From NCBI RefSeq assembly GCF_009908265.2, contig NZ_JAAATX020000014.1, forward strand, positions 62,001-126,000: 64,000 nucleotides of DNA, written 5' to 3'. Each line of letters starts with the position of its first letter. Position 1 is the first letter of the stretch. The translations under genes and the position numbers were made by a program. Source of the DNA: Paragemmobacter amnigenus. Its GTDB lineage: Bacteria; Pseudomonadota; Alphaproteobacteria; Rhodobacterales; Rhodobacteraceae. This document shows positions 1 through 64,000 of this stretch, one piece after another. The notes beneath the pieces were generated by a model. That model ran no database searches and was not told the origin of the DNA. It saw only the letters and a list, made by a program, of their open reading frames with translations.

Positions 1-129
1 TTCGATCCCGCTTCGCCCCTGTGGGGTATCGTTGGCACAGACCCCCGCGAGATTCCCCCGTCGGATGGGGCGACGGTGGTCCGCAGTGTAGTCAGTGCAA
101 TCACGGCCCGTGCCGCCTCCCAGCTGTGA
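1..129 (+). CDS. possible C-terminal fragment of an unidentified protein (runs off left edge)
   Basis: An open frame enters from the left edge in frame 1 and ends at TGA 127-129, giving 42 codons with no start in the window. The translation looks protein-like (ends VVSAITARAASQL) but I recognise no family. It points towards the 3' end of virB11, so it would be convergent with the T4SS operon. Open stretches of this length also arise by chance in GC-rich DNA, so this is a weak call. Confidence 0.3.
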   Translation, partial: FDPASPLWGIVGTDPREIPPSDGATVVRSVVSAITARAASQL

Positions 130-373
130 AGGTCATTTGGCTACGGGACGACGCACACAACAATACAAATCCGCTAAGCGCAAAGTGTTTCCGCTCTCCT
201 TTTCGGATAGCCGTCTATCCGTTCGCCGGTCCTGAGGTAGTGAATGGCTGTACAGTCTAGCTGTGCGCTTTGCTCTAAGAACTGTCGGATGTCCGCTTTC
301 CGCCTTTTGCGAAGCCAAGGCTCGCTTCAACCCGCCGCGCTTTACAGTTGATTCCCGCGCATCCGACGTCGCG
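130..373. other. apparently non-coding stretch downstream of virB11
   Basis: No convincing gene is seen on either strand; the short open frames here have no ribosome binding site and no family resemblance. It contains a perfect inverted repeat at 204-221 (arms CGGATA/TATCCG, six-base centre) that could be an operator or a weak terminator, but it has no U-run. The stretch separates the end of the virB operon from whatever lies to the left. Confidence 0.4.
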
Positions 374-1348
374 TTACAGGCACAGTATCTCCGCCACCCC
401 CCGGCTACCACCTTGCCGGGAGAGCTGCACCACCAAGTCCACGCTCCCTTCGCAGTACCGCTTCACCTCCTCGAATCCCATTCCGAGCCCGGCAGCCATG
501 ACCATGATCGCCAGCCGGTCGATGGCTTTTCGCGCCGTATCTGCATGGATGGTCGTAAACGACCCGCCGTGTCCCGTGTTGATCGCCTCGAGGAAGGTGC
601 GACTTTCCTCGCCCCGCAACTCGCCCAAGATGATCCGATCCGGCCGCATCCGGAGGGAGGCTTCCAGTAGCCGCGCAGGCGTCCGTTCGCCGTGGCCGCT
701 GCGATCCGCCTTGAGCGCTACCGCGTTCTCCTGACGGGGGAACAGCTCATAGGCATCCTCGATGGTCAGGATTCGCTCGGCTGGGTTCACCATCGACAAC
801 AAAGACCGAGCGAATGTCGTCTTACCGGTCGAGGTGCCGCCGGAGATCAGAAGGTTCATACGTTCCTCAACACACAGCCGCATTGCGTCGATGACATGCC
901 CAGCCTCAGCAAATTTCATCGCCTCGGCTGCTCGCGCCCGTCGCCGCGCGTCCAGATCGACAAGCCCACCATGCAAGAGCCGTGGTTCGATCAGCTGATC
1001 GGCTGCGACCTTAAACGGCCGGAAGGTGATGGCCATCCCGCCTTCCACGACGGGCGGTGCCACAACCTGCGCCCTGATCGCAATGTCGCCCCAGACGATC
1101 TTGCCTGACACAGTCGGCTTCTTTTCGGAGAACTGCACGCCGACCGCTGAAGCGATGGCATGACCAAGATTGTTCGATAGGACCCGGTCGATGGTCAGAT
1201 GTGCCATCCGCTCCATGTGGGTCGCGCCCTTCCGCTCGATCCAGACGTTGCCGTCAGGATTGATCGCCACTTCGACGAGGTTGTCGCGCAGGAACAGCGG
1301 CGCGATCGGCGTGAGGTATGTCCCAAGGAAGCTCGGCCGATCGTCCAT
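374..1348 (-). CDS. virB11: VirB11 secretion ATPase (T4SS)
   Basis: A 324-residue hexameric traffic ATPase that powers pilus biogenesis and DNA transfer at the cytoplasmic face of the inner membrane. The Walker A motif GGTSTGKT lies near residues 170-177, a Walker B-like stretch with ILGELRGEE near 240-250, and the His box GHGGSFTTIHAD near 258-269, the normal order for VirB11/PulE ATPases. The ATG at 1348 is chosen because it overlaps the virB10 stop (TGATG), which indicates translational coupling. The frame stays open further upstream, but that part lies inside virB10. It is the last gene of the operon; no virD4 follows. Confidence 0.95.
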   Translation of the reverse strand: MDDRPSFLGTYLTPIAPLFLRDNLVEVAINPDGNVWIERKGATHMERMAHLTIDRVLSNNLGHAIASAVGVQFSEKKPTVSGKIVWGDIAIRAQVVAPPVVEGGMAITFRPFKVAADQLIEPRLLHGGLVDLDARRRARAAEAMKFAEAGHVIDAMRLCVEERMNLLISGGTSTGKTTFARSLLSMVNPAERILTIEDAYELFPRQENAVALKADRSGHGERTPARLLEASLRMRPDRIILGELRGEESRTFLEAINTGHGGSFTTIHADTARKAIDRLAIMVMAAGLGMGFEEVKRYCEGSVDLVVQLSRQGGSRGVAEILCL

Positions 1349-2670
1349 CACCAGATTTCCAGATCGCGGTCGACCATGACCGTGATCGCGGCCCCGGGGG
1401 CGACCGTGATGATCGGCGGCAGGCTCGTGTAGGCCTCGACCGCCGAGCCCATGGCAGCACTCAGGTCTTCGCCCATGCTCTCGGCTGTATCTGAACTGAT
1501 CTCGTCGGTGTATTTCGCGGCGGCAACGGCGGGGGCGGCCCCGAGAAGAGAGATGAGCGCAGCCGACCCAAACCGCGCGCCGAATCGGGTGTTGACCTCG
1601 CCGGTGAGGCCGGAGCGACCCTGGGCGTCCCCACCGAAAGCCTCCATCTGCACGGACTGCCCATCCGGGGTGACGAGCCGCCTCCAAGCGACAAGAATGC
1701 GACCCTGACCAATCGCCACGTCCGAGGAATAGTCGCCGAAGAGACGCGAGCCGGCGGGAATCAGGATCTGGGCCTGATCGAAGGACCAGACCGGCCGGGT
1801 CACGATCGCCGTGAGCTGGCCGGGCAGGCTCGAGTCGACCGCGTTCTCCAGGGTTGCCTCGATCATGGTGCCTTGCAGGACGGTGTTCGACGGGTTGGCA
1901 ATCACCTGGCTGACTTCGGTCGCGGTGGCTTCCCGCCCCGACTGCACGAAATCCCGACCCGTCGCATCTCGGCCCTCGGCAGGGGCCTCGGGCATCCCCA
2001 TCCCGGCATCCCCTGCCCCACCCTTCTGACCATCGTCGAACACGACAGAAGGCGAGGCCACACGGGCCGCAAGCTGCGCCTCGCGCTCGGCACGTTTGGC
2101 AGCCAGTTCGGCCTCCCGCGTAGATTCAGCGGCACCAGCGGTATCGGCACCTGCCTTTAGCACGGCAATCTCCTGATCGAACTGACGCCGCATGTCTTCC
2201 ATCAGGGCAAGGTTCTGCGACTGCGCTTCTTCCAGCGCGAGCGCCAGTTCCTTGGCCGTCTCGTCCTTTTCGGCATCGGCCCTGTCGGCAAGATCACCCA
2301 ACTCGCGCTGCAGCCGTTCGACCTCGGACTGGAGCGTGGCGTTCCGCGCTTCGAGGTCTTCGCGTTGCGAGGCCAGTTCCCCTTCGATGTCGGAGAACCC
2401 ATCTCCATCGGGCTTCGCTTCCGGTCGCGGCTCAATTGCTCCGAAAGGCGAGCCTCCCGCCCGATCCTGGAATTCTTCGACGGCCGAGGTTTCCACATCG
2501 GGAATGGCTTGGGCAGAGGGCCAGACCGTCCAGAGCGCCGCAAGGCTTGCCCCTGCCAGCAGCGCACCCATGCCAAGCTTTTGCTGGCGGGTCAGCTTCG
2601 GCTTCGGTCGCTCGACCTTGTAGTCCAGCTCAGCGCCCTTCTGCGGATCGGTCATCTCCGGTTGCGCCAT
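1348..2670 (-). CDS. virB10: VirB10 inner/outer-membrane scaffold (T4SS)
   Basis: 440 residues. VirB10 spans from the inner to the outer membrane and forms the T4SS core with VirB7 and VirB9. A short cytoplasmic N-terminus is followed by one membrane helix at about 32-51. A long, highly charged Glu/Arg/Ala/Gln-rich stretch (about 95-205), predicted as coiled coil, stands where many VirB10 proteins have a proline-rich region. The conserved C-terminal TrbI/VirB10 beta-barrel follows (TMIEATLENAVDS, AQILIPAGSRLFGDY, RFGARFGSAALISL). It starts one base after the virB9 stop and ends overlapping virB11. The long coiled coil is the only unusual point. Confidence 0.95.
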   Translation of the reverse strand: MAQPEMTDPQKGAELDYKVERPKPKLTRQQKLGMGALLAGASLAALWTVWPSAQAIPDVETSAVEEFQDRAGGSPFGAIEPRPEAKPDGDGFSDIEGELASQREDLEARNATLQSEVERLQRELGDLADRADAEKDETAKELALALEEAQSQNLALMEDMRRQFDQEIAVLKAGADTAGAAESTREAELAAKRAEREAQLAARVASPSVVFDDGQKGGAGDAGMGMPEAPAEGRDATGRDFVQSGREATATEVSQVIANPSNTVLQGTMIEATLENAVDSSLPGQLTAIVTRPVWSFDQAQILIPAGSRLFGDYSSDVAIGQGRILVAWRRLVTPDGQSVQMEAFGGDAQGRSGLTGEVNTRFGARFGSAALISLLGAAPAVAAAKYTDEISSDTAESMGEDLSAAMGSAVEAYTSLPPIITVAPGAAITVMVDRDLEIW

Positions 2671-2671
2671 G

Positions 2672-3421
2672 TCAGAACTCCCATCCTTGAAGCTTGGCGA
2701 GCAAAGCCGGGTCGGTGGTCACACCGCCATCCATCCGCTCGATGCATAGAACCTGCGTGCCGATCCGGATCGAATAGGCGGAGCGCAGCCCCGATACGCG
2801 GACGATGCTGCCTTGCGTCCCAGAATTCAGCGTCACCTCGCGGCCCGTCGCATCGACGCCAAAGATCGAAGGCCGAAGACCTGGCGCGAAGGCGAAGTAG
2901 GTCGCTTGCCCATCGTTCCAGATATGGACGGGTTTCAGGGTCACGTCGCCCGACCAGGCGTAACCGATGTCGCGCGAACCTGCGGCCACCGTGCTGCGGG
3001 CTGTCCGGCTCGTGCCGGTTTCGGGATAGCGCAGGACCAGACGATACGTCGGGTTACGAGACCTGCCCTCGCTGATCGACAGCGAGATCGTGCGCCGCCC
3101 GGTGTAGATCGTCATGTTGGTTTCCGCCCCGGCGATCAGGGGTTTCACGGAAACCGTAGTGCGGTTCGAAAGCACCTCGACCTCGAAGGCCTCGCTGTCG
3201 CCAAGAAGGACCGAGTCGATCCGCTCGCCCGCACCGAGTTCGATGGCGGTGTTCACACGAAGATGCGTGTCGAGCCGGATGACATCGACGGGGTTGTAGA
3301 GGACCGACCGGACACGGACATCCGCGCCCATTGAGGCGGGGGCGACTTCGGCAGTGGAAACACTCGCGACGACGAGGACGCAGGCGAAGGCAAGTCCCGG
3401 GAGGTGGAGAGATCGGGTCAT
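2672..3421 (-). CDS. virB9: VirB9 outer-membrane core protein (T4SS)
   Basis: 249 residues with an N-terminal signal peptide (cleavage near ...VASVSTAE), as expected for the periplasmic VirB9/TrbG/CagX component that binds VirB7 and VirB10 in the outer-membrane ring. Family features include the N-terminal beta domain (VRSVLYNPVDVIRLD, INLTIYTGRRTISL-like stretch) and the C-terminal domain (PVHIWNDGQATYFAF, YSIRIGTQVLCIERM). The ATG overlaps the end of virB8 by four bases (ATGA type), so the two are probably translationally coupled. Confidence 0.94.
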   Translation of the reverse strand: MTRSLHLPGLAFACVLVVASVSTAEVAPASMGADVRVRSVLYNPVDVIRLDTHLRVNTAIELGAGERIDSVLLGDSEAFEVEVLSNRTTVSVKPLIAGAETNMTIYTGRRTISLSISEGRSRNPTYRLVLRYPETGTSRTARSTVAAGSRDIGYAWSGDVTLKPVHIWNDGQATYFAFAPGLRPSIFGVDATGREVTLNSGTQGSIVRVSGLRSAYSIRIGTQVLCIERMDGGVTTDPALLAKLQGWEF

Positions 3422-4110
3422 GGATTGGTCTCCAGGGTTTCTGCGTCGACGCGGTAGGCCGAGACAGTGAAGCCGAGCGGGTTTTCCCAGACATGGGCGA
3501 GAGAGCGTTCGGTCTTTGGCTCGAAGGCGAATTCGACCGTCGCAACGAAGGGCTGGGTCACCGGCTCCTGCTTCGTCTTGCGCAAGGTTTTCAGGAAACG
3601 GATCTGGGCGACGTTCGGCGAAAGGAACGTGATCCGGCGCACGGTCACCGTGACTTCCGCACCGGGCCCATAGACATCGGGCGGATAGGCAGAATTGCCG
3701 CCGCCCTTCGACCAGAGAAGTCGCAGACTTTCCTCCGCGCCCCCTGTGGAGCGGCGCTGGACGCTCTCGAGCCGGGCTTGAATGCCTGCGAGGAAATAGC
3801 CTTCGCGATCTGAGACGTAAGCCACGAGGAGGCTTTGCTTCAGCGCCTCCTGGTCCTCGATCCCGGTCGGGGCGACCTGCAGGATGTTTTCAGCGTCTCC
3901 GGTCTGGCGATCAACGAGGACGGTGAAGACCTGGGTTTCCCGCAAGGGCAGGACGAGGACCAACGCGGTCGCAAGGATCAGGCTCAGCCCGCTAGCAGCA
4001 CTCGCGACGATCCAGGCGCGCCTGGCCGAGAGGCGGGGCTCCAGAACGAGATCGACATCAAATCCATGCGCCTCCATGGGCGGTCCTCCACTTCTCGAAT
4101 TCTGGGGCAT
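3418..4110 (-). CDS. virB8: VirB8 inner-membrane assembly factor (T4SS)
   Basis: 230 residues: a short cytoplasmic tail, one transmembrane helix at about 33-55, then the periplasmic NTF2-like VirB8 domain (SLLVAYVSDREGYF, VTVRRITFLSPNVAQIRF, ENPLGFTVSAYRVD). VirB8 is a bitopic nucleation factor that contacts VirB9 and VirB10. The ATG at 4110 overlaps the virB6 stop (TGATG). An internal ATG at residue 12 is also possible. The longer open frame upstream is only read-through inside virB6 and was discarded. Confidence 0.93.
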   Translation of the reverse strand: MPQNSRSGGPPMEAHGFDVDLVLEPRLSARRAWIVASAASGLSLILATALVLVLPLRETQVFTVLVDRQTGDAENILQVAPTGIEDQEALKQSLLVAYVSDREGYFLAGIQARLESVQRRSTGGAEESLRLLWSKGGGNSAYPPDVYGPGAEVTVTVRRITFLSPNVAQIRFLKTLRKTKQEPVTQPFVATVEFAFEPKTERSLAHVWENPLGFTVSAYRVDAETLETNP

Positions 4111-5129
4111 CAGCTCTTGTCCGGCGCCCGGCTGGCGAGCCGAATCGCGGTCTGCACCGCGGACCGCCCGATTTGTCCGGCGGTGTTGCCGTTGAGGCGG
4201 GCATCCGATGGACGGCGACCACCCGCATCCAATCCGGCGGCTCCCCGGCCCGCGCCGATCCCGGAGGCGATACCGGTGCGTCCGTAACCTTTGGCGTTGT
4301 CCGCTGTGCGGAAGGTCGAGGCAGCGACACTGCCGAGACCGGTCGCGGTCGACGCGAGGGACTGTGCGATCGTCGGCACCATGGCCATGAGGCCGGTGCC
4401 GAGCATCATGACGACCACAAAGCTCAGAACATCGCCGATGGTTTCCACCGAGGCGAGGGAGGCCGGGGTTAAGTCCTCCGCGATGTAGATCGTGAAGGCC
4501 GCCATGCCGGACGTCAGCATTGGGTAAAGAGCGAAGCCGAGGGCGAGGTTCACCCACCGGTCGAAAAGCGGGGTAGTCACCTTGAAAAGCGTGCAGCCGA
4601 TTGCGACGGGTGCGAAGATGACGAGAACACCAATCATGATCTTCGCAGCCGAGATCACGATGATCGACACCGTCGCCATGAGGGCTGCCACAAGGAACAT
4701 CAGGAGACCCGCGAGGGCACCGGTGATATAGCTGCCATTCTGACTGATCGCCTGACCTACATCGAGGGCTTGAAGGTAGAGGGCATCCAGACCTTCATAG
4801 AGGTTGCCCGACCGATCGCCGAACGCGTTCATTACGACCGCCCCGATCTCGCTCGGAGCATTGGTCAGGACGCCGTAGACCGAATTGAAGTTGGCCCAGG
4901 ATGACAGAAATGCCGAGGCCACGGCGATGCGTGCCATCAGGCCGAGCCCGTTGCGAAGGGTCATTGGGACGGCTTGCGCCATCAGGTTTATCCCGACCAA
5001 TGCCACCACAAGGACCGACCCGACCCGGAAGACCGGCACGATCTCGGCCGCCACGGCATCAAATGCCGTAGCGCCAACCGCAGTTGCGGCGGCATCGACC
5101 TGGGTCAGAATGTCGGCGATGATGGCCAT
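4110..5129 (-). CDS. virB6: VirB6/TrbL polytopic membrane protein (T4SS)
   Basis: 339 residues with about five to six hydrophobic helices (for example around 37-55, 65-85, 140-175, 180-200, 230-260), matching the VirB6/TrbL inner-membrane channel family. The C-terminal 80 residues are Gly/Ala/Ser/Arg-rich and hydrophilic, as is common in TrbL-like proteins. It follows the unknown secreted protein by three bases and overlaps virB8. The family call rests on hydropathy, position and phrases such as IVISAAKIMIGVLVIFAPV. Confidence 0.9.
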   Translation of the reverse strand: MAIIADILTQVDAAATAVGATAFDAVAAEIVPVFRVGSVLVVALVGINLMAQAVPMTLRNGLGLMARIAVASAFLSSWANFNSVYGVLTNAPSEIGAVVMNAFGDRSGNLYEGLDALYLQALDVGQAISQNGSYITGALAGLLMFLVAALMATVSIIVISAAKIMIGVLVIFAPVAIGCTLFKVTTPLFDRWVNLALGFALYPMLTSGMAAFTIYIAEDLTPASLASVETIGDVLSFVVVMMLGTGLMAMVPTIAQSLASTATGLGSVAASTFRTADNAKGYGRTGIASGIGAGRGAAGLDAGGRRPSDARLNGNTAGQIGRSAVQTAIRLASRAPDKS

Positions 5130-5132
5130 GGA

Positions 5133-5639
5133 TCACTTGGCCCGACAGCTTTGCTCGAGGTCTCGAAACCGCGCTTCGGTCGCGCGCCGATCTTCATCGC
5201 GGATGCGTTCCAGCACTGGACGGTCTGCATCTGTCAGTTCCGCCGTCGACTTGCCCAATACGGCCTCTACGAAAGCGTCGAAGCTGAAGCCGTCGAAGAG
5301 GCAAGCGCAGGAGCCATCTTCAAGCCGCTGCGACATCGCCACGCGGAAATAGGCTTGGCGAGCCACCGCGCGGAACTTCCAGTCGGTGATTCCGTCCGGT
5401 AGGTTGATCACCTCTTCGCAGGAAGGCTTGTCTGCATTGGCAAAAATCCCGGTCCCACGCCGCTGCATTTCGGTCAAGAGGTCAAGCGCGGCCTCGGCAT
5501 CTTGCGCCACTACCGCTTCCCGGGTTCTTTCGGCCAGTTCAACGTCGCTGACCAAAGAGAGGTCTTCCGCTGCGGCGAAGTTCGCAAGGCACAGGAGGGC
5601 AAAAGCCGCCACGACCGGCTGAGACGCCCGCCACATCAT
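5133..5639 (-). CDS. secreted Cys-containing protein of unknown function in the virB operon
   Basis: 168 residues from the ATG at 5639, which overlaps the virB5 stop (ATGATG/TGA). A clear signal peptide (hydrophobic 8-24, cleavage after AAA near 25) predicts a periplasmic protein. The mature part has five cysteines (PSCEE, GSCACLF, EQSCRAK), enough for disulfides, and is otherwise Glu/Arg/Ala-rich. I recognise no family. The position between virB5 and virB6 is where many conjugation operons carry an entry-exclusion (Eex) or VirB7-like protein; there is no lipobox, so a soluble exclusion-type role is only a guess. Confidence 0.75.
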   Translation of the reverse strand: MMWRASQPVVAAFALLCLANFAAAEDLSLVSDVELAERTREAVVAQDAEAALDLLTEMQRRGTGIFANADKPSCEEVINLPDGITDWKFRAVARQAYFRVAMSQRLEDGSCACLFDGFSFDAFVEAVLGKSTAELTDADRPVLERIRDEDRRATEARFRDLEQSCRAK

Positions 5640-6445
5640 TCGGCCCCCGAGTAGTCGAAGAAGCTCTTTTCCTTGGCCTGTTCCGCCGCCCAATTCACAC
5701 CCGTCTGCCCGGCAGCGAGACCCGCAGCCGCGTTCAGCCGCCACATCTGGCCGAGCATGTAGTTGGTCTCGGCGGCCATCCGGGTGTTGAGGTCGATGCT
5801 TTCCTTTAGCGTATCCTGGTTGGCGATTTCGTCCACCAGCCCGTCGATCCGCGCGAGGCTTTGGGCGGCTTCCTCGTAGGAGAGCTGCGCCACGCCCATA
5901 GCCGTGGCACTTGTGGCGGCGGTCGTCGCGATGAGCTTGTCCTGCGGGTTCTCCGACGACGAGAGCCCGGCCAGGGCTTCCGAGGTCAGTCCGGCCCCTT
6001 CCAGCGTGTCGCGCATATACTCCGCGGCCATCTTGTCGCCCATGGTCACATCGCCATCGAGCAGGCTGTCCCGGAGCCCATCGAAGTCCCCGATGGTCAG
6101 TGCGTCCTGGAAGCCGGAGAGATCGGTGATCTTGGCCGCCCGCGAGCGCAAGTCCTCCACCGAATTGTAGAGGCTTGCGATTTCGTTCAGGCCTGAAATC
6201 GACCCCAGGATGCCTTCGAGGTTGGTCAGCTGCTCGAGACCTGTCTCGACCTGCTTCTTCAGCTCTTCGATCTGCGCAATCTGGTTTTCGGCATCGCGAA
6301 GTGCCGCCTGCAGTTGCTCAATGTTCTTGGCGAGGTTGGTGCCGTCAATGACGGGCACGCCCTGCGCCAGAAGAGGTGATGCCAGAAGCGTTGCGCAGAC
6401 GGCGAGCGCGAGACGCGCCCTCATTCGAAGGACGGCAGATATCAC
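5636..6445 (-). CDS. virB5: VirB5 minor pilin / pilus-tip protein (T4SS)
   Basis: 269 residues: signal peptide (cleavage near LLAQG), a long alpha-helical region with coiled-coil character ([25 protein letters not shown]...), and a C-terminal helical tail. VirB5 proteins sit at the T-pilus tip and help target-cell contact. The start chosen is GTG 6445, which forms a GTGA overlap with the preceding gene and has GGGAG eight bases upstream; ATG 6424 is the alternative. Both ends of this protein match both ends of the preceding transglycosylase gene (AQGVPVIDG motif; KES-D-NT-M-AE pattern), so the two are paralogues. Confidence 0.88.
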
Positions 6446-7545
6446 GGAGTGTACTCCCAAAAGGTGGTGTATTGCAGGGACTGCGCGGCATCGGAGAGCC
6501 CACGGGCCGCCTCGACCTTGACGGCGCCTGCGCGGAGTCGCAGCGTCAAGGCCATGAGACGCGCGCGTTCGGCGAGCATGTAGGTGTTGTGGTCGACCGC
6601 CTCTTTCGGGGTCTCGGGCTTGGCCGCTTCAAGGAAGCCCTTGATCCTAGCCATGGCCGCCTCGATCTGCCCCGACTGCTGGCCGGAATAGCCGATAAAG
6701 GCCGAAGACATGTTGCCCCATTCGGCACTTGCGCCCTCCACCCCCGCCAGCGTGCCAGTTACATCGGCACCGGTGATCACCGAGAGATAGGCGTCGTAGT
6801 AGCTTGAGATCCGGCGAACGTAGTTCTGGGTTTCCTCGAAGGGTGGGATGCCGCCATATTTCTGGACGTTGCCGGGCCCGGCGTTGTAGGCCGCGAGCGC
6901 GAAGTCGATCCGGCCGAAGCTGTTGAGCTGGGTCGCGAGATAGCGCGCACCGCCATCAAGGTTCTGCAGCGGATCGGTCGGATCGACGCCGAGATCGGCG
7001 GCGGTACCGGGCATCAACTGGCAAAAGCCCATGGCCCCAACCGGGCTGATCGCCGCGTTTGAAAACCCGCTCTCCTGCTTGACCAGCGACTGGAAGAGAA
7101 TGCGCCAGGTCGTGGGTGTGAGCCCAACCTTCACAACGCCGGGATGCGTCTCATAGCGCGCCGCCGTCGCGATGATCATCGCTTCGACCGTCTCACCCTC
7201 GCCAAAAAGCCGCTGGCTCTCCGCGCTCGTCTCTTGAAGGGGATAAACCTCGTCGGCAGAGCGGAAGCTACCCGCCCCCGTCTCGAAGCCGCTGAGGTCG
7301 GTCGTGCCAGTCGTATCTGCGAGGAAACGCTCATAGGCAGCCAGCTGCTCGTCTTCGATCTCGCTGAGTTCCGTGCGGGTGGTTAGCTTATCTCCCTGCT
7401 TCACGGCGTCCTCGGCCTGTTCGACCAGACGCGAGATGAAGTTTGAGAGCCGTGAGCCGTCGATGATCGGTACGCCCTGGGCCTGGATGCCCATGGGCAC
7501 CGAAGTGCCGAGGAGAAGCCCGAGAAAGAGGGGGGTGCGACGCAT
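6442..7545 (-). CDS. VirB5-like protein with an inserted SLT lytic transglycosylase domain
   Basis: 367 residues from the ATG at 7545. After a signal peptide the mature N-terminus ([16 protein letters not shown]) matches that of the adjacent VirB5, and the last 55 residues ([14 protein letters not shown]...RLRAGA...FWEY) also match VirB5's tail. Between them, at about 147-250, lies a complete SLT domain: catalytic Glu158 in KQESGF, then [22 protein letters not shown] and AYNAGPGNV. It would cleave peptidoglycan glycan strands. The operon also has a conventional VirB1, so this is a second, differently built murein hydrolase. Seen directly: domain order and paralogy. Inferred: it may place a hydrolase at the pilus base or tip. 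Confidence 0.88.
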
Positions 7546-7553
7546 GCGGTGGC

Positions 7554-7763
7554 TCAGTTCGCGCAATGGGCGTCGGGGGCGTTCATCGTCGAGACGATTA
7601 CTGTCGTGCCGTTAGTTTGCTCCCGCACAGCGAAGTACTTGCCTTCGGCGCGGAACTGGCCGTGGCAGGGCGAGACGGCCCCCGTTTCGACGCCGGCGCA
7701 GGCAGACAGGAGGGTGATCCCGAGAAGGGAGAGAGGGATCAGGCGGTTGCGTCGTCGGGTCAC
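7554..7763 (-). CDS. small lipoprotein, possible VirB7 equivalent
   Basis: 69 residues from a GTG that overlaps the virB4 stop (GTGA). A type II signal is present with lipobox LLSAC (Cys22), so it should be acylated and sorted to the outer membrane. The mature part is about 47 residues with two more cysteines (PCHG, AHCAN). VirB7 is a small lipoprotein that disulfide-bonds VirB9. This one lies between virB4 and the VirB5-like genes rather than before virB8, so identity with VirB7 is an inference from size, lipobox and cysteines. Confidence 0.75.
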
Positions 7764-10138
7764 GTCATATCCTTCCAGAAATCGTTGGTGTCGCGCCAGC
7801 CATAGGGGGCGCGGTCTTCACCGGATCGGCCACCGCCGAGGACGGCGAGCGCGGGCCCGAGGGCCGCGAGATCCATGTTCACGAAGACCGAGTCTCCGGC
7901 CGAGCGCAGGAGGGCGAGGCGCAGGCCGCCCGTCGGCGTGCAGAGGAACTCGGCCTCTTTCTCGTTCAGCCGCAGTATCCGATAATCCTCGGGGTTGGCG
8001 CGCGGGTTCGGGTAGAGAAGCTGGGTCACCACGCTTTCCGCGATGATCTGGCCGACCTTGACCCGGGTCAGGTGCGTCGGCGTCTGGGTCAGCATCATCA
8101 CCACGGCGTTCTTCTTCCGCATGGTGACCAGCCAATCGTGCAGGCGCTTCTCGAAGATCGGATCGTCGAGCATCTTCCAGGCTTCATCGATGACGATGAG
8201 GGTCGGACGACGATCCTCGATCACCCGATCGATGCGACGGAAGAGATAGGCCAAAAGCGCCGAGCGCTCGGTTCCGAGATCGAGGATTTCCGACATGTCG
8301 ATGCCGACCACATCTTCGGACAGACTGATCTGAGATGTGGCCCCGGGCCCAAAGAGCCAGCCATGCCGACCCCCCTGCCCCCATTCCCGGACTCTGCCTA
8401 CCAGATCGCCCTCGTCGTCGGTCGAAGCGACGAGGGTTGCCAGGCCATCGAACGTCCGAAGCCGCGGATCAGCGGAAACGATCTGACGAACGGCGGCGTT
8501 GAGACTGACGGTTTGGGCGGTCTCGAAGGGCCGTACACCTGCAAGAATGTCACCGAGCCAGTCGGTGAGCCAGGCCGCCCCCCGCTCGTCGACCTCGGTC
8601 TGGAATGGGTTCAGGCCTGTCGCCTCGCCGATCCTGATTGCGGAATAGCTTCCGCCCAAAGCGCGCACAGCCATCTCGAGGCCCCGGTCCTTGTCGATGA
8701 CGAGGATGCGGGCATGCACCCGCCGGGCCTGCGCCATCAGAAAGGCCGTGCCAAGGGTCTTGCCGGATCCGGTGCGGCCGAGAACCAGCGTGTGTCCAGC
8801 GCTCGGCTCGGCACCCCGCTCACCCTTGTCGTGGAAATTGAAGCGGTAGAGGCTCGATGTCACCGTCGGCAGTGCCGTGATCGTCTCGCCCCAGGGCGAT
8901 TGCACCTTGGAGCGACCTTCCGTCACCCGGTGGAGCGCCGCGAGGTGCGCGAAGTTCTGGGCTGACAGCAGTGCGGTGCGTGGACGGTAGGCCCAGTTGC
9001 CCGGGGCTTGGGCAAACCACGCTGCGCGGGCGGCGAAACTCTCGCGCACCAAGGTAGCCCCGCAGTCCTGCCCTGCCCGCCAGACCTCAGAGGCTGCTTC
9101 TTCCAGCCGTTCAGGGCTTTCCGCCGTGACCATGACGGTCAGGTGATGCTTGCCAAAGACCTGTCGGCCCGAGGCGACGTTGTCCGCAGCCTCGTAGAGT
9201 TCCTCACGCAAGGTTTCGGCGGCGTCCTCGGAGGCGCGCATCTGGCGCGCCGTGCGCTTGATGCGCTCTTCGATCTCGTTGTTGCGGGCGGGCGTGAAGC
9301 TGTTGGAGATGACGATGTCGTAGGGTAACTCCAGGGCATCGAGCATCCGGGCCCAGGTACGGGCGGGGTAGGATTTCACGCCGAAAATCGTCCCAAAGCG
9401 CTGCCCGGCGCAGGTTTCGATTTCCACCCGCTTGCCAGAAAAGGTCATCTGCGATGATGCTACGGCCTCGCTGAGAAACTGGCCGCGCATTGGAAGTACT
9501 TTGGCCATCGGCTGACCAAGAACGACGCCCAGAAGACCGAGCCATTCCCCGGAAGAGATGCTCAAGCGCCGGAAGCCCAATCCCTGGCAGGCACCGGCAA
9601 GCAGGCCCATCGCTTCATTCAAGCGTTCGATCCGCTGGCCAAGATCACCTGTGAACGCTGCCTTGAAGAGAGCACCGATCAGCGGAGCCCGTTTTAGCGC
9701 GGTGGGGCGCAGAATAAGTGAGACCATCAGCACCCGGCGCTTCAAAGTGCGGGAGCGAAGATGTCCCTGCCAACGGCCATCGACCATGGCAGCGAATTCC
9801 GCCCCAGTGCCCTCACCATCGAAGGGTTTCAGTTGAGGTGCATCCGGCAGGGTCAGCTTTGAGACGTGAAACCCGAAACCTTCGCCCAGCTGGCCGATCA
9901 GCCGCGCAAGCGAAATGGTCGCGAGCGAGAGGTCCCCCTCTTCCGTCGTGAAACTGTCCTGCCCCTCGACCACGGCTGAGGCGATCAGATCCCCCTGACG
10001 GGTCAGGATCAGATTGTCCGCAGGTGCGGAGAGCCAGGGCAAATGTCGGGCGAGGGTCTCGGCTGCGAGATCCTCGGGCCGCAAGACAGATCGAAGGGCC
10101 GGTGTGGCAGGCAAAAGGGACTTTAAGTCAGCTGACAT
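7760..10138 (-). CDS. virB4: VirB4 conjugative ATPase (T4SS)
   Basis: 792 residues. The N-terminal VirB4/CagE domain (about 1-400) is followed by the ATPase domain with Walker A GRTGSGKT at 454-461 and Walker B LIVIDEAWKMLDD near 650. VirB4 energises pilin extraction and T4SS assembly. The ATG at 10138 lies inside the end of virB3 (11-base overlap). A longer in-frame extension exists but would run back through most of virB3. Length and motif spacing are normal for the family. Confidence 0.96.
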   Translation of the reverse strand: MSADLKSLLPATPALRSVLRPEDLAAETLARHLPWLSAPADNLILTRQGDLIASAVVEGQDSFTTEEGDLSLATISLARLIGQLGEGFGFHVSKLTLPDAPQLKPFDGEGTGAEFAAMVDGRWQGHLRSRTLKRRVLMVSLILRPTALKRAPLIGALFKAAFTGDLGQRIERLNEAMGLLAGACQGLGFRRLSISSGEWLGLLGVVLGQPMAKVLPMRGQFLSEAVASSQMTFSGKRVEIETCAGQRFGTIFGVKSYPARTWARMLDALELPYDIVISNSFTPARNNEIEERIKRTARQMRASEDAAETLREELYEAADNVASGRQVFGKHHLTVMVTAESPERLEEAASEVWRAGQDCGATLVRESFAARAAWFAQAPGNWAYRPRTALLSAQNFAHLAALHRVTEGRSKVQSPWGETITALPTVTSSLYRFNFHDKGERGAEPSAGHTLVLGRTGSGKTLGTAFLMAQARRVHARILVIDKDRGLEMAVRALGGSYSAIRIGEATGLNPFQTEVDERGAAWLTDWLGDILAGVRPFETAQTVSLNAAVRQIVSADPRLRTFDGLATLVASTDDEGDLVGRVREWGQGGRHGWLFGPGATSQISLSEDVVGIDMSEILDLGTERSALLAYLFRRIDRVIEDRRPTLIVIDEAWKMLDDPIFEKRLHDWLVTMRKKNAVVMMLTQTPTHLTRVKVGQIIAESVVTQLLYPNPRANPEDYRILRLNEKEAEFLCTPTGGLRLALLRSAGDSVFVNMDLAALGPALAVLGGGRSGEDRAPYGWRDTNDFWKDMT

Positions 10139-10403
10139 GGCGATCTCCGCCAAAGGCCGACTTGCCGTGCGCACGCGGTGTCCGGGAAAAGACCACCGCG
10201 ACTGTCTCGAAGAGGTTCGGGTTGCGATCCGCAACGAACCACAAGATCGGATAGCCGACGACGCCGATCAGCAAAAACCGCCAGTCGTTTGCCCCAACGA
10301 AGGGAATGACCGAGCCCAGCATCAGGCTCACGAAGTAGCCGATGGGCAGGCCGAAGATCTTCGGCGGCCTGGTGAGGCCGAGAAACAGAGGCGCGTTATG
10401 CAT
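10128..10403 (-). CDS. virB3: VirB3 inner-membrane protein (T4SS)
   Basis: 91 residues, the usual size of VirB3. Its family start (PLFLGLTRPPKIFGLPIGYF) precedes two membrane helices at about 22-37 and 41-57 and a short C-terminal tail. It works with VirB4 and VirB6 at the inner membrane during pilus assembly. It is separated from virB2 by about 70 bases and overlaps virB4. Confidence 0.93.
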   Translation of the reverse strand: MHNAPLFLGLTRPPKIFGLPIGYFVSLMLGSVIPFVGANDWRFLLIGVVGYPILWFVADRNPNLFETVAVVFSRTPRAHGKSAFGGDRHVS

Positions 10404-10472
10404 ACGAAAGGGTCCGGATCAGGCCGCAGGGCAGAGGGGTAAACCGCACCCCCTGCCCTGCTGGCATCAGCC

Positions 10473-10787
10473 TCAGGGGGCTGCGAAGCCATCGATGATC
10501 GTCGCGGCCGAGAAGACCAGGACCACGCCGAAGAAGATGGCGAGGAACAGGGGCCAGTTCAGGCGGCCGGTGAACATCATGTAGCCCGCGGCCACCACAG
10601 CGAGGATGGCGATCAGGCGACCGATCGGGCCGGTCAGCCCGTCAACGATGACCTGAAGCATGTTCTCTAGGGGGTCGAGGTTCTGTGCGAGCGCAGGTTC
10701 AGCGAGGATCGCCGCGAAGGGCAGTGCCAGCAAAAGGGTGTGCAAAGCCAGGCGCGGAAAACGCGCGCCGAAAAAAGTCCGGAACAT
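10473..10787 (-). CDS. virB2: VirB2 major pilin (T4SS)
   Basis: 104 residues: a long signal peptide (cleavage near EPALA/QN, residue 34), then two hydrophobic helices at about 58-75 and 79-98 joined by a short charged loop (TGRLNW), the standard VirB2/TrbC pilin layout. It polymerises to form the conjugative pilus. It follows virB1 by nine bases. Confidence 0.92.
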   Translation of the reverse strand: MFRTFFGARFPRLALHTLLLALPFAAILAEPALAQNLDPLENMLQVIVDGLTGPIGRLIAILAVVAAGYMMFTGRLNWPLFLAIFFGVVLVFSAATIIDGFAAP

Positions 10788-10796
10788 GTGGGGAAG

Positions 10797-11507
10797 TTAA
10801 TCCGATGAGAGGGTTGCGTTGGTCAGCCGTAGAACCTTGGCCACATGGCCTTCGGTTTCGGCATAAGGGGGAATGCCGCCATAGTCGCGGACCGATTCGG
10901 GGCCGGCGTTGTAGGCAGCCAGAGCAAGGTCTGCGGCGCCGAAGTTCTCAAGCTGGGCGAGGAGATAGCGTGCAGAGCCGTGCAGGTTGTCTTCAGGATC
11001 ATGGGGGTCGACACCGAGGAGATCAGCAGTTCCTGGCATCAGTTGGCCAAGCCCGATAGCTCCGACCGGTGAGCGCGCATCCGGATTGAAGGCGGATTCC
11101 ACCGCGATGTTGGCCCGAAAGAGCGCGAGCCATTCCGTCCCGGAAAGTCCCGCCGCTTTCAGCGCAGGGTGGCGGAGATAGTCGTCGCCCACGTCAAGAA
11201 CGAGATCCTCGATCTCGGCCGTGCCACGCGGTCCCCTGCCCTTCTGGGCCGTGCCGTAGGACGCAAGAACGACGAGACCTTCGTCTTCAGCATCGGCCCC
11301 AGCTTCTTCTGCGAACGCGTCGTCGTCCAGATCGCCGCGTTTGGGAAGCTCTTTGCCAAAATCGAGAACACTGGCCAGAACCCTGAGGTCCTCTGCCCCT
11401 GCCCCAAGGTCGATCACCTCGGCGACGGCACCTTGTGCGCCGATGAGCCAAAGCGCCAGCCCGCAGCATAGGGTCAGATCAGGGAATAGGCTCCACCGCT
11501 GCGTCAT
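10797..11507 (-). CDS. virB1: VirB1 lytic transglycosylase (T4SS)
   Basis: 236 residues with a signal peptide and an acidic spacer (about 45-95), followed by an SLT domain at about 120-225: catalytic Glu in IAVESAF, GAIGLGQLMPGTADLLG, NLHGSARYL and AYNAGPESV. It locally opens the murein for the secretion channel. It is the first canonical virB gene of the operon. Its start lies 29 bases inside the preceding small gene, so they are coupled. Confidence 0.9.
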   Translation of the reverse strand: MTQRWSLFPDLTLCCGLALWLIGAQGAVAEVIDLGAGAEDLRVLASVLDFGKELPKRGDLDDDAFAEEAGADAEDEGLVVLASYGTAQKGRGPRGTAEIEDLVLDVGDDYLRHPALKAAGLSGTEWLALFRANIAVESAFNPDARSPVGAIGLGQLMPGTADLLGVDPHDPEDNLHGSARYLLAQLENFGAADLALAAYNAGPESVRDYGGIPPYAETEGHVAKVLRLTNATLSSD

Positions 11508-11799
11508 GGGTCCAGGTCGCCTTCTCGCCCGTCTTCAAAGGAACGGGGACCGTGGTCAGACCCAGCTCGACCGCGAAGGAGATGAGACCAGTGACGGTCT
11601 TGAACTCCCGGGGTTCGAGCCCGCGTGAGATCACCAGAAGGGCTGTCTGGTCGCCCAAGCGCAATTGAATGCGCCAGGTGCCTTGCCAAACATTGAGAAC
11701 CTTCTTTGCGTCCTCGACACAGAGGGCTTCGACGATGCCGCCTTCGGTCAGGGCCTCCTTAAGTCCGGCCTGCAAGATCACCGGGGTCAAGTTCCTCAT
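11479..11799 (-). CDS. small hypothetical protein at the head of the virB operon
   Basis: 106 residues, soluble, no signal peptide or membrane helix. The central part (GTWRIQLRLGDQTALLVISRG...REFKTVTGLISFAVELG) loosely recalls small plasmid ParC/StbC-like partition-associated proteins, but I cannot confirm this. It is the most upstream gene of the minus-strand T4SS transcript and overlaps virB1, so it may be regulatory or stability-related. Confidence 0.7.
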   Translation of the reverse strand: MRNLTPVILQAGLKEALTEGGIVEALCVEDAKKVLNVWQGTWRIQLRLGDQTALLVISRGLEPREFKTVTGLISFAVELGLTTVPVPLKTGEKATWTHDAAVEPIP

Positions 11800-11966
11800 G
11801 GGTAGGCACCTTCCGAAGCAACACGCTTACGGCAGAACATAGTGCAGGTTGCGCTGATGAGAAACATGTCGTCGCACAACATGGCGCTCACCTAGCGGTA
11901 GAATCCTGTTGCGTCAATAGAGGTGTTTTGCAATTCATGCACATGTTTTGAAACCGCGGACCGTGC
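11800..11966. promoter_or_regulatory. divergent intergenic region, probable virB operon promoter
   Basis: This 167-base gap lies between the first gene of the minus-strand T4SS operon and a plus-strand gene, so it should carry promoters in both directions. It is more AT-rich than its surroundings and contains TTGCGT and TTTTGCAAT stretches, but no convincing paired -35/-10 or operator was identified. Confidence 0.45.
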
Positions 11967-12269
11967 ATGCCCCTTCTCCGCTCCAGACACGCTTGCCTCG
12001 CCGCCGCCGCCCTGTTCACGATGCCTGTCTGCGGCGTCGCTCAAGGTGCGACGGCGTTGGACTGCTTGCCGCCGGTCCCGCCTGCACCGGTGACCGATGC
12101 TGCCACGCGCGCGGAATATCGCGTGGAGATCGGGCAGGAGTTCACGGCCTATTTCGATGAGGCGCAGACCTATCTGCGCTGTCTGGATGCCGCGCGAGCC
12201 CAGGTGTCCGAAGAGATCAACCGCGCGATCCACGACTACCAGGCTCTTGGCGAGGACCCGGACGGATGA
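11967..12269 (+). CDS. small secreted protein of unknown function
   Basis: 100 residues from the ATG at 11967. The N-terminus is a signal peptide (hydrophobic 10-20, cleavage near GVAQG). The mature part has two cysteines (DCLPP and RCLDA) and an amphipathic helical C-terminus. I recognise no family. It is divergent from the T4SS operon and 60 bases ahead of another secreted protein on the same strand, so the two may be an accessory envelope pair of the conjugation system. Confidence 0.65.
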   Translation: MPLLRSRHACLAAAALFTMPVCGVAQGATALDCLPPVPPAPVTDAATRAEYRVEIGQEFTAYFDEAQTYLRCLDAARAQVSEEINRAIHDYQALGEDPDG

Positions 12270-12328
12270 CCGCGTGAGATCAGGTCCCCCTACCCTTCCC
12301 CTCCTGGCATCTTCACAAGGAAACTCCC

Positions 12329-12970
12329 ATGACAAGACTACGAGCTGCGGCCGCCCTGGCAGCGACCGCCATGTCACTTTCTGTTGCGGCTCCGGCACAA
12401 GCCTACCCCGTCGATTGCGCGATCCTTCTCTGCCTCGCAGGCGGCTGGCCAGCCTCGACCGAGTGCGCCCATGCCCGCACCGTCTTCATTGCCCGGATCA
12501 CGCCATGGCCGGTCGAGCCACCGCTGCAAATCTGGAACTGCCCGATGCGGGCGAGTTTCCGCGGCGAGGCCAAACCGATCGAGCGCCTGTTCGACATCGC
12601 CGTTCGCGGAGAGACTGCCCCGCTCATCTCTGTCCCGAAAACGCCGTGGGCACCTCAGCTCGTCCAGGATCGGGCAGATGTCGATATCTCCGATCCGGCG
12701 TTTGACTTTGTCCGCTCGATCCGCGTGTTCGAGATCACCTACCAGCAGAGACGCAACTCTGACGGCGACTGCAACAGCTGGGGCGCCGTGTACATGGGCA
12801 CCTATGGCGCTCAGGGCGACTACAGCCGTCGTCGGAGCAGCATTTCTGCGGTGCCGACCGCCTCAGACCTCACCGTGCCGGCAGACTGTCGCAGCTATTG
12901 GCACCGGTCTGTTTTCGTCGAATGGCGCGACTATGAAGGGAGCTACGGACACGAAGAGGTTCATTACTGA
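12329..12970 (+). CDS. secreted Cys-rich protein of unknown function
   Basis: 213 residues with a clear signal peptide ending in PAQA (about residue 25) and at least six cysteines in the mature part (VDCAILLCLAGG, STECAH, WNCPM, GDCNSW, ADCRSY), implying disulfides in the periplasm. No catalytic motif was identified. An AAGGAAA element lies just upstream of the ATG. It follows another secreted protein beside the virB cluster; linkage suggests, without proof, a role in conjugation or envelope contact. Confidence 0.7.
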   Translation: MTRLRAAAALAATAMSLSVAAPAQAYPVDCAILLCLAGGWPASTECAHARTVFIARITPWPVEPPLQIWNCPMRASFRGEAKPIERLFDIAVRGETAPLISVPKTPWAPQLVQDRADVDISDPAFDFVRSIRVFEITYQQRRNSDGDCNSWGAVYMGTYGAQGDYSRRRSSISAVPTASDLTVPADCRSYWHRSVFVEWRDYEGSYGHEEVHY

Positions 12971-13110
12971 GAACATGAACGACCGCCCTCCCACGAAACG
13001 ATCGAGTGACCGGATCCCCAGAAACAGAAACGACGCCAGACCATAGGCCCGACGCCGCACTGATTTCCTCGTGGTGATGGAAATCTAGCGCGAGCTTTGG
13101 GTCCGTTCAA

Positions 13111-13130
13111 CCGGCAAATGCCTTTGCCGG
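13111..13130. repeat. perfect 20-bp palindrome upstream of the winged-helix gene
   Basis: Arms CCGGCAAA and TTTGCCGG with a four-base centre TGCC, perfectly matched. It lies 57 bases before the ATG at 13187 and 140 bases after the previous gene. No T-run follows directly, so an operator for the downstream DNA-binding protein is at least as likely as a terminator. Confidence 0.6.
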
Positions 13131-13186
13131 AACGAAATTTTGCACGGCTCACGGTCTGGTGTCGCCCCAAGACGGAACGACACATC

Positions 13187-14032
13187 ATGGAACTCACGAC
13201 CGGCGCCATCCTGCGCCGCATCACCGAAACACCACTCTCCACTGCGGCCCATAAGCTCGCGACGATCATCCTCGACGGCATCGCCTGGAAGGATGGCTAC
13301 AACGGGCTTGAACGCGGAACGGCCGCGTTCACGCTGGCGCACCTCGCCGAAAAGATGGGGGTTTCCCGGCAGCATCTGACGGCGCTCCTGGTCGAGCTCG
13401 CGGCGTCCGGCTTGGCGCTGGCCCGGTGGAAGCCCAATGGCAAGTTTGCGCCCTGGCTGTTCCGGTTCGGGGGGCATATCGCAACTGGAACAGCGCCAGA
13501 TGTCGTGTCATCTGCAGGCGACACATCACTATCTGGAGACTCTAAGAACAAAACTATCTTTGCAGGAAAGATCGAGATCGGCGCAGTAGCCAGCGTCTAC
13601 CACACGCCTTGGGCAGAATTGATCAAGTCAGCGAAGGTGTCGCTTGCCTGCTGGAACGTCGATACGCAGATCATCTGGGAACGTTTCCTGACTTTCAACC
13701 AGTCGCGCGGCAATGCCCATGTCCCGGCTGGCTACTTGCTCGGCTTCATGCGGCGCTGGCGGACCAGTTCGTCAAGCCGGGCTCCAACGTTTTCATCGGA
13801 GCCGGAGCTGCTGGCCAAAGAAGATCCGAAAACGCTCGAGCTCCATCAGCAGATTCGGGCTGCTCCTAGTGCCAACCGACAGTTTCACGCATCGGATTTG
13901 TGCAGCCTGATTGGCCAAGCCGCCTACGATGCTCGTGTCCTAGATGTCGTCCGACAGTTCGGCTGTCCAAGGTTCACTGCAATCCTTGCCGTGCACGGAC
14001 GCGCCGTTTTGGCAGGAGAAATCTCGCGATGA
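13187..14032 (+). CDS. winged-helix DNA-binding protein, possible plasmid replication or regulatory protein
   Basis: 281 residues from the ATG at 13187 (GGAACGA upstream); an in-frame TTG further upstream would run through the 13111 palindrome and is disfavoured. The N-terminal 110 residues form an HTH/winged-helix unit: helices around AHKLATIILDGIAW, then LAHLAEKMGVSRQHLTALLVELAASG as helix-turn-helix, then a wing (LARWKPNGKF). The C-terminal half is unassigned, with FMRRW followed by a Ser-rich stretch. Proteins of this build occur as regulators or replication factors on alphaproteobacterial plasmids. It is transcribed towards the metal island and convergent with cusA. Confidence 0.7.
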   Translation: MELTTGAILRRITETPLSTAAHKLATIILDGIAWKDGYNGLERGTAAFTLAHLAEKMGVSRQHLTALLVELAASGLALARWKPNGKFAPWLFRFGGHIATGTAPDVVSSAGDTSLSGDSKNKTIFAGKIEIGAVASVYHTPWAELIKSAKVSLACWNVDTQIIWERFLTFNQSRGNAHVPAGYLLGFMRRWRTSSSSRAPTFSSEPELLAKEDPKTLELHQQIRAAPSANRQFHASDLCSLIGQAAYDARVLDVVRQFGCPRFTAILAVHGRAVLAGEISR

Positions 14033-14106
14033 GATGGCTTGATGCGGAAGAGAGACCTCGGACATGCTTGCTCCAATCATTTCTGCCGGGGTTTCTCCGA
14101 CCACTT

Positions 14107-17100
14107 TCAAACCAGGGATTGACCCATTGGCTTCACGACGGCACCACCGTTGGCAAGGTCTCCTGCCTTCGCCAGCCCGCGCCCCTTGATCAGTGCGTAG
14201 ACAGCCGGAATCACGACCAACGTCAGGATGGTGGACGACACCATCCCACCGATCATCGGCACGGCGATACGGCTCATAACCTCAGACCCGGTGCCATGCG
14301 CCCAAAGGATCGGCATCAGGCCCGCCATGATCGCCACCACCGTCATCATCTTGGGCCGCACCCGTTCGACAGCGCCGACCATGATCGCGGCATCCAGATC
14401 GGCGCGGGTGAATGGGCGTCCTGCGCGGGCGACCTCGGCCCTGCGTTCCGCCAATGCATGGTCGAGGTAGATCAGCATGATTACCCCGGTTTCCGCCGCC
14501 ACGCCGGCCAGCGCGATGAACCCGACCGCGACTGCCACCGAGGTGTTGAACCCCATCCACCACATCAGCCAGACCCCGCCGACGAGCGCGAAAGGCAGCG
14601 ATAGCATGACGATCAGGGTTTCGGTCAGGCGGCGGAAGTTGAGAAACAGCAACAGGAAGATCACCGCCAGTGTGATCGGCACGACGATTGCCAGCCGAGC
14701 CTTGGCACGTTCGAGGTATTCGAACTGACCGCTCCAGCCCAGCGAATAGCCGGGCGGCAGGATCACTTCGCCAGCCACTGCCGCTTGTGCCTCGGCGACA
14801 TAGCCGCCCAGATCGCGGCCCGCGATGTCCACGAAGATGTAGACGGCAAGCTGACCGTTCTCAGTGCGGATCGACGTCGCACCCCGTGTACGCTCGACAG
14901 CGGCGACCTCGCCCAGGGGCACAGTGCCACCACCCGGAAGCGCGACCTGAACCTCTTGCGCGATGGCCTCGGGATCCTGGCGCAGCGCTGCGGGATAGCG
15001 CAGTGCCACGTTGTAGCGCTCGCGTCCCTCGACGGTCTGAGTGATCGCCTCGGCCCCAAGCGCCATGGCGATAACCTCCTGCACGTCCTGGATCGACAGG
15101 CCGTAACGCGCCAGCCGTTCCCGGTCGGGCACGATGTCGAGGTAATAGCCGCCGATCACCCGTTCGGCATAGGCGCTGGTGGTGCCGGGAACATTCCGCA
15201 GCACCGCCTCGACCTGCCGCGCGACTGCCTCCATTTCTGTAAGGTCAGTGCCGAAGACTTTCACCCCCACAGGAGTGCGGATGCCGGTGGCCAGCATATC
15301 GATGCGGGCGCGGATCGGCTGGGTCCAGGCGTTCGAGACGCCGGGGAATTGCAGGGCGGCGTCCATTTCCAGCCGCAGACTTTCCATCGTGACGCCCTCG
15401 CGCCACTCATCCTTCGGCTTCAGCTGAATGATCGTCTCGAACATCTCGGTAGGGGCCGGGTCGGTTGCCGTCAGCGCACGTCCCGCCTTGCCGAAGACGG
15501 TCTCGACTTCCGGGAAGCTGCGGATGATGCGGTCCTGCATCTGAATCAACTCCGCTGCTTTGGTGACGGACAAGCCCGGCAGGGTGGTGGGCATGTACAT
15601 CATCGTGCCCTCGTCCAGAGCGGGCATGAATTCGGACCCCAACTGCCGCGCGGGCCAGATTGTGGCGACCAGTGCCACCAGCGCGAGCGTGATTGTGAAC
15701 ACCCGCGCCCGCAGCACCCATTGGATGACGGGTCGGTAGATCGCGATCAGGGCGCGGTTCACCGGGTTGCGGTGTTCCGGCACGATCCGCCCGCGCACGA
15801 AGATCACCATCAGCGCGGGCACCAGCGTCACTGACAAGAGCGCTGCGGCCGCCATGGCGAAAGTTTTGGTTGCAGCCAAGGGGCCGAATAGGCGGCCCTC
15901 TTGCCCTTCCAGCGCGAAGATCGGCAGGAAGGAGACGGTGATAATCAGCAGGCTGAAGAACAGCGCCGGGCCAACCTCGGACGCGGCTTCGATCAGCACT
16001 TCCACCCGTGGCTTGCCGGGTTCCGCCCGTTCCAGATGCTTGTGGGCGTTTTCAATCATCACGATGGCGGCGTCGATCATCGCGCCAATGGCGATAGCGA
16101 TGCCGCCAAGGCTCATGATATTGGCCCCGATGCCAAGCGCGCGCATGGCGGTGAAGGCCATCAAGAGGCCCACCGGCAGCATGATGATGGCGACCAGCGA
16201 CGAGCGGACATGCAGCAGGAAGACAAATGTGACCAGCGCCACGACGATGCTTTCCTCAAGAAGTGTCGTCCGCAAGGTTTCAATGGCTGACAGGATCAAG
16301 TTGGACCGGTCATAGACGGTGACGATCTCCACCCCCTCGGGCAGGCTTCGCGCGATGGTCTCGATCTCGACCTTGGCGTTATCGATCACGTCGAGTGCAT
16401 TGGCCCCCACTCGTTGTAGCACGATGCCGCTGGCGACCTCTCCCTCGCCATTAAGCTCTGCGATGCCCCGACGCTCATCGGGCACGATCTCGACCCGCGC
16501 TACGTCGCGCAGCAGAACCGGCACGCCCCCCTCAGCACGGATCGGGACCATTTCCAGATCGGCTATGCCGTCCAGATAGCCGCGCCCGCGCACCATGAAC
16601 TCGAATTCCGACAGCTCGACCGTGCGCCCGCCGGTGTCCATGTTGCTGGCCGCAACTGCCTCACCGATCTCGGACAGGGTGATGCCAAGCGCCCGCATCC
16701 GCACCGGATCGACGGTGATCGAGTATTGTTTCACAAACCCGCCGACGCTGGCGACTTCCGACACGCCGTCGGCACCGCTGATGGCAAAACGCATTACCCA
16801 ATCTTGCAAGGACCGCAGCTCGGCCAGGCTCAGGTTCTCGCCCTTCAGCGCGTATTGATAGACCCAGCCCACGCCCGTCGCATCTGGCCCAAGCGCGGGC
16901 GTCACTCCATCCGGCAAACGTGCTGCGGCGGCGTTGAGGTATTCCAGCACGCGCGAGCGGGCCCAGTAGGGGTCCACGCCATCTTCGAAGATGATGTAGA
17001 CGAAAGAGATGCCGAAGAACGAGAACCCGCGCACCACGCGTGACTGTGGCACGGTCAGCATGGCCGAAGTGAGGGGATAGGTCACCTGATCTTCGACCAC

Positions 17101-17277
17101 CTGCGGCGCTTGCCCAGGATATTCGGTCAGCACGATCACCTGCACATCCGACAGATCGGGGATGGCGTCGATCGGCAGTGTGCGCAGGGACCAAAGGCCC
17201 GCAGCCACGGTAAAGACGGTGGCAAAGAGCACAAGCAGCACGTTGCGGGCCGACCATTCGATAATGCGGGCGATCAT
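14107..17277 (-). CDS. cusA: CusA-type heavy-metal RND efflux pump
   Basis: 1056 residues, the normal length for HME-RND pumps. Twelve membrane helices are arranged as one N-terminal helix, a large periplasmic loop, six helices, a second loop and five helices. Diagnostic phrases include LPIDAIPDLSDVQVIV, EFMPALDEGTMMYMPTTLPG and RARIDMLATGIRTPVGVKVFG; the last is typical of the Cu(I)/Ag(I) CusA branch and carries the Met of the periplasmic metal triad. It exports Cu(I)/Ag(I) across the outer membrane using proton motive force with an adaptor and an OMF channel. No CusC-like OMF gene is in the window. The ATG overlaps the cusB stop (ATGA). Confidence 0.93.
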   Translation of the reverse strand: MIARIIEWSARNVLLVLFATVFTVAAGLWSLRTLPIDAIPDLSDVQVIVLTEYPGQAPQVVEDQVTYPLTSAMLTVPQSRVVRGFSFFGISFVYIIFEDGVDPYWARSRVLEYLNAAAARLPDGVTPALGPDATGVGWVYQYALKGENLSLAELRSLQDWVMRFAISGADGVSEVASVGGFVKQYSITVDPVRMRALGITLSEIGEAVAASNMDTGGRTVELSEFEFMVRGRGYLDGIADLEMVPIRAEGGVPVLLRDVARVEIVPDERRGIAELNGEGEVASGIVLQRVGANALDVIDNAKVEIETIARSLPEGVEIVTVYDRSNLILSAIETLRTTLLEESIVVALVTFVFLLHVRSSLVAIIMLPVGLLMAFTAMRALGIGANIMSLGGIAIAIGAMIDAAIVMIENAHKHLERAEPGKPRVEVLIEAASEVGPALFFSLLIITVSFLPIFALEGQEGRLFGPLAATKTFAMAAAALLSVTLVPALMVIFVRGRIVPEHRNPVNRALIAIYRPVIQWVLRARVFTITLALVALVATIWPARQLGSEFMPALDEGTMMYMPTTLPGLSVTKAAELIQMQDRIIRSFPEVETVFGKAGRALTATDPAPTEMFETIIQLKPKDEWREGVTMESLRLEMDAALQFPGVSNAWTQPIRARIDMLATGIRTPVGVKVFGTDLTEMEAVARQVEAVLRNVPGTTSAYAERVIGGYYLDIVPDRERLARYGLSIQDVQEVIAMALGAEAITQTVEGRERYNVALRYPAALRQDPEAIAQEVQVALPGGGTVPLGEVAAVERTRGATSIRTENGQLAVYIFVDIAGRDLGGYVAEAQAAVAGEVILPPGYSLGWSGQFEYLERAKARLAIVVPITLAVIFLLLFLNFRRLTETLIVMLSLPFALVGGVWLMWWMGFNTSVAVAVGFIALAGVAAETGVIMLIYLDHALAERRAEVARAGRPFTRADLDAAIMVGAVERVRPKMMTVVAIMAGLMPILWAHGTGSEVMSRIAVPMIGGMVSSTILTLVVIPAVYALIKGRGLAKAGDLANGGAVVKPMGQSLV

Positions 17278-18722
17278 GGGTTGGCCTCCGGGGTGGATCC
17301 GGGCGCTGCAAGGGCAGCCAAAGCCGCATTGAGGTTGCTTTCGGCGTCGATCAAGAAGGTGGCAGAGCTGACCACTATGTCGCCCGCGCCCACGCCGCTG
17401 ACGATCTCGATCATGCCGTCGCCCTTGCGCCCCACGGTCACAGGTTCGGGCCGGAACCGCCCTTCACCCAGATCAAGGATCACCACCTGCCTGTCGCCGG
17501 TGTCGATCACAGCACCCTCTGGTACCTGCACCACGGGTGCACCGCCGAGCATGATTTCGACCTCGGCGAACATGTTGGCGCGTAGGCGCCCGTCCGGGTT
17601 CGGCAATTCAATCCGCAGCTTTCCAGTGCGGGTCATCATATCGATCTCGGGGTAAATGGTGTCGATACGGCCCGGAATCGGGCCATCCGTGAGGCCACGA
17701 AAGCTCACCCGAACCTCTGTTCCTACTGCAATCTCCATCAGCGCCGCTTCAGGCACTTCGGCGATGACCCAGACGGTCGAGGTGTCAGCGATGCGGAACA
17801 GGGTATCGCCCGCTTCCGACATCATGCCTTCGACCGCCATCCGCTCCAGCACCACGCCGCTGCGCGGGGCCATGATCGGAATACTCACTGTCGTCTGGCC
17901 CTCGGTCGCGATGCGGTCGATCACCTCTCCCGGCACGCCGAGGTTTTCCAATCGTTGCCGCGCGCCCTCCCTTGACCGTCCTTCCGACCGCACGTCGGTT
18001 AGGAACTGTGCAAGAGCGGCAGCGATCTCGGGTGAATAGAGCGTCACGAGCGGCGCACCTTCGGCGATCGTGCTGCCTGTGGTCACATCGGCGACGGTTT
18101 CTATGAAGGCGTCTGCGCGCAGCGAGATCACGCTGATCCGGCGTTCGTCCAGTTCCACGATGCCCGGCGCGCGTAATGTGGCCGCCAGTGGGGCCAGCAC
18201 CGCTTCGGCCGTCCGCACCCCGGTACGCTGCAACTTGCCAGGGCTGACAGTGACCGACCCGTCATCACTATCTTCACCGTCATAGACGGGAATGTAATCC
18301 ATCCCCATTGAGTCCTGCTTCGGCACTGGCGAGGTGTCGGGCAGGCCCATCGGGTTGCGGTAGTAGAGGATGGTCCGCTCACCTGTTTCCACCATGGCCG
18401 CTTCGGCAGGGAGATCAGGAGCGGGGCCCAGTGAGATATCCTCGCTCTCCAGGACAGGCAGGAAGGCTCGCCCATCCGCCGTTTGCTGTTCGGATGCCGA
18501 CCATTCGGGCAGTCCATCTGGATGCCTCCAGTAGATGACAGGCCCGGTTGCATCAGAGCGCTGCTCGGTGACAACCTCTTGGCCCGCAAGAAGGGCGATC
18601 TGCGTTTGCGCGAGATCCTGCAGGCCGGAGAGGGTGATGCCACCCTCTCCGGCCTTGAGGCCAGCCCATCCGGCACCTGCGGCGACAAGCGTGATCACCA
18701 TCAGTTTCCCGAGGACGCTCAT
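17274..18722 (-). CDS. cusB: CusB-type periplasmic adaptor with two heavy-metal-binding modules
   Basis: 482 residues: an N-terminal membrane anchor/signal (1-25), a metal-binding module near 60-95, a second one near 112-150, then the lipoyl/hairpin/beta-barrel adaptor body. The second module has the usual heavy-metal-binding pattern (YYRNPMGL...PKQDSMGMDYIPVY). The first (IYWRHPDGLPEW...TADGRAFLPV) has the same spacing but has lost the Met residues, so it looks like a decayed duplicate. The adaptor links CusA to an outer-membrane factor and passes Cu(I). It is coupled to cusA and to the preceding FixH-like gene by four-base overlaps. Confidence 0.92.
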   Translation of the reverse strand: MSVLGKLMVITLVAAGAGWAGLKAGEGGITLSGLQDLAQTQIALLAGQEVVTEQRSDATGPVIYWRHPDGLPEWSASEQQTADGRAFLPVLESEDISLGPAPDLPAEAAMVETGERTILYYRNPMGLPDTSPVPKQDSMGMDYIPVYDGEDSDDGSVTVSPGKLQRTGVRTAEAVLAPLAATLRAPGIVELDERRISVISLRADAFIETVADVTTGSTIAEGAPLVTLYSPEIAAALAQFLTDVRSEGRSREGARQRLENLGVPGEVIDRIATEGQTTVSIPIMAPRSGVVLERMAVEGMMSEAGDTLFRIADTSTVWVIAEVPEAALMEIAVGTEVRVSFRGLTDGPIPGRIDTIYPEIDMMTRTGKLRIELPNPDGRLRANMFAEVEIMLGGAPVVQVPEGAVIDTGDRQVVILDLGEGRFRPEPVTVGRKGDGMIEIVSGVGAGDIVVSSATFLIDAESNLNAALAALAAPGSTPEANP

Positions 18723-19108
18723 GGGGTTGCTTTCAGATCGATCTGAGCTTCGACCGTCTCCTCTTCGCCCTGCACCTTGGCGGCAATCGAAAACCGCCAG
18801 CCACCGGCCATGGTGATATCTGTCGCAAAGCGGTAGTTGCCCGGAGTCTCCGCAGGCATTGCGGTGACAGGAGAGGTCATCGTCTCCATGCCATCAGGGG
18901 CCATGTCCATGCGGGTGGCAAAAATCACGGCACCTTCGACGGGCGTGCCGGTTCGTAGGTCCGTCAGGCTGACCTCGACAATCGCGCCCGACCCGACGCG
19001 ATGATCCGTGGATACCAGTTCAAAACGGAAATCTTCAGCGCCGCCATAGGCAGTCGTTGAGGACAGGGCAAGCGCCAGCGCAGCGCAACGAATGCGGAAA
19101 AGACGCAT
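18719..19108 (-). CDS. FixH/YtkA-like periplasmic protein of the cus operon
   Basis: 129 residues: signal peptide (cleavage near AYGGA) followed by an Ig-like beta domain with the FixH/YtkA pattern (VEVSLTDLRTGTPVEGAVIFATRMDMAPDGM, then GNYRFATDITMAGGWRFSI). Several Met residues (RMDMAP, GMETMTS) could bind Cu(I). Such proteins often precede CusB/CopK-like genes in metal clusters. A palindromic segment CCTCATGAGG (19117-19126) just upstream of the start contains its Shine-Dalgarno. It overlaps cusB by four bases, so it is part of the same transcript. Confidence 0.82.
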   Translation of the reverse strand: MRLFRIRCAALALALSSTTAYGGAEDFRFELVSTDHRVGSGAIVEVSLTDLRTGTPVEGAVIFATRMDMAPDGMETMTSPVTAMPAETPGNYRFATDITMAGGWRFSIAAKVQGEEETVEAQIDLKATP

Positions 19109-19202
19109 ATTGGGGACCTCATGAGGATTATTGGAACGACGGGTGCCCTAGCCAGAGGCGCGGGCATCACTTGCATTGGCGGCGTGTCGAAACACGCAGT
19201 CG

Positions 19203-19532
19203 TCAGATGCGCGGAGGTCGTTTCAATCCTTCTGGTCGCAGGCCGTCGCCTGACCAGGGTGGGTCCGAATATCCGATCGCGGAAATCAGGGCCGCGAAGA
19301 CCCCGGTGTCTACCAAAGGTGTCGGCAAGACGCTTGTGTTGACAGCACAGCGAAGCATGGCAATGCAGGCCAGTTCGCAAGACGGGTCATCAGGGCAATC
19401 GTCGTCGCAGCAGGGCATCGCGGCCATGGCGATTTCGTTCGTCAGTGCAGAAGCAGGTTGCGACGTGGCCGAGACGAGCACCGCCACGGTCAGGATCAAG
19501 GCAAGGAAAAGGCGCAGGACCGCTTGCATCAT
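19203..19532 (-). CDS. small secreted Cys-rich metal-binding protein (CopL-like)
   Basis: 109 residues from the first ATG of an ATGATG pair at 19532; ATG 19571 or GTG 19586 would add a longer N-region. Signal peptide to about residue 30 (PASA). The mature part contains a cysteine cluster with spacing CC-x3-C-x4-C-x3-C-x5-C rich in Asp, which should bind soft metals. It ends in LKRPPRI. The layout (signal, metal-ligand patch, about 40 neutral residues, PPR tail) resembles three other small genes in this window and the CopL-type proteins near copper loci. It lies 95 bases upstream of the cus operon on the same strand. Confidence 0.72.
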   Translation of the reverse strand: MMQAVLRLFLALILTVAVLVSATSQPASALTNEIAMAAMPCCDDDCPDDPSCELACIAMLRCAVNTSVLPTPLVDTGVFAALISAIGYSDPPWSGDGLRPEGLKRPPRI

Positions 19533-19581
19533 TGGTTTGTGTTGGATTTGGGTAGCGAGATCAAGTCGCATCACCGTGAGC

Positions 19582-19631
19582 GACACTCAGTCGCCTAAGC
19601 GCATTTTTCCCCCGTTAGGCGCTTTAGTGTC
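19582..19631. repeat. nested symmetric inverted repeat upstream of the Cys-rich gene
   Basis: Outer arms GACACT (19582-19587) and AGTGTC (19626-19631) enclose inner arms GCCTAA (19593-19598) and TTAGGC (19615-19620). The two arm pairs are separated by exactly five bases on each side and the central loop is 16 bases. On the minus strand it lies about 50 bases before the Cys-rich gene. It could be an operator for a dimeric regulator or a structured leader; no terminator U-run is present. Confidence 0.55.
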
Positions 19632-19849
19632 TATCTGGGAGGGATGTTAATAGGCAACGACTTCACGCCCACGGTAAAATGATCCCTCAGTGCCCACTAG
19701 CTGAACCTTCAGCGTGCCGCACGCTCATCTCGCGAACGACCACTTCGCACGCGCAGACATCCGGCTAGCCGACCAGAAACACGCTGATGCAGCGTCCGGA
19801 TATCCCTACGGAACAGACCATCCGGCACAGACGAATGTTGTCAGGATCA

Positions 19850-20422
19850 TTATTGTTGGCCCGATGGGAATCCCGCACGCATGTAGGCAATAATCGACCA
19901 GATCTGGTCCTCACTCAGGCTATCCTTAAAAGCTGGCATAGCGGTTTCGAAAGCCTTTCCGCCTTCTGATACAGTCCAAAGCAGGTACTCGTCGCCCGCC
20001 ATCGGCATTTGGACCAAGTAGTTGAGCAACGCCGGCGACGGCGTCAGGCTGCGACCTTCCTCACCATCGCCAAAGCCCGTAGGCCCGTGACATCTGGCGC
20101 AGTTTTCGGCGTAGAGTGTTGCTCCGGCAGCCAGAGTCTCATCCGTCGACCGCAAGGGATTGCGCGCGCCGCGATACGCAGAGGGAACACCTTCATTCAT
20201 GTAGGTCCAATGCCGTTGCATCCGCGCCTGCTGGCCTGGCCCCATCATCCCCCAGCCCCACATATCCCGACCCATACCATCGGGTGTCATGTGGCCGGGA
20301 CCCATCCAGCCCGGACCCCACCAGTCGCGGCAGCACGGTGAACCTTGCTGGGCGAGGGCAGGTACAAGGGCTGCCGAAGCAATGAGTGCGAGTGCCGACA
20401 ATGTTATGGTAACCTTGCCCAT
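19850..20422 (-). CDS. periplasmic c-type cytochrome with a Met/His/Trp-rich N-terminal segment
   Basis: 190 residues: signal peptide (cleavage near PALAQ), then an unusual 45-residue stretch rich in Gly, Met, Trp, Asp and His (about 33-65), then a class I cytochrome c domain with heme site C108-A-R-C111-H112 and a probable axial Met in AMPAFKD. The Met-rich part could bind copper. An FNR-type box lies about 58 bases upstream of the start, suggesting control by oxygen through FnrL. It stands alone between the Cys-rich gene and the MerR gene. Confidence 0.85.
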   Translation of the reverse strand: MGKVTITLSALALIASAALVPALAQQGSPCCRDWWGPGWMGPGHMTPDGMGRDMWGWGMMGPGQQARMQRHWTYMNEGVPSAYRGARNPLRSTDETLAAGATLYAENCARCHGPTGFGDGEEGRSLTPSPALLNYLVQMPMAGDEYLLWTVSEGGKAFETAMPAFKDSLSEDQIWSIIAYMRAGFPSGQQ

Positions 20423-20479
20423 CAGATTGCATCCTTGTGTCCCCTGCTATGAAGGCTACACCCAGCCCACACTTGCGCA

Positions 20480-20493
20480 TTGATCGAGATCAA
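20480..20493. promoter_or_regulatory. FNR/FnrL-type binding box
   Basis: TTGATCGAGATCAA is a perfect TTGAT-N4-ATCAA site. It lies between the divergently ending merR gene and the minus-strand cytochrome gene, centred about 64 bases from the cytochrome start codon, a fair distance for activation. FnrL activates microaerobic cytochromes in Rhodobacterales; CRP-family relatives could use the same site. Confidence 0.7.
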
Positions 20494-20501
20494 TCTTTCG
20501 A

Positions 20502-20978
20502 TCAGTTCGAAGAAGATGTGCTGGCGGGCAGGGCCAAACTTGCGTCGACAGACTTCGGAACGCTGAGATGGTCGTGGGCGCAAAGCGAGTGATCGCTCAG
20601 CACTTCGATCACCCGGCAGTCAGCAATGCGCCCTCCCGCGCACTGAACGACCATACGTTCAAGTTCGGCCTTCAAAGCGATCAAGCGCGCAAGGCGGCTT
20701 TCAACCTCCGCAAGTTGCGCCCTTGCAATGGCATCGGCGGCAGCACAGGACTGATCCGGGCGGTCTGATAGGCTGAGAAGGTCGCGTATGGCCTCCAGCG
20801 TGAAGCCCAGATCCCGCGCATGACGGATGAAGGCGAGCTGTTCCATCGCTCTGCGGCCATACAGCCGCTGGTTCCCCGAGCTCCGTTCTGCTTCAGGAAG
20901 CAGGCCGATCTGCTCGTAGTACCGGATCGTCGGCACCTTCACCCCGGCAGCCTCGCCCAACTTTCCGATAGTCAGCAT
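20502..20978 (-). CDS. MerR-family Zn(II)/Cd(II)/Pb(II)-type regulator
   Basis: 158 residues from the ATG at 20978, chosen for AAGGAG seven bases upstream; the open frame beyond it lies over the divergent promoter. N-terminal MerR HTH (LTIGKLGEAAGVKVPTIRYY), dimerisation helix, then metal-site cysteines at about 78 (QSCAA), 113 (VQCAGG), 121 (DCRVI) and 133 (LCAHDH). This spacing matches ZntR/CadR/PbrR sensors rather than CueR, which has the C-x7-C loop. It is divergent from zntA across a canonical MerR promoter and is the obvious candidate regulator of the CTnnAG-N3-CTnnAG promoters in this window. Confidence 0.9.
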   Translation of the reverse strand: MLTIGKLGEAAGVKVPTIRYYEQIGLLPEAERSSGNQRLYGRRAMEQLAFIRHARDLGFTLEAIRDLLSLSDRPDQSCAAADAIARAQLAEVESRLARLIALKAELERMVVQCAGGRIADCRVIEVLSDHSLCAHDHLSVPKSVDASLALPASTSSSN

Positions 20979-20988
20979 CAGATTCTCC

Positions 20989-21019
20989 TTGAAGCTATAG
21001 TTGCTAGAGACATTAGGTT
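20989..21019 (+). promoter_or_regulatory. MerR-type promoter/operator of zntA
   Basis: The -35 is TTGAAG (20989-20994) and the -10 is TAGGTT (21014-21019), with a 19-base spacer, the overlong spacing that MerR proteins correct by untwisting DNA. The spacer begins with the near-palindrome CTATAG-TTG-CTAGAG (20995-21009). Transcription would start near 21026, which rules out the ATG at 21029 as the zntA start. Confidence 0.88.
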
Positions 21020-21067
21020 CCTGATTCGATGAAAGCAACTGCCCGCTCAGCGGCAGGAGGAATGACG

Positions 21068-23380
21068 ATGTCGGAAGCTGCACGCGAAACATCCTGTGAC
21101 TGGACGGTGACGGGCATGGACTGCGGGTCCTGCGCGACCAAGATCAAGGATGCGGTGACGCGCCTGCCGGGGGTAAGCGGCGTCGAGGTTGGCATCATGT
21201 CGGAACGCCTGCGCTTGACGCTGGATGAGGGACAAACCGGGCGGGACAAGATCGAGAAGACCGTCCGTGCGCTTGGCTATGAGATTGCGCCGCGCGCCGC
21301 CGGTGCGAAGAAGGACTTCGTTTTGCCGGGGACCCAATCCGTACCTGAGCAGAGCGACATGTATGAAGATCATGATCACTCCGCCCAAGCTCCCGCTGGC
21401 CACGATCATTCTGGTCACGACCACGGCTCTAAGGCGGCCAGCACCAAGCGCGACGATAGCGGTCACGGCAGCCCCGGCCACGTTCATGACGACCCCGCCG
21501 ACCGGGGCAAGCGCTGGTATCAGACCGCCAAGGGCAAGCTGGTCATCTTTACCGCCCTGCTGCTGGGTGCCGCCTGGGTCATCGAGTATCTTGCCCCCGA
21601 GATCGGTAAGTGGGCCTTCGTTGCCGCTTGCTTGATCGGCGTGGCTCCGGTAGCGCAGCGCGCCTTTGCGGCGCTGCGGATGGGACAGCCCTTCACCATC
21701 GAAAGCCTGATGACGATTGCCGCCGTCGGCGCGCTGTTCATCAACGCAGCGGAAGAGGCGGCACTGGTGGTGTTTCTGTTCGCCGTGGGCGAGGTGCTGG
21801 AAGGCGTGGCCGCCGGCAAGGCGCGAGACGGGATCCGGGCGCTGGCCAATCTTGTGCCGAAGACGGCGCAACTCGTTACAGGTGACAGCACGCGCGAGGT
21901 TCCAGCCGCAAGCCTGTCTGTGGGCCAGACAGTCCTTGTCCGCCCCGGTGACCGGATTCCGGCCGATGGCGAGATCGTGGATGGCACTTCGGGCGTGGAC
22001 GAAAGCCCGGTCACCGGGGAAAGCGTGCCCAAGACGCGCGGCCCCGGGGACGCGGTTTTTGCCGGCGCAATCAACACCGAGGCGGCCCTGCGGGTCAAAG
22101 TGACCAAAGGTCCCGAGGACAACACCATCGCCCGCATCATCCGTCTGGTTGAAGAGGCCGAAGAGGCGCGTGCCCCGACCGAACGCTTCATCGACCGGTT
22201 CAGCCGCTGGTACATGCCTGCCATCGTCGCCGTCGCGGCGCTGGTCATCGTGGTGCCACCGCTGGTCTTCGGCCAGCCCTGGGACACTTGGGTTTACCGC
22301 GGCCTTGCCCTCCTGCTGATCGGCTGCCCTTGTGCGCTAGTCATCTCGGTCCCCGCCTCCATCGCTTCGGCCATGTCCACCGGGGCGCGGCGTGGCCTGT
22401 TGATGAAGGGCGGTGCCGTGATCGAAGCGGCGGCGAAGGTGGATGTTGTGACCTTCGACAAGACCGGGACGCTGACGCATGGTCGCCCGCAGGTGACGGA
22501 TCTGGTGCCGTTCGGGACGACCACCGAAGCTGAACTTCTGGCCGTGGCGGCAGGCGTCGAGACCGGCTCGAGCCACCCGCTGGCGATTGCGATCCTGAAC
22601 AAGGCCAAGGACGCTGGCGTTTCTGCGCTGCCCTCGCAAGACGCAAAGGCGCTGATGGGCAAGGGCGTTGTTGCAACCGTGGGCGGCGCTGCGGCCTATG
22701 TGTCCTCGCCCCGCTACGCGATGGAGCATGGCGGGCTGGATGGCCTTGGCCTTCGGCAGGCGACGATTTTTGAGGAGGACGGCAAGACCGCGGTCGCCGT
22801 GTTTCGCGAAAAGGCCCCGCTCGGTCTGATCGCCATGCGGGACGAGCCGCGTGCGGATGCGAAAGACGCGGTGCGCCAGTTGACGGCGATGGGGGTGACT
22901 GCGGTCATCCTGACCGGAGACAACCCGCGCACGGCCGCTGCGATCGCCGGAGGCCTCGGCCTGAAGTTCGAGGCCGACATGCTGCCTGAGGACAAGCTTG
23001 CCTACATCCGCGAGATCGGAAGTAAAGGCGGCGTGATGATGATCGGCGACGGCATCAACGACGCCCCCGCGCTCAAACAGGCAAGCGTTGGCGTGGCAAT
23101 GGGATCGGGGACCGATGTGGCGCTGGAAACGGCGGATGCGGCCATACTTCGTGACCGGGTGACCGACATTCCCGCCACGATCCGTCTGTCGCGCGCAGCA
23201 ATGGCCAACATCCGCCAGAATGTGACCATAGCGCTCGGGCTGAAAGCCGTCTTCCTCGTGACCTCGGTCTTTGGTCTGACCGGCCTCTGGATCGCGATCC
23301 TCGCCGACACGGGTGCAACCGTGCTTGTGACGCTAAACGCCCTGCGTCTGCTGCGGTTTAACCCGGAACGCGAGGGCTGA
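21068..23380 (+). CDS. zntA: ZntA-type Zn/Cd/Pb-exporting P1B ATPase
   Basis: 770 residues from the ATG at 21068 (AGGAGG seven bases upstream). The N-terminal metal-binding domain has GMDCGSC (about 17-22); the Asp marks the Zn/Cd/Pb class as opposed to Cu. A His/Asp-rich linker at about 100-141 follows, probably a Zn buffer. Then come the membrane helices, the CPC motif (IGCPCALVISVPAS), phosphorylation site DKTGTLT, TGDNPRT and [10 protein letters not shown]. It exports divalent soft metals from the cytoplasm. It is the first gene of an operon with a methyltransferase, lspA, dsbB and a dsbA-like gene, and is driven by the MerR promoter at 20989. Confidence 0.95.
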   Translation: MSEAARETSCDWTVTGMDCGSCATKIKDAVTRLPGVSGVEVGIMSERLRLTLDEGQTGRDKIEKTVRALGYEIAPRAAGAKKDFVLPGTQSVPEQSDMYEDHDHSAQAPAGHDHSGHDHGSKAASTKRDDSGHGSPGHVHDDPADRGKRWYQTAKGKLVIFTALLLGAAWVIEYLAPEIGKWAFVAACLIGVAPVAQRAFAALRMGQPFTIESLMTIAAVGALFINAAEEAALVVFLFAVGEVLEGVAAGKARDGIRALANLVPKTAQLVTGDSTREVPAASLSVGQTVLVRPGDRIPADGEIVDGTSGVDESPVTGESVPKTRGPGDAVFAGAINTEAALRVKVTKGPEDNTIARIIRLVEEAEEARAPTERFIDRFSRWYMPAIVAVAALVIVVPPLVFGQPWDTWVYRGLALLLIGCPCALVISVPASIASAMSTGARRGLLMKGGAVIEAAAKVDVVTFDKTGTLTHGRPQVTDLVPFGTTTEAELLAVAAGVETGSSHPLAIAILNKAKDAGVSALPSQDAKALMGKGVVATVGGAAAYVSSPRYAMEHGGLDGLGLRQATIFEEDGKTAVAVFREKAPLGLIAMRDEPRADAKDAVRQLTAMGVTAVILTGDNPRTAAAIAGGLGLKFEADMLPEDKLAYIREIGSKGGVMMIGDGINDAPALKQASVGVAMGSGTDVALETADAAILRDRVTDIPATIRLSRAAMANIRQNVTIALGLKAVFLVTSVFGLTGLWIAILADTGATVLVTLNALRLLRFNPEREG

Positions 23381-23384
23381 GCAG

Positions 23385-24008
23385 ATGATCTCCGGTTTTG
23401 GCTGGGCCGCGCTGGCCCTTCTTTTCGGTTATCTGGCGCTGTTCTTCTGGGGCAGCGCCCTGGCCGCACAAGCGGCGGGGCGTCCGGTCTGGCTGTTTGC
23501 CCGTGCCACCGGGCGCGACCGGCTGGCGGCAATCGGTTTCCGCGCGGCCTTTGCATTCGCCTTCTTCGGGCCGCTCCTCTGGCTCGCCGTTCCCGCGCTC
23601 CACAAGGTTGACCCGCTCTGGACCGAGGGGCGTGCTGTCCTTCTAGGCTTGGTCGGGGTCTTTGTCGCAGGGCTTGGCGCGATGGTGGCCTTTGCCGCTC
23701 AGATGTCGATGGGATCATCCTGGCGCGTCGGCGTGGTCGGCGGCGAAACCGGCGATCTGGTCTCCGGCGGGCTTTACCGGTTCAGCCGCAACCCGACCTT
23801 TGTGGGACAAGCGGCACTGCTGGCAGGTGTTGCGATGGCGGTTCCCTCTTTCCCTACAATCCTCGCGCCAGTCCTGTTTCTCTGGTCGGCCAGCGCGCAA
23901 GTGCGGTCCGAAGAGGCCGCCCTGCGCATGGCAATCGGGCCCGACTATGATCGTTACGCCGCGTCGGTCCCACGCTGGATCGGCAGGAAGAGCAGGGCAG
24001 CAGAATGA
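23385..24008 (+). CDS. isoprenylcysteine/phospholipid methyltransferase-like membrane protein
   Basis: 207 residues with four to five hydrophobic helices and the C-terminal signature of the ICMT/PEMT membrane methyltransferase family (SGGLYRFSRNPTFVGQ...then a helix and EEAALRMAIGPDYDRYAASVPRW). Family members use S-adenosylmethionine inside the membrane; the substrate here is unknown. It follows zntA by four bases and overlaps lspA by four. Genes of this family are commonly found beside metal ATPases. Confidence 0.85.
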   Translation: MISGFGWAALALLFGYLALFFWGSALAAQAAGRPVWLFARATGRDRLAAIGFRAAFAFAFFGPLLWLAVPALHKVDPLWTEGRAVLLGLVGVFVAGLGAMVAFAAQMSMGSSWRVGVVGGETGDLVSGGLYRFSRNPTFVGQAALLAGVAMAVPSFPTILAPVLFLWSASAQVRSEEAALRMAIGPDYDRYAASVPRWIGRKSRAAE

Positions 24009-24490
24009 CAAGGGTGATGCTGATTTCGCTGATTGCTGCCGCAGTGGTGGCAGACCAGTTGACCAAGACCGCAGCGCTGTCGCTGCTGTCACAGGGGACT
24101 GCGGTCCCGGTCCTGCCGGGCTTCAACCTTTCCCTCGGGTTCAATACGGGCGCGAGCTTTGGCATGATGGGCGGGGTCATGGCAGGTAAGCCCCTCCTGA
24201 TGGCGGCGCTGACGGGCGCGCTGACTCTTGCCTTCGCCGTCATGGCATTCCGGGCGCAGCACGCGCTGGAACGGGCAGGTTTTGCGTTGGTCGTGGGCGG
24301 GGCGCTTGGCAACATCATCGACAGGGTGCGGCAGGGTGCCGTGACCGATTTCCTTGATCTTTACTGGCGCGACTGGCACTGGCCCACGTTCAACGTTGCG
24401 GATATCTGCATCACCTTGGGCGCGGTCCTGATCCTTGCCGCCTCGCTTCCCCTTCGTCGCCGCAAGGAGCCGCTTCTTGACCAAAGCTGA
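24005..24490 (+). CDS. lspA: lipoprotein signal peptidase II
   Basis: 161 residues, four membrane helices, with both catalytic aspartates in family context: GNIIDRVRQGAVTDFLDLY and FNVADICITLGA. It also has the N-terminal ADQLTK and NTGASFG motifs. It cleaves signal peptides of diacylated prolipoproteins. It is an accessory copy in a Zn/Cd/Pb operon, a setting known from the pbr lead-resistance operon where LspA (PbrC) helps resistance. The start overlaps the methyltransferase stop (ATGA). Confidence 0.94.
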   Translation: MTRVMLISLIAAAVVADQLTKTAALSLLSQGTAVPVLPGFNLSLGFNTGASFGMMGGVMAGKPLLMAALTGALTLAFAVMAFRAQHALERAGFALVVGGALGNIIDRVRQGAVTDFLDLYWRDWHWPTFNVADICITLGAVLILAASLPLRRRKEPLLDQS

Positions 24491-24914
24491 CCCGCAAACC
24501 CTGTCGCGCGACGACCTTACCTTGACTGCGGCCTTCCTGATCGCTCTGGCGGCCACGCTTGGTGCGCTTTTCATCGGTGAGGTGCTGGGCCAGATGCCCT
24601 GCACACTCTGCTGGTATCAGCGCATCGCCATGTTCCCCTTGGTGCCGATCCTTGGCCTGTCACTCTGGCGCGGCGATGGCATGGCGCGCGCCTACGCCTT
24701 GCCGCTGGTCCTGTCCGGGCTGGCGCTGGCGGCCTGGCATTCGGGCCTTTACGCAGGGTTCTTGCCCGCGCCGGTCGTGCCCTGCACCGAAAATGGCCCC
24801 TCCTGCACCGGCGAGGCGCAGATGATCCTTGGCCTGCCGATCCCCTATCTCTCAGCGGTCGCCTTTGCGGCGATCCTTGCCTGTCTCATGCTGCCGAAAG
24901 GACACCGCCCATGA
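24477..24914 (+). CDS. dsbB: DsbB-type disulfide-forming membrane protein
   Basis: 145 residues from a TTG at 24477, chosen because AAGGAG lies exactly seven bases upstream; a TTG 42 bases earlier has no such site. Four membrane helices, a first redox pair in MPCTLCWYQR and a second in PCTENGPSC, as in DsbB. It would reoxidise DsbA-like partners using quinone. It overlaps lspA by 14 bases and the following dsbA-like gene by four, so the pair is co-translated. Confidence 0.9.
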   Translation: MTKADPQTLSRDDLTLTAAFLIALAATLGALFIGEVLGQMPCTLCWYQRIAMFPLVPILGLSLWRGDGMARAYALPLVLSGLALAAWHSGLYAGFLPAPVVPCTENGPSCTGEAQMILGLPIPYLSAVAFAAILACLMLPKGHRP

Positions 24915-25570
24915 ACCGCCGCACGCTTATCCTTGGAGCCTCCGCACTTGGTGTTGCTGCCTTCGCGGGTGGCGCCTTCGTCCTGAAGCAGCGCCGCGAC
25001 GCCGAGGCAGAAGCGGCGGCCGCCGCCACGCCAACCGAAGATCAGGCACTGTTGGTCCGTGACTATTCCCCCAGCTTCGGCCCCGCAGATGCGCCCGTCA
25101 CACTGGTTGAATTTTTTGACCCCTCCTGCGAGGCCTGCCGTGCCTACCACCCGGTGGTGCAGGAAATCCGGCGGCAGTTCCCGACGCAGGTCCGCGTCGT
25201 GCTGCGCTACACCGTTTTCCACGAAGGCTCGGACGAGGCTGTGCGCATCCTCGAGGCTGCGCGGATGCAAGACAAGTTCGAGCCTGTCCTCGATGCACTT
25301 CTTGAGCAGCAGCCTGGCTGGGCTGTTCATGGCTCGCCTGAGATGGATGTGGCATGGGAGATTGCCGGGGCTGCGGGCCTTGATCTCGAAAAGGCCGAGA
25401 CCGACCAGTTCTTCCCGGGAATCACTGGTATCCTGAATCAGGATGCGGCCGACGTGGAAGCCTTGGCTATCCGCCAAACGCCAACCTTCTTCCTTAATGG
25501 CAAACGGCTGGAGAATTTCAGCGCCGACAGCCTCATCGCCGATGTGCGGTTCGCGGTCGAGAATAGCTGA
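24911..25570 (+). CDS. DsbA-like thiol-disulfide oxidoreductase (CEAC)
   Basis: 219 residues with an N-terminal RR-containing signal/anchor (RRTLILGASALG) and a DsbA-like thioredoxin domain. The active site is C73-E-A-C76 (DPSCEACRAYH), with cis-Pro region QTPTFFLNG near 192-200. The dipeptide EA is unusual compared with the PH of DsbA. It is coupled to dsbB and is therefore its likely redox partner. Placement in the zntA operon suggests protection or folding of periplasmic proteins whose thiols are attacked by Zn/Cd/Pb. Confidence 0.88.
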   Translation: MNRRTLILGASALGVAAFAGGAFVLKQRRDAEAEAAAAATPTEDQALLVRDYSPSFGPADAPVTLVEFFDPSCEACRAYHPVVQEIRRQFPTQVRVVLRYTVFHEGSDEAVRILEAARMQDKFEPVLDALLEQQPGWAVHGSPEMDVAWEIAGAAGLDLEKAETDQFFPGITGILNQDAADVEALAIRQTPTFFLNGKRLENFSADSLIADVRFAVENS

Positions 25571-25576
25571 CGGCCT

Positions 25577-26029
25577 TTAGGACCGGTTGGCGAAGGCCGA
25601 AAACAGGGCCAGCGTCCGCTCGCTGACATGGTGCTCGATGCCTTCCGCATCGCGTTCCGCTGTCTCGGGGTCAAGGCCGAGGCTGATGAGAAAGCGCAAG
25701 ACGATCTCGTGCCGACGCCGGCATTCTTTGGCCAGCGCGCGGCCCGCGTCTGTCAGAAAGACCGACCGATACTTCGCGCGGGTGATCAGCCCCTCGCGCG
25801 CGAGACGGTCCAGGGTCTTGCTCACGGTCGGCACCTTCACGCCAAGCCGGGCGGCGATGTCCACCGGGCGCGCCTCGCCCTGATCGTGGATCAGTTCGGC
25901 GATCAGTTCGACGTAGTCCTCGGCCAGTTCATTGCGCCGGGCTTCGCGCACACCCTGAAACGCCCCGGCGCGCAGGTCCGCGGGCCGGTCATCCGACGTG
26001 GCATGGGTTTCAGGATCTAACTCTGTCAT
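25577..26029 (-). CDS. mntR: MntR/DtxR-family manganese-responsive regulator
   Basis: 150 residues from the ATG at 26029. N-terminal winged helix (LIAELIHDQGEARPVDIAARLGVKVPTVSKTLDRLAREG), then the metal-binding dimerisation domain with ECRRRHEIVLRFLISLGLD and EGIEHHVSERTL, which holds the metal-binding Glu, Cys and His residues expected for MntR. It represses Mn importers when Mn is plentiful. It is divergent from mntH, with a palindrome between. The much longer open frame upstream is antisense to mntH and was rejected. Confidence 0.9.
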   Translation of the reverse strand: MTELDPETHATSDDRPADLRAGAFQGVREARRNELAEDYVELIAELIHDQGEARPVDIAARLGVKVPTVSKTLDRLAREGLITRAKYRSVFLTDAGRALAKECRRRHEIVLRFLISLGLDPETAERDAEGIEHHVSERTLALFSAFANRS

Positions 26030-26080
26030 CCGTGCAGTGTCGCACGGGATGGATTGACAAGTAAAGGCGCGGGGCAGAAT

Positions 26081-26096
26081 GTTAGCATTGTCTAAC
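26081..26096. promoter_or_regulatory. palindromic operator upstream of mntH (candidate MntR box)
   Basis: GTTAG-N6-CTAAC is a perfect inverted repeat with arms of five. It lies just downstream of TTGACA (26054-26059), overlapping the expected -10/+1 of a plus-strand promoter for mntH. This is where a repressor would block transcription. A metal-regulator box is expected here because mntR is divergent. Confidence 0.6.
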
Positions 26097-26149
26097 TTTA
26101 TGTGCCACGTCTTGTAGGGATCGTGGTCAAGCCGGGAGTGCCACGAGCC

Positions 26150-27475
26150 ATGACGACCAATGCCTGGCGGCAGGAAAGCGAGACCCCCTCCCTTTCCGAA
26201 GTCTTCCGCACCATCGCGGTCGGAAACGGTGGCACCAGCCGGTTCCGCCGGTTCCTCGCCTTCATAGGCCCCGGCTACCTGGTGGCGGTGGGCTATATGG
26301 ACCCCGGCAACTGGGCGACCTCGCTCGCGGGTGGCGCGGCGTTCGGTTACACGCTCTTGTTCGTCGCGCTTCTGTCGAACATCATGGCGATCCTCCTGCA
26401 GTCTCTCTGCGCGCGGCTGGCGGTAGCCTCGGGCCGCGATCTGGCGCAGGCCTGCCGCGATGCCTTTCTGAAATGGATGTCTGTACCACTCTGGATCTTT
26501 GCCGAACTGGCGATCATCGCAACCGATCTGGCCGAGGTGATCGGCACCGCCATCGGCCTGAATCTGCTCTTCGGGATTCCGCTGGAGATCGGCATCTTCA
26601 TCACCGCCGCCGATGTGTTCCTGATATTGTGGCTGCAGAACAAGGGCTTTCGCTGGATCGAGGCGCTGATCATCTCGCTGATGGCGCTGATCGCCGCCTG
26701 CTTTGTCGTGCTGATCGCGCAGGCCGACCCGGTCTGGGGCGAGGTCATCGCAGGCTTTGCCCCAAGCCGCGAGATTTTCAACAACCCGACAATGCTCTAC
26801 CTCGCGCTTGGCATCATCGGGGCGACGGTCATGCCGCATAACCTCTATCTGCATTCGGGCATCGTGCAGACCCGCGCCTATGGCATGGACCTGCCCGCCA
26901 AGCGCGAGGCGCTGCGGCTGGCGACATGGGACAGCACTATCGCCCTAATGTTCGCGCTGACGATCAATGCCTCGATCCTGATCCTTGCCGCCGCGGCTTT
27001 CTACACCGTGGGTCAAAACGATGTGGCTGAGATCGACAAGGCGCATCTGTTGCTGGAGCCCTTGCTCGGCTCCTCGCTGGCGCCGGTCCTGTTCGGCGTA
27101 GCGCTTTTGTGCGCGGGCCTGAACTCCACTGTCACCGCCACAATGGCCGGGCAGATCGTGATGGAAGGCTTCATCAACTTGCGCATCGCCCCTTGGGCGC
27201 GACGCCTGATCACCCGGGGCCTTGCGATCATCCCGGCGATCTTCGTGATTCTGCTCTACGGCAGCGGCGGCGTAGGCGAACTGCTGATCCTGAGCCAGGT
27301 CGTGCTGTCATTCCAGCTTCCCTTCGCCATTGTGCCCTTGGTGATGTTCACCGCCAGCCGCGCCAAGATGGGCGAACTGGTCGCCCCCCGCTGGCTGACC
27401 GGCCTTTGCTGGCTGATCGCCGCCGTGATCATCGTGCTGAACGTGAACCTGCTGTCGACCGTGCTACTGGGCTGA
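26150..27475 (+). CDS. mntH: MntH Nramp-family Mn(II)/divalent metal:proton symporter
   Basis: 441 residues from the ATG at 26150 (GGGAG about 11 bases upstream; GTG 26102 is a weaker alternative). Eleven membrane helices with the two Nramp metal-site motifs: MDPGNWAT in TM1 and [11 protein letters not shown] in TM6. Imports Mn(II), useful when Fe/Mn enzymes are displaced by toxic metals. Divergent from mntR, so autonomous Mn control is carried on the island. Confidence 0.93.
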
Positions 27476-27504
27476 GGACACTTGACCTAGCGAAAGCAAG
27501 CAAA

Positions 27505-27550
27505 CATCAGCCCGCCTTCCGCCCAGCTTTCGGGCGACGTCAGCCTGATG
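27505..27550. terminator. possible bidirectional terminator between mntH and the L,D-transpeptidase
   Basis: Outer arms CATCAG (27505-27510) and CTGATG (27545-27550) enclose an inner GC stem CGCCC/GGGCG (27520-27524 and 27532-27536) with a seven-base loop. It lies in the 94-base gap between two convergent genes. There is no strong T-run on either side, so termination strength is uncertain. Confidence 0.45.
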
Positions 27551-27569
27551 CGTTCAGAAAGCCATAGAC

Positions 27570-28163
27570 CTAGATCAGCAGCACCTGAGTGCCAACCTGC
27601 GCCAAATCATAGAGTTCAATGACATGCTCATTGTAGAGGCCGATGCACCCGTTCGATGATCTACGACCTATCTTCCGGGTATCATGGGTGCCGTGGATCA
27701 AATAGGCAGGCCAGGAAAGATACATTCCGCGGACACCAAGAGGGTTGTCCTTGGCGCCGCCCTCGACCATTTTCGGCCAGTCCGGGTTGCGCTCCAACAT
27801 CGAAGCCGTCGGACGCCACGGTGGGTTCACGGCCTTGCGGACAATTTCGGTCCGTCCGAGCCGCGTCAGTTCCTCGGACAAAGGGACTGAAGAGGGATAG
27901 AGCCGGTAGATCGACTGATCCTCTGACCAATAATGCAGCGCGCGTGACTTGGTGTCCGCCAGAATCGCACCGCCCTTAGTATTCTCAAAATAGTCCCGCC
28001 ACTGAGGCATCCGGAAGCTGGACACGTTGTTCCGCACGCTGCCGGATACAGGAGCCTGAAACTCGGTCGTGCCGTCCTGCGCCAAGGCTGGTAAGGCCGC
28101 AAGACTCGCCATCCCGACTGCTCCGCCCATCAAGGCCCGTCGCCCGATCCGATCATCGGCCAT
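27570..28163 (-). CDS. YkuD-family L,D-transpeptidase (first copy)
   Basis: 197 residues with a Tat-like or Sec signal (RRALMGG...LPALAQ) and a YkuD domain whose active site is HGTH followed by SSNGCIGLYN, the catalytic Cys being in NGC. It forms 3-3 peptidoglycan cross-links or attaches proteins to murein. It is clearly paralogous to the gene at 45211 (same RNNVSSFR/RNNISAFR start, same PLSEELTR/PLSDELTR block, identical active-site stretch). No metal-type promoter was found upstream of this copy. Confidence 0.92.
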   Translation of the reverse strand: MADDRIGRRALMGGAVGMASLAALPALAQDGTTEFQAPVSGSVRNNVSSFRMPQWRDYFENTKGGAILADTKSRALHYWSEDQSIYRLYPSSVPLSEELTRLGRTEIVRKAVNPPWRPTASMLERNPDWPKMVEGGAKDNPLGVRGMYLSWPAYLIHGTHDTRKIGRRSSNGCIGLYNEHVIELYDLAQVGTQVLLI

Positions 28164-28235
28164 GGATCACTCCTTAATCTAGGTTTTGGAATGGTGAGTA
28201 ACGATCTCTTGCCAGCGGGACAAATCAAAGAGCCG

Positions 28236-28366
28236 TTAGCGGCGCACGGTTTGGGCCGCAAGCGCGCCAAGCTCCGCGCCGTTCATCTTGCGAGGCTTCG
28301 GATCGGCCCCTCGAAGTCGACCAACAGGTCTCGACACTCTGACATTGCCGTGATCCAGAAACGCAT
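28236..28366 (-). pseudogene. possible small gene with a one-base frameshift
   Basis: An ATG at 28366 with GAGG eight bases upstream opens a 27-codon frame ending at 28284. If one G is restored in the run near codon 20, translation continues in the next frame (GADPKPRKMNG...AAQTVRR) to TAA at 28236, giving about 43 residues. Both halves look protein-like, which suggests a recently broken small gene or an assembly error. It is divergent from lnt across the MerR-type promoter. No family recognised. Confidence 0.3.
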
Positions 28367-28369
28367 ACC

Positions 28370-28400
28370 TTGCACCTCAAGTAGCTATAGCAATTAGCCC
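28370..28400 (+). promoter_or_regulatory. MerR-type promoter/operator of lnt
   Basis: The -35 is TTGCAC (28370-28375), followed directly by CTCAAG-TAG-CTATAG (28376-28390), and the -10 is TAGCCC (28395-28400), again with a 19-base spacer. The CTnnAG-N3-CTnnAG layout and its position against the -35 are the same as at zntA. Transcription would start near 28407, leaving a leader of about 24 bases. Confidence 0.72.
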
Positions 28401-28430
28401 TCGCGTCTCAAGACGGGGGCTTTCGCAGGA

Positions 28431-29993
28431 TTGATCACTTCAGACGCACATCCCCGTTACGGCGGAAAGCTGATTCAAGTTCTGCCCAGCTTGGGCATGG
28501 CCCTGGCCGCTGGCGCCGTACTTGTCTTGGCCTTGCCACCATATTCGATCCTGCCCTTTGCGCTGATCGCCTTCGCAGTGCTGGTAATTATGTTGCGTGG
28601 CACGTCGTGGCCTGTCGCGTTTCGACTGGGATATCTGTTTGGATTGGGCCAATGCATACCCGGGCTTTTCTGGATCACCGAAAGTTTTCAGGTCGAGGCG
28701 GACCGGTTCGGATGGTTGGCCTTGCCTGCCGTCCTCGGTCTTGCGGCACTGCTGGCAGTGTTTCCGGCGGTCGCCTGTGCCCTTGCCGCCCGAATGGCGC
28801 GCGCCGGATTGCCGCTGGCCCTTTCGCTCGCGACAAGCTGGACCGGCCTTGAATGGCTCCGGGGGCACGTTCTGACGGGGTTTCCTTGGAATCTTGCCGC
28901 CTACACGCTGGCCGACTGGTTGCCTTTCGCACAAGTGGCCTCCCTGGTCGGCAGCTATGGGCTGGGGTTCCTCTTGGTGCTTTGTTCGGCACTGGTCGGG
29001 CTGGCTTTCCGCGCGCCTGCTCGCAGGTTGCAGGTCATCCGTTTCGCCAGCGCCACCGCAATTGCGGTCACCGTGGCCGGTTTCGGCGTTGCGCGCCTTG
29101 CTTTATCAGTTCCCTCGTCAGAGCGCGGCGCACATATCCGCGTCGTGCAACCGAACATCGCGCAAAGCGCCAAATGGGACGAAGGATCCCGGAAGGCCAA
29201 CATCCTCCGACTTCTCTCGCTTTCTGCACGCCCCGGCGACTACGATATCCTGCTTTGGCCAGAAACTGCATGGCCAGGGTTTCTCGCCGAGGACACTGGG
29301 GCCCGCGTCATGCTTGGGTGGCTCTTGCCGAATACTGCCGTCCTATTGGCTGGCAGTCCTGAGCGGGAGGTCACCGCTGACGGGACGGTGTACCGAAACG
29401 CTGTGCTCGCCATTGCGCCGGACGGTTCCGTCCTGACGCGCTACGCAAAGCATCACCTTGTTCCCTTTGGCGAATATGTGCCGTGGCGGAGTGTCCTGCC
29501 ATTTCAGCGATTGGTCGAATCTCTAGGTGATTTCCTCCCCGGTCCGGGTCCCCGCACCCTTGCATTTGGCCCACATCCCTATGCGGGCATCGCGATCTGC
29601 TACGAGATCATCTTTCCCGGCCACGTTGTCGATGATGCCATCCGACCGGACTGGATCTTCAATGCGACCAACGACGCCTGGTTCGGCACCTCCATTGGTC
29701 CAAAGCAACATCTGGCGTCAGCTCGGATGCGGGCCATCGAAGAGGGGCTACCTCTCGTGCGGGCCGCAAATACTGGAATTTCGGCAGTGGTCGATGCCTA
29801 CGGCAAAACACAGGCGATCCTGGACATCGAGACTTCTGGCGTAATCGACATGCGTTTGCCGAGGCCTCTACCACCGACCCCTTACGCCCGTCTTGGCGAC
29901 TGGTCCGTGCTTCTTCTTGCACTCGGCTCTTGGGGGGTTTTCGCTTTCTGGGTTTGGCGCGAAATGACTGTGGTGAAAGGAAGCCAGAAATGA
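28431..29993 (+). CDS. lnt: apolipoprotein N-acyltransferase
   Basis: 520 residues from TTG 28431; ATG 28497 is a possible alternative, because the only nearby AGGA is adjacent to the TTG. Multiple N-terminal membrane helices are followed by a nitrilase domain with the Lnt triad at about E278 (WPETAWPG), K340 (AKHHLVPFGEYVPW) and C390 (AICYEIIFPG). The E. coli residues are E267, K335 and C387, so the spacing fits. It adds the third acyl chain to lipoproteins. It is an accessory copy driven by a Zn-type MerR promoter; lspA lies 4 kb away in the zntA operon. Confidence 0.94.
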   Translation: MITSDAHPRYGGKLIQVLPSLGMALAAGAVLVLALPPYSILPFALIAFAVLVIMLRGTSWPVAFRLGYLFGLGQCIPGLFWITESFQVEADRFGWLALPAVLGLAALLAVFPAVACALAARMARAGLPLALSLATSWTGLEWLRGHVLTGFPWNLAAYTLADWLPFAQVASLVGSYGLGFLLVLCSALVGLAFRAPARRLQVIRFASATAIAVTVAGFGVARLALSVPSSERGAHIRVVQPNIAQSAKWDEGSRKANILRLLSLSARPGDYDILLWPETAWPGFLAEDTGARVMLGWLLPNTAVLLAGSPEREVTADGTVYRNAVLAIAPDGSVLTRYAKHHLVPFGEYVPWRSVLPFQRLVESLGDFLPGPGPRTLAFGPHPYAGIAICYEIIFPGHVVDDAIRPDWIFNATNDAWFGTSIGPKQHLASARMRAIEEGLPLVRAANTGISAVVDAYGKTQAILDIETSGVIDMRLPRPLPPTPYARLGDWSVLLLALGSWGVFAFWVWREMTVVKGSQK

Positions 29994-30163
29994 TCGGACC
30001 AGTTTTCGGGATCGTCGGATTCCTGTGTGGCTACTATCTCGCCCAAAAACGCGGCGGCAAGACGCTTGACCGCCTGCAGTATGGCGCAGGCTTCGGCATC
30101 GCTTTCGGGCTGTTCGGCACCCTCCTCGGCATTGCCCTCGCCAGATTTCTTGGGGCGGCCTGA
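29990..30163 (+). CDS. small two-helix membrane protein
   Basis: 57 residues from the ATG at 29990, which overlaps the lnt stop (ATGA) and has AAGGA about eight bases upstream. Two hydrophobic segments (about 3-18 and 32-53) are joined by a basic loop (AQKRGGKTLDR); Gly-rich helices suggest close packing. No family recognised. Coupled to lnt, so probably an accessory to lipoprotein acylation or simply co-regulated. Confidence 0.75.
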   Translation: MIGPVFGIVGFLCGYYLAQKRGGKTLDRLQYGAGFGIAFGLFGTLLGIALARFLGAA

Positions 30164-30207
30164 TCGGCGAAACCTCGCCGGTGCTGCACTCTTCACCTTT
30201 TTGTCGG

Positions 30208-30238
30208 TTGAACCTCTAGTTGCTCGAGGTTTTAGACC
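30208..30238 (+). promoter_or_regulatory. MerR-type promoter/operator of the first sco gene
   Basis: The -35 is TTGAAC (30208-30213), then CTCTAG-TTG-CTCGAG (30214-30228), and the -10 is TAGACC (30233-30238) with a 19-base spacer. The dyad extends to ACCTC/GAGGT and is the best-matched of the set. Expected start of transcription is near 30245, just before the ATG at 30268. Confidence 0.78.
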
Positions 30239-30267
30239 GCACGCTGTTCTCATCATCTGGACTGTTC

Positions 30268-30861
30268 ATGCGTCTTCGTTCTCTTCAGATCATACTTTGG
30301 GTCGCCGCGACGGCGGCGGTCCTTGCTTTCGCGGCGGTGCGGTGGTGGCCGGCAACGGACGACACCCAAGCAGCAGCTTCTGTCTTCACGCCCGCCTTCG
30401 CGCTTGCTGACAGCGAAGGTCGCATCCGCACGACGGACGAATTCCGTGGAAAATTCCTATTGGTGTTCTTCGGCTTCACAAGCTGCCCGGATGTCTGTCC
30501 GACTACGCTATCCGAAGTCGCGCAAGTCATGGATGACCTTGGATCTGACGCAGGATCGGTGCAGCCAGTTTTCATCTCGATCGATCCAGAACGGGACAGA
30601 CGGCTTGGGCTGGCTGATTACACCAAAGCCTTCCATCCAGCGATCCTCGGCTTGGCCGGCAGCGAGGCCGAAACGCAGGCTGCGGCCGCAAGCTTCAAGA
30701 TCTTCTATGAGCGGGAGGCCGATACCGCTTCGCAAGACGGGTACACGATGGCGCACAGTCCCGGCCTCTATCTCATCGGCCCGGATGGCGCGTGGCTGCG
30801 TCAATTCACCTACGGCACACCGGCGGCCGAAATCCTTTCCGACCTTCAATCGAGACTTTGA
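30268..30861 (+). CDS. Sco1/SenC-family copper chaperone / thiol reductase
   Basis: 197 residues from the ATG at 30268, which fits the upstream MerR-type promoter better than the earlier in-frame start at 30220 inside the operator. An N-terminal membrane anchor (about 7-25) precedes a Sco thioredoxin fold with the copper-binding Cys pair in TSCPDVCPTTL and the third ligand His in YTMAHSPGLYLI. Sco proteins deliver Cu to the CuA centre of cytochrome oxidase or act as thiol reductases. First gene of a run sco, PCu(A)C, sco, M23 peptidase, DUF411. Confidence 0.92.
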   Translation: MRLRSLQIILWVAATAAVLAFAAVRWWPATDDTQAAASVFTPAFALADSEGRIRTTDEFRGKFLLVFFGFTSCPDVCPTTLSEVAQVMDDLGSDAGSVQPVFISIDPERDRRLGLADYTKAFHPAILGLAGSEAETQAAAASFKIFYEREADTASQDGYTMAHSPGLYLIGPDGAWLRQFTYGTPAAEILSDLQSRL

Positions 30862-30864
30862 CCC

Positions 30865-31338
30865 ATGAATCACTTTCTTCTTGCTGCAGCCCTGACCCTC
30901 TCTGCACCTGCCGCGATGGCCTGCGAGACTGTAGCCATCGGCGATCTGACGGTTGAGCACGCCTGGTCCAAGGCGACCATCGGCGCGGGGCGTCCCGGCG
31001 TCTTCTATGTGGAGATCACGAACACCGGATCGACCGACGACGCGCTGGTTGGCATCGCGACGCCTGCAGCTGGTATGCCGATGCTGCATGAGACTGTCGT
31101 TCAGGACGGCATCGCATCAATGCCGCATGCGATGTCCATCCCTGTGCCGGCCGGCCAGAGCGTGCAGCTTTCGCCTGGCGGATACCACGGCATGCTGATG
31201 GGTCTGACGACAGCCCTGAAGGAAGGCGACAGCTTTCCGGTCACCCTCACCTTTGAAAAGGCCGGAGAGGTCACGGTGAATGTCGATGTCCTTTCGTTGC
31301 GCGCGGAGGGTCCGGATTGCGCCGACGCAGGGCAATAA
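30865..31338 (+). CDS. PCu(A)C periplasmic Cu(I) chaperone
   Basis: 157 residues with a signal peptide and the PCu(A)C beta-barrel. The Cu(I) ligands are visible as MPMLHE at about 73 and, about 25 residues later, HAM followed by GGYHGMLMGL, i.e. the His/Met set of the H(M)x10Mx21HxM family. It partners with Sco in loading CuA of cytochrome oxidase. It starts four bases after the first sco gene and overlaps the second, so all three are one transcript. Confidence 0.92.
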   Translation: MNHFLLAAALTLSAPAAMACETVAIGDLTVEHAWSKATIGAGRPGVFYVEITNTGSTDDALVGIATPAAGMPMLHETVVQDGIASMPHAMSIPVPAGQSVQLSPGGYHGMLMGLTTALKEGDSFPVTLTFEKAGEVTVNVDVLSLRAEGPDCADAGQ

Positions 31339-31919
31339 TCCTCGGCGCTGGAGGGGCCATCGGAGCCGTCGCCTTCATGCTGGGCGTCGGGGCTTATCGC
31401 ACGCGCAATAGGCCAGCTCTCAGCGAGGTCCTGCCCTTGCCCATCGGCGAGATGTCCTGGGCATTGACCGACCACCGGGATCAGTCCGTTCGACCCACAG
31501 ACTGGGCCGGTCACCCGGTCATGGTGTTCTTCGGCTTCACCTGGTGCCCCGACGTCTGCCCGACCACATTGAGCGACATATCGCTCTGGCTCGAGGATCT
31601 GGGAGCCGACGCGAACCGTTTGATCGTGGCGCTGATTTCGGTCGATCCGGAACGCGACACGCCCGCTGTCCTTGCGGACTACGTCAGCAGCTTCGACCCA
31701 CGCATCATCGGGTTGACGGGTCCCGCCGACGAGGTGGCAAAGGCGGCCGCAGATTTTCGCGTAACCTATCGCCGTGTCGACAAGGATGGCGGCGACTACA
31801 CGATGGACCACACCGCCGGTGTGTTCCTGTTCCACCCCGATGGGCGCTTTGCCAGCATCATCGACTTCCATGAAGACCGGCGCTTCGCCGTTCCCAAAAT
31901 CCGCCGAACCCTCAGTTGA
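31317..31919 (+). CDS. second Sco1/SenC-family protein
   Basis: 200 residues from TTG 31317, supported by GGAGGG six bases upstream, overlapping the end of the PCu(A)C gene by 22 bases. Signal/anchor at about 6-25, Cys pair in FTWCPDVCPTTL, SVDPERDTP, and ligand His in YTMDHTAGVFLF. It differs enough from the upstream Sco to be a separate paralogue and not a recent duplicate. Two Sco proteins flanking a PCu(A)C chaperone suggests sequential Cu transfer or separate reductant and carrier roles. Confidence 0.9.
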   Translation: MRRRRAIILGAGGAIGAVAFMLGVGAYRTRNRPALSEVLPLPIGEMSWALTDHRDQSVRPTDWAGHPVMVFFGFTWCPDVCPTTLSDISLWLEDLGADANRLIVALISVDPERDTPAVLADYVSSFDPRIIGLTGPADEVAKAAADFRVTYRRVDKDGGDYTMDHTAGVFLFHPDGRFASIIDFHEDRRFAVPKIRRTLS

Positions 31920-31935
31920 AAGGTCATTCTGCCAG

Positions 31936-33099
31936 ATGATCCGCTCTGCATTTCTGATCCTTGCTGTCGCATCTCTCGCCCCGCTCCAGGCAGTGGCAGA
32001 TCCTCCGACGGCGCATTTGCCGATGGCATTCGAAGCGATAATCGCCGCCGGTGACACTTTGGACAGTGTCCTTGGACACGCTGGAGTCCCCCCGACGATC
32101 CGGGCAGAAGCCGCACTGGCACTCTCGGGAGTGTATGATCTGACGGACCTGCGACCTGGCCACCGGATCGAATGGACTGCGGCGTCCGCTGATCCGGCAT
32201 CGCTGACACGCCTTTCATTGTTCGTGGAAGATGGAGTGGAAATTGCTCTCACCTTCGACGGGCTGATAGCAGCACAACGGCTTGACCCACCGGTTCGTGT
32301 GATGCACCGGAGTGAGACCTTGACCCTCAACGGAACCCTTTACGACGCCTTGACGGCCCGAAATGCACCGGAACGCTTTGCGGTTGACCTAACCGCACTT
32401 CTTGCGGGCCAGGTCGATTTCAGGCGCGACCTCAAAGGTGGAGAGACCTTCGCGCTGGTCTGGCAGGAAGATCAGCTTCCCGATGGCACCATCGCGGGAG
32501 AGCCGCGCCTGAGTTACGCTCGGCTGGAGCTTACTGATCGCGTCCTCGAACTCGTTGCGACCGAAGCCGCCGGCCCGATCATCGTCTTTGAAGATGGCGA
32601 AGCCGTGCAGCGTTCAGCGGCACCCATCCTTGGTGCACGACTGTCGTCCGTCTTTGGGCGCCGGAACCATCCCGTGTTGGGTGGGGTTCGCATGCATACC
32701 GGGATTGATTACGCGGCACCCGTGGGAACCGAAGTCTCGGCGACCGGCGCCGGGCGGGTGACCTTTGCGGGTACGATCCGTGGCTATGGCACCACGATCG
32801 ACATCGATCACGGCGGCGGGGTCGTCACGCGCTATGCACATCTTTCCGAAATTGCCGAAGGCGTTCGCGAGGGGATGCGTGTCAAGGCTGGAGACGAGAT
32901 TGGCGCGGTCGGGGCGACAGGTCTCGTGAGCGGCCCCAACCTTCACTACGAAGTCCGTGTTGACGGCAGACCGGTCGACCCTAAGGACCAGGACGCCTTG
33001 CCGGAACAGGAGATCGCTTCGGCAGATGATCTCAATGCGCTCGCCACTTGGCGCAGCGAAACTGGCTTCATTTCAGGAACTGACGGAGAACGCGGATGA
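31936..33099 (+). CDS. secreted M23-family murein endopeptidase
   Basis: 387 residues from the ATG at 31936; the open frame upstream overlaps the sco gene and is ignored. Signal peptide, an N-terminal LysM/OapA-like region (AGDTLDSVLGHAGV), a mixed beta domain, then a C-terminal LytM/M23 domain with zinc ligands in MHTGIDYAAP (His and Asp) and LHYEVRV, plus the RYAHLS stretch. The full set of ligands suggests an active Zn endopeptidase cutting peptide cross-links, comparable to MepM. Its place in a copper-chaperone operon is unusual. Confidence 0.9.
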   Translation: MIRSAFLILAVASLAPLQAVADPPTAHLPMAFEAIIAAGDTLDSVLGHAGVPPTIRAEAALALSGVYDLTDLRPGHRIEWTAASADPASLTRLSLFVEDGVEIALTFDGLIAAQRLDPPVRVMHRSETLTLNGTLYDALTARNAPERFAVDLTALLAGQVDFRRDLKGGETFALVWQEDQLPDGTIAGEPRLSYARLELTDRVLELVATEAAGPIIVFEDGEAVQRSAAPILGARLSSVFGRRNHPVLGGVRMHTGIDYAAPVGTEVSATGAGRVTFAGTIRGYGTTIDIDHGGGVVTRYAHLSEIAEGVREGMRVKAGDEIGAVGATGLVSGPNLHYEVRVDGRPVDPKDQDALPEQEIASADDLNALATWRSETGFISGTDGERG

Positions 33100-33572
33100 C
33101 GGAATTTCGTATCGGCCGCCGCGAGGTCATCCTTGCAGCAACAGCCTTTGCCGTAACCCCTGCCGCCAAAGCTCAGGCAGAGGAAGAACCGCCAATCCAT
33201 GTCGTCAAGGGGCGTGGCTGCGAGTGCTGTGAAGCATGGGTCGACTATCTGCGGGAGCAAGGCTTCACGGTTACGGATGAGGTGTCGATGGGAACGTTGC
33301 TGATCCGCTTCAAGATGGACCAGGGCATTCCAGCAAAGGCATTTTCCTGCCACACGGGGACCGTTGACGGCTATGCTCTCGAAGGCCATGTCCCGGCTGC
33401 GGACATCCGAAGGCTCCTGGACGAGCGTCCTGATGCAGTTGGTCTTGCCGTGCCCGGCATGCCTTACGGCTCCCCCGGCATGGGATCAGAAGACAGTCGG
33501 GACGCCTATGACGTCCTGCTGGTTGGCCGGGATGGAAGTCTCGAGATCTTCACGAGCTATCAGGCAGCCTGA
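33096..33572 (+). CDS. DUF411 periplasmic metal-binding protein (first copy)
   Basis: 158 residues with a Tat-like signal (GRREVILAATAF) and the DUF411 domain: vicinal cysteines G-C42-E-C44-C45 followed by FSCHTGTVDGYALEGHVPAADIRRLL and PGMPYGSPGM. DUF411 proteins occur almost only in metal-resistance loci and are thought to bind Cu(I)/Ag(I) in the periplasm. The ATG overlaps the peptidase stop (ATGA). A paralogue lies at 36997. Confidence 0.9.
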   Translation: MTEFRIGRREVILAATAFAVTPAAKAQAEEEPPIHVVKGRGCECCEAWVDYLREQGFTVTDEVSMGTLLIRFKMDQGIPAKAFSCHTGTVDGYALEGHVPAADIRRLLDERPDAVGLAVPGMPYGSPGMGSEDSRDAYDVLLVGRDGSLEIFTSYQAA

Positions 33573-33632
33573 TCTGTCCATCTTCGAACCCAACGGGCTA
33601 GGCAGGGATTTAATCAAGGGAATGGCGACCGA

Positions 33633-34154
33633 TCAAAGCAGATCCGATATCTGACGGACAGCCTCGTCGCTTCCCCAGTCGAAGGGGCCCTGAAGCCGCC
33701 CGATTTCACGCGTCTCGCGGTCGATCAGAAGCGTCGTCGGCAGTCCGATGAAGGCCAAAGCCAGTTGAACCCGCAGCGGTTCCGCCCAGTAGAGCGGTAG
33801 GTTTACAAGCCCGATCTCATCATAGAAACCTCGGCCCCTTTCGATCCCGCCCTCGTCGATGCAAAGGGGTAGCACCGCAAAATCCGGGCCTCCAAGCAGC
33901 CCTTCCAAACGGTCGAGTGCCGGCATCTCTTCCCGGCAGGGCGGGCACCACGTCGCCCAGATGTTCAGAAGGATCACACGCCCGGCAAAGTCCCCAAGAA
34001 CCCTGGTGGTTCCTGCTTCATCCTGGATAGGCGGGGAAAGCAGAGGCTGCGGGTCCTTTCGCAGCCGGAAAGGCGGCCGCGCCTGGGCGGGCCCCGCAAT
34101 GAAGCCCGCTACAAGACCGACAAGGAGAGGTCGACGACCCATCTGAACAGGCAT
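33633..34154 (-). CDS. TlpA-like thiol-disulfide oxidoreductase (intact copy)
   Basis: 173 residues with an N-terminal signal (GRRPLLVGLVAG...GPAQA) and a TlpA/ResA thioredoxin fold with active site W-C70-P-P-C73 (IWATWCPPCREEMPALD) and cis-Pro in GLPTTLL. Probably keeps copper-site cysteines of Sco/CuA partners reduced. It lies directly after the multicopper oxidase on the same strand. A broken homologue sits in the same position beside the second oxidase (62420-62949). Confidence 0.9.
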   Translation of the reverse strand: MPVQMGRRPLLVGLVAGFIAGPAQARPPFRLRKDPQPLLSPPIQDEAGTTRVLGDFAGRVILLNIWATWCPPCREEMPALDRLEGLLGGPDFAVLPLCIDEGGIERGRGFYDEIGLVNLPLYWAEPLRVQLALAFIGLPTTLLIDRETREIGRLQGPFDWGSDEAVRQISDLL

Positions 34155-34212
34155 TGGCTTTTCCCTTCGCGGAAGGTCGGACCCGCAGGCAATCTGCGGG
34201 CCCGGATCGTCG

Positions 34213-35688
34213 TCAGGCCGAAACCGCGAACTCAGTCATCATGCCTGTCGAGAGATGCGGCATGTGATGGCAATGCAGCATCCACCGCGCCGCTTCACCC
34301 GCATCCACCGCGACCGTCACCATCCCCATCGGCGGCACATGAACGGTGTCACGAACAGCACCCGCGATCCGGGTCTGGCCCACGCCGACCACCTGGAAAG
34401 CGTGGCCATGCAGGTGCATGGGATGTGCCATCATTGACATGTTGTGGAACATGATCTCGACACGCTCGCCGGTTTTCGCGGTCACCGGGGAATGTTTGCC
34501 CCAGGTCTGCCCGTTGATGGTCCAGACATAGGGCATCATCGAACCGCCCAGCATCAACATCGGCTGCGACGATGCCGCGCGCTCTGGCAGTGGGGTGACG
34601 GCGCGCAGGACCGCTTCCTGCGTCAGATCGGCGCTGAAGGCAGGATGGTCGGCGTCGGACATGTCGGCGACCTTCGTCACCGTGGCCCCCGGCGTCGCAA
34701 GGACGAGACCCGTCCGCTCTCTTGCACCCTCGCGCAAGGCGAGGACCGGGAATGCCCCGCCTTCGGCCGGAACATCAAGCTCGATGTCGAGCCGTTGACC
34801 CATCGCGATTCCGAATCGGCTGCCAGGAAGAGGCTGCACCGGCTCGCCGTCCACGGCGACCAGCCGCCCGGTTAGCGCGCCGGTGTCGATCCAGAACACC
34901 GTCGCGGCGGCCGCGTTGATCACCCGAACAAGGACCTTGCTGCCTTTGTCCACTTGGACGACTTCGGGGTAGTCCAGCGTCCGGTCATTGGCAAGGTAGG
35001 CATCAAAGTTGTAGTCGTTCAGGTCCATAGCCATGCCGTCCATGCCCGGCATGGACATCATGTCTCCCTGACCCACTGCGCCCATGTTCATGCCAGAGTG
35101 GTCCATTCCTCCTTGCGCCATCTGGCCATGGTCCATGCCGGCCATTGACGCGCCACCCGTAATCTCTGCCAGCACCTCCGCAGGCGGCTTGAACGAAAAG
35201 TCGTGCAGGAACAGCGTCACGTCCTGCCGATCGGCCGCAACGTCCTCGGGTCGCCGCACGATCAAAGGCGCGGCCAGCAGCAGCATCTCATGCGCGGGGA
35301 TATGCGCATGCATCCAATGGGTACCCGGGCGCGCGGCAAAGTCATAGGCGCGGCTTTCGCCCGGTTGCAGCGTGGTCATGGGCATGTCCGGCACGCCGTC
35401 TTGAGCGTTTGGCGGGATCTGTCCGTGCCAATGGATGATGGTCGGCTCAACCAAAGTGTTCGTCAGATCGACGGCGAATGCCTGACCCGGGTCCAGGACC
35501 AATCCAGACCGGCCGTTGCCGTCCATCAGCCCCCAGACGGTGGCGGCCCTGCCCCGAACATCGAGCGTCCGGGTCGTCGCCGTCAGCGATATGCGGGCTG
35601 ATTGGGCACGGGCGCGCGAAGCCAGCATAAGTGAGGCGGCAGTAGCCGCAGAAGCGGCCAGAAAGCCGCGGCGAGAGAGCGTAATCAT
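34213..35688 (-). CDS. CopA/CueO-type multicopper oxidase (complete copy)
   Basis: 491 residues from the ATG at 35688 (AGGAGA seven bases upstream). A twin-arginine signal (SRRGFLAAS) shows export after folding with copper. The copper-ligand motifs are IIHWHG, THWMHAH, HPMHLHGHAF and MLHCHHMPHLSTGMM (T1 Cys, His and axial Met). Between them is a Met/His/Asp-Gly-rich insert (about 195-235, repeats such as MDHGQM, MDHSGM, MPGMDGM) typical of PcoA/CopA and likely to bind Cu(I). It oxidises Cu(I) to Cu(II) in the periplasm. Nearly the same protein is encoded at 63003. Confidence 0.94.
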   Translation of the reverse strand: MITLSRRGFLAASAATAASLMLASRARAQSARISLTATTRTLDVRGRAATVWGLMDGNGRSGLVLDPGQAFAVDLTNTLVEPTIIHWHGQIPPNAQDGVPDMPMTTLQPGESRAYDFAARPGTHWMHAHIPAHEMLLLAAPLIVRRPEDVAADRQDVTLFLHDFSFKPPAEVLAEITGGASMAGMDHGQMAQGGMDHSGMNMGAVGQGDMMSMPGMDGMAMDLNDYNFDAYLANDRTLDYPEVVQVDKGSKVLVRVINAAAATVFWIDTGALTGRLVAVDGEPVQPLPGSRFGIAMGQRLDIELDVPAEGGAFPVLALREGARERTGLVLATPGATVTKVADMSDADHPAFSADLTQEAVLRAVTPLPERAASSQPMLMLGGSMMPYVWTINGQTWGKHSPVTAKTGERVEIMFHNMSMMAHPMHLHGHAFQVVGVGQTRIAGAVRDTVHVPPMGMVTVAVDAGEAARWMLHCHHMPHLSTGMMTEFAVSA

Positions 35689-35750
35689 GCGAATTCTCCT
35701 GTATCGCAACGTGAAAAGACTGAAGGCCCCGACAAAGCGGAACCATAGTG

Positions 35751-36107
35751 TCAGATCAACGTGCGTTTCGGAGGTGGGCCAGGTGGCGGGAGCGCCAGCG
35801 ATGCGGCCAGCAGGTCGTTGTTCAGGTTGATTTTAACCGAACGCGCGATGGCGACGACGCCCGGGCTTAGTGCGGGAAGAGCTGCGGCTGCAAAAAGACA
35901 ATGTTGCTGGCAAAGCAGACGTTGTGCATCGTCAATCGGGCTGCCTGCGGATGACATATGCGCGACATGGCCAGCCATCGCCATCATTTGCTCATGGTCT
36001 GCCTGAGACTGTTGCCGGCCATCCGCGAAGGCAAGCATCGGCAGGATCGCCGCCAGAAGATAGGCGGCGAGGATCAATGCACGCATAGGAAACGACGAAC
36101 GGGTCAT
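35751..36107 (-). CDS. small secreted His/Met/Cys protein (CopL-like) ahead of the oxidase
   Basis: 118 residues from the ATG at 36107; the longer upstream frame is not supported. Signal peptide (RALILAAYLLAAILPMLAFA), then a ligand-rich stretch (DHEQMMAMAGHVAHM), a CQQHC pair and a C-terminal PPPGPPPKRTLI. The same architecture occurs at 44832, 45954 and 19203. It lies 62 bases upstream of the multicopper oxidase on the same strand, the usual position of copL before copA. Binding of Cu(I) is inferred from composition. Confidence 0.75.
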   Translation of the reverse strand: MTRSSFPMRALILAAYLLAAILPMLAFADGRQQSQADHEQMMAMAGHVAHMSSAGSPIDDAQRLLCQQHCLFAAAALPALSPGVVAIARSVKINLNNDLLAASLALPPPGPPPKRTLI

Positions 36108-36290
36108 GCTCTCGCTTGTATCAGCGTGGTCTGGTCCCGTCATCTGACAGTTTGGTGTCTGGACCACATGGCCATAGCATCGACTGCAGCAGAATTGCCG
36201 CGTTTTCCTTCGTGTTGACTTGATAGCGCAGAGTTTACTGGCAGCCGAACGAAGGTCGCGAAAACTATCAATGATCTGACGGGACACGCC

Positions 36291-36902
36291 ATGAAACGAT
36301 TGTTCTTCGCCCTTTTCGCACCTCTGTTTCTGTCCGCCTGCGGCGCCGAACCGATTTGGGCCCCTGATGAGGCCGTGGCCGAGGCGCGCTATGAACATGT
36401 CGGCCCGACCTCGGTCACGCTCTATACCGTCCTGTCGACCCGCAGCGGCACCGGTGCGCATGCCGGGCTTTTGATCAATGGCTCAGAGCGTGTCCTCTTC
36501 GATCCGGCGGGAACCTGGCGACATCCGAAGCTTCCGGAGCGCAACGATGTCCATTTCGGGATCACGCCGAAGATGGTCGACTTCTACATCGACTACCATG
36601 CCCGCGAAACTTACGACGTTGTTGAGCAGACGATCATGGTTTCGCCAGAAGTTGCGGACCTGATCATGGCGCGTGCCAAAGCGTACGGCGCGGTGCCCAA
36701 GGCGAACTGCACAATTGCAATATCGCGCGTACTTGACGGCGTTCCCGGCTTCGAAAGCCTGCCAATGACCTGGTTTCCGAAACGGATGATGGAAGGTTTC
36801 GCAGATTTGCAGGGCGTTCAGACCCGCCGGGTTACGGACGATGACGCAGATGAGAATCACGGCGTCCTTCTGGTGCAGGCCGGGGACGCGCGTCTTCAGT
36901 AG
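36291..36902 (+). CDS. lipoprotein of unknown function, possible permuted papain-like hydrolase
   Basis: 203 residues with lipobox FLSAC (Cys17). The mature domain contains GAHAGLLINGSERVLFDPAGTWRHP and later KANCTIAISRVL. A His in an HAGLLI beta-strand followed downstream by a Cys at a helix start recalls the permuted NlpC/P60-like (YiiX/YaeF, DUF4105) fold, in which His precedes Cys. If so it would be a cysteine amidase acting on lipid or peptide. This is inference from two short motifs. It is not obviously tied to copper, but its neighbours on both sides are. Confidence 0.7.
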   Translation: MKRLFFALFAPLFLSACGAEPIWAPDEAVAEARYEHVGPTSVTLYTVLSTRSGTGAHAGLLINGSERVLFDPAGTWRHPKLPERNDVHFGITPKMVDFYIDYHARETYDVVEQTIMVSPEVADLIMARAKAYGAVPKANCTIAISRVLDGVPGFESLPMTWFPKRMMEGFADLQGVQTRRVTDDDADENHGVLLVQAGDARLQ

Positions 36903-36996
36903 TTTCTTAGTGATCAAGCCTATTGGGAGCCATACTACGCTCGCCACGCCCGGCCTTTGGCAGTATTTTGCAAAGACACATAAAATGGGGCATATG

Positions 36997-37464
36997 ATGA
37001 TCCTTGCGCGCCGAACTCTCCTTCTTGTCGGACCGGCCATCCTTGCCATGAGCACTGTGCCTTTGCTGGCCGAAGGGGACGAACGGATCCATGTGGTGAA
37101 GGACCCTGGCTGCCCCTGCTGCAACGCTTGGATCGGCCACCTGCGCGAAAACGGCTTCAACGTCAGCTTTGAAGAGCGCAGTGTCGAAGACCTCGCGGCC
37201 TACAAGCGGGAGCGCGGCATCCCGGAGAACCTGTCGTCCTGCCACACGGCGACCATCGGCGACTACACCATCGAAGGGCACGTTCCAGCAGCGGATATCC
37301 GCAGGCTGATGGCCGAACGCCCCTTGGCGGTAGGACTTTCCGTTCCGGGCATGCCATTCGGCTCACCGGGAATGGGACCAGAGACAGAGCGTCAGGCTTA
37401 TGACGTGGTCCTGGTCGGTCAGGACGGAAGCAGTACGGTCTTCACCAGCTATCCGGCGGCGTGA
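36997..37464 (+). CDS. DUF411 periplasmic metal-binding protein (second copy)
   Basis: 155 residues from the ATG at 36997 (GGGG six bases upstream; ATG 36985 and 36994 are also possible). Signal peptide with ARR, then the DUF411 pattern: GCPCCNAW, SSCHTATIGDYTIEGHVPAADIRRLM and PGMPFGSPGM. Similar throughout to the copy at 33096, but with CPCC instead of CECC. Stands alone, 95 bases after the lipoprotein gene. Confidence 0.9.
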   Translation: MILARRTLLLVGPAILAMSTVPLLAEGDERIHVVKDPGCPCCNAWIGHLRENGFNVSFEERSVEDLAAYKRERGIPENLSSCHTATIGDYTIEGHVPAADIRRLMAERPLAVGLSVPGMPFGSPGMGPETERQAYDVVLVGQDGSSTVFTSYPAA

Positions 37465-37503
37465 GATCCCCACCCGGTACACGCCGCGCCAGACACCACA
37501 GGA

Positions 37504-38151
37504 TCATCTTGGCAAGCCGACCTCGGATGCTTGCCAGGCTTCCAGAAGCTCATCCCGCGGCCCCGCCCCGTCAAGCGGTCTGATCGCGATGTCCAACCTG
37601 CGCGCCGCGTGATAGGCTGAGGCGGCCAAAAGACCGGGCTCTTTGCCGTAGGCGAGCCGGTAGCGTGCAATGAAACCTTCCATGCGGTCATCACCATTCC
37701 AGCCCTCCGCAAGGAGTGCTTGCACCAGAACGGTGCTTGCACGGCTGTACTTGCTCGCCGCGTCGTCGGCGGCCGGCTTCAGTCCAAGGACTACGACGAC
37801 ATCAGCCGGCTCGTCTGGTGAGCCAGTCAACCCCTGGACCAGTCCGGTGGCTTCCGCCGGAAGCGGAAGAACCTGCACGTCGACGCCGCCCAGATGCCCG
37901 TCAGAGGTTTCGTTTGGGTGCCCGTCCCGCTCGTCGGAAGCCAGTAGGAATCCTCGGACAGCCTCCGCAAGGTCTTGCTCAACATTCTCACCGACGACGA
38001 GAATTCCTGCGGTGAACGAATGCGCTGCCGCAATTCCAGACAGAGCGATCCAGAGTACCGCCGCGAGGGCCGGGACGGCCGGGATCGTCCTGCGAGCAGA
38101 GAAGGCGGTGCAACGGGTGCATTCCGAAGCGCGTCGTTTCGAACCACTCAT
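37504..38151 (-). CDS. secreted protein resembling a fragment of a type 1 periplasmic-binding domain
   Basis: 215 residues. A membrane/signal segment at about 25-44 precedes a mature domain whose end (FIARYRLAYGKEPGLLAASAYHAARRLDIAIRPL) is like the C-terminal half of branched-chain amino-acid type binding proteins. Total length is only half of that family, so it is either a truncated or a divergent single-lobe protein. The ATG overlaps the scsC-like stop (ATGA), so it is made with that thiol oxidoreductase and may be its partner. Confidence 0.65.
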   Translation of the reverse strand: MSGSKRRASECTRCTAFSARRTIPAVPALAAVLWIALSGIAAAHSFTAGILVVGENVEQDLAEAVRGFLLASDERDGHPNETSDGHLGGVDVQVLPLPAEATGLVQGLTGSPDEPADVVVVLGLKPAADDAASKYSRASTVLVQALLAEGWNGDDRMEGFIARYRLAYGKEPGLLAASAYHAARRLDIAIRPLDGAGPRDELLEAWQASEVGLPR

Positions 38152-38876
38152 TCTGATGCCCGAACAGAAGTCACGATTTCGGAAAGCTGCGCCTTTTCAA
38201 CAAAACCCGGGACCAACTGATCGCCCACGACAAAGGATGGCGTCCCGTTGAATCCGAGCGCCTCAGCCAGACGCATCGAGGTTGCAATGTGCTCGTCGAT
38301 CTCAGGCGCCTGCATGTCTGCCTTGAGTCTGTCCAAGTCCAAGCCGATTTCGCCGGCGACACGCAGCACCGTGTCGGCTTCTACCTTGCCACGCATGCCC
38401 ATCAGAGCGTTGTGGAGCTCAGCATACTTGCCCTGCTTTCGGGATGCGAGTGCGGCGCGTGCGGCAAAGGCAGATCCCTCGCTGAGGATTGGCCATTCGC
38501 GCATCACCAATCGGATGTTGCCGTCTTCGGCCAGAAGAGCGTCGACTTCCGGCATGGCGCGCTTGCAGTAGGGGCAGTTGTAGTCAAAGAACTCGACCAC
38601 CGTGATATCGCCCTCCAGATTGCCTAGAACCGGTGCGTTGGGGTCACGTTCCAATGTGTCCCGCTCGTTGGCCAATACTGCGGTTGCGGTGGCTGCCTGT
38701 GCTTCCGCTTGCCGTTCTTCGAGGGCCTGGAGCGCCTCGAGGATCAGTTCGGGGTTTTCGCGCAGGGCCTCTGCCACGAGAGCTTTGATGCGTTCATCCG
38801 AGACCTCCTGCGCGAAGGACGGCAAAGCAACTTGGAAACTGAAGACACTGGCTAGCAGCAGGGATTTCATTCGCAT
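38148..38876 (-). CDS. ScsC/DsbA-family thiol-disulfide oxidoreductase (CPYC)
   Basis: 242 residues: signal peptide (cleavage near SFAQE), an N-terminal helical segment (about 25-75) like the trimerisation region of ScsC, then a DsbA fold with active site C101-P-Y-C104 and cis-Pro in FNGTPSFVVGDQLVPG. ScsC proteins (suppressor of copper sensitivity) are disulfide isomerases that protect against copper. The upstream region carries a MerR-type dyad. It is followed by a coupled gene of unknown function. Confidence 0.88.
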   Translation of the reverse strand: MRMKSLLLASVFSFQVALPSFAQEVSDERIKALVAEALRENPELILEALQALEERQAEAQAATATAVLANERDTLERDPNAPVLGNLEGDITVVEFFDYNCPYCKRAMPEVDALLAEDGNIRLVMREWPILSEGSAFAARAALASRKQGKYAELHNALMGMRGKVEADTVLRVAGEIGLDLDRLKADMQAPEIDEHIATSMRLAEALGFNGTPSFVVGDQLVPGFVEKAQLSEIVTSVRASE

Positions 38877-38911
38877 CGGGCGGACCTTTCATTTCGTACA
38901 TTCTTTGAGAG

Positions 38912-38942
38912 TTGATGCTTCCTCAAGTGACTAGAGGGGCAA
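38912..38942 (-). promoter_or_regulatory. MerR-type operator/promoter upstream of the scsC-like gene
   Basis: Read on the minus strand: -35 TTGCCC (38942-38937) followed directly by CTCTAG-TCA-CTTGAG (38936-38922), with a possible -10 CATCAA at 38917-38912 after a 19-base spacer. The dyad has the same layout as those before zntA, lnt and the first sco gene; the -10 is poorer. A separate perfect palindrome GTCCAA-AC-TTGGAC lies at 38943-38956. Confidence 0.65.
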
Positions 38943-38982
38943 GTCCAAACTTGGACCAATAGCCTATTGTTCGGGCCAGGCA

Positions 38983-39459
38983 TCATGGCGCGAGGGCCTC
39001 GGTGGCGCTGCGCTCTGCTTGCGTGGCGCGGATGCCGTCGGGCCAAGTCGATTTGATGTAATCCAGAACAGCTTCGATATCCTCGTCCGTCAGACGGTCG
39101 CCGAAAGCCGGCATGCCGGAGGTGAAGGCAACGCCCATTTCGTCAAGGACCGCTTGCCCGCCGCGTTTGATGTAGTCGCGCAGCATGATGTCGCCGTGAT
39201 GCCAGGTGTGGCCGTTCGCGTCATGCGGCGGGGCGGGATAGGTCCCGTCCTCATTCGCCGACCGCCAGTCGGGATGTCCTTCTAGATCGGCGCCGTGGCA
39301 CGACGCGCATTCCGCCCGATAGATGGCGCGACCTTGTTCGAGATCCGGGCTATTGTGGAAGAACGCGTGCGCTTGTGGCGCCCACAGCAGAGAGAAGGCC
39401 GCGGACGCGACGACTGCGGGCCCTCTGAATTTTCCAGCTCTTGGCTTGGTGACCTTCAT
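38983..39459 (-). CDS. periplasmic mono-heme cytochrome c
   Basis: 158 residues with a signal peptide (cleavage near AHAFF) and a class I cytochrome c domain: heme site C51-A-S-C54-H55 and axial Met probably in SGMPAFGDRL. A His-rich loop (HDANGHTWHHGD) could bind an extra metal. Its ATG overlaps the end of the PBP2 gene by four bases, so this electron carrier is translated after a cell-wall enzyme, an odd pairing. Confidence 0.88.
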   Translation of the reverse strand: MKVTKPRAGKFRGPAVVASAAFSLLWAPQAHAFFHNSPDLEQGRAIYRAECASCHGADLEGHPDWRSANEDGTYPAPPHDANGHTWHHGDIMLRDYIKRGGQAVLDEMGVAFTSGMPAFGDRLTDEDIEAVLDYIKSTWPDGIRATQAERSATEALAP

Positions 39460-41411
39460 GTCCGGCTCACGGTGATCGGTGTCACTCCATCCGGCGGGAG
39501 AATCCGTTCGGACAGTTGAGCCAGATCCTCCCGAATTCGGGCCCGCTGCGCAGTAGGATAGGCATCTTCGGGCGGCAGGCCGCCGTGTTGGGCAAAGAGC
39601 ATGATGTCGCGCGCGATCGGTGCCGCCGCCGTTGAGCCGCCGCCGCCATGCTCCACTACAACAGTCACGGCATATCGAGGCGCATCAAAGGGTGCGAAGG
39701 CCACGAACAGCCCATGGTCCCGCCTGTTCCATGGGAGTTCGTCCTGCGATCGGACACCGGCGGCGCGCTCGGCCGCTGTGATCGAAAACACCTGGCTCGT
39801 TCCGGTCTTCCCGGCCATGGCTTTGGTCACATCCGCGATCCGTGACCCGTATGCGGTGCCGCGCTCGTGGTTCGACACCTCGAACATCCCTTGTCGCACG
39901 ATCGCAAGCGCTTCTGCCGAAAGTCCAAGTGAGGCAGGCGCAGGTTCACCCGGGCTGGCCCCACCAAGCGGGCGCACGAGACGCGGGAGGACTGCCGTTC
40001 CTGAGGCCAGGCGCGCGGTCATCGTGGCTAGCTGAATTGGCGAGGTCAACGTGAAGCCCTGGCCAATGGACGCGTTGATCGTGTCGCCAATCAACCAATC
40101 CTGACCGTAGCGCTCTTGCTTCCAGGCGCGCGAGGGATTGTTGCCGTGAACCATTCCCGACAGTGGAAGGTCGTATTTCTGGCCCAGTCCAAGACGGTCA
40201 TTCATCGCAAAGATGCCGTCGATCCCGATCCGTTGCGCAACTTCGTAGAAGTAGACGTCGCAGGACTGCCGCAACGCACCGACCATGTCGACCCGCCCAT
40301 GGCCGCCGCTTTTCCAGCAATGGAACCTGCGACCAGAGATTTCCACGTACCCGTTGCAGGTCACGGTTTCTGCTGGATCCATGACCCCGCTTTCCAGAGC
40401 CGCGAGCGCATTCGACATCTTGATCGTGGACCCCGGCGGATAGGCCCCTTGAACGGTCTTGTCGGCAAGAGGGCGAAACTCGCTGTCGCGCAGTCCGCTG
40501 TAGTCCTTGCTCGAGATCCCCCGCACGAAGAGGTTCGGGTCGAATGCAGGGGCAGACGTGCAGCCGAGGAGATCACCGTTCGTGACATCCATTACGATTG
40601 CCGCCGCGCTTTGTCCTTCGAGGCGCACACGCATGAAGTTCTGCAAATGATGATCCAGTGTGATCTGCATGTCCGAGCCGGGGGTCGGCGGATCAAGTGC
40701 CAGCTCGCGCATGGTCCTGCCGCTGGCGTTGACCTCCACCCGCTGAGCTCCCGGCTCACCGCGCAGCGCGCGCTCGTGGATCCGCTCAAGCGCCGTCTTG
40801 CCGATCTGGTAGTCCGGCGAGCGCAAAAGCGGATCGGGCTCCCCGTCCTTGGTTGCGAGATCGCTGTCGCTAACGGGTCCCACATAGCCGACCTGATGGG
40901 CAAAGTCCGGCCCGAAGGGATAGACCCGGGACAGCACCATCTCCGGGTGGACACCCGGAAGAGCCGGGGTGTTCAAGGCGATGATTGACAACTCTTCCCA
41001 GGTGACCCTGTCCTTAACGGTCACCGGGACAAAGCCCCGAACGCGGTCAAGTTGCTCCCGAATCCGGTCGATATCCTCGCTCGTCAGACCAAGAAGCCGC
41101 TGCAGTTTCGCAAGGACGTCATCGACGTCCCGGGCCTCCTCGTTCACGAGCGTGATCCGGTAGGTGTGCTCGTTGTCCGCGACGATCTTGCCCGCGCGGT
41201 CAAAGATGCGGCCCCGGTCGGGGCGCACCAGCCGCAAATTAATCCGGTTTTCCTCGGCCAGAAGGTAATACTCCTCAGCATCGCGTACACCCAGTTGCCA
41301 CATCCGGAAACCAAGCACACCGACCACCGAGGTCATCATGCCGCCCAGCAACAGCGACCGACGCGTCGTTACCCGTGCGGCCTTGGCAAGATCCCGTTCA
41401 GATCGGCGCAT
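39456..41411 (-). CDS. mrdA: penicillin-binding protein 2 (MrdA-type peptidoglycan transpeptidase)
   Basis: 651 residues, full length. N-terminal membrane anchor (about 18-40), PBP dimerisation domain (LVRPDRGRIFDRAG), then the transpeptidase domain with S328-T-I-K331, S383-C-D385 and KTGTSQ. All catalytic motifs are intact, so a functional D,D-transpeptidase of the elongasome class is expected. No rodA or other rod-system gene is beside it; the neighbours are cytochromes and a ferric-reductase-like protein. It is therefore an accessory PBP2 carried by the island. Confidence 0.94.
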   Translation of the reverse strand: MRRSERDLAKAARVTTRRSLLLGGMMTSVVGVLGFRMWQLGVRDAEEYYLLAEENRINLRLVRPDRGRIFDRAGKIVADNEHTYRITLVNEEARDVDDVLAKLQRLLGLTSEDIDRIREQLDRVRGFVPVTVKDRVTWEELSIIALNTPALPGVHPEMVLSRVYPFGPDFAHQVGYVGPVSDSDLATKDGEPDPLLRSPDYQIGKTALERIHERALRGEPGAQRVEVNASGRTMRELALDPPTPGSDMQITLDHHLQNFMRVRLEGQSAAAIVMDVTNGDLLGCTSAPAFDPNLFVRGISSKDYSGLRDSEFRPLADKTVQGAYPPGSTIKMSNALAALESGVMDPAETVTCNGYVEISGRRFHCWKSGGHGRVDMVGALRQSCDVYFYEVAQRIGIDGIFAMNDRLGLGQKYDLPLSGMVHGNNPSRAWKQERYGQDWLIGDTINASIGQGFTLTSPIQLATMTARLASGTAVLPRLVRPLGGASPGEPAPASLGLSAEALAIVRQGMFEVSNHERGTAYGSRIADVTKAMAGKTGTSQVFSITAAERAAGVRSQDELPWNRRDHGLFVAFAPFDAPRYAVTVVVEHGGGGSTAAAPIARDIMLFAQHGGLPPEDAYPTAQRARIREDLAQLSERILPPDGVTPITVSRT

Positions 41412-42141
41412 GCTTGGCCCTCTCGTCCTGAGACTCCGGTATGCGTCTGCCGCCGATGGTTTTCAGGTAAGCGGCAAGTCGCAGTCCCAGGACCAAGACC
41501 ACCAGTCCGACGAACCAATACTGCAGGGGGTTAGGCTCGGGCGTCGCCCGGTGAAAGCTGAGGAAGTGCATGAACAGGAAGTAGGCGACATGCGCTACAG
41601 ACAGCCACCAGAGCGGCAGGACACCCATTTGCAGAAACTTCCAGCCGGAAACGCCCAGGCGGCGCATTGCGACATCGCTTGAGGTTGAGGCCAGGAGGAT
41701 CGCGAGGAGCAAGGCGGCGATCCCGATTGCGTTGGCCAGACCAAAGCCATGTTGAAACATGACATAGCTGAGGAGTTCGGGATTCCATTCGAAGCCGAAG
41801 AGCCGCATCAGGTCCCATTCGACCCAGCCGACAAGAATGATTCCAGCATGCGCAAGCGCCAGAAGGCAGCCGTAGATCCCCGACTCGCGGCGGTAGGTCA
41901 GCACCAACACTGCGGGTCTGAGGAGCCGGGCCAGAGGCCCCAGGCCCATCGAAAGCGCAACCAGCACCAGCGAGGCGTCGGCAAGTGCCCGGTTCCAGCG
42001 GTGCATCGGACTCCACTCGCCATGGATGGCCGCAAAAATCAGAACGAGGCCAGCAGAGAGGAGGGCCATCAGCCCGTGCCGCAGAAGCACATTCCGGCTC
42101 AGCCGTCGGAACATTGGGTCATGGACCGTGACTGTCTTCAT
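41398..42141 (-). CDS. ferric-reductase-like transmembrane protein
   Basis: 247 residues with about six membrane helices and regularly placed histidines in helices (LALAHAGIILV, FQHGFGL, SVAHVAYFLFMHFLSFH), the pattern of b-heme binding in the ferric reductase/MsrQ/NOX transmembrane family. No FAD or NAD domain follows, so it resembles MsrQ-type quinol-fed heme proteins. It overlaps PBP2 by 14 bases and the next membrane protein by four. It could pass electrons to the neighbouring cytochromes or reduce periplasmic metal. Confidence 0.82.
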   Translation of the reverse strand: MKTVTVHDPMFRRLSRNVLLRHGLMALLSAGLVLIFAAIHGEWSPMHRWNRALADASLVLVALSMGLGPLARLLRPAVLVLTYRRESGIYGCLLALAHAGIILVGWVEWDLMRLFGFEWNPELLSYVMFQHGFGLANAIGIAALLLAILLASTSSDVAMRRLGVSGWKFLQMGVLPLWWLSVAHVAYFLFMHFLSFHRATPEPNPLQYWFVGLVVLVLGLRLAAYLKTIGGRRIPESQDERAKHAPI

Positions 42142-42629
42142 TTCACGTCACCCCGATCAAGGCCCCGCGGTCCCTGCACGTTCCTGTTGCCAGTGCGGAC
42201 AGCGCGAAACCGGCGCCACGTTGTCAACGCGGCGATGCCCATGATGAAGAGCCCGGCAGTCGCAAGCCACGGCCGGAGCGGATCAAACCAGGCAAGAAGC
42301 GCGGGTCCACCGAAGACCAGCATGAGCACCTTGTTGCAGGTTGGGCAGGCGATTCCGAGAAAGCTGGCAAGCCCACCCGTCCCGGAAGCGCGCAAGTTGC
42401 ACTGAGGGACCCACATCGCCGCTGTCACACCTCCGAGGAAGGCCGTCAGAACGGTCGCGACGAACTCCCAAGGCCCGACTGGAGTCATCCGGACAAAAAG
42501 CGGGTTCGCCCATACGGCAGTGACCGTGCCGAGGACCACAAACAGGGTGATGCCAACAGCCAGGCCGCGCAGGTTGCGGCGAAGGCTGTCATCATTCAGA
42601 AAAGTTGCCGGACCCGGGTTATCGCGCAT
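42138..42629 (-). CDS. membrane protein with a conserved-looking CPTC motif, function unknown
   Basis: 163 residues from the ATG at 42629, which lies inside the end of the FixH-like gene. Four membrane helices (about 20-40, 55-75, 82-108, 118-138), with cysteines in MWVPQCNL and GIACPTCNKVLM. Paired cysteines inside or at the edge of helices suggest Cu binding or thiol electron transfer. I do not recognise the family. It is sandwiched between a ferric-reductase-like protein and cytochrome genes, so a role in transmembrane electron or copper transfer is plausible. Confidence 0.72.
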   Translation of the reverse strand: MRDNPGPATFLNDDSLRRNLRGLAVGITLFVVLGTVTAVWANPLFVRMTPVGPWEFVATVLTAFLGGVTAAMWVPQCNLRASGTGGLASFLGIACPTCNKVLMLVFGGPALLAWFDPLRPWLATAGLFIMGIAALTTWRRFRAVRTGNRNVQGPRGLDRGDVK

Positions 42630-43047
42630 CAAACTCGACCTCTGCAAACTCTTCACCAAAGCCCACACTGACGACCCAACGACCGGCCATCGGCAGCTCC
42701 ACGTCGGCGCGCCAGACGCCTGCCTCGACCAGCTGAAGCGGCGGCGCTATGCCGTCCATGTGCATGTCGACCATCGCAAAGTTCACAACTGGCCGCATGC
42801 CGGCAGCTGCGCCGGCGTCAGTATCGGGCATGAACTGGATTTCGACCCGAACGTCACGACCACCGAGCGCATAGACCTGGACGTCCATCCGTCCGTCCGA
42901 AAACGCTTCAGACACTTCGGCTGTCACCGATGGATCAGCGGAGATCGTGTCGCGCGGATCGAGGGTCCAGACGGTCGTCCAGATGAAGACACCGACGAAG
43001 ACGGCAACGCCCAAGGCGAGAATGAGGGTAAGCGCTCTAGTTCCCAT
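42619..43047 (-). CDS. FixH/YtkA-like membrane-anchored protein
   Basis: 142 residues from the ATG at 43047, 11 bases inside the end of the diheme cytochrome gene. One N-terminal membrane helix (about 3-24) and a periplasmic Ig-like domain of the FixH/YtkA type (VQVYALGGRDVRVEIQF, MVDMHMDGIAPPLQLVEAGVWRADVELPMAGRWVVSV). The MVDMHMDG stretch could bind copper. FixH proteins assist cation pumping or oxidase assembly; here it accompanies cytochromes. Confidence 0.8.
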   Translation of the reverse strand: MGTRALTLILALGVAVFVGVFIWTTVWTLDPRDTISADPSVTAEVSEAFSDGRMDVQVYALGGRDVRVEIQFMPDTDAGAAAGMRPVVNFAMVDMHMDGIAPPLQLVEAGVWRADVELPMAGRWVVSVGFGEEFAEVEFDAR

Positions 43048-44020
43048 TTCCCATATCCATCTGTGAATGATCCATTCCAGCCATCGGGGTCTCGATCGGC
43101 GTCGGTGCGGGCGCAGGAATGTCGCCCGTGCCTTCGGGGTCGAGGAGATAGGTGGCAATGGCCTCGCGGTCGGCAGCGCTCAGGAAAGACGTGCCCTCAG
43201 CGACGACCTCGGCCATGCTGCCGCCGAAAGCATCCCCGTTGGGCAGAATCCCCGACTGAAGCGCGTAAGCCAGGTCCGCAACGCCCCAACCTTTTGCGAG
43301 GAGAACGTCGCTCAGAATTGGCGGTGCTTTGCTGCCCCCTGGAAGGCTATCGTTCCCGGCAAAGCGGGCACCGTCATCAAGGCCCCCTGCCAGGGTCCGG
43401 CCCGTGTGACAGGCAGCGCAATGTGCAGCCCCCTCGACCAGTTGCCGTCCGCGGTTCCACGGGGAAGACGTGCCCATAAGTGCGTCCGTCTCGGGCGTAT
43501 CAAGGTAGGCCGCGCGCCAGAGTTTCAGTCCCGATCTGAAACTGAAGGGAAAGCCGACGTCGTGGGGTGGGGCTGCAACGCCAACAGCCGGGACGGTGCG
43601 GAACGCCTCCCAGAGGTCGGCAATGTCCTGATCGGTAAAACCGGCGTAGAAAGAGTAGGTGAAAACCGGGTAGTAGGGGTCGCCGTCGGGCGACACCCCT
43701 TGGCGCACGGCCTTGGCGAAATCCTGCACAGTCCATTGCCCGATCCCGGCCTCCCGATGCGGTGTGATGTTCGGTGGCACGAAGGTGCCGAAGGGCGTGT
43801 CAAGAGGCGCACCTCCCGCGAGCGCCAGTCCTTTGGCGGCTGAGCTGGTATGGCAGGACACGCAGCCACTTGCGCGCGCGAGATAGGCCCCACGTTCGGC
43901 ATCGCCGGAAGGGAAGCTCGCGGGCTCGACCTCCCCGATCGGCCACAGTGCCAACACCCCGGCACCGATACCTGCCACGATGGCTGGGAAGACAAAGGAA
44001 AGCCGGATCAAACCTCGCAT
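43037..44020 (-). CDS. membrane-anchored diheme cytochrome c
   Basis: 327 residues from the ATG at 44020, two bases after the preceding stop. N-terminal helix (about 4-24), then two cytochrome c domains with heme sites SGCVSCH and AHCAACH, the arrangement of the cytochrome subunit of alcohol/aldehyde dehydrogenases and of thiosulfate- or sorbitol-type electron carriers. The C-terminus carries a Met/His tail (GMDHSQMDMGNGN) like copper-binding proteins, which is atypical for the cytochrome family and suggests adaptation to copper. Confidence 0.88.
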   Translation of the reverse strand: MRGLIRLSFVFPAIVAGIGAGVLALWPIGEVEPASFPSGDAERGAYLARASGCVSCHTSSAAKGLALAGGAPLDTPFGTFVPPNITPHREAGIGQWTVQDFAKAVRQGVSPDGDPYYPVFTYSFYAGFTDQDIADLWEAFRTVPAVGVAAPPHDVGFPFSFRSGLKLWRAAYLDTPETDALMGTSSPWNRGRQLVEGAAHCAACHTGRTLAGGLDDGARFAGNDSLPGGSKAPPILSDVLLAKGWGVADLAYALQSGILPNGDAFGGSMAEVVAEGTSFLSAADREAIATYLLDPEGTGDIPAPAPTPIETPMAGMDHSQMDMGNGN

Positions 44021-44022
44021 GG

Positions 44023-44664
44023 TCAGTTCCGGCCCGCACGAAACTGCGCATGACAGGAAGAGCATGTCGCGCTGATCCGGTTGAAGAGGTCGTCCGCCGC
44101 CAGTGTCGTCAGATCGAGCTCCAAAATTGTCGGGTCGGATGTCCCTCGTGTCACCGCGATCTTTTCCGAAGCCGCTCCGTATCCCATCAATTCCGCGACC
44201 GTGAAGCCCGTTGGTTGCGATGTTCCGGTCATGTCCATGCCCGAGTGATCCATGCCAGCCATCTCGTCTGCTGGCGAACTCGCGGGCTCGAGGCCGTTCG
44301 GGGCAGCTTCAGCCAAGGCATCAGCATAGGCCTTCAGCTCTTCGGAGAGGGCCGCGAACTCCTGCCAATCGGCCCAGATTTCCGGCTTGGCATAGGTGAC
44401 GCCTTCAAGGCTGTTTTCAGGGAAGAGCGACAGCATCGTCCCGCCCGCATGACTTGCAATGACGCTGGCGCCTTCAGACACAATGAAGGTGTCGTAGGGC
44501 ACGGTGCCCTGCATCATCGGTGCCAATTCCGCGATGGTGTCGCGCATTGCCGTCATTCCGTTCATTCGGTCCAGGACGACGCCCGTCGCCCCCGTATGTG
44601 CCAGTGCCACTGCCGCGACGGCGGAAGCGGCAAGCGCGATCGCGCCAGTCCATTGAGATTTCAT
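44023..44664 (-). CDS. cytochrome c' (class II) with a Met/His insert
   Basis: 213 residues from the ATG at 44664 (signal peptide MKSQW...ALAHTG); the ATG at 44700 would add 12 basic residues. The fold is the four-helix bundle of cytochrome c': RMNGMTAMRDTIAELAPMM at the start and heme site ATCSSCHAQFR at the very C-terminus. Between helices 3 and 4 is an insert with AGMDHSGMDMTG, a copper-type ligand patch. Cytochromes c' bind NO or act in electron transfer. Appears to be the first gene of the minus-strand run down to 38983. Confidence 0.85.
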   Translation of the reverse strand: MKSQWTGAIALAASAVAAVALAHTGATGVVLDRMNGMTAMRDTIAELAPMMQGTVPYDTFIVSEGASVIASHAGGTMLSLFPENSLEGVTYAKPEIWADWQEFAALSEELKAYADALAEAAPNGLEPASSPADEMAGMDHSGMDMTGTSQPTGFTVAELMGYGAASEKIAVTRGTSDPTILELDLTTLAADDLFNRISATCSSCHAQFRAGRN

Positions 44665-44831
44665 CTGCCTGACTGCCCTTGGTTTTTTGTTGTTGCTCAT
44701 TGGCTGCGCCCTGCCGGTCAGGCGGGTCGCACCTTGGGACGAATTCTGGAGTCAGGCTGAGAAAGGGTCGAACCTGAGCAAGTCTTTCAAACCGGCTCTT
44801 CTGGTCATCGAACAATCGTTCGGCCTGACTG

Positions 44832-45206
44832 TCAGGTCAGGGTTCGCGGGGGAGGAAGTGTGATGGCCGGGCCGCCAAAACGGCGTTGCGACTGCTCAGC
44901 GTCGGGCTGAAGCACAGCAGGAACGGCCTTGGGCTGTATCGCTGCCAGAGCATCCGGCAAAACGAACGCTGTGCAAGTGACGCCGGGATGACAGGCAGGC
45001 GTTACCGAAGATTGCTGTTCGGGGGTATCTGCAGCCTCGACGGTGAGGCCGGAATGATGCTCTTTGCCAGACGCTGCTTCTGCAGATTGTGCCAACACCA
45101 AGCCCATGACCAGAGCGACAGTCAGAAGCCACATCGACGCGAAACGCAACAACCTGCGTACAAGCAGGTTTTGCGGGAAGGTCAATGGGTATGCTGTCGC
45201 TCTCAT
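44832..45206 (-). CDS. small secreted protein with His/Cys ligands and PPPR tail (CopL-like)
   Basis: 124 residues: signal peptide (MWLLTVALVMGLVLAQSAEA), KEHHSG, a single C-x5-C pair (ACHPGVTC) and a C-terminal tail ending ITLPPPRTLT. Same plan as the genes at 35751, 45954 and 19203. It follows an L,D-transpeptidase by four bases on the same strand, downstream of a CueR-type promoter, so it should be copper-induced. A short inverted repeat CCTGA-CTG-TCAGG (44824-44836) overlaps its stop codon. Confidence 0.7.
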   Translation of the reverse strand: MRATAYPLTFPQNLLVRRLLRFASMWLLTVALVMGLVLAQSAEAASGKEHHSGLTVEAADTPEQQSSVTPACHPGVTCTAFVLPDALAAIQPKAVPAVLQPDAEQSQRRFGGPAITLPPPRTLT

Positions 45207-45210
45207 CTGT

Positions 45211-45771
45211 TCAGATCAGCTTGACTTTCGTTCCGACCGGCGTGCGATTGAACACTTCTTCGATGTGCTCATTGTAAAGCCCGATACAGCCGTTCGACGA
45301 GCGGCGACCGATCTTGCGCGTATCGTGGGTACCATGAATTCGGTAGTACTGCCACGAGAGATACAGGGCGCGGGTGCCAAGCGGATTGGTTGGATCGCCT
45401 CCTGGCACAAAGGCTGGCCACTCCGGGTTGCGCTCCCGCATCGAGGGTGTCGGAGCCCAGCTCGGGTTTTCCCGCTTCTCGACGACCTCGGTATATCCCC
45501 GCCGGGTCAGTTCATCCGACAGCGGAACCGAAGTGGGGTAGAGAAACATCTGACCGTCGCTCGTCCAGTGCTGGAGAACCTTGGCTGTGGTGTCAGAGAT
45601 GATAACCCCCACCCCAAGCGAGTCGAAGTGGTCCTGCCACTCATGGGTACGGAACGCCGAGATATTGTTTCGGACGGGCCCTTGGTTATCCTCGGTTGCG
45701 AAGGCTGCCCGGCCCGTCAGGAAGGGCGCGGCAAGGGCTCCGGCAACGAAAAGTCGTCGACTGAATCGCAT
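45211..45771 (-). CDS. YkuD-family L,D-transpeptidase under a CueR-type promoter (second copy)
   Basis: 186 residues from the ATG at 45771 (GAGGAG seven bases upstream). Tat-like signal (FSRRLFVAGALAA), then the YkuD domain with HGTHDTRKIGRRSSNGCIGLYN-type active site (Cys in NGC). Paralogue of the gene at 27570. Immediately upstream is a TTGACC/19-base-spacer promoter with a CueR-like dyad, matching those of copA and copZ. Copper ions are known to inhibit L,D-transpeptidases through the active-site Cys, so a copper-induced extra copy could compensate. Confidence 0.92.
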   Translation of the reverse strand: MRFSRRLFVAGALAAPFLTGRAAFATEDNQGPVRNNISAFRTHEWQDHFDSLGVGVIISDTTAKVLQHWTSDGQMFLYPTSVPLSDELTRRGYTEVVEKRENPSWAPTPSMRERNPEWPAFVPGGDPTNPLGTRALYLSWQYYRIHGTHDTRKIGRRSSNGCIGLYNEHIEEVFNRTPVGTKVKLI

Positions 45772-45793
45772 GGTCTGCTCCTCTTTTTTGTAG

Positions 45794-45824
45794 CTCTTGC
45801 CGGGTTCCAACGTGGGAAGGTCAA
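45794..45824 (-). promoter_or_regulatory. CueR-type promoter of the second L,D-transpeptidase
   Basis: Minus strand: -35 TTGACC (45824-45819), 19-base spacer, weak -10 CAAGAG (45799-45794). The dyad ACCTTCC-N5-TGGAACC within it resembles the CueR box and shares the TTGACCTT start with the copA and copZ promoters. Start of transcription would be near 45787, leaving a leader of about 16 bases that contains the Shine-Dalgarno. Confidence 0.65.
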
Positions 45825-45953
45825 ATCGCTTCGCGTCGTACAGGGGTCACAAAGAGGTGAAGCCGTGGCGCTTTCGCCGATTTTGTTGGGAAATTCTCTG
45901 CTCACTTCGATGTGAACACCTCTCCCATACACCAAGAGCGCTATTCTGCGACC

Positions 45954-46256
45954 ATGCGTAAGTTTGCGAACATCTTGTGCGGTTTTTGCTTGCTCGTCGC
46001 CCTTCTATGGGCGGCGCTTCCTGATCACGCATCCCACGGCGCGCATGCAGATCATGCTCAAACCGCAGCTGTGGACCAGGACGCCCTTTGCAGCGACGGA
46101 TCAGGCCATGCCTCCTGCCAGCTTGTCGCAACTGCCACCTTGTCATTTTTCGAGGTGGCACCGTCTGCCAAGTCCGCGCAGTTCGTGATCACGCCGGTCT
46201 CGGCTTCGAGCCGAGCCTTTGCCCCCCGACGCCCACCTCCGCGAACCTTCTTCTGA
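45954..46256 (+). CDS. small secreted His/Cys protein with PPPR tail (CopL-like)
   Basis: 100 residues from the ATG at 45954; an in-frame GTG at 45912 would add a non-signal extension. Signal peptide to about residue 22 (VALLWAALP), then DHASHGAHADHAQ, two cysteines (ALCSDG and ASCQLV) and the tail APRRPPPRTFF. Fourth member of the PPPR-tailed set in this window. It is divergent from the second L,D-transpeptidase and 38 bases upstream of the third. Confidence 0.7.
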   Translation: MRKFANILCGFCLLVALLWAALPDHASHGAHADHAQTAAVDQDALCSDGSGHASCQLVATATLSFFEVAPSAKSAQFVITPVSASSRAFAPRRPPPRTFF

Positions 46257-46294
46257 GTGAACCCTCGTCCTTCACGTTCCCCTCAGGAGTTCGC

Positions 46295-46858
46295 ATGATT
46301 TTCCGTCGATCCTTTCTCACCGGCGCAGCCGCCGCAACCCTGTCGATGCCAACTGTCCTTCGCGCCCATACCGAAGAACCCTTTGTCCTGGCCGACGAAT
46401 TCCAACCTCGTGAGGTCCGAGTCCGAGAGCAACATGCCCCCGGTCAGATCCTGGTCTTCCCGCGAAGTTTCTTTCTCTATTATGTTTTCGATTCCGAGCG
46501 TGCCGTCAGGTACGGTGTTGGCGTCGGCAAGGCCGGTCTGGCATTCAAGGGATCGGCAATCGTCGAACGAAAGGCCGAATGGCCGTCATGGCGCCCGACA
46601 AACGACATGATCCGCCGGAATCCCGATCGCTATGCCCAATTCGCCGATGGGGTGCCGGGCGGACCGGGCAACCCACTGGGCGCCCGAGCCCTCTACCTGT
46701 ACCGCGACGGGCGCGACACGTACTACCGGATTCACGGCACGACAGAGCCCTGGTCGATTGGACAATCTGTGTCGAACGGCTGCATCAGGATGCTGAACGA
46801 CCATGTGATCCAACTCTACGAGCAGGTACCCGTCGGAACACCGGTGACAGTCCTGTGA
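46295..46858 (+). CDS. YkuD-family L,D-transpeptidase (third, ErfK-like)
   Basis: 187 residues from the ATG at 46295 (AGGAG six bases upstream). Signal peptide FRRSFLTGAAAATLSMPTVLRA; catalytic YkuD domain in the more common ErfK/YbiS form (GNPLGARALYLYRDGRDTYYRIHGTTEPWSIG..., with Cys in SVSNGCIRML). It is distinct from the two paralogous copies at 27570 and 45211. It overlaps the next DsbA-like gene (GTGA), so a Cys-dependent enzyme and a thiol oxidoreductase are co-translated. Confidence 0.93.
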   Translation: MIFRRSFLTGAAAATLSMPTVLRAHTEEPFVLADEFQPREVRVREQHAPGQILVFPRSFFLYYVFDSERAVRYGVGVGKAGLAFKGSAIVERKAEWPSWRPTNDMIRRNPDRYAQFADGVPGGPGNPLGARALYLYRDGRDTYYRIHGTTEPWSIGQSVSNGCIRMLNDHVIQLYEQVPVGTPVTVL

Positions 46859-47622
46859 CGATCCGGCGTCGTGATCTCTTTGTAGTGGGGGGCATCATTG
46901 CCGTGATCTATGGACTGCGGGCCTTGCCTTGGGACCGGCTTGGCGGACGCGGGCTTTCCTATGTCGACATCGAGGGTGTGCCGCCATTTCGTCGACTGGA
47001 GCTGCCCGGTCAGACCTCCACGGCAAACATCGCACTTGTCGGTCTCGATGGGCCACTACCTGAAGCGGGAGCACGCAGGGCGCGCATGGAGACCCTGCGC
47101 ACCGACCCATGTCCGGCCTTATTTGGGAACAGCGCCTCCAATTCTGAGGTTCCCATCGCCTACTTCAGCGAGTTTCGTTGTCCGTTCTGCCGTGCTCTCG
47201 AGCGAGATCTTGAAAGCCTACTGGCCGAGGACCCAGCGACATTCCGGCTCGTGCAACACGAACTTCCGATCTTCGGGCCGCCGTCTGAGCTGGCCGCCCG
47301 GGCATCCGTTGCCGCCGCACGTCAGGGCAAGCAACAGGAGCTTCGCCGCCGCTTCATGCGGACACCGATGGTTGCGGAAGAGGCCTCGGTACGTCGTGTT
47401 GCGGAGTCCCTTGATCTGGATGTCGAGCAGCTCTTAATCGACATGTCCTCCGCCGGGGTCCAGGCCGAACTCGACCGAACACGCGCACTTGCCGATCTCT
47501 TCGGGTTCATCGGCACCCCAGGTCTGGTGATCGGACGGACCGTGCTCAGCGGTGCGGTTCCCCTTTCCCTCCTCCGACAGATTGCGGAAGAAGAGAAGGC
47601 CGAACCATTTCCGGTCTGTTGA
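46855..47622 (+). CDS. DsbA-like thiol-disulfide oxidoreductase (CPFC), membrane-anchored
   Basis: 255 residues from the GTG at 46855 that overlaps the transpeptidase stop (GTGA). N-terminal basic residues and a hydrophobic anchor (about 7-24), a linker of about 75 residues, then a DsbA fold with active site C109-P-F-C112 (FSEFRCPFCRALE) and cis-Pro in FIGTPGLVIG. Two additional cysteines occur (DPCPAL and the very C-terminal FPVC). It probably maintains the catalytic Cys of the neighbouring L,D-transpeptidase. Confidence 0.85.
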   Translation: MTIRRRDLFVVGGIIAVIYGLRALPWDRLGGRGLSYVDIEGVPPFRRLELPGQTSTANIALVGLDGPLPEAGARRARMETLRTDPCPALFGNSASNSEVPIAYFSEFRCPFCRALERDLESLLAEDPATFRLVQHELPIFGPPSELAARASVAAARQGKQQELRRRFMRTPMVAEEASVRRVAESLDLDVEQLLIDMSSAGVQAELDRTRALADLFGFIGTPGLVIGRTVLSGAVPLSLLRQIAEEEKAEPFPVC

Positions 47623-47626
47623 TGCG

Positions 47627-48214
47627 ATGAACACACCAACTCATATGCTGATCGGGGCCGCTGTCTTTGCGCGGCCCGTCGTGCCGTCCACTCTGGTAGC
47701 GGCCATACTGGGCGGGCTCGCTCCTGATGTTCCGATGTTTGCGTTGGTCCTATTTTCGACACGCCTGGTCGGAATTCCGCAGCATGAAGTCTTTGGAGAC
47801 CTCTTCTACTCGCACTCATGGCAGGCCGTCTTTGCCGTTGATCACAGCTTTTTCGTCTGGGGCCTGCTTCTTGCTCTTGGACACTGGCGACTTCACCTCA
47901 TTCTCACCGCCTTTGCAGGAGCCGGCTTTTTGCATGCGGCCACCGACTTCGTCACCCATCATGACGATGCCCGCCGCCAATTCTGGCCCGTGTCGGACTG
48001 GGTATTCCGCAGTCCGGTCAGCTACTGGGACCCGAACTATTACGGCGGTATCATCGGCGTGGTGGAACTTGGGCTGGTTCTGTTCGCCACTGCCTTTCTC
48101 TGCTGGCGGCACCGAAAACTCTGGCAGCGCGTCGTGATCGTCATTTTGGCCGCTGTGATCGTCGTACCCGTGATAGTTACAGGTGGCTTCCACGGACTTC
48201 ACGGCATGGGCTGA
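47627..48214 (+). CDS. YdjM/metal-dependent hydrolase-like membrane protein
   Basis: 195 residues from the ATG at 47627, five bases after the DsbA-like stop. Four or more membrane helices with the family opening NTPTHMLIGAAVFARP and histidines within and between helices (FYSHSWQAVFAVDHSFF, LHAATDFVTHHDD). These match the YdjM/DUF457 family annotated as membrane-bound metal-dependent hydrolases; the biochemical role is unknown. Last gene of this plus-strand run. Confidence 0.78.
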   Translation: MNTPTHMLIGAAVFARPVVPSTLVAAILGGLAPDVPMFALVLFSTRLVGIPQHEVFGDLFYSHSWQAVFAVDHSFFVWGLLLALGHWRLHLILTAFAGAGFLHAATDFVTHHDDARRQFWPVSDWVFRSPVSYWDPNYYGGIIGVVELGLVLFATAFLCWRHRKLWQRVVIVILAAVIVVPVIVTGGFHGLHGMG

Positions 48215-48289
48215 AAGAGCGCACCGCAGCGTGCTTCAGGTTCCCGCTCGGCATGGCTTGCATGGCCATTCAGGATTGATCGCGCCTCC

Positions 48290-48328
48290 CCTAGCAGCTT
48301 ACTGAAAAGCACGCTTGGTCTTGCTAGG
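48290..48328. repeat. inverted repeat between convergent genes
   Basis: Arms CCTAGCA (48290-48296) and TGCTAGG (48322-48328) with a 25-base loop lie in the 128-base gap between the YdjM-like gene and copB. A role as a bidirectional terminator is possible; the long loop and missing T-run make it weak. Confidence 0.35.
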
Positions 48329-48342
48329 CGCTCAATATCGCC

Positions 48343-50442
48343 TTAGTTCGATCTGTATCGCCGCAGGAGTTGTGCATTGATCGCTACAATAATGGTCGAT
48401 GCCGACATGAATACGGCGCCGACTGCAGGTGTCATTAGGAAGCCGGTGCCGAACGTGATGCCAGCAGCCATTGGAATGGCAAATGCGTTGTATCCGGTCG
48501 CCCAGATCAGGTTCTGCACCATCTTCGAATACGTCGCTCGGGACAGGCCAAGAATGGCCTCCACATCCCGTGGGTCAGAACGCACCAGGACCACGTCGGC
48601 GGATTCCACGGCGACATCCGTCCCCGCACCAATGGCAATTCCAAGATCGGCTTCGACGAGCGCCGGCGCGTCGTTCACCCCGTCTCCAACCATTGCGACC
48701 TTCAGACCCCGGGCGCGAAGTTCTTTCACGCGGGCCGCTTTCTGATCCGGGAGGACCTGTGCGAAATATTCATCGAGGCCGAGTTCTGCAGCGACCGATT
48801 TCGCGACCCCCTCGGCGTCTCCCGTCATCATGATGGACCTGACACCTCTGGCCTTGAGACGTGCCACGACATCACGCGATTCCGCGCGCACGATGTCTGC
48901 CAAAGCCAGCAACGCATAGGGCTGGCCGCCAACCTCCAGCACCACGACGGTCTTGCCTGCCTCCTCCAGCAGGGCAAGGCGCGGGTCGGTCACGGGTCGG
49001 CCTTGCCGCCGAAGATGACTAGGGCTGACGATGGCGACCTCCCGCCCGTCCACACGTGCCGTAACCCCCGCACCGGTGATGCTCTGCAAGCCTTCCGGGG
49101 CCGGAAAGTCTATGCCACGGGCTTTTGCGGCGGCGACAATCCCAGTAGCGATCGGATGCTGCGACTGGCTTTCAACCGATGCCGCAAGACGCAAGGCGGT
49201 CGTCTCGTCGCCATCTTGCAGCAACACCAGATCGCTTACGCCGAATCTGCCTTCAGTCAGGGTGCCGGTCTTGTCGAAGACCACCGCGTTCAGATCCCGC
49301 GCACGCTCAAAGGCGGCACGGTCGCGGATCAGCAGTCCATTGCGCGCGGCCAGCGACGTCGAGACGGCCACGACAAGCGGCACGGCAAGGCCGAGCGCAT
49401 GCGGACAGGCGATGACCATGACTGTCACCATCCGCTCAAGCGCAAAGGTGGCCCCCGCCCCGACCGCATACCAGTAACCGAACGATCCGAGGCCGACGGT
49501 GATGGCAATCCAGGTCAGGATAGTTGCGGCGCGCGAAGCCAGATCCTGTGTGCGCGAGCGGCTGTCCTGTGCTGCTTTCACCATGGCGATGACCTGCGAC
49601 AGGTAGGTTGCCTCGCCCGTCGCCTTCACCTCGATGGTGACGGCACCTTCGCCATTTACCGCACCGCCGATGACAGCCTCGCCGGCAGACCGCGTGACAG
49701 GTTTCGATTCCCCGGTCAGCATGGCCTCGTTGAAGGATGATGTGCCTTCGATGATCTTTCCATCGACCGGCACCTTGGCACCGGGGCGGATCACGACCCG
49801 GTCGCCGGCGATTAAGGCCGCGACGGGCACGTCCTCCGTTCCACCGTCCGCGGTCACCCGCAGTGCGGTATCCGGCAGCAGGCGTACAAGTTCCTCCAAA
49901 GCGCGAGAAGCGCCGAGGACGGACCGCATCTCAAGCCAATGCCCCAAAAGCATGATCGTGACGAGCGTGGCCAGTTCCCAATAGAACGGCTCTCCACCGG
50001 GCAGTCCTAGTGTGACGGCAGCCGAGTAGTAATAGGCTGTCGAGATGGCAAGCGCGACAAGCGTCATCATGCCCGGACGACCACTGCGGATTTCCGGAAG
50101 CGCCCCTTTCAGGAATGGCCAGCCGCCCCAGAAATAGATGATGGAAGAGAGGGCCAGCGCGACCCACTCTTCCCCGGCAAACAGGGGTGCCATCCCCTGC
50201 CCCGTGAAGTTCCGCACCATCGGCGACAGCACCAAGACTGGGACAGTCAGGACGAGGCATACCCAGAACCGGCGGCGGAAATCGGCCACCATGTCACCGT
50301 GTCCTGCGTGGGCACTACCCCCCTGTGGCGCATGCCCCATCGCGGTGTGATCAACTGTGGGTTTGGCACCATGACCCATCCCGGCATGGTCCATTCCGGC
50401 GTTCGCCGGGTGGTTGTCCGGTTTCTCCGCGCTGCTGGCCAT
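48343..50442 (-). CDS. copB: CopB-type copper-transporting P1B ATPase
   Basis: 699 residues. No Cys-type metal-binding domain; instead the first 50 residues are His/Met-rich (MDHAGMGHG, DHTAMGHA, HAGHGD), and the ion-channel motif is CPH (VIACPHALGLAVPL), which defines the CopB/P1B-3 group. Also [15 protein letters not shown] and GDGVNDAPAL. CopB exports Cu(II)/Cu(I)/Ag(I). It lies downstream of copZ and a DUF305 gene and is probably read from the CueR-type promoter at 51200-51230. Confidence 0.94.
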   Translation of the reverse strand: MASSAEKPDNHPANAGMDHAGMGHGAKPTVDHTAMGHAPQGGSAHAGHGDMVADFRRRFWVCLVLTVPVLVLSPMVRNFTGQGMAPLFAGEEWVALALSSIIYFWGGWPFLKGALPEIRSGRPGMMTLVALAISTAYYYSAAVTLGLPGGEPFYWELATLVTIMLLGHWLEMRSVLGASRALEELVRLLPDTALRVTADGGTEDVPVAALIAGDRVVIRPGAKVPVDGKIIEGTSSFNEAMLTGESKPVTRSAGEAVIGGAVNGEGAVTIEVKATGEATYLSQVIAMVKAAQDSRSRTQDLASRAATILTWIAITVGLGSFGYWYAVGAGATFALERMVTVMVIACPHALGLAVPLVVAVSTSLAARNGLLIRDRAAFERARDLNAVVFDKTGTLTEGRFGVSDLVLLQDGDETTALRLAASVESQSQHPIATGIVAAAKARGIDFPAPEGLQSITGAGVTARVDGREVAIVSPSHLRRQGRPVTDPRLALLEEAGKTVVVLEVGGQPYALLALADIVRAESRDVVARLKARGVRSIMMTGDAEGVAKSVAAELGLDEYFAQVLPDQKAARVKELRARGLKVAMVGDGVNDAPALVEADLGIAIGAGTDVAVESADVVLVRSDPRDVEAILGLSRATYSKMVQNLIWATGYNAFAIPMAAGITFGTGFLMTPAVGAVFMSASTIIVAINAQLLRRYRSN

Positions 50443-50520
50443 CGAACCGAACTCCTTTGCGTCCCGGATTAACAGGCGGCGCGGCCGATCCCGACCGCGC
50501 CGCCCAAGGTCATCCCGGGC

Positions 50521-50946
50521 TTACATGCCCTTGGTGGCGAGAAAGGCCTTGAGCGTGGCGATCTCGGATTCCTGCGCCGCAATGATCGCCTCCGCCAGCT
50601 TGCGCATTTCGGGGTCCTTGCCGAATTCAAGCTGGATCTTCGCCATGTCAATGGCGGCCTGATGGTGAGGGATCATGCCCCGGGCGAAATCGATATCCGG
50701 GTCGCCGGTATAGGGGACCATCATGTCGGCCATCATTTTGTCCATTGCGGCAGCGCTGGCGACGGTAGCCGGGTCATTGGCGAGTTCCGGGGGTATCAGG
50801 GTCGCATGGCTCATCATGCCCATATCCCCCATGCCCATGCCACCCATGTTGGAGTGGTCCATGCCTTCCATGGTCTGCTGGGCAAATGCGATCCCACCGA
50901 CAACAGCAACAGCCGCAATAGACAGCGCGAGAGTACGTTTGTTCAT
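50521..50946 (-). CDS. DUF305 (CopM-like) periplasmic copper-binding protein
   Basis: 141 residues: signal peptide (LSIAAVAVVGGIAFAQ), a Met/His/Gly-rich segment (GMDHSNMGGMGMGDMGMMSH), and the DUF305 four-helix domain with FARGMIPHHQAAIDMAK, the typical HHQ metal site, and AQESEIATLKAFL. Family members such as CopM bind Cu(I) and buffer it in the periplasm. It sits between copZ (28 bases) and copB (78 bases) in one transcript. Confidence 0.92.
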   Translation of the reverse strand: MNKRTLALSIAAVAVVGGIAFAQQTMEGMDHSNMGGMGMGDMGMMSHATLIPPELANDPATVASAAAMDKMMADMMVPYTGDPDIDFARGMIPHHQAAIDMAKIQLEFGKDPEMRKLAEAIIAAQESEIATLKAFLATKGM

Positions 50947-50975
50947 TCAGATTTTCCTTCGATGATTATGTTTTG

Positions 50976-51164
50976 TCAGGCAGGCGCGTAGCCGACCTCG
51001 GTCAGCGCCGCGACCAACCGGTCGCGAGAAGCCGCTGATTTGACTTCGACCTTGTGCGAGGCCGGATCCGCGCTCACCTCGGCGGAGGGGTCTACCGCCT
51101 GGATCGCCTTGGTGACGCTGCGCGCGCAGCCGCCGCAGGTCATGTTCTCGATATGGAACTGCAT
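50976..51164 (-). CDS. copZ: CopZ-like cytoplasmic copper chaperone
   Basis: 62 residues, a single heavy-metal-associated domain with MTCGGCARSV as the Cu(I) site near residue 8-14 and the family end ALTEVGYAPA. It carries Cu(I) to CopA/CopB and to CueR. The start ATG at 51164 is about 30 bases after the start point predicted for the CueR-type promoter, with AAGGAG nearby. Divergent from copA. Confidence 0.94.
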   Translation of the reverse strand: MQFHIENMTCGGCARSVTKAIQAVDPSAEVSADPASHKVEVKSAASRDRLVAALTEVGYAPA

Positions 51165-51199
51165 GAGTGTCTCCTTCGGACAGTCGTCTCATGCACCTC

Positions 51200-51230
51200 G
51201 ATATGGGCCTTCCCACCGTTGTAAGGTCAA
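51200..51230 (-). promoter_or_regulatory. CueR-type promoter of copZ-DUF305-copB
   Basis: Minus strand: -35 TTGACC (51230-51225), 19-base spacer, -10 CATATC (51205-51200). The spacer carries the CueR-like dyad ACCTTAC-N7-GGAAGGC. It is set back-to-back with the copA promoter about 40 bases away, so one CueR can drive both directions. Confidence 0.85.
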
Positions 51231-51268
51231 GAGAACAATTCCGTGATCAGACAAAATGAAATCAGGGC

Positions 51269-51299
51269 TTGACCTTGCCATTATGGGAAGCCCTATCTC
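51269..51299 (+). promoter_or_regulatory. CueR-type promoter of copA-cueR
   Basis: -35 TTGACC (51269-51274), 19-base spacer, -10 TATCTC (51294-51299), with the dyad ACCTTGC-N7-GGAAGCC close to the known CueR consensus. Start near 51306 gives a leader of about 28 bases before the ATG at 51334. Confidence 0.88.
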
Positions 51300-51333
51300 A
51301 GTCAGCGGAGTACCTCGACACTGGAGTGCCGCT

Positions 51334-53811
51334 ATGAACATACAAACCCTTCATCACGCCACGGCGGATCTCGGCAGGATCGTGATCGACGTCGACGGCA
51401 TGACCTGCGCATCCTGTGTTGGGCGCGTTGAACGCGCACTGCAGGCTGTCCCCGGGGTAAAAACTGCAGCCGTCAACCTTGCGACGGAACGGGCAGAAAT
51501 CATCGGATCGGGCCTGGACCGATCGGCTCTGGTCAAGGCAATCGAGGACGCGGGCTATGATGTGCCAACGCGTCCGATCGATATCGTCATCGAGGGTATG
51601 ACCTGCGCCTCCTGTGTGGCACGGGTGGAGCGGGCCTTGAAGACGGTACCCGGCGTGACCGTAGCCAATGTCAATCTGGCCACGGAACGCGCCACGGTCA
51701 CCGGAACCGCGGACCTTGCCGCCCTGATCGGCGCAATCGCGGATGCGGGGTACGAAGCGCGGGCAGCGGCCGAAACCGCCATCATGTCAGAAGAGTCCGC
51801 CGCGAAGAAAACGGCCGAGGAAGCCGCATTGAGGCGCGATGTGCTTTTTGCTGCGGCTCTGACGCTGCCGGTGTTTGTCCTCGAGATGGGATCGCATCTG
51901 TTCTTGTGGGTCCACATGGCGGTGATGAACAGCATTGGCATGCAGAACAGCTGGTACATTCAGTTCGCCTTGACGACCGTAGTCCTCCTTGGTCCTGGCC
52001 TCAGGTTTTACCGCAAGGGGTTTCCGGCCCTGGCGCGTCTGGCGCCTGACATGAACAGCCTGGTCGCGGTCGGAACGTTGGCTGCCTTCGGCTATTCCCT
52101 GGTGGCAACCTTTGCCCCCGGCGTCCTGCCCCTAGGCACCCAGAATGTCTATTTCGAGGCGGCGGCAGTCATCGTCACATTGATCCTCCTTGGTCGTCTG
52201 CTTGAAGCCCGCGCCAAAGGCCGGACCTCAGAGGCGATCAAGCGGCTGGTCGGACTTCAGGCGAAGACCGCCCGTGTCCTTCGCAATGGCGGCCTTGTCG
52301 AAGTGCCGGTCGCCGAAGTCCGCCCCGGTGATATCGTCGAGGTCCGCCCTGGCGAGCGGGTGCCGGTCGACGGCGAGGTCACGACGGGCGCAAGCTGGAT
52401 CGACGAAAGCATGATCTCTGGCGAGCCCCTGCCGGTCGAGAAGGCACCGGGCAGCACCGTGACCGGCGGCACAGTAAACCAGACCGGCGCGTTCAACTTC
52501 CGGGCGACGGCGGTGGGTGAGGCCACGATGCTGGCTCAGATCATCCGCATGGTCGAAGCCGCGCAAGGCGGAAAGCTGCCGATTCAGGCGCTGGTCGACC
52601 GCGTGACGATGTGGTTCGTTCCCGTGGTTATGGCGATTGCCGTGCTGACCTTCGCCGTCTGGCTGATCCTCGGGCCTGATCCGGCCCTGACCTTTGGCCT
52701 GGTCAACGCCGTCGCCGTCCTCATCATTGCCTGCCCCTGCGCCATGGGTCTGGCCACGCCAACGTCGATCATGGTCGGCACCGGGCGTGGTGCCGAGATG
52801 GGCGTGCTCTTCCGCAAGGGCGAGGCCCTGCAGGCCTTGCAGACTGTCAAGGTGGTCGCGTTCGACAAGACCGGTACCCTGACCGAGGGCAAGCCGCGCC
52901 TGACCGACATGGCTCTGGCACCGGGCTTCGCCCGCGCCGCGGTCCTTGCCGTGGTGGCTGCTGTCGAAGCGAAGTCCGAGCATCCGATCGCCCGCGCCAT
53001 TGTCGCGGCGGCCGAAGCCGAGGGCCTGATCCTTCCTGAGGTCACTACCTTCGATTCCGTCACCGGTTTCGGTGTCACGGCGGCGGCGGGCGGGCAGCGG
53101 GTCGACGTCGGCGCCGACCGCTACATGGTCAAGCTCGGCCTCGATGTCTCCCGCTTCGGCGACACCGCGACCCGGCTCGGCGACGAGGGCAAGTCACCGC
53201 TCTATGCCGCCATCGACGGCAAGCTTGCTGCAATCATCGCCGTTGCGGACCCGATCAAGGAAACCACGCCGCAGGCGATCCAGGCATTGCACCTGCTGGG
53301 GCTGAAGGTTGCCTTGATCACTGGCGACAATAGCCGCACGGCGAACGCCATCGCCCGCCAGCTTGGCATCGACGAAGTTGTGGCCGAGGTGCTGCCCGAC
53401 GGCAAGGTCGCTGCGGTGAAACGTCTGAAGGCACTGGGTGCGCTGGCCTATGTCGGCGACGGGATCAACGATGCGCCCGCCCTGGCCGAAGCGGATGTGG
53501 GCCTTGCCGTCGGAACCGGCACCGACATTGCCATCGAAGCGGCGGACGTCGTCCTGATGTCGGGCAGGCTGACTGCCGTCTCGGATGCCATCGCGCTTTC
53601 CAAGGCCACGATGCGAAACATCCGCCAGAACCTGTTCTGGGCCTTCATCTACAACGCCCTGCTGATCCCGGTTGCCGCAGGCGCACTCTGGCCCGCCTTC
53701 GGTATCCTGCTGTCGCCGATCTTTGCCGCCGCTGCGATGGCGCTGTCGTCGGTCTTCGTCCTCGGCAATGCGCTGCGACTGCGGCGCTTTGCACCTTCAA
53801 TCGCCGCGTAA
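51334..53811 (+). CDS. copA: CopA Cu(I)-exporting P1B ATPase
   Basis: 825 residues from the ATG at 51334 (GGAG seven bases upstream); the in-frame start at 51256 lies upstream of the promoter -10 and is rejected. Two N-terminal metal-binding domains, each with GMTCASC, then eight helices with CPC ([14 protein letters not shown]), [11 protein letters not shown], the P1B-1 Cu(I) signatures [11 protein letters not shown] and [23 protein letters not shown] and [10 protein letters not shown]. Exports Cu(I) to the periplasm. Followed by cueR 12 bases later. Confidence 0.96.
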
Positions 53812-53823
53812 GGAGGCCCTGAG

Positions 53824-54294
53824 ATGAACATCGGTGAAGCTTCAAAATCTTCGGGCGTTTCCGCCAAGATGATTCGCTACTATGAGTCGATAGGGCTCAT
53901 TCCGGCAGCAGGAAGGACGGTTGCAGGATATCGCGTCTACACGATGACCGATGTTCAGCTTCTGCGCTTCATCCGAAGGGCGCGCGACTTGGGTTTTTCC
54001 GTCGAGAAGATCGAGGAGTTGCTGGCGCTCTGGCAGGATCGTTCGCGGCAGAGTGCAGATGTGAAACAGATTGCCCTTCATCAGATCGCCGGTCTTGAAG
54101 TTCGAATTCGTGAAATGCAGGCAATGATGGACACGCTTCGTCATCTGGCAGATGCGTGCTGCGGCGATCACCGCCCGGACTGTCCGATCCTTGCCGACCT
54201 CGTGAATGGCCCCGACCATGGCAGCGGAGCGCGCGAGGAAGATCAACAATCCGCGCCCCGCTCCGGCAAGGCTGCCGGACTTCAAGCGCATTGA
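53824..54294 (+). CDS. cueR: CueR-type Cu(I)/Ag(I)-responsive MerR regulator
   Basis: 156 residues: MerR HTH (MNIGEASKSSGVSAKMIRYYESIGLI), dimerisation helix with Ser77 where divalent sensors have Cys, and the Cu(I) loop with Cys112/113 and Cys120 (ADACCGDHRPDCPIL), the C-x7-C pattern of CueR. It activates the 19-base-spacer promoters. In one transcript with copA, so it is autoactivated. The C-terminal 25 residues (GPDHGSGAREED...) are extra and hydrophilic. Confidence 0.94.
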   Translation: MNIGEASKSSGVSAKMIRYYESIGLIPAAGRTVAGYRVYTMTDVQLLRFIRRARDLGFSVEKIEELLALWQDRSRQSADVKQIALHQIAGLEVRIREMQAMMDTLRHLADACCGDHRPDCPILADLVNGPDHGSGAREEDQQSAPRSGKAAGLQAH

Positions 54295-54744
54295 CATTCC
54301 GCGGTATGCGCATGATCGTGATTTTGTTTGGTGTTCATGGGACGCAGAATCCCCGAACTAAATCGGGAATGAGGAAGGGCGGACCCAGCTGCGGCGCCCA
54401 ATACCTCAGCCGCCCCCGCGACTTGATTTCATTGGATTCTTTGTCCCGGATTTAACGACAACGTGACACCTGGCTTGCTGCACGCGGTCAGTAACGTGTT
54501 TTTGCGGGGGCTCACTTCCATGATCCCCTGCATTTGCCCGGAATCCTTAAACGGAAGACAAAATCTCTATGCTCGCCCCTACCGGGGCGAGTTCGTCGGG
54601 CAGTTCCTTTGCTGTCTGATCGGCTGAAGAGGTGACGTGCAATTGCGTCGGTAGTTGCTGCATGTGTCGCCTGGAGCCGTACCAAGCGCTCTGCTGTTAA
54701 GTTCGACGAGGACTACCCAGTACTACCGGCCGATGTGGATGCAA
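54295..54744. other. 450-base gap with no gene, two small hairpins
   Basis: No supported gene on either strand. It holds a hairpin with arms CCCGA/TCGGG (54352-54367), which may end the copA-cueR transcript. A perfect stem TCGCCCC-TACC-GGGGCGA at 54573-54590 is also present; it is not followed by a T-run. The base composition is lower in GC than the flanks, in keeping with a junction between two separately acquired modules. Confidence 0.5.
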
Positions 54745-54898
54745 TCAGGCTACCAGATAGGTCCCAAACACTGACGTCGTCCTGTCGCGCTCGGTCCAGA
54801 AAATCTCATCAGGCTTGTCCCACATCCGCACGATGATTTCGTCAATACTAGTGAGCAGAGAGGGCGGGCACCAACTCGGCGAGTTGGCGACCGTTTCA
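54745..54898 (-). pseudogene. possible orphan C-terminal gene fragment
   Basis: On the minus strand a frame reads in protein-like fashion (…TSIDEIIVRMWDKPDEIF…FGTYLVA) to a TGA at 54747-54745, but it is preceded by the stop codon region of the small periplasmic gene at 54901 and has no plausible start. It may be the remnant of a gene cut during assembly of the island. No family recognised; open frame length alone is not significant. Confidence 0.3.
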
Positions 54899-54900
54899 TC

Positions 54901-55284
54901 TTAGTATTTTGCCTGGGCCGTGGTCCCGTCGGGGGCAACAAGCTGGAGCGCTCCTTTGACGTCTTTAGCAACCGCGACAGCAGCAGCCCCGATGAGTTGA
55001 CCGTTGGCATCCGGAGTAAGCTCAAACCGCTGTGCACTGCCGTCGACCAGCAAGATTGCGTTGCCCGTCCATCCCTCTGCCGATAACGGCTGATCTGCCC
55101 CGTCATAAAGGTAGACAATCACATTAGGAGTGTCGTTCGCGACCAGTTCCGCGTGCCACGCCCCTGCATCGACTTTCCAACCACCGTTCGGCCCGGGCCG
55201 TGGCTCGTGGGCAAAGGCTGAAAGCGCGACTAATGAAGCCAAGGCAGACAGGCCGAGGCGGAAGGATATTCTGGAAAGGCGCAT
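54901..55284 (-). CDS. small periplasmic protein of the second RND operon
   Basis: 127 residues: signal peptide (LSALASLVALSAFAHE) and a beta-rich mature domain (GPNGGWKVDAGAWHAELVANDTPNVIVYLYDG...). The HEPRPGPNGGW start, with a His near the mature N-terminus, is typical of small proteins that accompany HME-RND pumps. No cysteines. It follows the pump gene by 15 bases on the same strand. Function unknown, perhaps metal capture. Confidence 0.78.
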   Translation of the reverse strand: MRLSRISFRLGLSALASLVALSAFAHEPRPGPNGGWKVDAGAWHAELVANDTPNVIVYLYDGADQPLSAEGWTGNAILLVDGSAQRFELTPDANGQLIGAAAVAVAKDVKGALQLVAPDGTTAQAKY

Positions 55285-55299
55285 TTTGGGCTCCGATGT

Positions 55300-58200
55300 T
55301 CAGTATGCTTCGATTGTGGATGCACGACCTGTTTCCTGCGACTGCTTGGCAGCCTCGGCCCGTGCCTGCGCCACAAGGCGTTCAAGCGGGGCACGGCCAT
55401 AGCGCAGGAACAGTGTCGGGGTCAGGACAGTGTCAAGGATCGTGGCTGTCACCAGGCCACCAAAGATGGTGATGGCGACGGGGTGGAGGATTTCCTTGCC
55501 GGGCGCATCAGCGCCAAGCATCAGCGGCACAAGGGCCACCCCCGCCGACAAGGCGGTCATCAGCACCGGCGTCAACCGCTCCAGACTACCACGAATGACA
55601 AGGTCGCGTCCGAACGGCATGTCTTCTTGAATGGCGAGGTTGATGTAGTGGCTAATCTTCAGAATGCCGTTGCGGGTCGCAATCCCTGTCAGCGTGATGA
55701 AGCCGACCATGGACGCGACCGACAGAGGCTGGCCAGACCACCACAAAGCCGCGACGCTGCCGATCAGGGCCAAAGGCACGGACGCCATGATGATGCCGAC
55801 AAACAGCGGCGAGCGGTAGCGGCTGTAAAGGATCGCGAAGATCATCGCCAGCGACAGGATCGACAAGAGGCCGATGGTGCGCATCGACTCCTCTTGGGCT
55901 TGGAAGGTACCTTCAAGCGTCGCGAAGAATCCGGTGGGCAGGTCCTTCTCGGCCATAACGGCTCGGATCTGTTCGACGATCTGCGCCATGTCGGTTTGCC
56001 CGTCGGAGTTGGCCAGCACGACGAGGCGGCGTTTGCCGTTTTCGCGAAGAATCTGGTTCGGGCCGTCGGTTTCGACCACATCGGCAATCTGACTGACCGG
56101 GATCCAGCCTGTCGGGGTTTCGATCAGGAGATCACCAAGACCGCGTGTCGTGCGTTCTTCGTCCTGCAGGCGCAACACGACGTCGAAGCGCTTGTTGCCA
56201 TCAACGATCCGCGAAACGATGCGACCGTTTGAAAGTTGTTCCAATTGTTCGGTTACGGCAGCGGGCTGCAGACCATAAAGCGCCGCGCGTCCGTAATCGA
56301 CGATGATCTCCAGCTGCGGGATACGGACCTGCTTTTCGACCTGAAGATCGACGACGCCAGGGATTTCATCCAGCGCCACCCGGAACTCCTCGGCAATGGC
56401 GCGCATCGTGTCGAGATCCTCGCCAAAGATCTTGAGCGCAATCTGCGCCCGAACCCCCGACAGCATGTGATCAAGCCGGTGCGATATCGGCTGGCCGATG
56501 TTGGTCACCACCGGCAGCACGGATAGACGCGCACGGATATCCGCCTCGATCTCGGTCTTTGGGCGGCCGTCTTGGGCCAGTTCCACCTCGACCTCGGACG
56601 AATGCACCCCTTCGGCGTGTTCATCCAGTTCCGCACGGCCCGTCCGGCGCCCAACCAGCACAACCTCGGGCACCTCAAGGATCAACTGCTCTGCCACCAG
56701 ACCGATCCGCTGGCTTTCCTCGAGGGATATGCCAGGGTTGAAGAGCATGCTGATCGTCAGCGTGCCTTCGTTGAACGGGGGCAGAAACGCGCGTGGCAGC
56801 TGCGTGGCGAAACTGCCTGCTGTGACCACGGCCGCCAGAACTCCTGCGATCAGCAGGCGTGGGTGCCCGAACGACCACTCAAGCAATTTGCGATTGCCAC
56901 GCTTCAGGACCCGGACGACCATGCCTTCATGCTCATCCAGTCGTTTCAGACCCGGCAGCATGTAATAGGCCATCACCGGGGTCAGCGTGATTGAAACGAC
57001 AAGGCTGGCCAGGATCGAGATGATATAGGCCTGCCCAAGTGGTGCAAAAAGCCGCCCCTCAATGCCCGAGAGCGCAAAGAGCGGCACGAAGACCAGAACA
57101 ATGGTCATCGTGGCGTAAACGATGCCCGACCGAACCTCCTGGCTGGCAGACACGACCACGTCGAAGACTGACCGGGGATTTCCCTTCTCGCGGTTCTCCC
57201 GTAGGCGGCGGAAGATGTTTTCGACATCGACCACGGCGTCGTCGACCAACTCACCGATGGCGATGGCTAGGCCGCCCAGAGTCATCGTGTTGATCGACAG
57301 ACCCATCCAGTAAAAGATGATCGCCGAAACTAGGATAGAAACAGGAATGGCGGTCAACGAGATGATCGTGGTGCGCAAGTTCAACAGGAACAGGAAGAGC
57401 ACGACCGCGACCACCGCAATGGCCTCCAGTAGCACCTTCTGCACATTGCTGATCGACGTCTCAATGAAGGTCGCTTGGCGGAAAAGGATGTTGTCCGCCT
57501 TTACTCCTTCTGGCAGGGCCGCGGTCATCTCCGCCAATGCGGCCTCGACCTGCTGGGTCAGCGCGATGGAGTCCACGTCCGGCTGTTTTTCGACAGAGAC
57601 GATCACAGCATCGTCGCCCATGAAACCGGCATCGCCGCGCTTGGTGCGGGGCGCAAAGCTAACTTCAGCGACCTGATCCAAAGCCACCGGCTGACCATTC
57701 ACGGAGGCCACGACAAGGTTTCCAAGGTCATCCAGGCTTTGGGTGCGCCCGATGTTGCGGATCAGGAACTCGCGTCCGTACTGGTCGGCAAAGCCACCGC
57801 CCGTGTTCGCGCCAAAGCCAGTCAGTGCTGCTTCGACATCTTCATAGGTCACGCCAAAGGCGCGCATTGCTGCCGGGTTTGGCGCAACCCTGTATTGCCG
57901 TACCTCGCCGCCGATCGGGATGACGTTAGCCACCCCCGGAATGGTCAAGAGCCGTGGCCTGATGGTGAAATCGGCCAGTTCGCGCAGCTCCATCGGGGTG
58001 ACCGTATCCGGCCCGGTGACTGCAATCAGCATGATCTGCCCCATAATGGAGGCGACCGGCCCCATCTGTGGCACCACGCCTTGGGGCAGCTGCGCCTGCA
58101 CCAGGGTCAGCCTTTCAGCAATCTGCTGACGGTTGCGGTAGATGTCAGTGTTCCAGTCGAACTCGACATAGACAATCGAAAGGCCCACGCCCGAAGTGGA

Positions 58201-58449
58201 CCGGACCCGCGTGACACCGGGCAGCCCATTCATCTGGGTTTCCAGCGGATAGGTGACCAATTGCTCGACCTCGGGCGGGGCAAGCCCCTCGGCCTCGGTC
58301 ATGATGGTAACGGTCGGACGGTTGAGATCGGGGAACACATCGACCGGAAGGCGGGTGACCGTCAGGGCACCGTAAAGCACCATGACGATGGCAATCGCCA
58401 TGACGAACATGCGGTTGCGCAGTGATTGCGTGACCAGAAAGTTGAACAT
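55300..58449 (-). CDS. second heavy-metal RND efflux pump (CzcA/CusA family)
   Basis: 1049 residues with the RND twelve-helix plan. Phrases include [51 protein letters not shown] in TM4 and [16 protein letters not shown], and [20 protein letters not shown] where the first pump has the CusA-type RARIDMLATGIRTPVG. It therefore belongs to a different HME subgroup and probably has another metal preference; the substrate cannot be set from sequence alone. It lies between its adaptor (nine bases upstream) and a small periplasmic protein. Confidence 0.9.
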
Positions 58450-58458
58450 GGTCTGTGC

Positions 58459-60150
58459 CTATCGGATCTGGTTGAGGAGTTCGGCACCCTCGGCCACGAC
58501 ACGAAGCCCGACCTCAAGGCCCGCCACGACCAGCACTGTGTCGCCGTCCAGCGGTTCTACTCGAACCTCGCGCTGGACGAAGCGTTCGGCATTGGTCTTC
58601 ACATAGACCACAAGCTGCCCGTTGGCCCCGCGCAAGACAGCATCGCGGGGTACGACGATTCCTTCATGCTCTGCCGGAGTGGCCGCGATCACCCTCAGCA
58701 ACTGACCCGCCCGCAAACCAGTTGCTTCTCCCACGACAGAAAACCGCACAGGAACGGCTTGTCCCTGGTCGGCAAGACCCGTCCCCTGATAGACAAGATC
58801 GATGGTCGATCCGTCAGCGAAGACCGCCACTGCTTCTGAGCCCAAAGCTTCTGATCGATAGCTCAGCGCCTCGACCCAGAACCTTCCTGGGTCAACGATC
58901 TCGTAAACGGTGACGCCCGGGGAGGCGATCTGGCCCGCGATGGCTTGGCCTGCGGCAATGACCCCGTCAACCGGGGCGATCAGATTTTCCGACACATCGG
59001 TCAGCGAAACCAAGGCGTCACGTTGGGCGATCAAGCTTTCCTGTTCGATCTCCAACTCTTCGATCTCGGTCTGCGCCACCACGCTTTCCAACTGCTTACG
59101 CCGGTCAAGACGGCGAGTGACAAGCTGCAATTCTTGTTCGATCTCACGAATTTGCTGTTGGCGGTCGGCAAGATCTACCGCACCGATGGTCGGCTCGACG
59201 ATGGCGACGATCTGACCTGCCTTCACTAAGGACCCGAGCTGTGGAAAACCACCCGGTGGGGCCACCAGCCTGCCCTCAAGTGACGCCTGCACATAGCCCG
59301 AGGCATTCGGATCTGGAATGATGCGCCCCGGAAGTTCGATGCGCCGCCCATGCAAAGCCGTTTCCGTGACGAGCGTGCGAATGCCCAACACACGCTGCGT
59401 CCCTTTCGGAACAAAGATGGCCCCATCTGGAAAGCGTTGGGCGACATCGCGCGTCGCAGCGGCAGGCATGGGCAATGCTGCGTTGGCCGCGCTGGCGGCA
59501 GCAACCTCCGCCTGCCCCTGCGACGGCGGGATAAGCAGGAGAGCTACCAGCAGAGCTGTAATCTTGGCAGGTGCAACTGGCCGGCGATTGCGCCGCAACA
59601 ACAGCATGCCGAAAACGCCTACCAGCAGACCGATAGCAGCCGCGGCGGCGAGCGTTAGATCGCGGGTCTCCAGGCGCGCCCGCAAGTCACCCAAAACACT
59701 CGCGCCAATCGCTGCTGCAGCGTTTACCTCAACCACTGCCGCTGGTGGTGGTGCGGGGATCGTCAGCGACCCCACCAAAACGTCAAATCCAGCATCGGCA
59801 ATGACGGTGATCGCAAGATCGTAGCTGCCGGGTGTCGCGACCCAGGGTGCGGAAAACGCATAGATCCCCGGCTCCGTTTCCGTGCCGATGATAACACCAG
59901 AGGGCGTGTCCATCTCGACCGCAGCCCCGGCAACGGGCGCGTTGGTGTCGAATGTGTCGATAAAGACCTGCAGTTCGGCACCGCGGGCTATCACGACCGC
60001 TTCGAACACCGTTGATGCTGCTTCGACCCGAGGGGCGATGGTGGTGCTGACCGGCGGCGGCGGTGCGCCGTGATCATGGCCTTCATGTGCGGCCACGCCG
60101 CCCGTGAAGCCAAACATCAGAACAACGGCCAAAGCCCCTACAAACCGCAT
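58459..60150 (-). CDS. RND periplasmic adaptor with an extra N-terminal Ig-like domain and membrane hairpin
   Basis: 563 residues, about 150 longer than usual adaptors. Order: signal peptide; His motif HEGHDHG (22-28); an Ig-like FixH/YtkA-type domain (about 45-132); a membrane helix at 166-185; a basic turn RRNRR; a second hydrophobic segment at 196-209; then the adaptor proper (PGRIIPDPNASGYVQASLEGRL..., coiled-coil hairpin around 320-380, beta-barrel and MPD domain). The adaptor is thus anchored by a two-helix hairpin instead of a lipid or single anchor. It looks like a fusion of a FixH-like gene to the adaptor gene. Confidence 0.88.
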   Translation of the reverse strand: MRFVGALAVVLMFGFTGGVAAHEGHDHGAPPPPVSTTIAPRVEAASTVFEAVVIARGAELQVFIDTFDTNAPVAGAAVEMDTPSGVIIGTETEPGIYAFSAPWVATPGSYDLAITVIADAGFDVLVGSLTIPAPPPAAVVEVNAAAAIGASVLGDLRARLETRDLTLAAAAAIGLLVGVFGMLLLRRNRRPVAPAKITALLVALLLIPPSQGQAEVAAASAANAALPMPAAATRDVAQRFPDGAIFVPKGTQRVLGIRTLVTETALHGRRIELPGRIIPDPNASGYVQASLEGRLVAPPGGFPQLGSLVKAGQIVAIVEPTIGAVDLADRQQQIREIEQELQLVTRRLDRRKQLESVVAQTEIEELEIEQESLIAQRDALVSLTDVSENLIAPVDGVIAAGQAIAGQIASPGVTVYEIVDPGRFWVEALSYRSEALGSEAVAVFADGSTIDLVYQGTGLADQGQAVPVRFSVVGEATGLRAGQLLRVIAATPAEHEGIVVPRDAVLRGANGQLVVYVKTNAERFVQREVRVEPLDGDTVLVVAGLEVGLRVVAEGAELLNQIR

Positions 60151-60211
60151 ATCCGAACCTCGACGCCTGTTTTTGTTGGTGTCGAGATGACCGACAGACG
60201 TCTCTGAACGA

Positions 60212-60224
60212 TTGCCGCTTTGTA
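60212..60224. promoter_or_regulatory. candidate response-regulator box before the second RND operon
   Basis: TTGCC-GCT-TTGTA lies about 62-74 bases upstream of the adaptor start in the short gap after the histidine kinase gene. The same TTGCC-N3-TTGTA pattern occurs before the response regulator gene (62383-62395). OmpR-family regulators bind short direct repeats such as TTGnn with this kind of period. Confidence 0.5.
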
Positions 60225-60234
60225 ACCGAGTGTT

Positions 60235-61593
60235 TCAGCGCCCCTGTCTGGGCAGGGACACAGTGACACGCAAGCCACCGGTCGGCCCTTCGCCAAGCTC
60301 CAGCGTGCCGCCGTGGCCGTCGATCACAGCGCGTGCAATTGTCAGCCCCAGGCCAAAGCCCCCGGTCTTGTTGTTGCGCGACGATTCAAGCCTGACAAAG
60401 GGCAAAAGCACGCGGTCCCGGTCCGCAGCGGCAATTCCCTGACCGTCGTCATCGATCACCACGACCACATCCTGCGCGTTTTCGGAAACCGCCACGCGTG
60501 CTGTTCCGCCATACTTGACGGCATTGCCCACGAGGTTGCCAAAGGCACGCTTCAGCCCAAGCCGCCGCCCCGGAACAACCGCCGCTCGTGGACCAGCAAA
60601 GGAAACCACCGCGCCCTGATCGGTCTGATCATCTGTCACGGTCTCAAGGATCGCGACAAGGTCCACGGGGCGTATCGGTTCGTCGGATCGGTCACCGCGC
60701 AGATAAGACAGCGTCTGATCGATCATCCGCTCCATTTCGTCCAGATCATGGGCGATGGACCGCGCGAGAGGCTGACTGTCGATCTCCTCGGCGCGCAGAC
60801 GCAACCGGGTGATGGGTGTCTTCAAGTCATGGGATACTGCAGCCAGAGCTTGTGTGCGGTCGTCGATTGAGCGGGCAAGCCGGTCTTGCAGGTCGTTGAA
60901 AGCTCGGGCCAGAACGGCAACTTCATAGGGGCCGGTCTCAGGCACCGCCGCTACCTTTCCGGTGGTGTAGAACCCGTTGGCCGCCTCGGCAAAGCGACCA
61001 AGCGGCCGCGATATCCAGCGCACCAGCAGGATGGCTGTGGCCAGAGCCACGGCTGCGATCATCCACGCCACCATCACGGTCTGCGGTGCGCCTGGGATGC
61101 GGGGTGTCCAGCTCAGCAGGCTCACGTTCAACCAAGTGCCGTCCGTCAGGCGCATCGAGATCAACGCGACGTGCGGGTCCGGGCTCTGACCAGCCTGTTC
61201 GCCGACGCTCAGCCCGCCCTCGCCAAGTTCCGGGGCCAATTCCACCAAACGCGTCTGCAGATCTGTCCACAATGGGTTGGTCGCGTCCGCTTCGACCGCG
61301 CGCTGGTCCCGGCTCCAATGCGCTTCGATCGCGCCACTCGAAAGGTCGTGCGCGGCGTCTTCGCGAAGGCCCTCCGGCAATCCGGCCAGCGTGCGCTTGA
61401 TGGTCAGCAAGCGATCCGCCAGCCGCTGTTCCGTCGCATCGGACAGATCGGCGCTCAGCGACGCGCGATAGGTTTGCAGCCCAACAATCTGTACGGTGGC
61501 GATGCCCAGGATCAGGACGATGGTCGTTCTGGCTACCAGTGTATCAAACCTGAACGCCAAAGCTGCCTGAAGCAGCGCCCTGAGCCGCTTCAC
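60235..61593 (-). CDS. membrane sensor histidine kinase (CusS/CopS-like position)
   Basis: 452 residues: TM1 at about 22-40, a periplasmic sensor region to about 172, TM2 at about 173-193, HAMP, then HisKA with H255 (AAVSHDLKTPITRLR) and a HATPase domain (FGNLVGNAVKYGG, DDDGQGI, GFGLGLTIARAV). The periplasmic region has few Met/His/Cys, so the signal is not obvious. Start overlaps the response regulator stop (ATGA). Context points to control of the RND operon just downstream. Confidence 0.92.
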   Translation of the reverse strand: MKRLRALLQAALAFRFDTLVARTTIVLILGIATVQIVGLQTYRASLSADLSDATEQRLADRLLTIKRTLAGLPEGLREDAAHDLSSGAIEAHWSRDQRAVEADATNPLWTDLQTRLVELAPELGEGGLSVGEQAGQSPDPHVALISMRLTDGTWLNVSLLSWTPRIPGAPQTVMVAWMIAAVALATAILLVRWISRPLGRFAEAANGFYTTGKVAAVPETGPYEVAVLARAFNDLQDRLARSIDDRTQALAAVSHDLKTPITRLRLRAEEIDSQPLARSIAHDLDEMERMIDQTLSYLRGDRSDEPIRPVDLVAILETVTDDQTDQGAVVSFAGPRAAVVPGRRLGLKRAFGNLVGNAVKYGGTARVAVSENAQDVVVVIDDDGQGIAAADRDRVLLPFVRLESSRNNKTGGFGLGLTIARAVIDGHGGTLELGEGPTGGLRVTVSLPRQGR

Positions 61594-62324
61594 TTGCGCC
61601 GCACGGCCGCTGCGAACAGATAACCTGCGCCGCGAATGGTCTTGATTAATTCTCCTTGCGCCTCGATTTTCCGGCGCAAGCGGCTGACCTGCACATCGAT
61701 CGAGCGGTCAAACACGTCGAGGGTTCTGTTTTTGGTGCTGTCGAGAAGGTAGTCTCGGGACAAGACCCGCTGCGGTGCCTCGAGAAACGTCATCAGCAGG
61801 TCATATTCACCGCCTGACAGGTCAACGACGACGCCGCCCGGATTCACCAACTCTCGCTTCAGGGTATCCAAATGCCACCCCTCGAACTCGATCGAACGAC
61901 CTGAACCTTGCGGTGCAGACCCCTCCACTGACCGGCTGCGCCGGAGGACTGCCTTGATGCGGGCCAGAAGTTCGCGCGGATTGAACGGTTTCGGCAGGTA
62001 GTCATCGGCACCGACCTCCAACCCGACAATGCGGTCGATCTCGTCGCCCTTCGCCGTCAGCATCACGACCGGCACCGTGCTTTCGGCGCGCAACGCCCGG
62101 CATAGGTCGAGCCCGTTCGTCCCCGGCAGCATGATGTCCAGCACAACAAGATCCACTTGGGATGACTGCATCTGGGCCTTCATCTCTGCGCCATTGCGGG
62201 CGGTCGAGACAACAAACCCGTTGGCGCGCAGGAACTTGGCAACAAGCGACAAGATCTCGCCGTCATCATCGACGACAAGAACCTTGCCTTCGGTCGCTTG
62301 AACTGCGGTCGACTGTTGCAACAT
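61590..62324 (-). CDS. OmpR-family response regulator
   Basis: 244 residues from the ATG at 62324. Receiver domain with acidic pocket DDD and phospho-acceptor D63 (VLDIMLPGTNG), Lys in YLPKPFNPRELLARI, then a winged-helix output domain (VVDLSGGEYDLLMTFLEAPQRVLSRDYLL, DRSIDVQVSRLRRKIE). Coupled to the kinase. A TTGCC-N3-TTGTA element upstream suggests autoregulation. Confidence 0.93.
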   Translation of the reverse strand: MLQQSTAVQATEGKVLVVDDDGEILSLVAKFLRANGFVVSTARNGAEMKAQMQSSQVDLVVLDIMLPGTNGLDLCRALRAESTVPVVMLTAKGDEIDRIVGLEVGADDYLPKPFNPRELLARIKAVLRRSRSVEGSAPQGSGRSIEFEGWHLDTLKRELVNPGGVVVDLSGGEYDLLMTFLEAPQRVLSRDYLLDSTKNRTLDVFDRSIDVQVSRLRRKIEAQGELIKTIRGAGYLFAAAVRRK

Positions 62325-62382
62325 TGGTCTTCGGTCTCGTCTCTGGGCACGCGCTGAATGGCACTCAGACACTACGACACTG

Positions 62383-62395
62383 TTGCCCGATTGTA
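62383..62395. promoter_or_regulatory. candidate response-regulator box before its own gene
   Basis: TTGCC-CGA-TTGTA, matching the element at 60212-60224 in both five-base parts, lies about 60-70 bases upstream of the response-regulator start, in the gap after the tlpA pseudogene. Confidence 0.5.
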
Positions 62396-62419
62396 TCGAT
62401 TTGTTGCAGTGGCTTTTCC

Positions 62420-62949
62420 TTATCTCAGGACATTCCGGAGCTGATCGACGGCTCCCCGACCATTCCAGTCGAACGGCCCCTGAAGGCGACCAATTTCGTT
62501 CTCTCGGTTGTCGACCAGCAGCGTTGTCGGCAGTCCAATGAAGGCGAAGGCGAGTTGAACTCTTTACGGCTCCGCCCAGAAGAGCGGCAGATGCCGAATG
62601 CCGACTTCGTTGTAGAATTCGCGTCCACGGGTGATCCCGCCTTCGTCGATGTTCAAAGGCAGAACCATGAAACGATCGCCGCCCAAGGCTTCTTCCAGCT
62701 GGTCAAGCGCTGGCATCTCCTCGCGGCAAGACGGGCACCAAGTCGCCCAGATGTTGAGAAGTACGACCCGCCCGATGAAGTCGTCCAGTTTGCACGTGGT
62801 TCCCGCCTCGTCGAGGATCGGCGGCGAGAGAAGTGGCTGCGGGTCCTTTCCTAGGCGGAAGGGCGGGCGCGCCAACGCTGGCATCGCCATGAACGGCGTT
62901 GCAAGTCCACCAAGAATAGCTCGACGTCCGATGCAGTCAGATATGGCAT
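62420..62949 (-). pseudogene. broken second copy of the TlpA-like gene
   Basis: The reading is closely similar to the intact TlpA at 33633 (GRR...LARPPFRLGKDPQPLLSPP, IWATWCPSCREEMPALD, GLPTTLLVD, GRLQGPFDW) but carries two lesions. The codon for the Leu in EPLRVQ is TAA at 62566-62564, and the frame of the ATG at 62949 differs from that of the body, so a frameshift occurred near the N-terminus. Translation resumes in frame after the TAA to the natural stop at 62420. The catalytic motif is CPSC where the intact copy has CPPC. The gene cannot make full-length protein. Confidence 0.85.
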
Positions 62950-63002
62950 GTCCCCTGGGAGATAGGCCCGGACCTGCGGCGCGGCCGCAGGTCCAGCGAG
63001 TT

Positions 63003-64000
63003 TCAGGCGGAAACCGCAAACTCCGTCATCATGCCCATCGAAAGGTGGGGCATGTGGTGACAATGGAGCATCCAGCGCGCGGTTTCACCTGCGTCCAACG
63101 CAACCGTCACCATGCCCATCGGCGGCACATGCACGGTGTCGCGTACCGCACCTGCAAAACGCGCACCGCCTGTGCTGACCACCTGAAACGCGTGACCGTG
63201 CAAGTGCATGGGATGCGCCATCATCGACATGTTATGGAACGTGATCTCTACCCGATCGCCGGATTTCGCCGTCACCGGCACATGGGTGCCCCAGGTCTGT
63301 CCGTTGATCGTCCAGACATAGGGCATCATCGAACCACCCAGCATGAGCATTGGCTGCGATGCGGGCGCACGTTCGGGCAACGGAGTGACCGCGCGAAGCA
63401 AGCTTTCCTGTGCGAGATCGCCGCTGAAGGCGGGATGGTCTCCCTCCGACACGTCAGCGATCTTCGCCAAAGCGGCCCCCGGCGTGGCCAGGATAACACC
63501 CGTCCTTTCGTTGGCGCCCTCGCGCAGGGCGAGAACCGGATACGCCCCGCCCTCCCTCGGTATATCCAGTTCGATGTCGAGACGCTGGCCCATCGCGACA
63601 CCAAAGCGACTGCCAGGCAGTGGTTGCACCGGCTCGCCGTCCACCGCAACCAGCCGTCCGGGAAGCGCGCCCGTATCGATCCAGAAGACAGTCGCAGCGG
63701 CGGCGTTGATTACGCGGACCAGCACCTGCCCGCCTTTGTCCACCTGTACGACTTCCGGGTCGTCAAGAGTCCGATCGTTGGCGAGATAGGCATCGAAGTT
63801 GTAGTCGTTAAGGTCCATTGCCATGCCGTCCATGGCCGGCATCGCCATCATGCCGCCCTGCCCCATGGCGCCCATGTCCATCCCGGAATGTTCCATGGCA
63901 CCTTGCCCCGGCTGGCCATGATCCATTCCGGCCATCGACGCACCGCCGGTGATCTCGGCCAGCACCTCGGCGGGCGATTTGAACGAGAAGTCATGCAGGA
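63003..64000 (-). CDS. multicopper oxidase, second copy (N-terminal part off the right edge)
   Basis: About 332 residues of the C-terminal two thirds are present; the frame is open to the window edge, where LHDFSFKSPAEVLAEITGG matches residues about 165-190 of the copy at 34213. It retains the Met/His/Gly insert (MDHGQP, MEHSGMDMG, MPAMDGM), HPMHLHGHAF and MLHCHHMPHLSMGMM, so the visible copper sites are intact. The two copies are nearly identical over long blocks, showing a duplicated oxidase/TlpA module in which only the tlpA partner has decayed. Confidence 0.92.
   Translation of the reverse strand, partial: LHDFSFKSPAEVLAEITGGASMAGMDHGQPGQGAMEHSGMDMGAMGQGGMMAMPAMDGMAMDLNDYNFDAYLANDRTLDDPEVVQVDKGGQVLVRVINAAAATVFWIDTGALPGRLVAVDGEPVQPLPGSRFGVAMGQRLDIELDIPREGGAYPVLALREGANERTGVILATPGAALAKIADVSEGDHPAFSGDLAQESLLRAVTPLPERAPASQPMLMLGGSMMPYVWTINGQTWGTHVPVTAKSGDRVEITFHNMSMMAHPMHLHGHAFQVVSTGGARFAGAVRDTVHVPPMGMVTVALDAGETARWMLHCHHMPHLSMGMMTEFAVSA

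Follow-up and report, generated by a model that had tools for sequence, protein, structure and literature searches.

PbrR of Cupriavidus metallidurans is a MerR-type activator that acts across a 19-bp promoter spacer, and in its pbr operon pbrC, predicted to encode a signal peptidase, accompanies a P-type ATPase gene (PMC3431237). The part of that description considered here presents one regulated promoter region and a PbrB/PbrC fusion with phosphatase activity, and lnt, sco and scsC are not named in it (PMC3431237). CadR of Pseudomonas regulates a divergently transcribed ATPase gene. For P. aeruginosa CadR, the portion of the source used here gives two validated genomic sites, at cadA and at a zinc-ribbon gene (PMC12301328), whereas four operons carry a site in the island reported here. 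In the sections cited from a survey of CadR-PbrR and CadR-PbrR-like sites, the centre of the site lies 7 bp from the -35 within a 19–20 bp spacer, and the totals come close to one site per regulator: 174 for 172 CadR-PbrR and 110 for 100 CadR-PbrR-like proteins (PMC5045206), compared with four in the present window. The copper-induced lit2/lgt2 genes of Listeria and Enterococcus also place lipoprotein-modifying enzymes in a mobile metal-resistance operon, but in the part of that report used here the hosts are Gram-positive, the enzyme is the transacylase Lit rather than Lnt, and the metal is copper (PMC8275575).

We analyzed a stretch of 64,000 nucleotides (the window) that holds a metal-resistance island. 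Four island promoters contain TTGnnn followed immediately by the dyad CTnnAG-N3-CTnnAG (Table 1), and a check against the sequence confirmed the positions and strands given for them in the initial annotation. Its statement that three of the four have a -10 starting with TAG after 19 bp was also correct (zntA, lnt and sco); the scsC-like promoter has CA at this place. The dyad lies inside the 19-bp spacer with its centre 7 bp from the -35, which fits the arrangement of metal-sensing MerR activators (spacer of 19–20 bp) according to the distance rule in the cited part of PMC5045206.

Table 1. Features of the island in window positions; the coordinate naming a site is the first base of its -35.
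Feature	Position	Strand	Sequence or basis
MerR-family regulator, CadR/PbrR-like, 158 aa, Cys78/Cys113/Cys121	20502..20978	-	profile, structure-relative and conservation comparisons
Operator/promoter 1 (zntA)	20989..21019	+	TTGAAG-CTATAGTTGCTAGAG-ACAT-TAGGTT; dyad 20995-21009; 19-bp spacer
zntA-type P1B-2 ATPase	21062..23380	+	CPC, N-x7-K...DxG, N-terminal CGSC
PEMT/ICMT-like methyltransferase	23385..24008	+	in run with zntA
lspA, signal peptidase II	24005..24490	+	second genome copy
dsbB-like	24477..24914	+	annotation of near-identical island, coordinates transferred
dsbA-like thioredoxin-fold protein	24911..25570	+	near-identical island annotation and domain match
Operator/promoter 2 (lnt)	28370..28400	+	TTGCAC-CTCAAGTAGCTATAG-CAAT-TAGCCC; dyad 28376-28390
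lnt, apolipoprotein N-acyltransferase	28497..29993	+	second genome copy; WPE, PFGE, ICYE motifs
Operator/promoter 3 (sco)	30208..30238	+	TTGAAC-CTCTAGTTGCTCGAG-GTTT-TAGACC; dyad 30214-30228
sco1 (SCO1/SenC)	30220..30861	+	domain match
PCu(A)C copper chaperone	30865..31338	+	domain match
Second SCO-family protein	31377..31919	+	near-identical island annotation
M23 metallopeptidase	31936..33099	+	domain match
DUF411 protein	33096..33572	+	near-identical island annotation
ScsC-like DsbA-family protein, CPYC	38148..38876	-	domain and motif matches
Operator/promoter 4 (scsC-like)	38912..38942	-	TTGCCC-CTCTAGTCACTTGAG-GAAG-CATCAA; dyad 38922-38936; CATCAA in -10 place

The full site is rare. The bare dyad matched 5 times in the window against 0.44 expected, and none of 100 shuffles reached 5; the fifth match, at 38727, lies within the scsC gene and lacks TTG in the -35 place. 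The -35 plus dyad occurred 4 times in the real window and twice across 200 random 64-kb windows. In the 4.14-Mb genome, the exact TTGNNN plus dyad was found 4 times, all of them the island sites. The dyad alone gave 56 genome matches, only 4 with TTG in the -35 place; it is therefore non-specific and was rejected as a genome-wide search term. One mismatch in TTGNNN plus dyad admitted 34 further genome matches, and in 3-kb stretches around 26 of these the top score on our first matrix was 4.4; the four sites themselves score between 24.6 and 48.9 on it.

For the first matrix, the window and the two relatives closest to it were left out, yet sites nearly identical to the window's remained: of the relatives' 118 sites (see below), 6 equal the zntA site, 2 are one base off the sco site and 1 is two bases off the lnt site. 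A stricter matrix was therefore built without them from 42 distinct sites, drawn from the 77 MerR-adjacent ones, whose neighbouring MerR is <85% identical to that of the window and which differ from every window site by at least 4 bases. This matrix ranked the four sites at the top of the window (46.7, 40.2, 31.7 and 26.1; next 6.9), and the maximum in 100 random windows was 9.3. Besides the four, nothing in the window scored above 5.8 on the first or 6.9 on the stricter matrix, which means that no L,D-transpeptidase gene of the window has the operator, although those of Dinoroseobacter and Pseudooceanicola do. Near the other MerR genes and the genome's other lnt and lspA, no site scored above 8, and the operator type was absent within 1.5 kb on each side of the four other MerR-like genes. 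The initial annotation would have been contradicted by a matrix that matches elsewhere at an equal rate; random windows, exact-pattern genome counts and one-mismatch loci all gave lower rates.

The site is conserved beside relatives of the regulator. In 80 loci selected by closeness to the window's MerR (68 distinct MerRs, the window's included), the promoter occurred 118 times in 77 loci, and the remaining 3 loci carry one-base variants. Only exact matches were counted, which makes the invariance of the fixed letters a product of the search itself. A spacer scan gave 0 sites with N0–N2 or N4–N9 and 1 with N10, and TA stands at 19 bp in 114 of the 118 sites. The promoter neighbouring the MerR gene itself accounts for 77 of the 118, and 2 overlap a gene with an assignment. 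A Markov control gave 0. One mobile cluster recurs, in nearly identical form, as L114–L118, L122 and L124, and all four promoter sequences of the window are found unchanged in L035.

The site is also linked to the MerR clade across the family. Among 149 genomes, it was present in 60 of the 62 with a close MerR (exceptions G015 and G062) and in 5 of the 87 without one, whereas a reversed-pattern control gave 21 of 62 and 26 of 87; the cut-off for a close MerR was chosen after the data were seen, and four cut-offs agree in direction. Sites away from any MerR gene numbered 56 in the 62 genomes and 6 in the 87, a count that used part of the MerR list, so that some may adjoin a weaker MerR. The 62 genomes hold 127 sites in total, with a maximum of 9 per genome. 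These counts are upper bounds for this regulator because the pattern also matches promoters beside weaker MerR-like genes (e.g., G023:C11 and G048:C31).

In diverged relatives the operator recurs ahead of lnt, sco, L,D-transpeptidase, CDF/transglutaminase and M23 operons, and the copper ATPase, one L,D-transpeptidase and the cueR classes may be under-counted in this survey, because the first two reference proteins were read in a wrong frame and cueR beyond its stop codon. Operator-headed runs were followed from 140 sites with gaps of up to 450 bp allowed between assigned genes; 9 sites had no assigned gene downstream, and zntA was the commonest first gene (60 of 140). All 21 lnt genes in the loci, which represent 11 distinct promoters and include two incomplete genes (L054 and L115), lie in an operator-headed run, and at 6 lnt promoters (4 distinct) the operator is kept while the flanks partly diverge. 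For lspA, 2 of 38 loci fall outside such a run (L113 and L039, the latter ending at the record end). The Dinoroseobacter cluster also holds Lgt.

In regards to the gene products, that of lnt scored 306.9 bits against TIGR00546 (cut-off 132.9) and has LNT_N and CN_hydrolase domains; WPE and ICYE were found by pattern, and we take the Glu/Lys/Cys motifs to be the functional motifs of apolipoprotein N-acyltransferase. A TTG at 28431 is a possible alternative start of lnt. Translation of sco1 probably begins at the in-frame ATG at 30268, which lies past the -10. The zntA product carries CPC plus N-x7-K...DxG, the P1B-2 (Zn/Cd/Pb) signature, but scored below the cut-offs of two profiles (856.9 bits for NF008262, cut-off 1005; 761.8 for NF033775, cut-off 1240). 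Operator 1 probably drives lspA, dsbB and dsbA as well. The ScsC-like protein passed the cut-offs of PF18312 (35.8; 25.8) and PF01323 (90.4; 25.6) and contains CPYC.

The regulator was above the cut-offs of PF13411, PF09278 and PF00376, the MerR winged-HTH and DNA-binding domains. The initial annotation called it a Zn/Cd/Pb-type MerR. The protein is CadR/PbrR-like: the best relative of solved structure is CadR of Pseudomonas (6jgv, E 2.7e-25), and Cys78, Cys113 and Cys121, which we take to be the three metal-binding cysteines of the CadR-PbrR type, align with the CadR cysteines and are conserved in 68, 64 and 68 of the 68 distinct MerRs, respectively. It nevertheless fell below the curated cut-offs of CadR-PbrR (TIGR02047, 104 bits; 151.45), ZntR (TIGR02043, 92; 167.95), CueR (TIGR02044, 101.7; 147.4) and MerR (TIGR02051, 93.2; 150.85); no protein of the genome matched TIGR02047 over its cut-off. 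The ATPase signature and the cysteines are the grounds for the Zn/Cd/Pb identity. Zn, Cd or Pb is a more likely inducer than Cu.

The scsC site is the least certain of the four. Function may be limited to the zntA, lnt and sco sites, with this one being a weak copy, a decaying one, or the target of a different regulator. It has CA in place of TA at the -10 and the lowest score on both matrices (24.6 and 26.1), and a score near 25 alone cannot fix the operator type, because a match of the form CTCCAG-N3-CTGGAA downstream of one scsC homologue reached 22.7 and 24.6. Among 19 homologues in other genomes, only the 3 nearest have the site upstream; the other 16 comprise 4 with a match on the downstream side of the gene and 12 in which no match exceeds 12. 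However, operator and CA are both kept in Gemmobacter fulvus p5, G121/G010 and G034/Neotabrizicola at 75–77% protein identity, and we consider this three-site reading rather unlikely.

A regulator that senses copper instead of Zn/Cd/Pb is improbable. Copper genes dominate the sco operon, and a copper-ATPase-like gene heads 1 of the 140 runs (L091), but the P1B-2 signature, the CadR-aligned cysteines, the prevalence of zntA as first gene and a separate CueR in the island argue against it. It is less probable still that different MerR-type regulators bind the sites, e.g., the island CueR at the sco and scsC promoters. Genes for Sco, PCuAC and ScsC usually belong to copper handling, the window also encodes CueR and copper ATPases, the Neotabrizicola scsC site is on a plasmid stretch annotated with cueR and without this MerR, and cross-talk between CadR and a copper regulator appears in the cited part of a Rubrivivax study (PMC11591864). 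Nevertheless, the island CueR gene (53824, +) adjoins a different operator type with half-sites CCTTnC...GGGAAG, and operators of this type score -22.2 and -15.9 on the first and -17.6 and -9.3 on the stricter matrix; no site scoring above 8 flanks the four other MerR-like genes. CueR was considered for the sco and scsC promoters and set aside, since its operator type differs. A chance origin, for which only the genome-wide abundance of the bare dyad speaks, was rejected as virtually nil by shuffles, Markov windows, exact-site rarity, reversed patterns, spacer scans, family co-occurrence and both matrices.

The same arrangement at four promoters therefore points to one sensor switching all of them together, and a single CadR/PbrR-like MerR very probably activates a multi-operon envelope-protection regulon. 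What is shown is the sites with their rarity, conservation and tie to the MerR clade; binding, induction, the inducing metal and the purpose are inferred. The claim that one MerR controls export together with lnt, sco and scsC is supported, best for the first three, as the site tracks the clade and recurs before lnt and sco, and least for scsC, where it is found in near relatives only. The proposed metal-responsive activator, of the CadR/PbrR/ZntR type, would sit as a dimer on CTnnAG-N3-CTnnAG within the over-long 19-bp spacer, and the metal-bound form would twist the DNA so that RNA polymerase could use the -35 and -10. The zntA-methyltransferase-lspA-dsbB-dsbA, lnt and sco-PCuAC-sco-M23-DUF411 operons would be co-induced, the scsC-like operon less surely. 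The spare lipoprotein-maturation, disulfide, copper-chaperone and wall enzymes may replace or reinforce what thiol-reactive metals would damage once driven out into the periplasm.

The architecture is already known, whereas the breadth of the regulon and its lipoprotein content look new against the portions of the literature considered. No description of MerR-controlled lnt was found in the open-licence papers covered, which makes its absence weak evidence. In the part of the E. coli work used here, copper interferes with the acylation of lipoproteins and with their trafficking, and lnt lies in cutE, a locus long associated with copper tolerance (PMC6538781). Mobile metal islands may carry a metal-inducible lipoprotein-maturation line (LspA, Lnt) as a true resistance mechanism, a tentative idea against which we lean slightly. 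If it is true, thiophilic metals would poison the N-terminal cysteine of lipoproteins, and a metal sensor would have to raise maturation alongside export. In that case a cytoplasmic metal sensor would direct the regulon as an envelope-damage programme. The matrix can serve to predict which genes of these bacteria, plasmids included, belong to metal regulons. The regulator, CadR/PbrR-like, probably has several targets, against about one site per regulator in the surveyed data cited. Set beside the E. coli observation, a conserved metal-sensor operator before a spare lnt gives a testable idea, namely that metal resistance in some bacteria includes increased lipoprotein maturation.

We found the operator dyad CTnnAG-N3-CTnnAG at all four promoters to which the initial annotation had assigned it. 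These promoters, which precede zntA, lnt, sco and a scsC-like gene, share one layout: TTGnnn is followed directly by CTnnAG-T-nn-CTnnAG, four bases and a −10 position at 19 bp. The annotated TAG start of three −10 elements was also borne out (TAGGTT, TAGCCC and TAGACC); the scsC-like promoter has CATCAA. Five bare dyads were observed in the window against 0.44 expected, the fifth lying within the scsC gene with no TTG at the −35 position. The bare dyad matched 56 times across the 4.14-Mb assembly, and the dyad with TTG six bases upstream occurred exactly four times, at these promoters, and twice in 200 random windows.

For a first 30-bp matrix we used 90 distinct sites from related loci and excluded the window together with its two closest relatives. 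The four promoters were top in the window (48.9, 41.9, 36.4 and 24.6), the next-best score being 5.8 (reverse strand of the lnt dyad) and the maximum over 100 random windows 7.1. Because this training set retained near copies of the window sites, the matrix was rebuilt from 42 distinct sites, each at least 4 bases different from every window site and adjoining a MerR less than 85% identical. The stricter matrix gave 46.7 (zntA), 40.2 (sco), 31.7 (lnt) and 26.1 (scsC), with 6.9 for the next window score and a random maximum of 9.3. Thus, in the comparison with background that had been proposed, both matrices ranked the four sites first, far above random maxima. Own-genome stretches with other pattern matches (L001-L004, L009-L034) reached only 4.4 on the first matrix.

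We then considered the 80 best loci from named genomes in a scan with four aligned MerRs. TTGnnn plus the dyad occurred 118 times, in 77 of the 80 loci (145 N3 dyads in total), and the other three held one-base variants. Spacers of N0-N2 or N4-N9 were absent from these loci and N10 occurred once. TA stood at 19 bp in 114 of the 118 sites; 77 sites were no more than 250 bp from the MerR gene and 41 were distal. Two overlapped an assigned gene; the Markov control gave 0. Among 149 Rhodobacteraceae genomes, 65 contained the full pattern including TA: 60 of the 62 carrying a close MerR (E ≤ 1e-36) versus 5 of 87 without. The reversed pattern gave no comparable difference (21/62 versus 26/87). Three other cut-offs gave 36/37 versus 29/112, 52/53 versus 13/96 and 61/64 versus 4/85; the pattern also picks up promoters adjoining weaker MerR-like genes and is therefore not exclusive to the MerR at 20502. 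On a partial MerR list, 62 of the 133 survey sites did not adjoin a listed MerR, and 56 of these fell in the 62 close-MerR genomes. The only other genome of the genus sampled (G104) had neither a site nor a close MerR, as expected for an acquired island.

The regulator had been described as a Zn/Cd/Pb-type MerR. Its best solved-structure relatives are CadR (6jgv, E 2.7e-25) and the MerR-family protein 5gpe, and three of its cysteines align with those of CadR. Cys78 and Cys121 were invariant among 68 distinct MerR sequences; 64 of these have Cys113, 66 have His130 and 66 have Cys133. It scored 104 bits on the CadR-PbrR model (cut-off 151.45) and was also below the ZntR, CueR and MerR cut-offs, so we call it CadR/PbrR-like and do not place it inside those families. 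The adjoining ATPase bears a Zn/Cd/Pb-type signature. The genome has five MerR-like matches; in a search of 1.5 kb on either side of the remaining four genes, no site scored >8.

The copper-type promoters scored −22.2 and −15.9 on the first matrix and −17.6 and −9.3 on the stricter one, which indicates that the operator types of the two sensors are separable by sequence. Judging from operator type, CueR would bind both copper-type promoters.

Features of the window and of related loci
Feature	Locus	Coordinates	Strand	Remark
VirB-like type IV secretion genes	window	374-11507	-	by eye, from translations
MerR-family protein	window	20502-20978	-	divergent from zntA
zntA promoter	window	20989	+	
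L,D-transpeptidase genes	window	27570-28163, 45211-45810		inside metal island
Conserved block	window	about 28338-28357	+	just 5' of lnt −35
lnt promoter	window	28370	+	
sco promoter	window	30208	+	
scsC −10 position	window	38912-38917	-	CA, not TA
scsC-like promoter	window	38942	-	
Penicillin-binding protein 2	window	39456-41411	-	inside metal island
Copper-type promoter, TTGACCTTnC-N6-GGGAAG	window	51230	-	opposite to 51269
Copper-type promoter, same motif	window	51269	+	at start of copper ATPase ORF listed from 51256
CueR-like gene	window	53824-54294	+	second MerR-type regulator of island
Operator, penicillin-binding protein 2 / L,D-transpeptidase genes	L036 (Dinoroseobacter pDSHI03)	21245		
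Same	L103	13946		
lgt	L036	26687-27607		adjoins copper ATPase
IS66-family transposase genes	L035 (Tabrizicola piscis)	23202-25583		between DUF411 and DsbA genes
lnt, annotated short	L150 (Gemmobacter fulvus p5)	28935-29741		adjoins IS6 transposase
CTCCAG-N3-CTGGAA	L129	2538	+	downstream of scsC
CTCCAG-N3-CTGGAA	L130	1154	-	downstream of scsC

In regards to scsC, we surveyed the 20 loci with the best homologues, including the window's own. The three nearest foreign homologues (75-77% identity) had the operator in the same position, also with CA at −10, and L150 carries it too (score 23.0). Four loci had a match downstream of the gene (22.7, 22.7, 13.9 and 17.2), and 12 had none above 12. CA at −10 was found in the window and in L126, L127, L128, L150 and L151. 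These results indicate that the operator is conserved only in near relatives, which have the weak −10 in common. With the stricter matrix, the promoter-like L129/L130 site, one arm of which departs from the dyad, reached 24.6 and was on a par with the scsC site, so that score alone cannot prove which regulator binds. In Neotabrizicola, the plasmid stretch bearing the scsC site has cueR, and no MerR of the 20502 type, in its annotation.

The 86 loci considered (80 genome loci, five plasmid loci and the window) contain 140 sites, and the first gene assigned after the site was zntA at 60 sites, sco at 25, transglutaminase at 15, CDF at 8, lnt at 6, dsbB at 4, M23 and L,D-transpeptidase at 3 each, scsC and ccdA at 2 each, and DUF411, dsbA and copA at 1 each; nine sites had none. 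On Dinoroseobacter, Celeribacter and Pseudosulfitobacter plasmids, the promoter heads the single operon sco-dsbB-dsbA-PCuAC-sco-M23-DUF411-ZIP-lspA-lnt. For the window and its relatives, the majority of this gene set is divided among several operons, every one preceded by a separate operator copy. All 21 lnt genes (11 distinct promoters) and lspA in 36 of 38 loci lay within operator-headed runs, a non-random sample because the genes were found through nearness to MerR. The second genomic copies of lnt (43% identity) and lspA are on other contigs, and their 1.5-kb flanks contain no site scoring >8. Alignment of six lnt promoters (four distinct) showed that the operator is kept and that the upstream flanks of L052 and L054 have diverged. 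The block TCTGACAnTGCnGTGATC is kept in all six, including these two.

The VirB-like genes suggest that the contig is a conjugative plasmid or island. Penicillin-binding protein 2 and L,D-transpeptidase genes recur in relatives, some with the operator. Transposase genes lie within the near-identical island of Tabrizicola piscis, and the pDSHI03 cluster contains all three lipoprotein enzymes.

It is established that MerR proteins activate transcription by distorting the DNA of 19-20 bp spacers (PMC3431237; PMC9909328). Other work describes CadR/PbrR regulons as limited in size, consisting as a rule of a divergon that includes the ATPase gene (PMC1526738), with about one site per regulator in a survey (PMC5045206); P. 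aeruginosa CadR is reported to have two sites (PMC12301328), whereas the window has four operator promoters. With pbrC there is already a known case of a metal operon that encodes a signal peptidase (PMC3431237), and in the open-licence literature searched no description of a MerR operator in front of lnt was found. One E. coli study reports that copper harms lipoprotein acylation and trafficking, that lnt resides in the cutE locus and that LolCDE receives only tri-acylated lipoproteins (PMC6538781). There, the copper effect was matched to a lack of Lgt and not to a lack of Lnt, in better agreement with the lgt present in the Dinoroseobacter cluster than with the window's lnt. Copper has been proposed to bind di-acyl lipopeptides via the amino group and sulfur (PMC8275575). 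By analogy with this precedent, which is copper and not zinc, cadmium or lead, surplus LspA and Lnt could outrun metal poisoning of lipoproteins.
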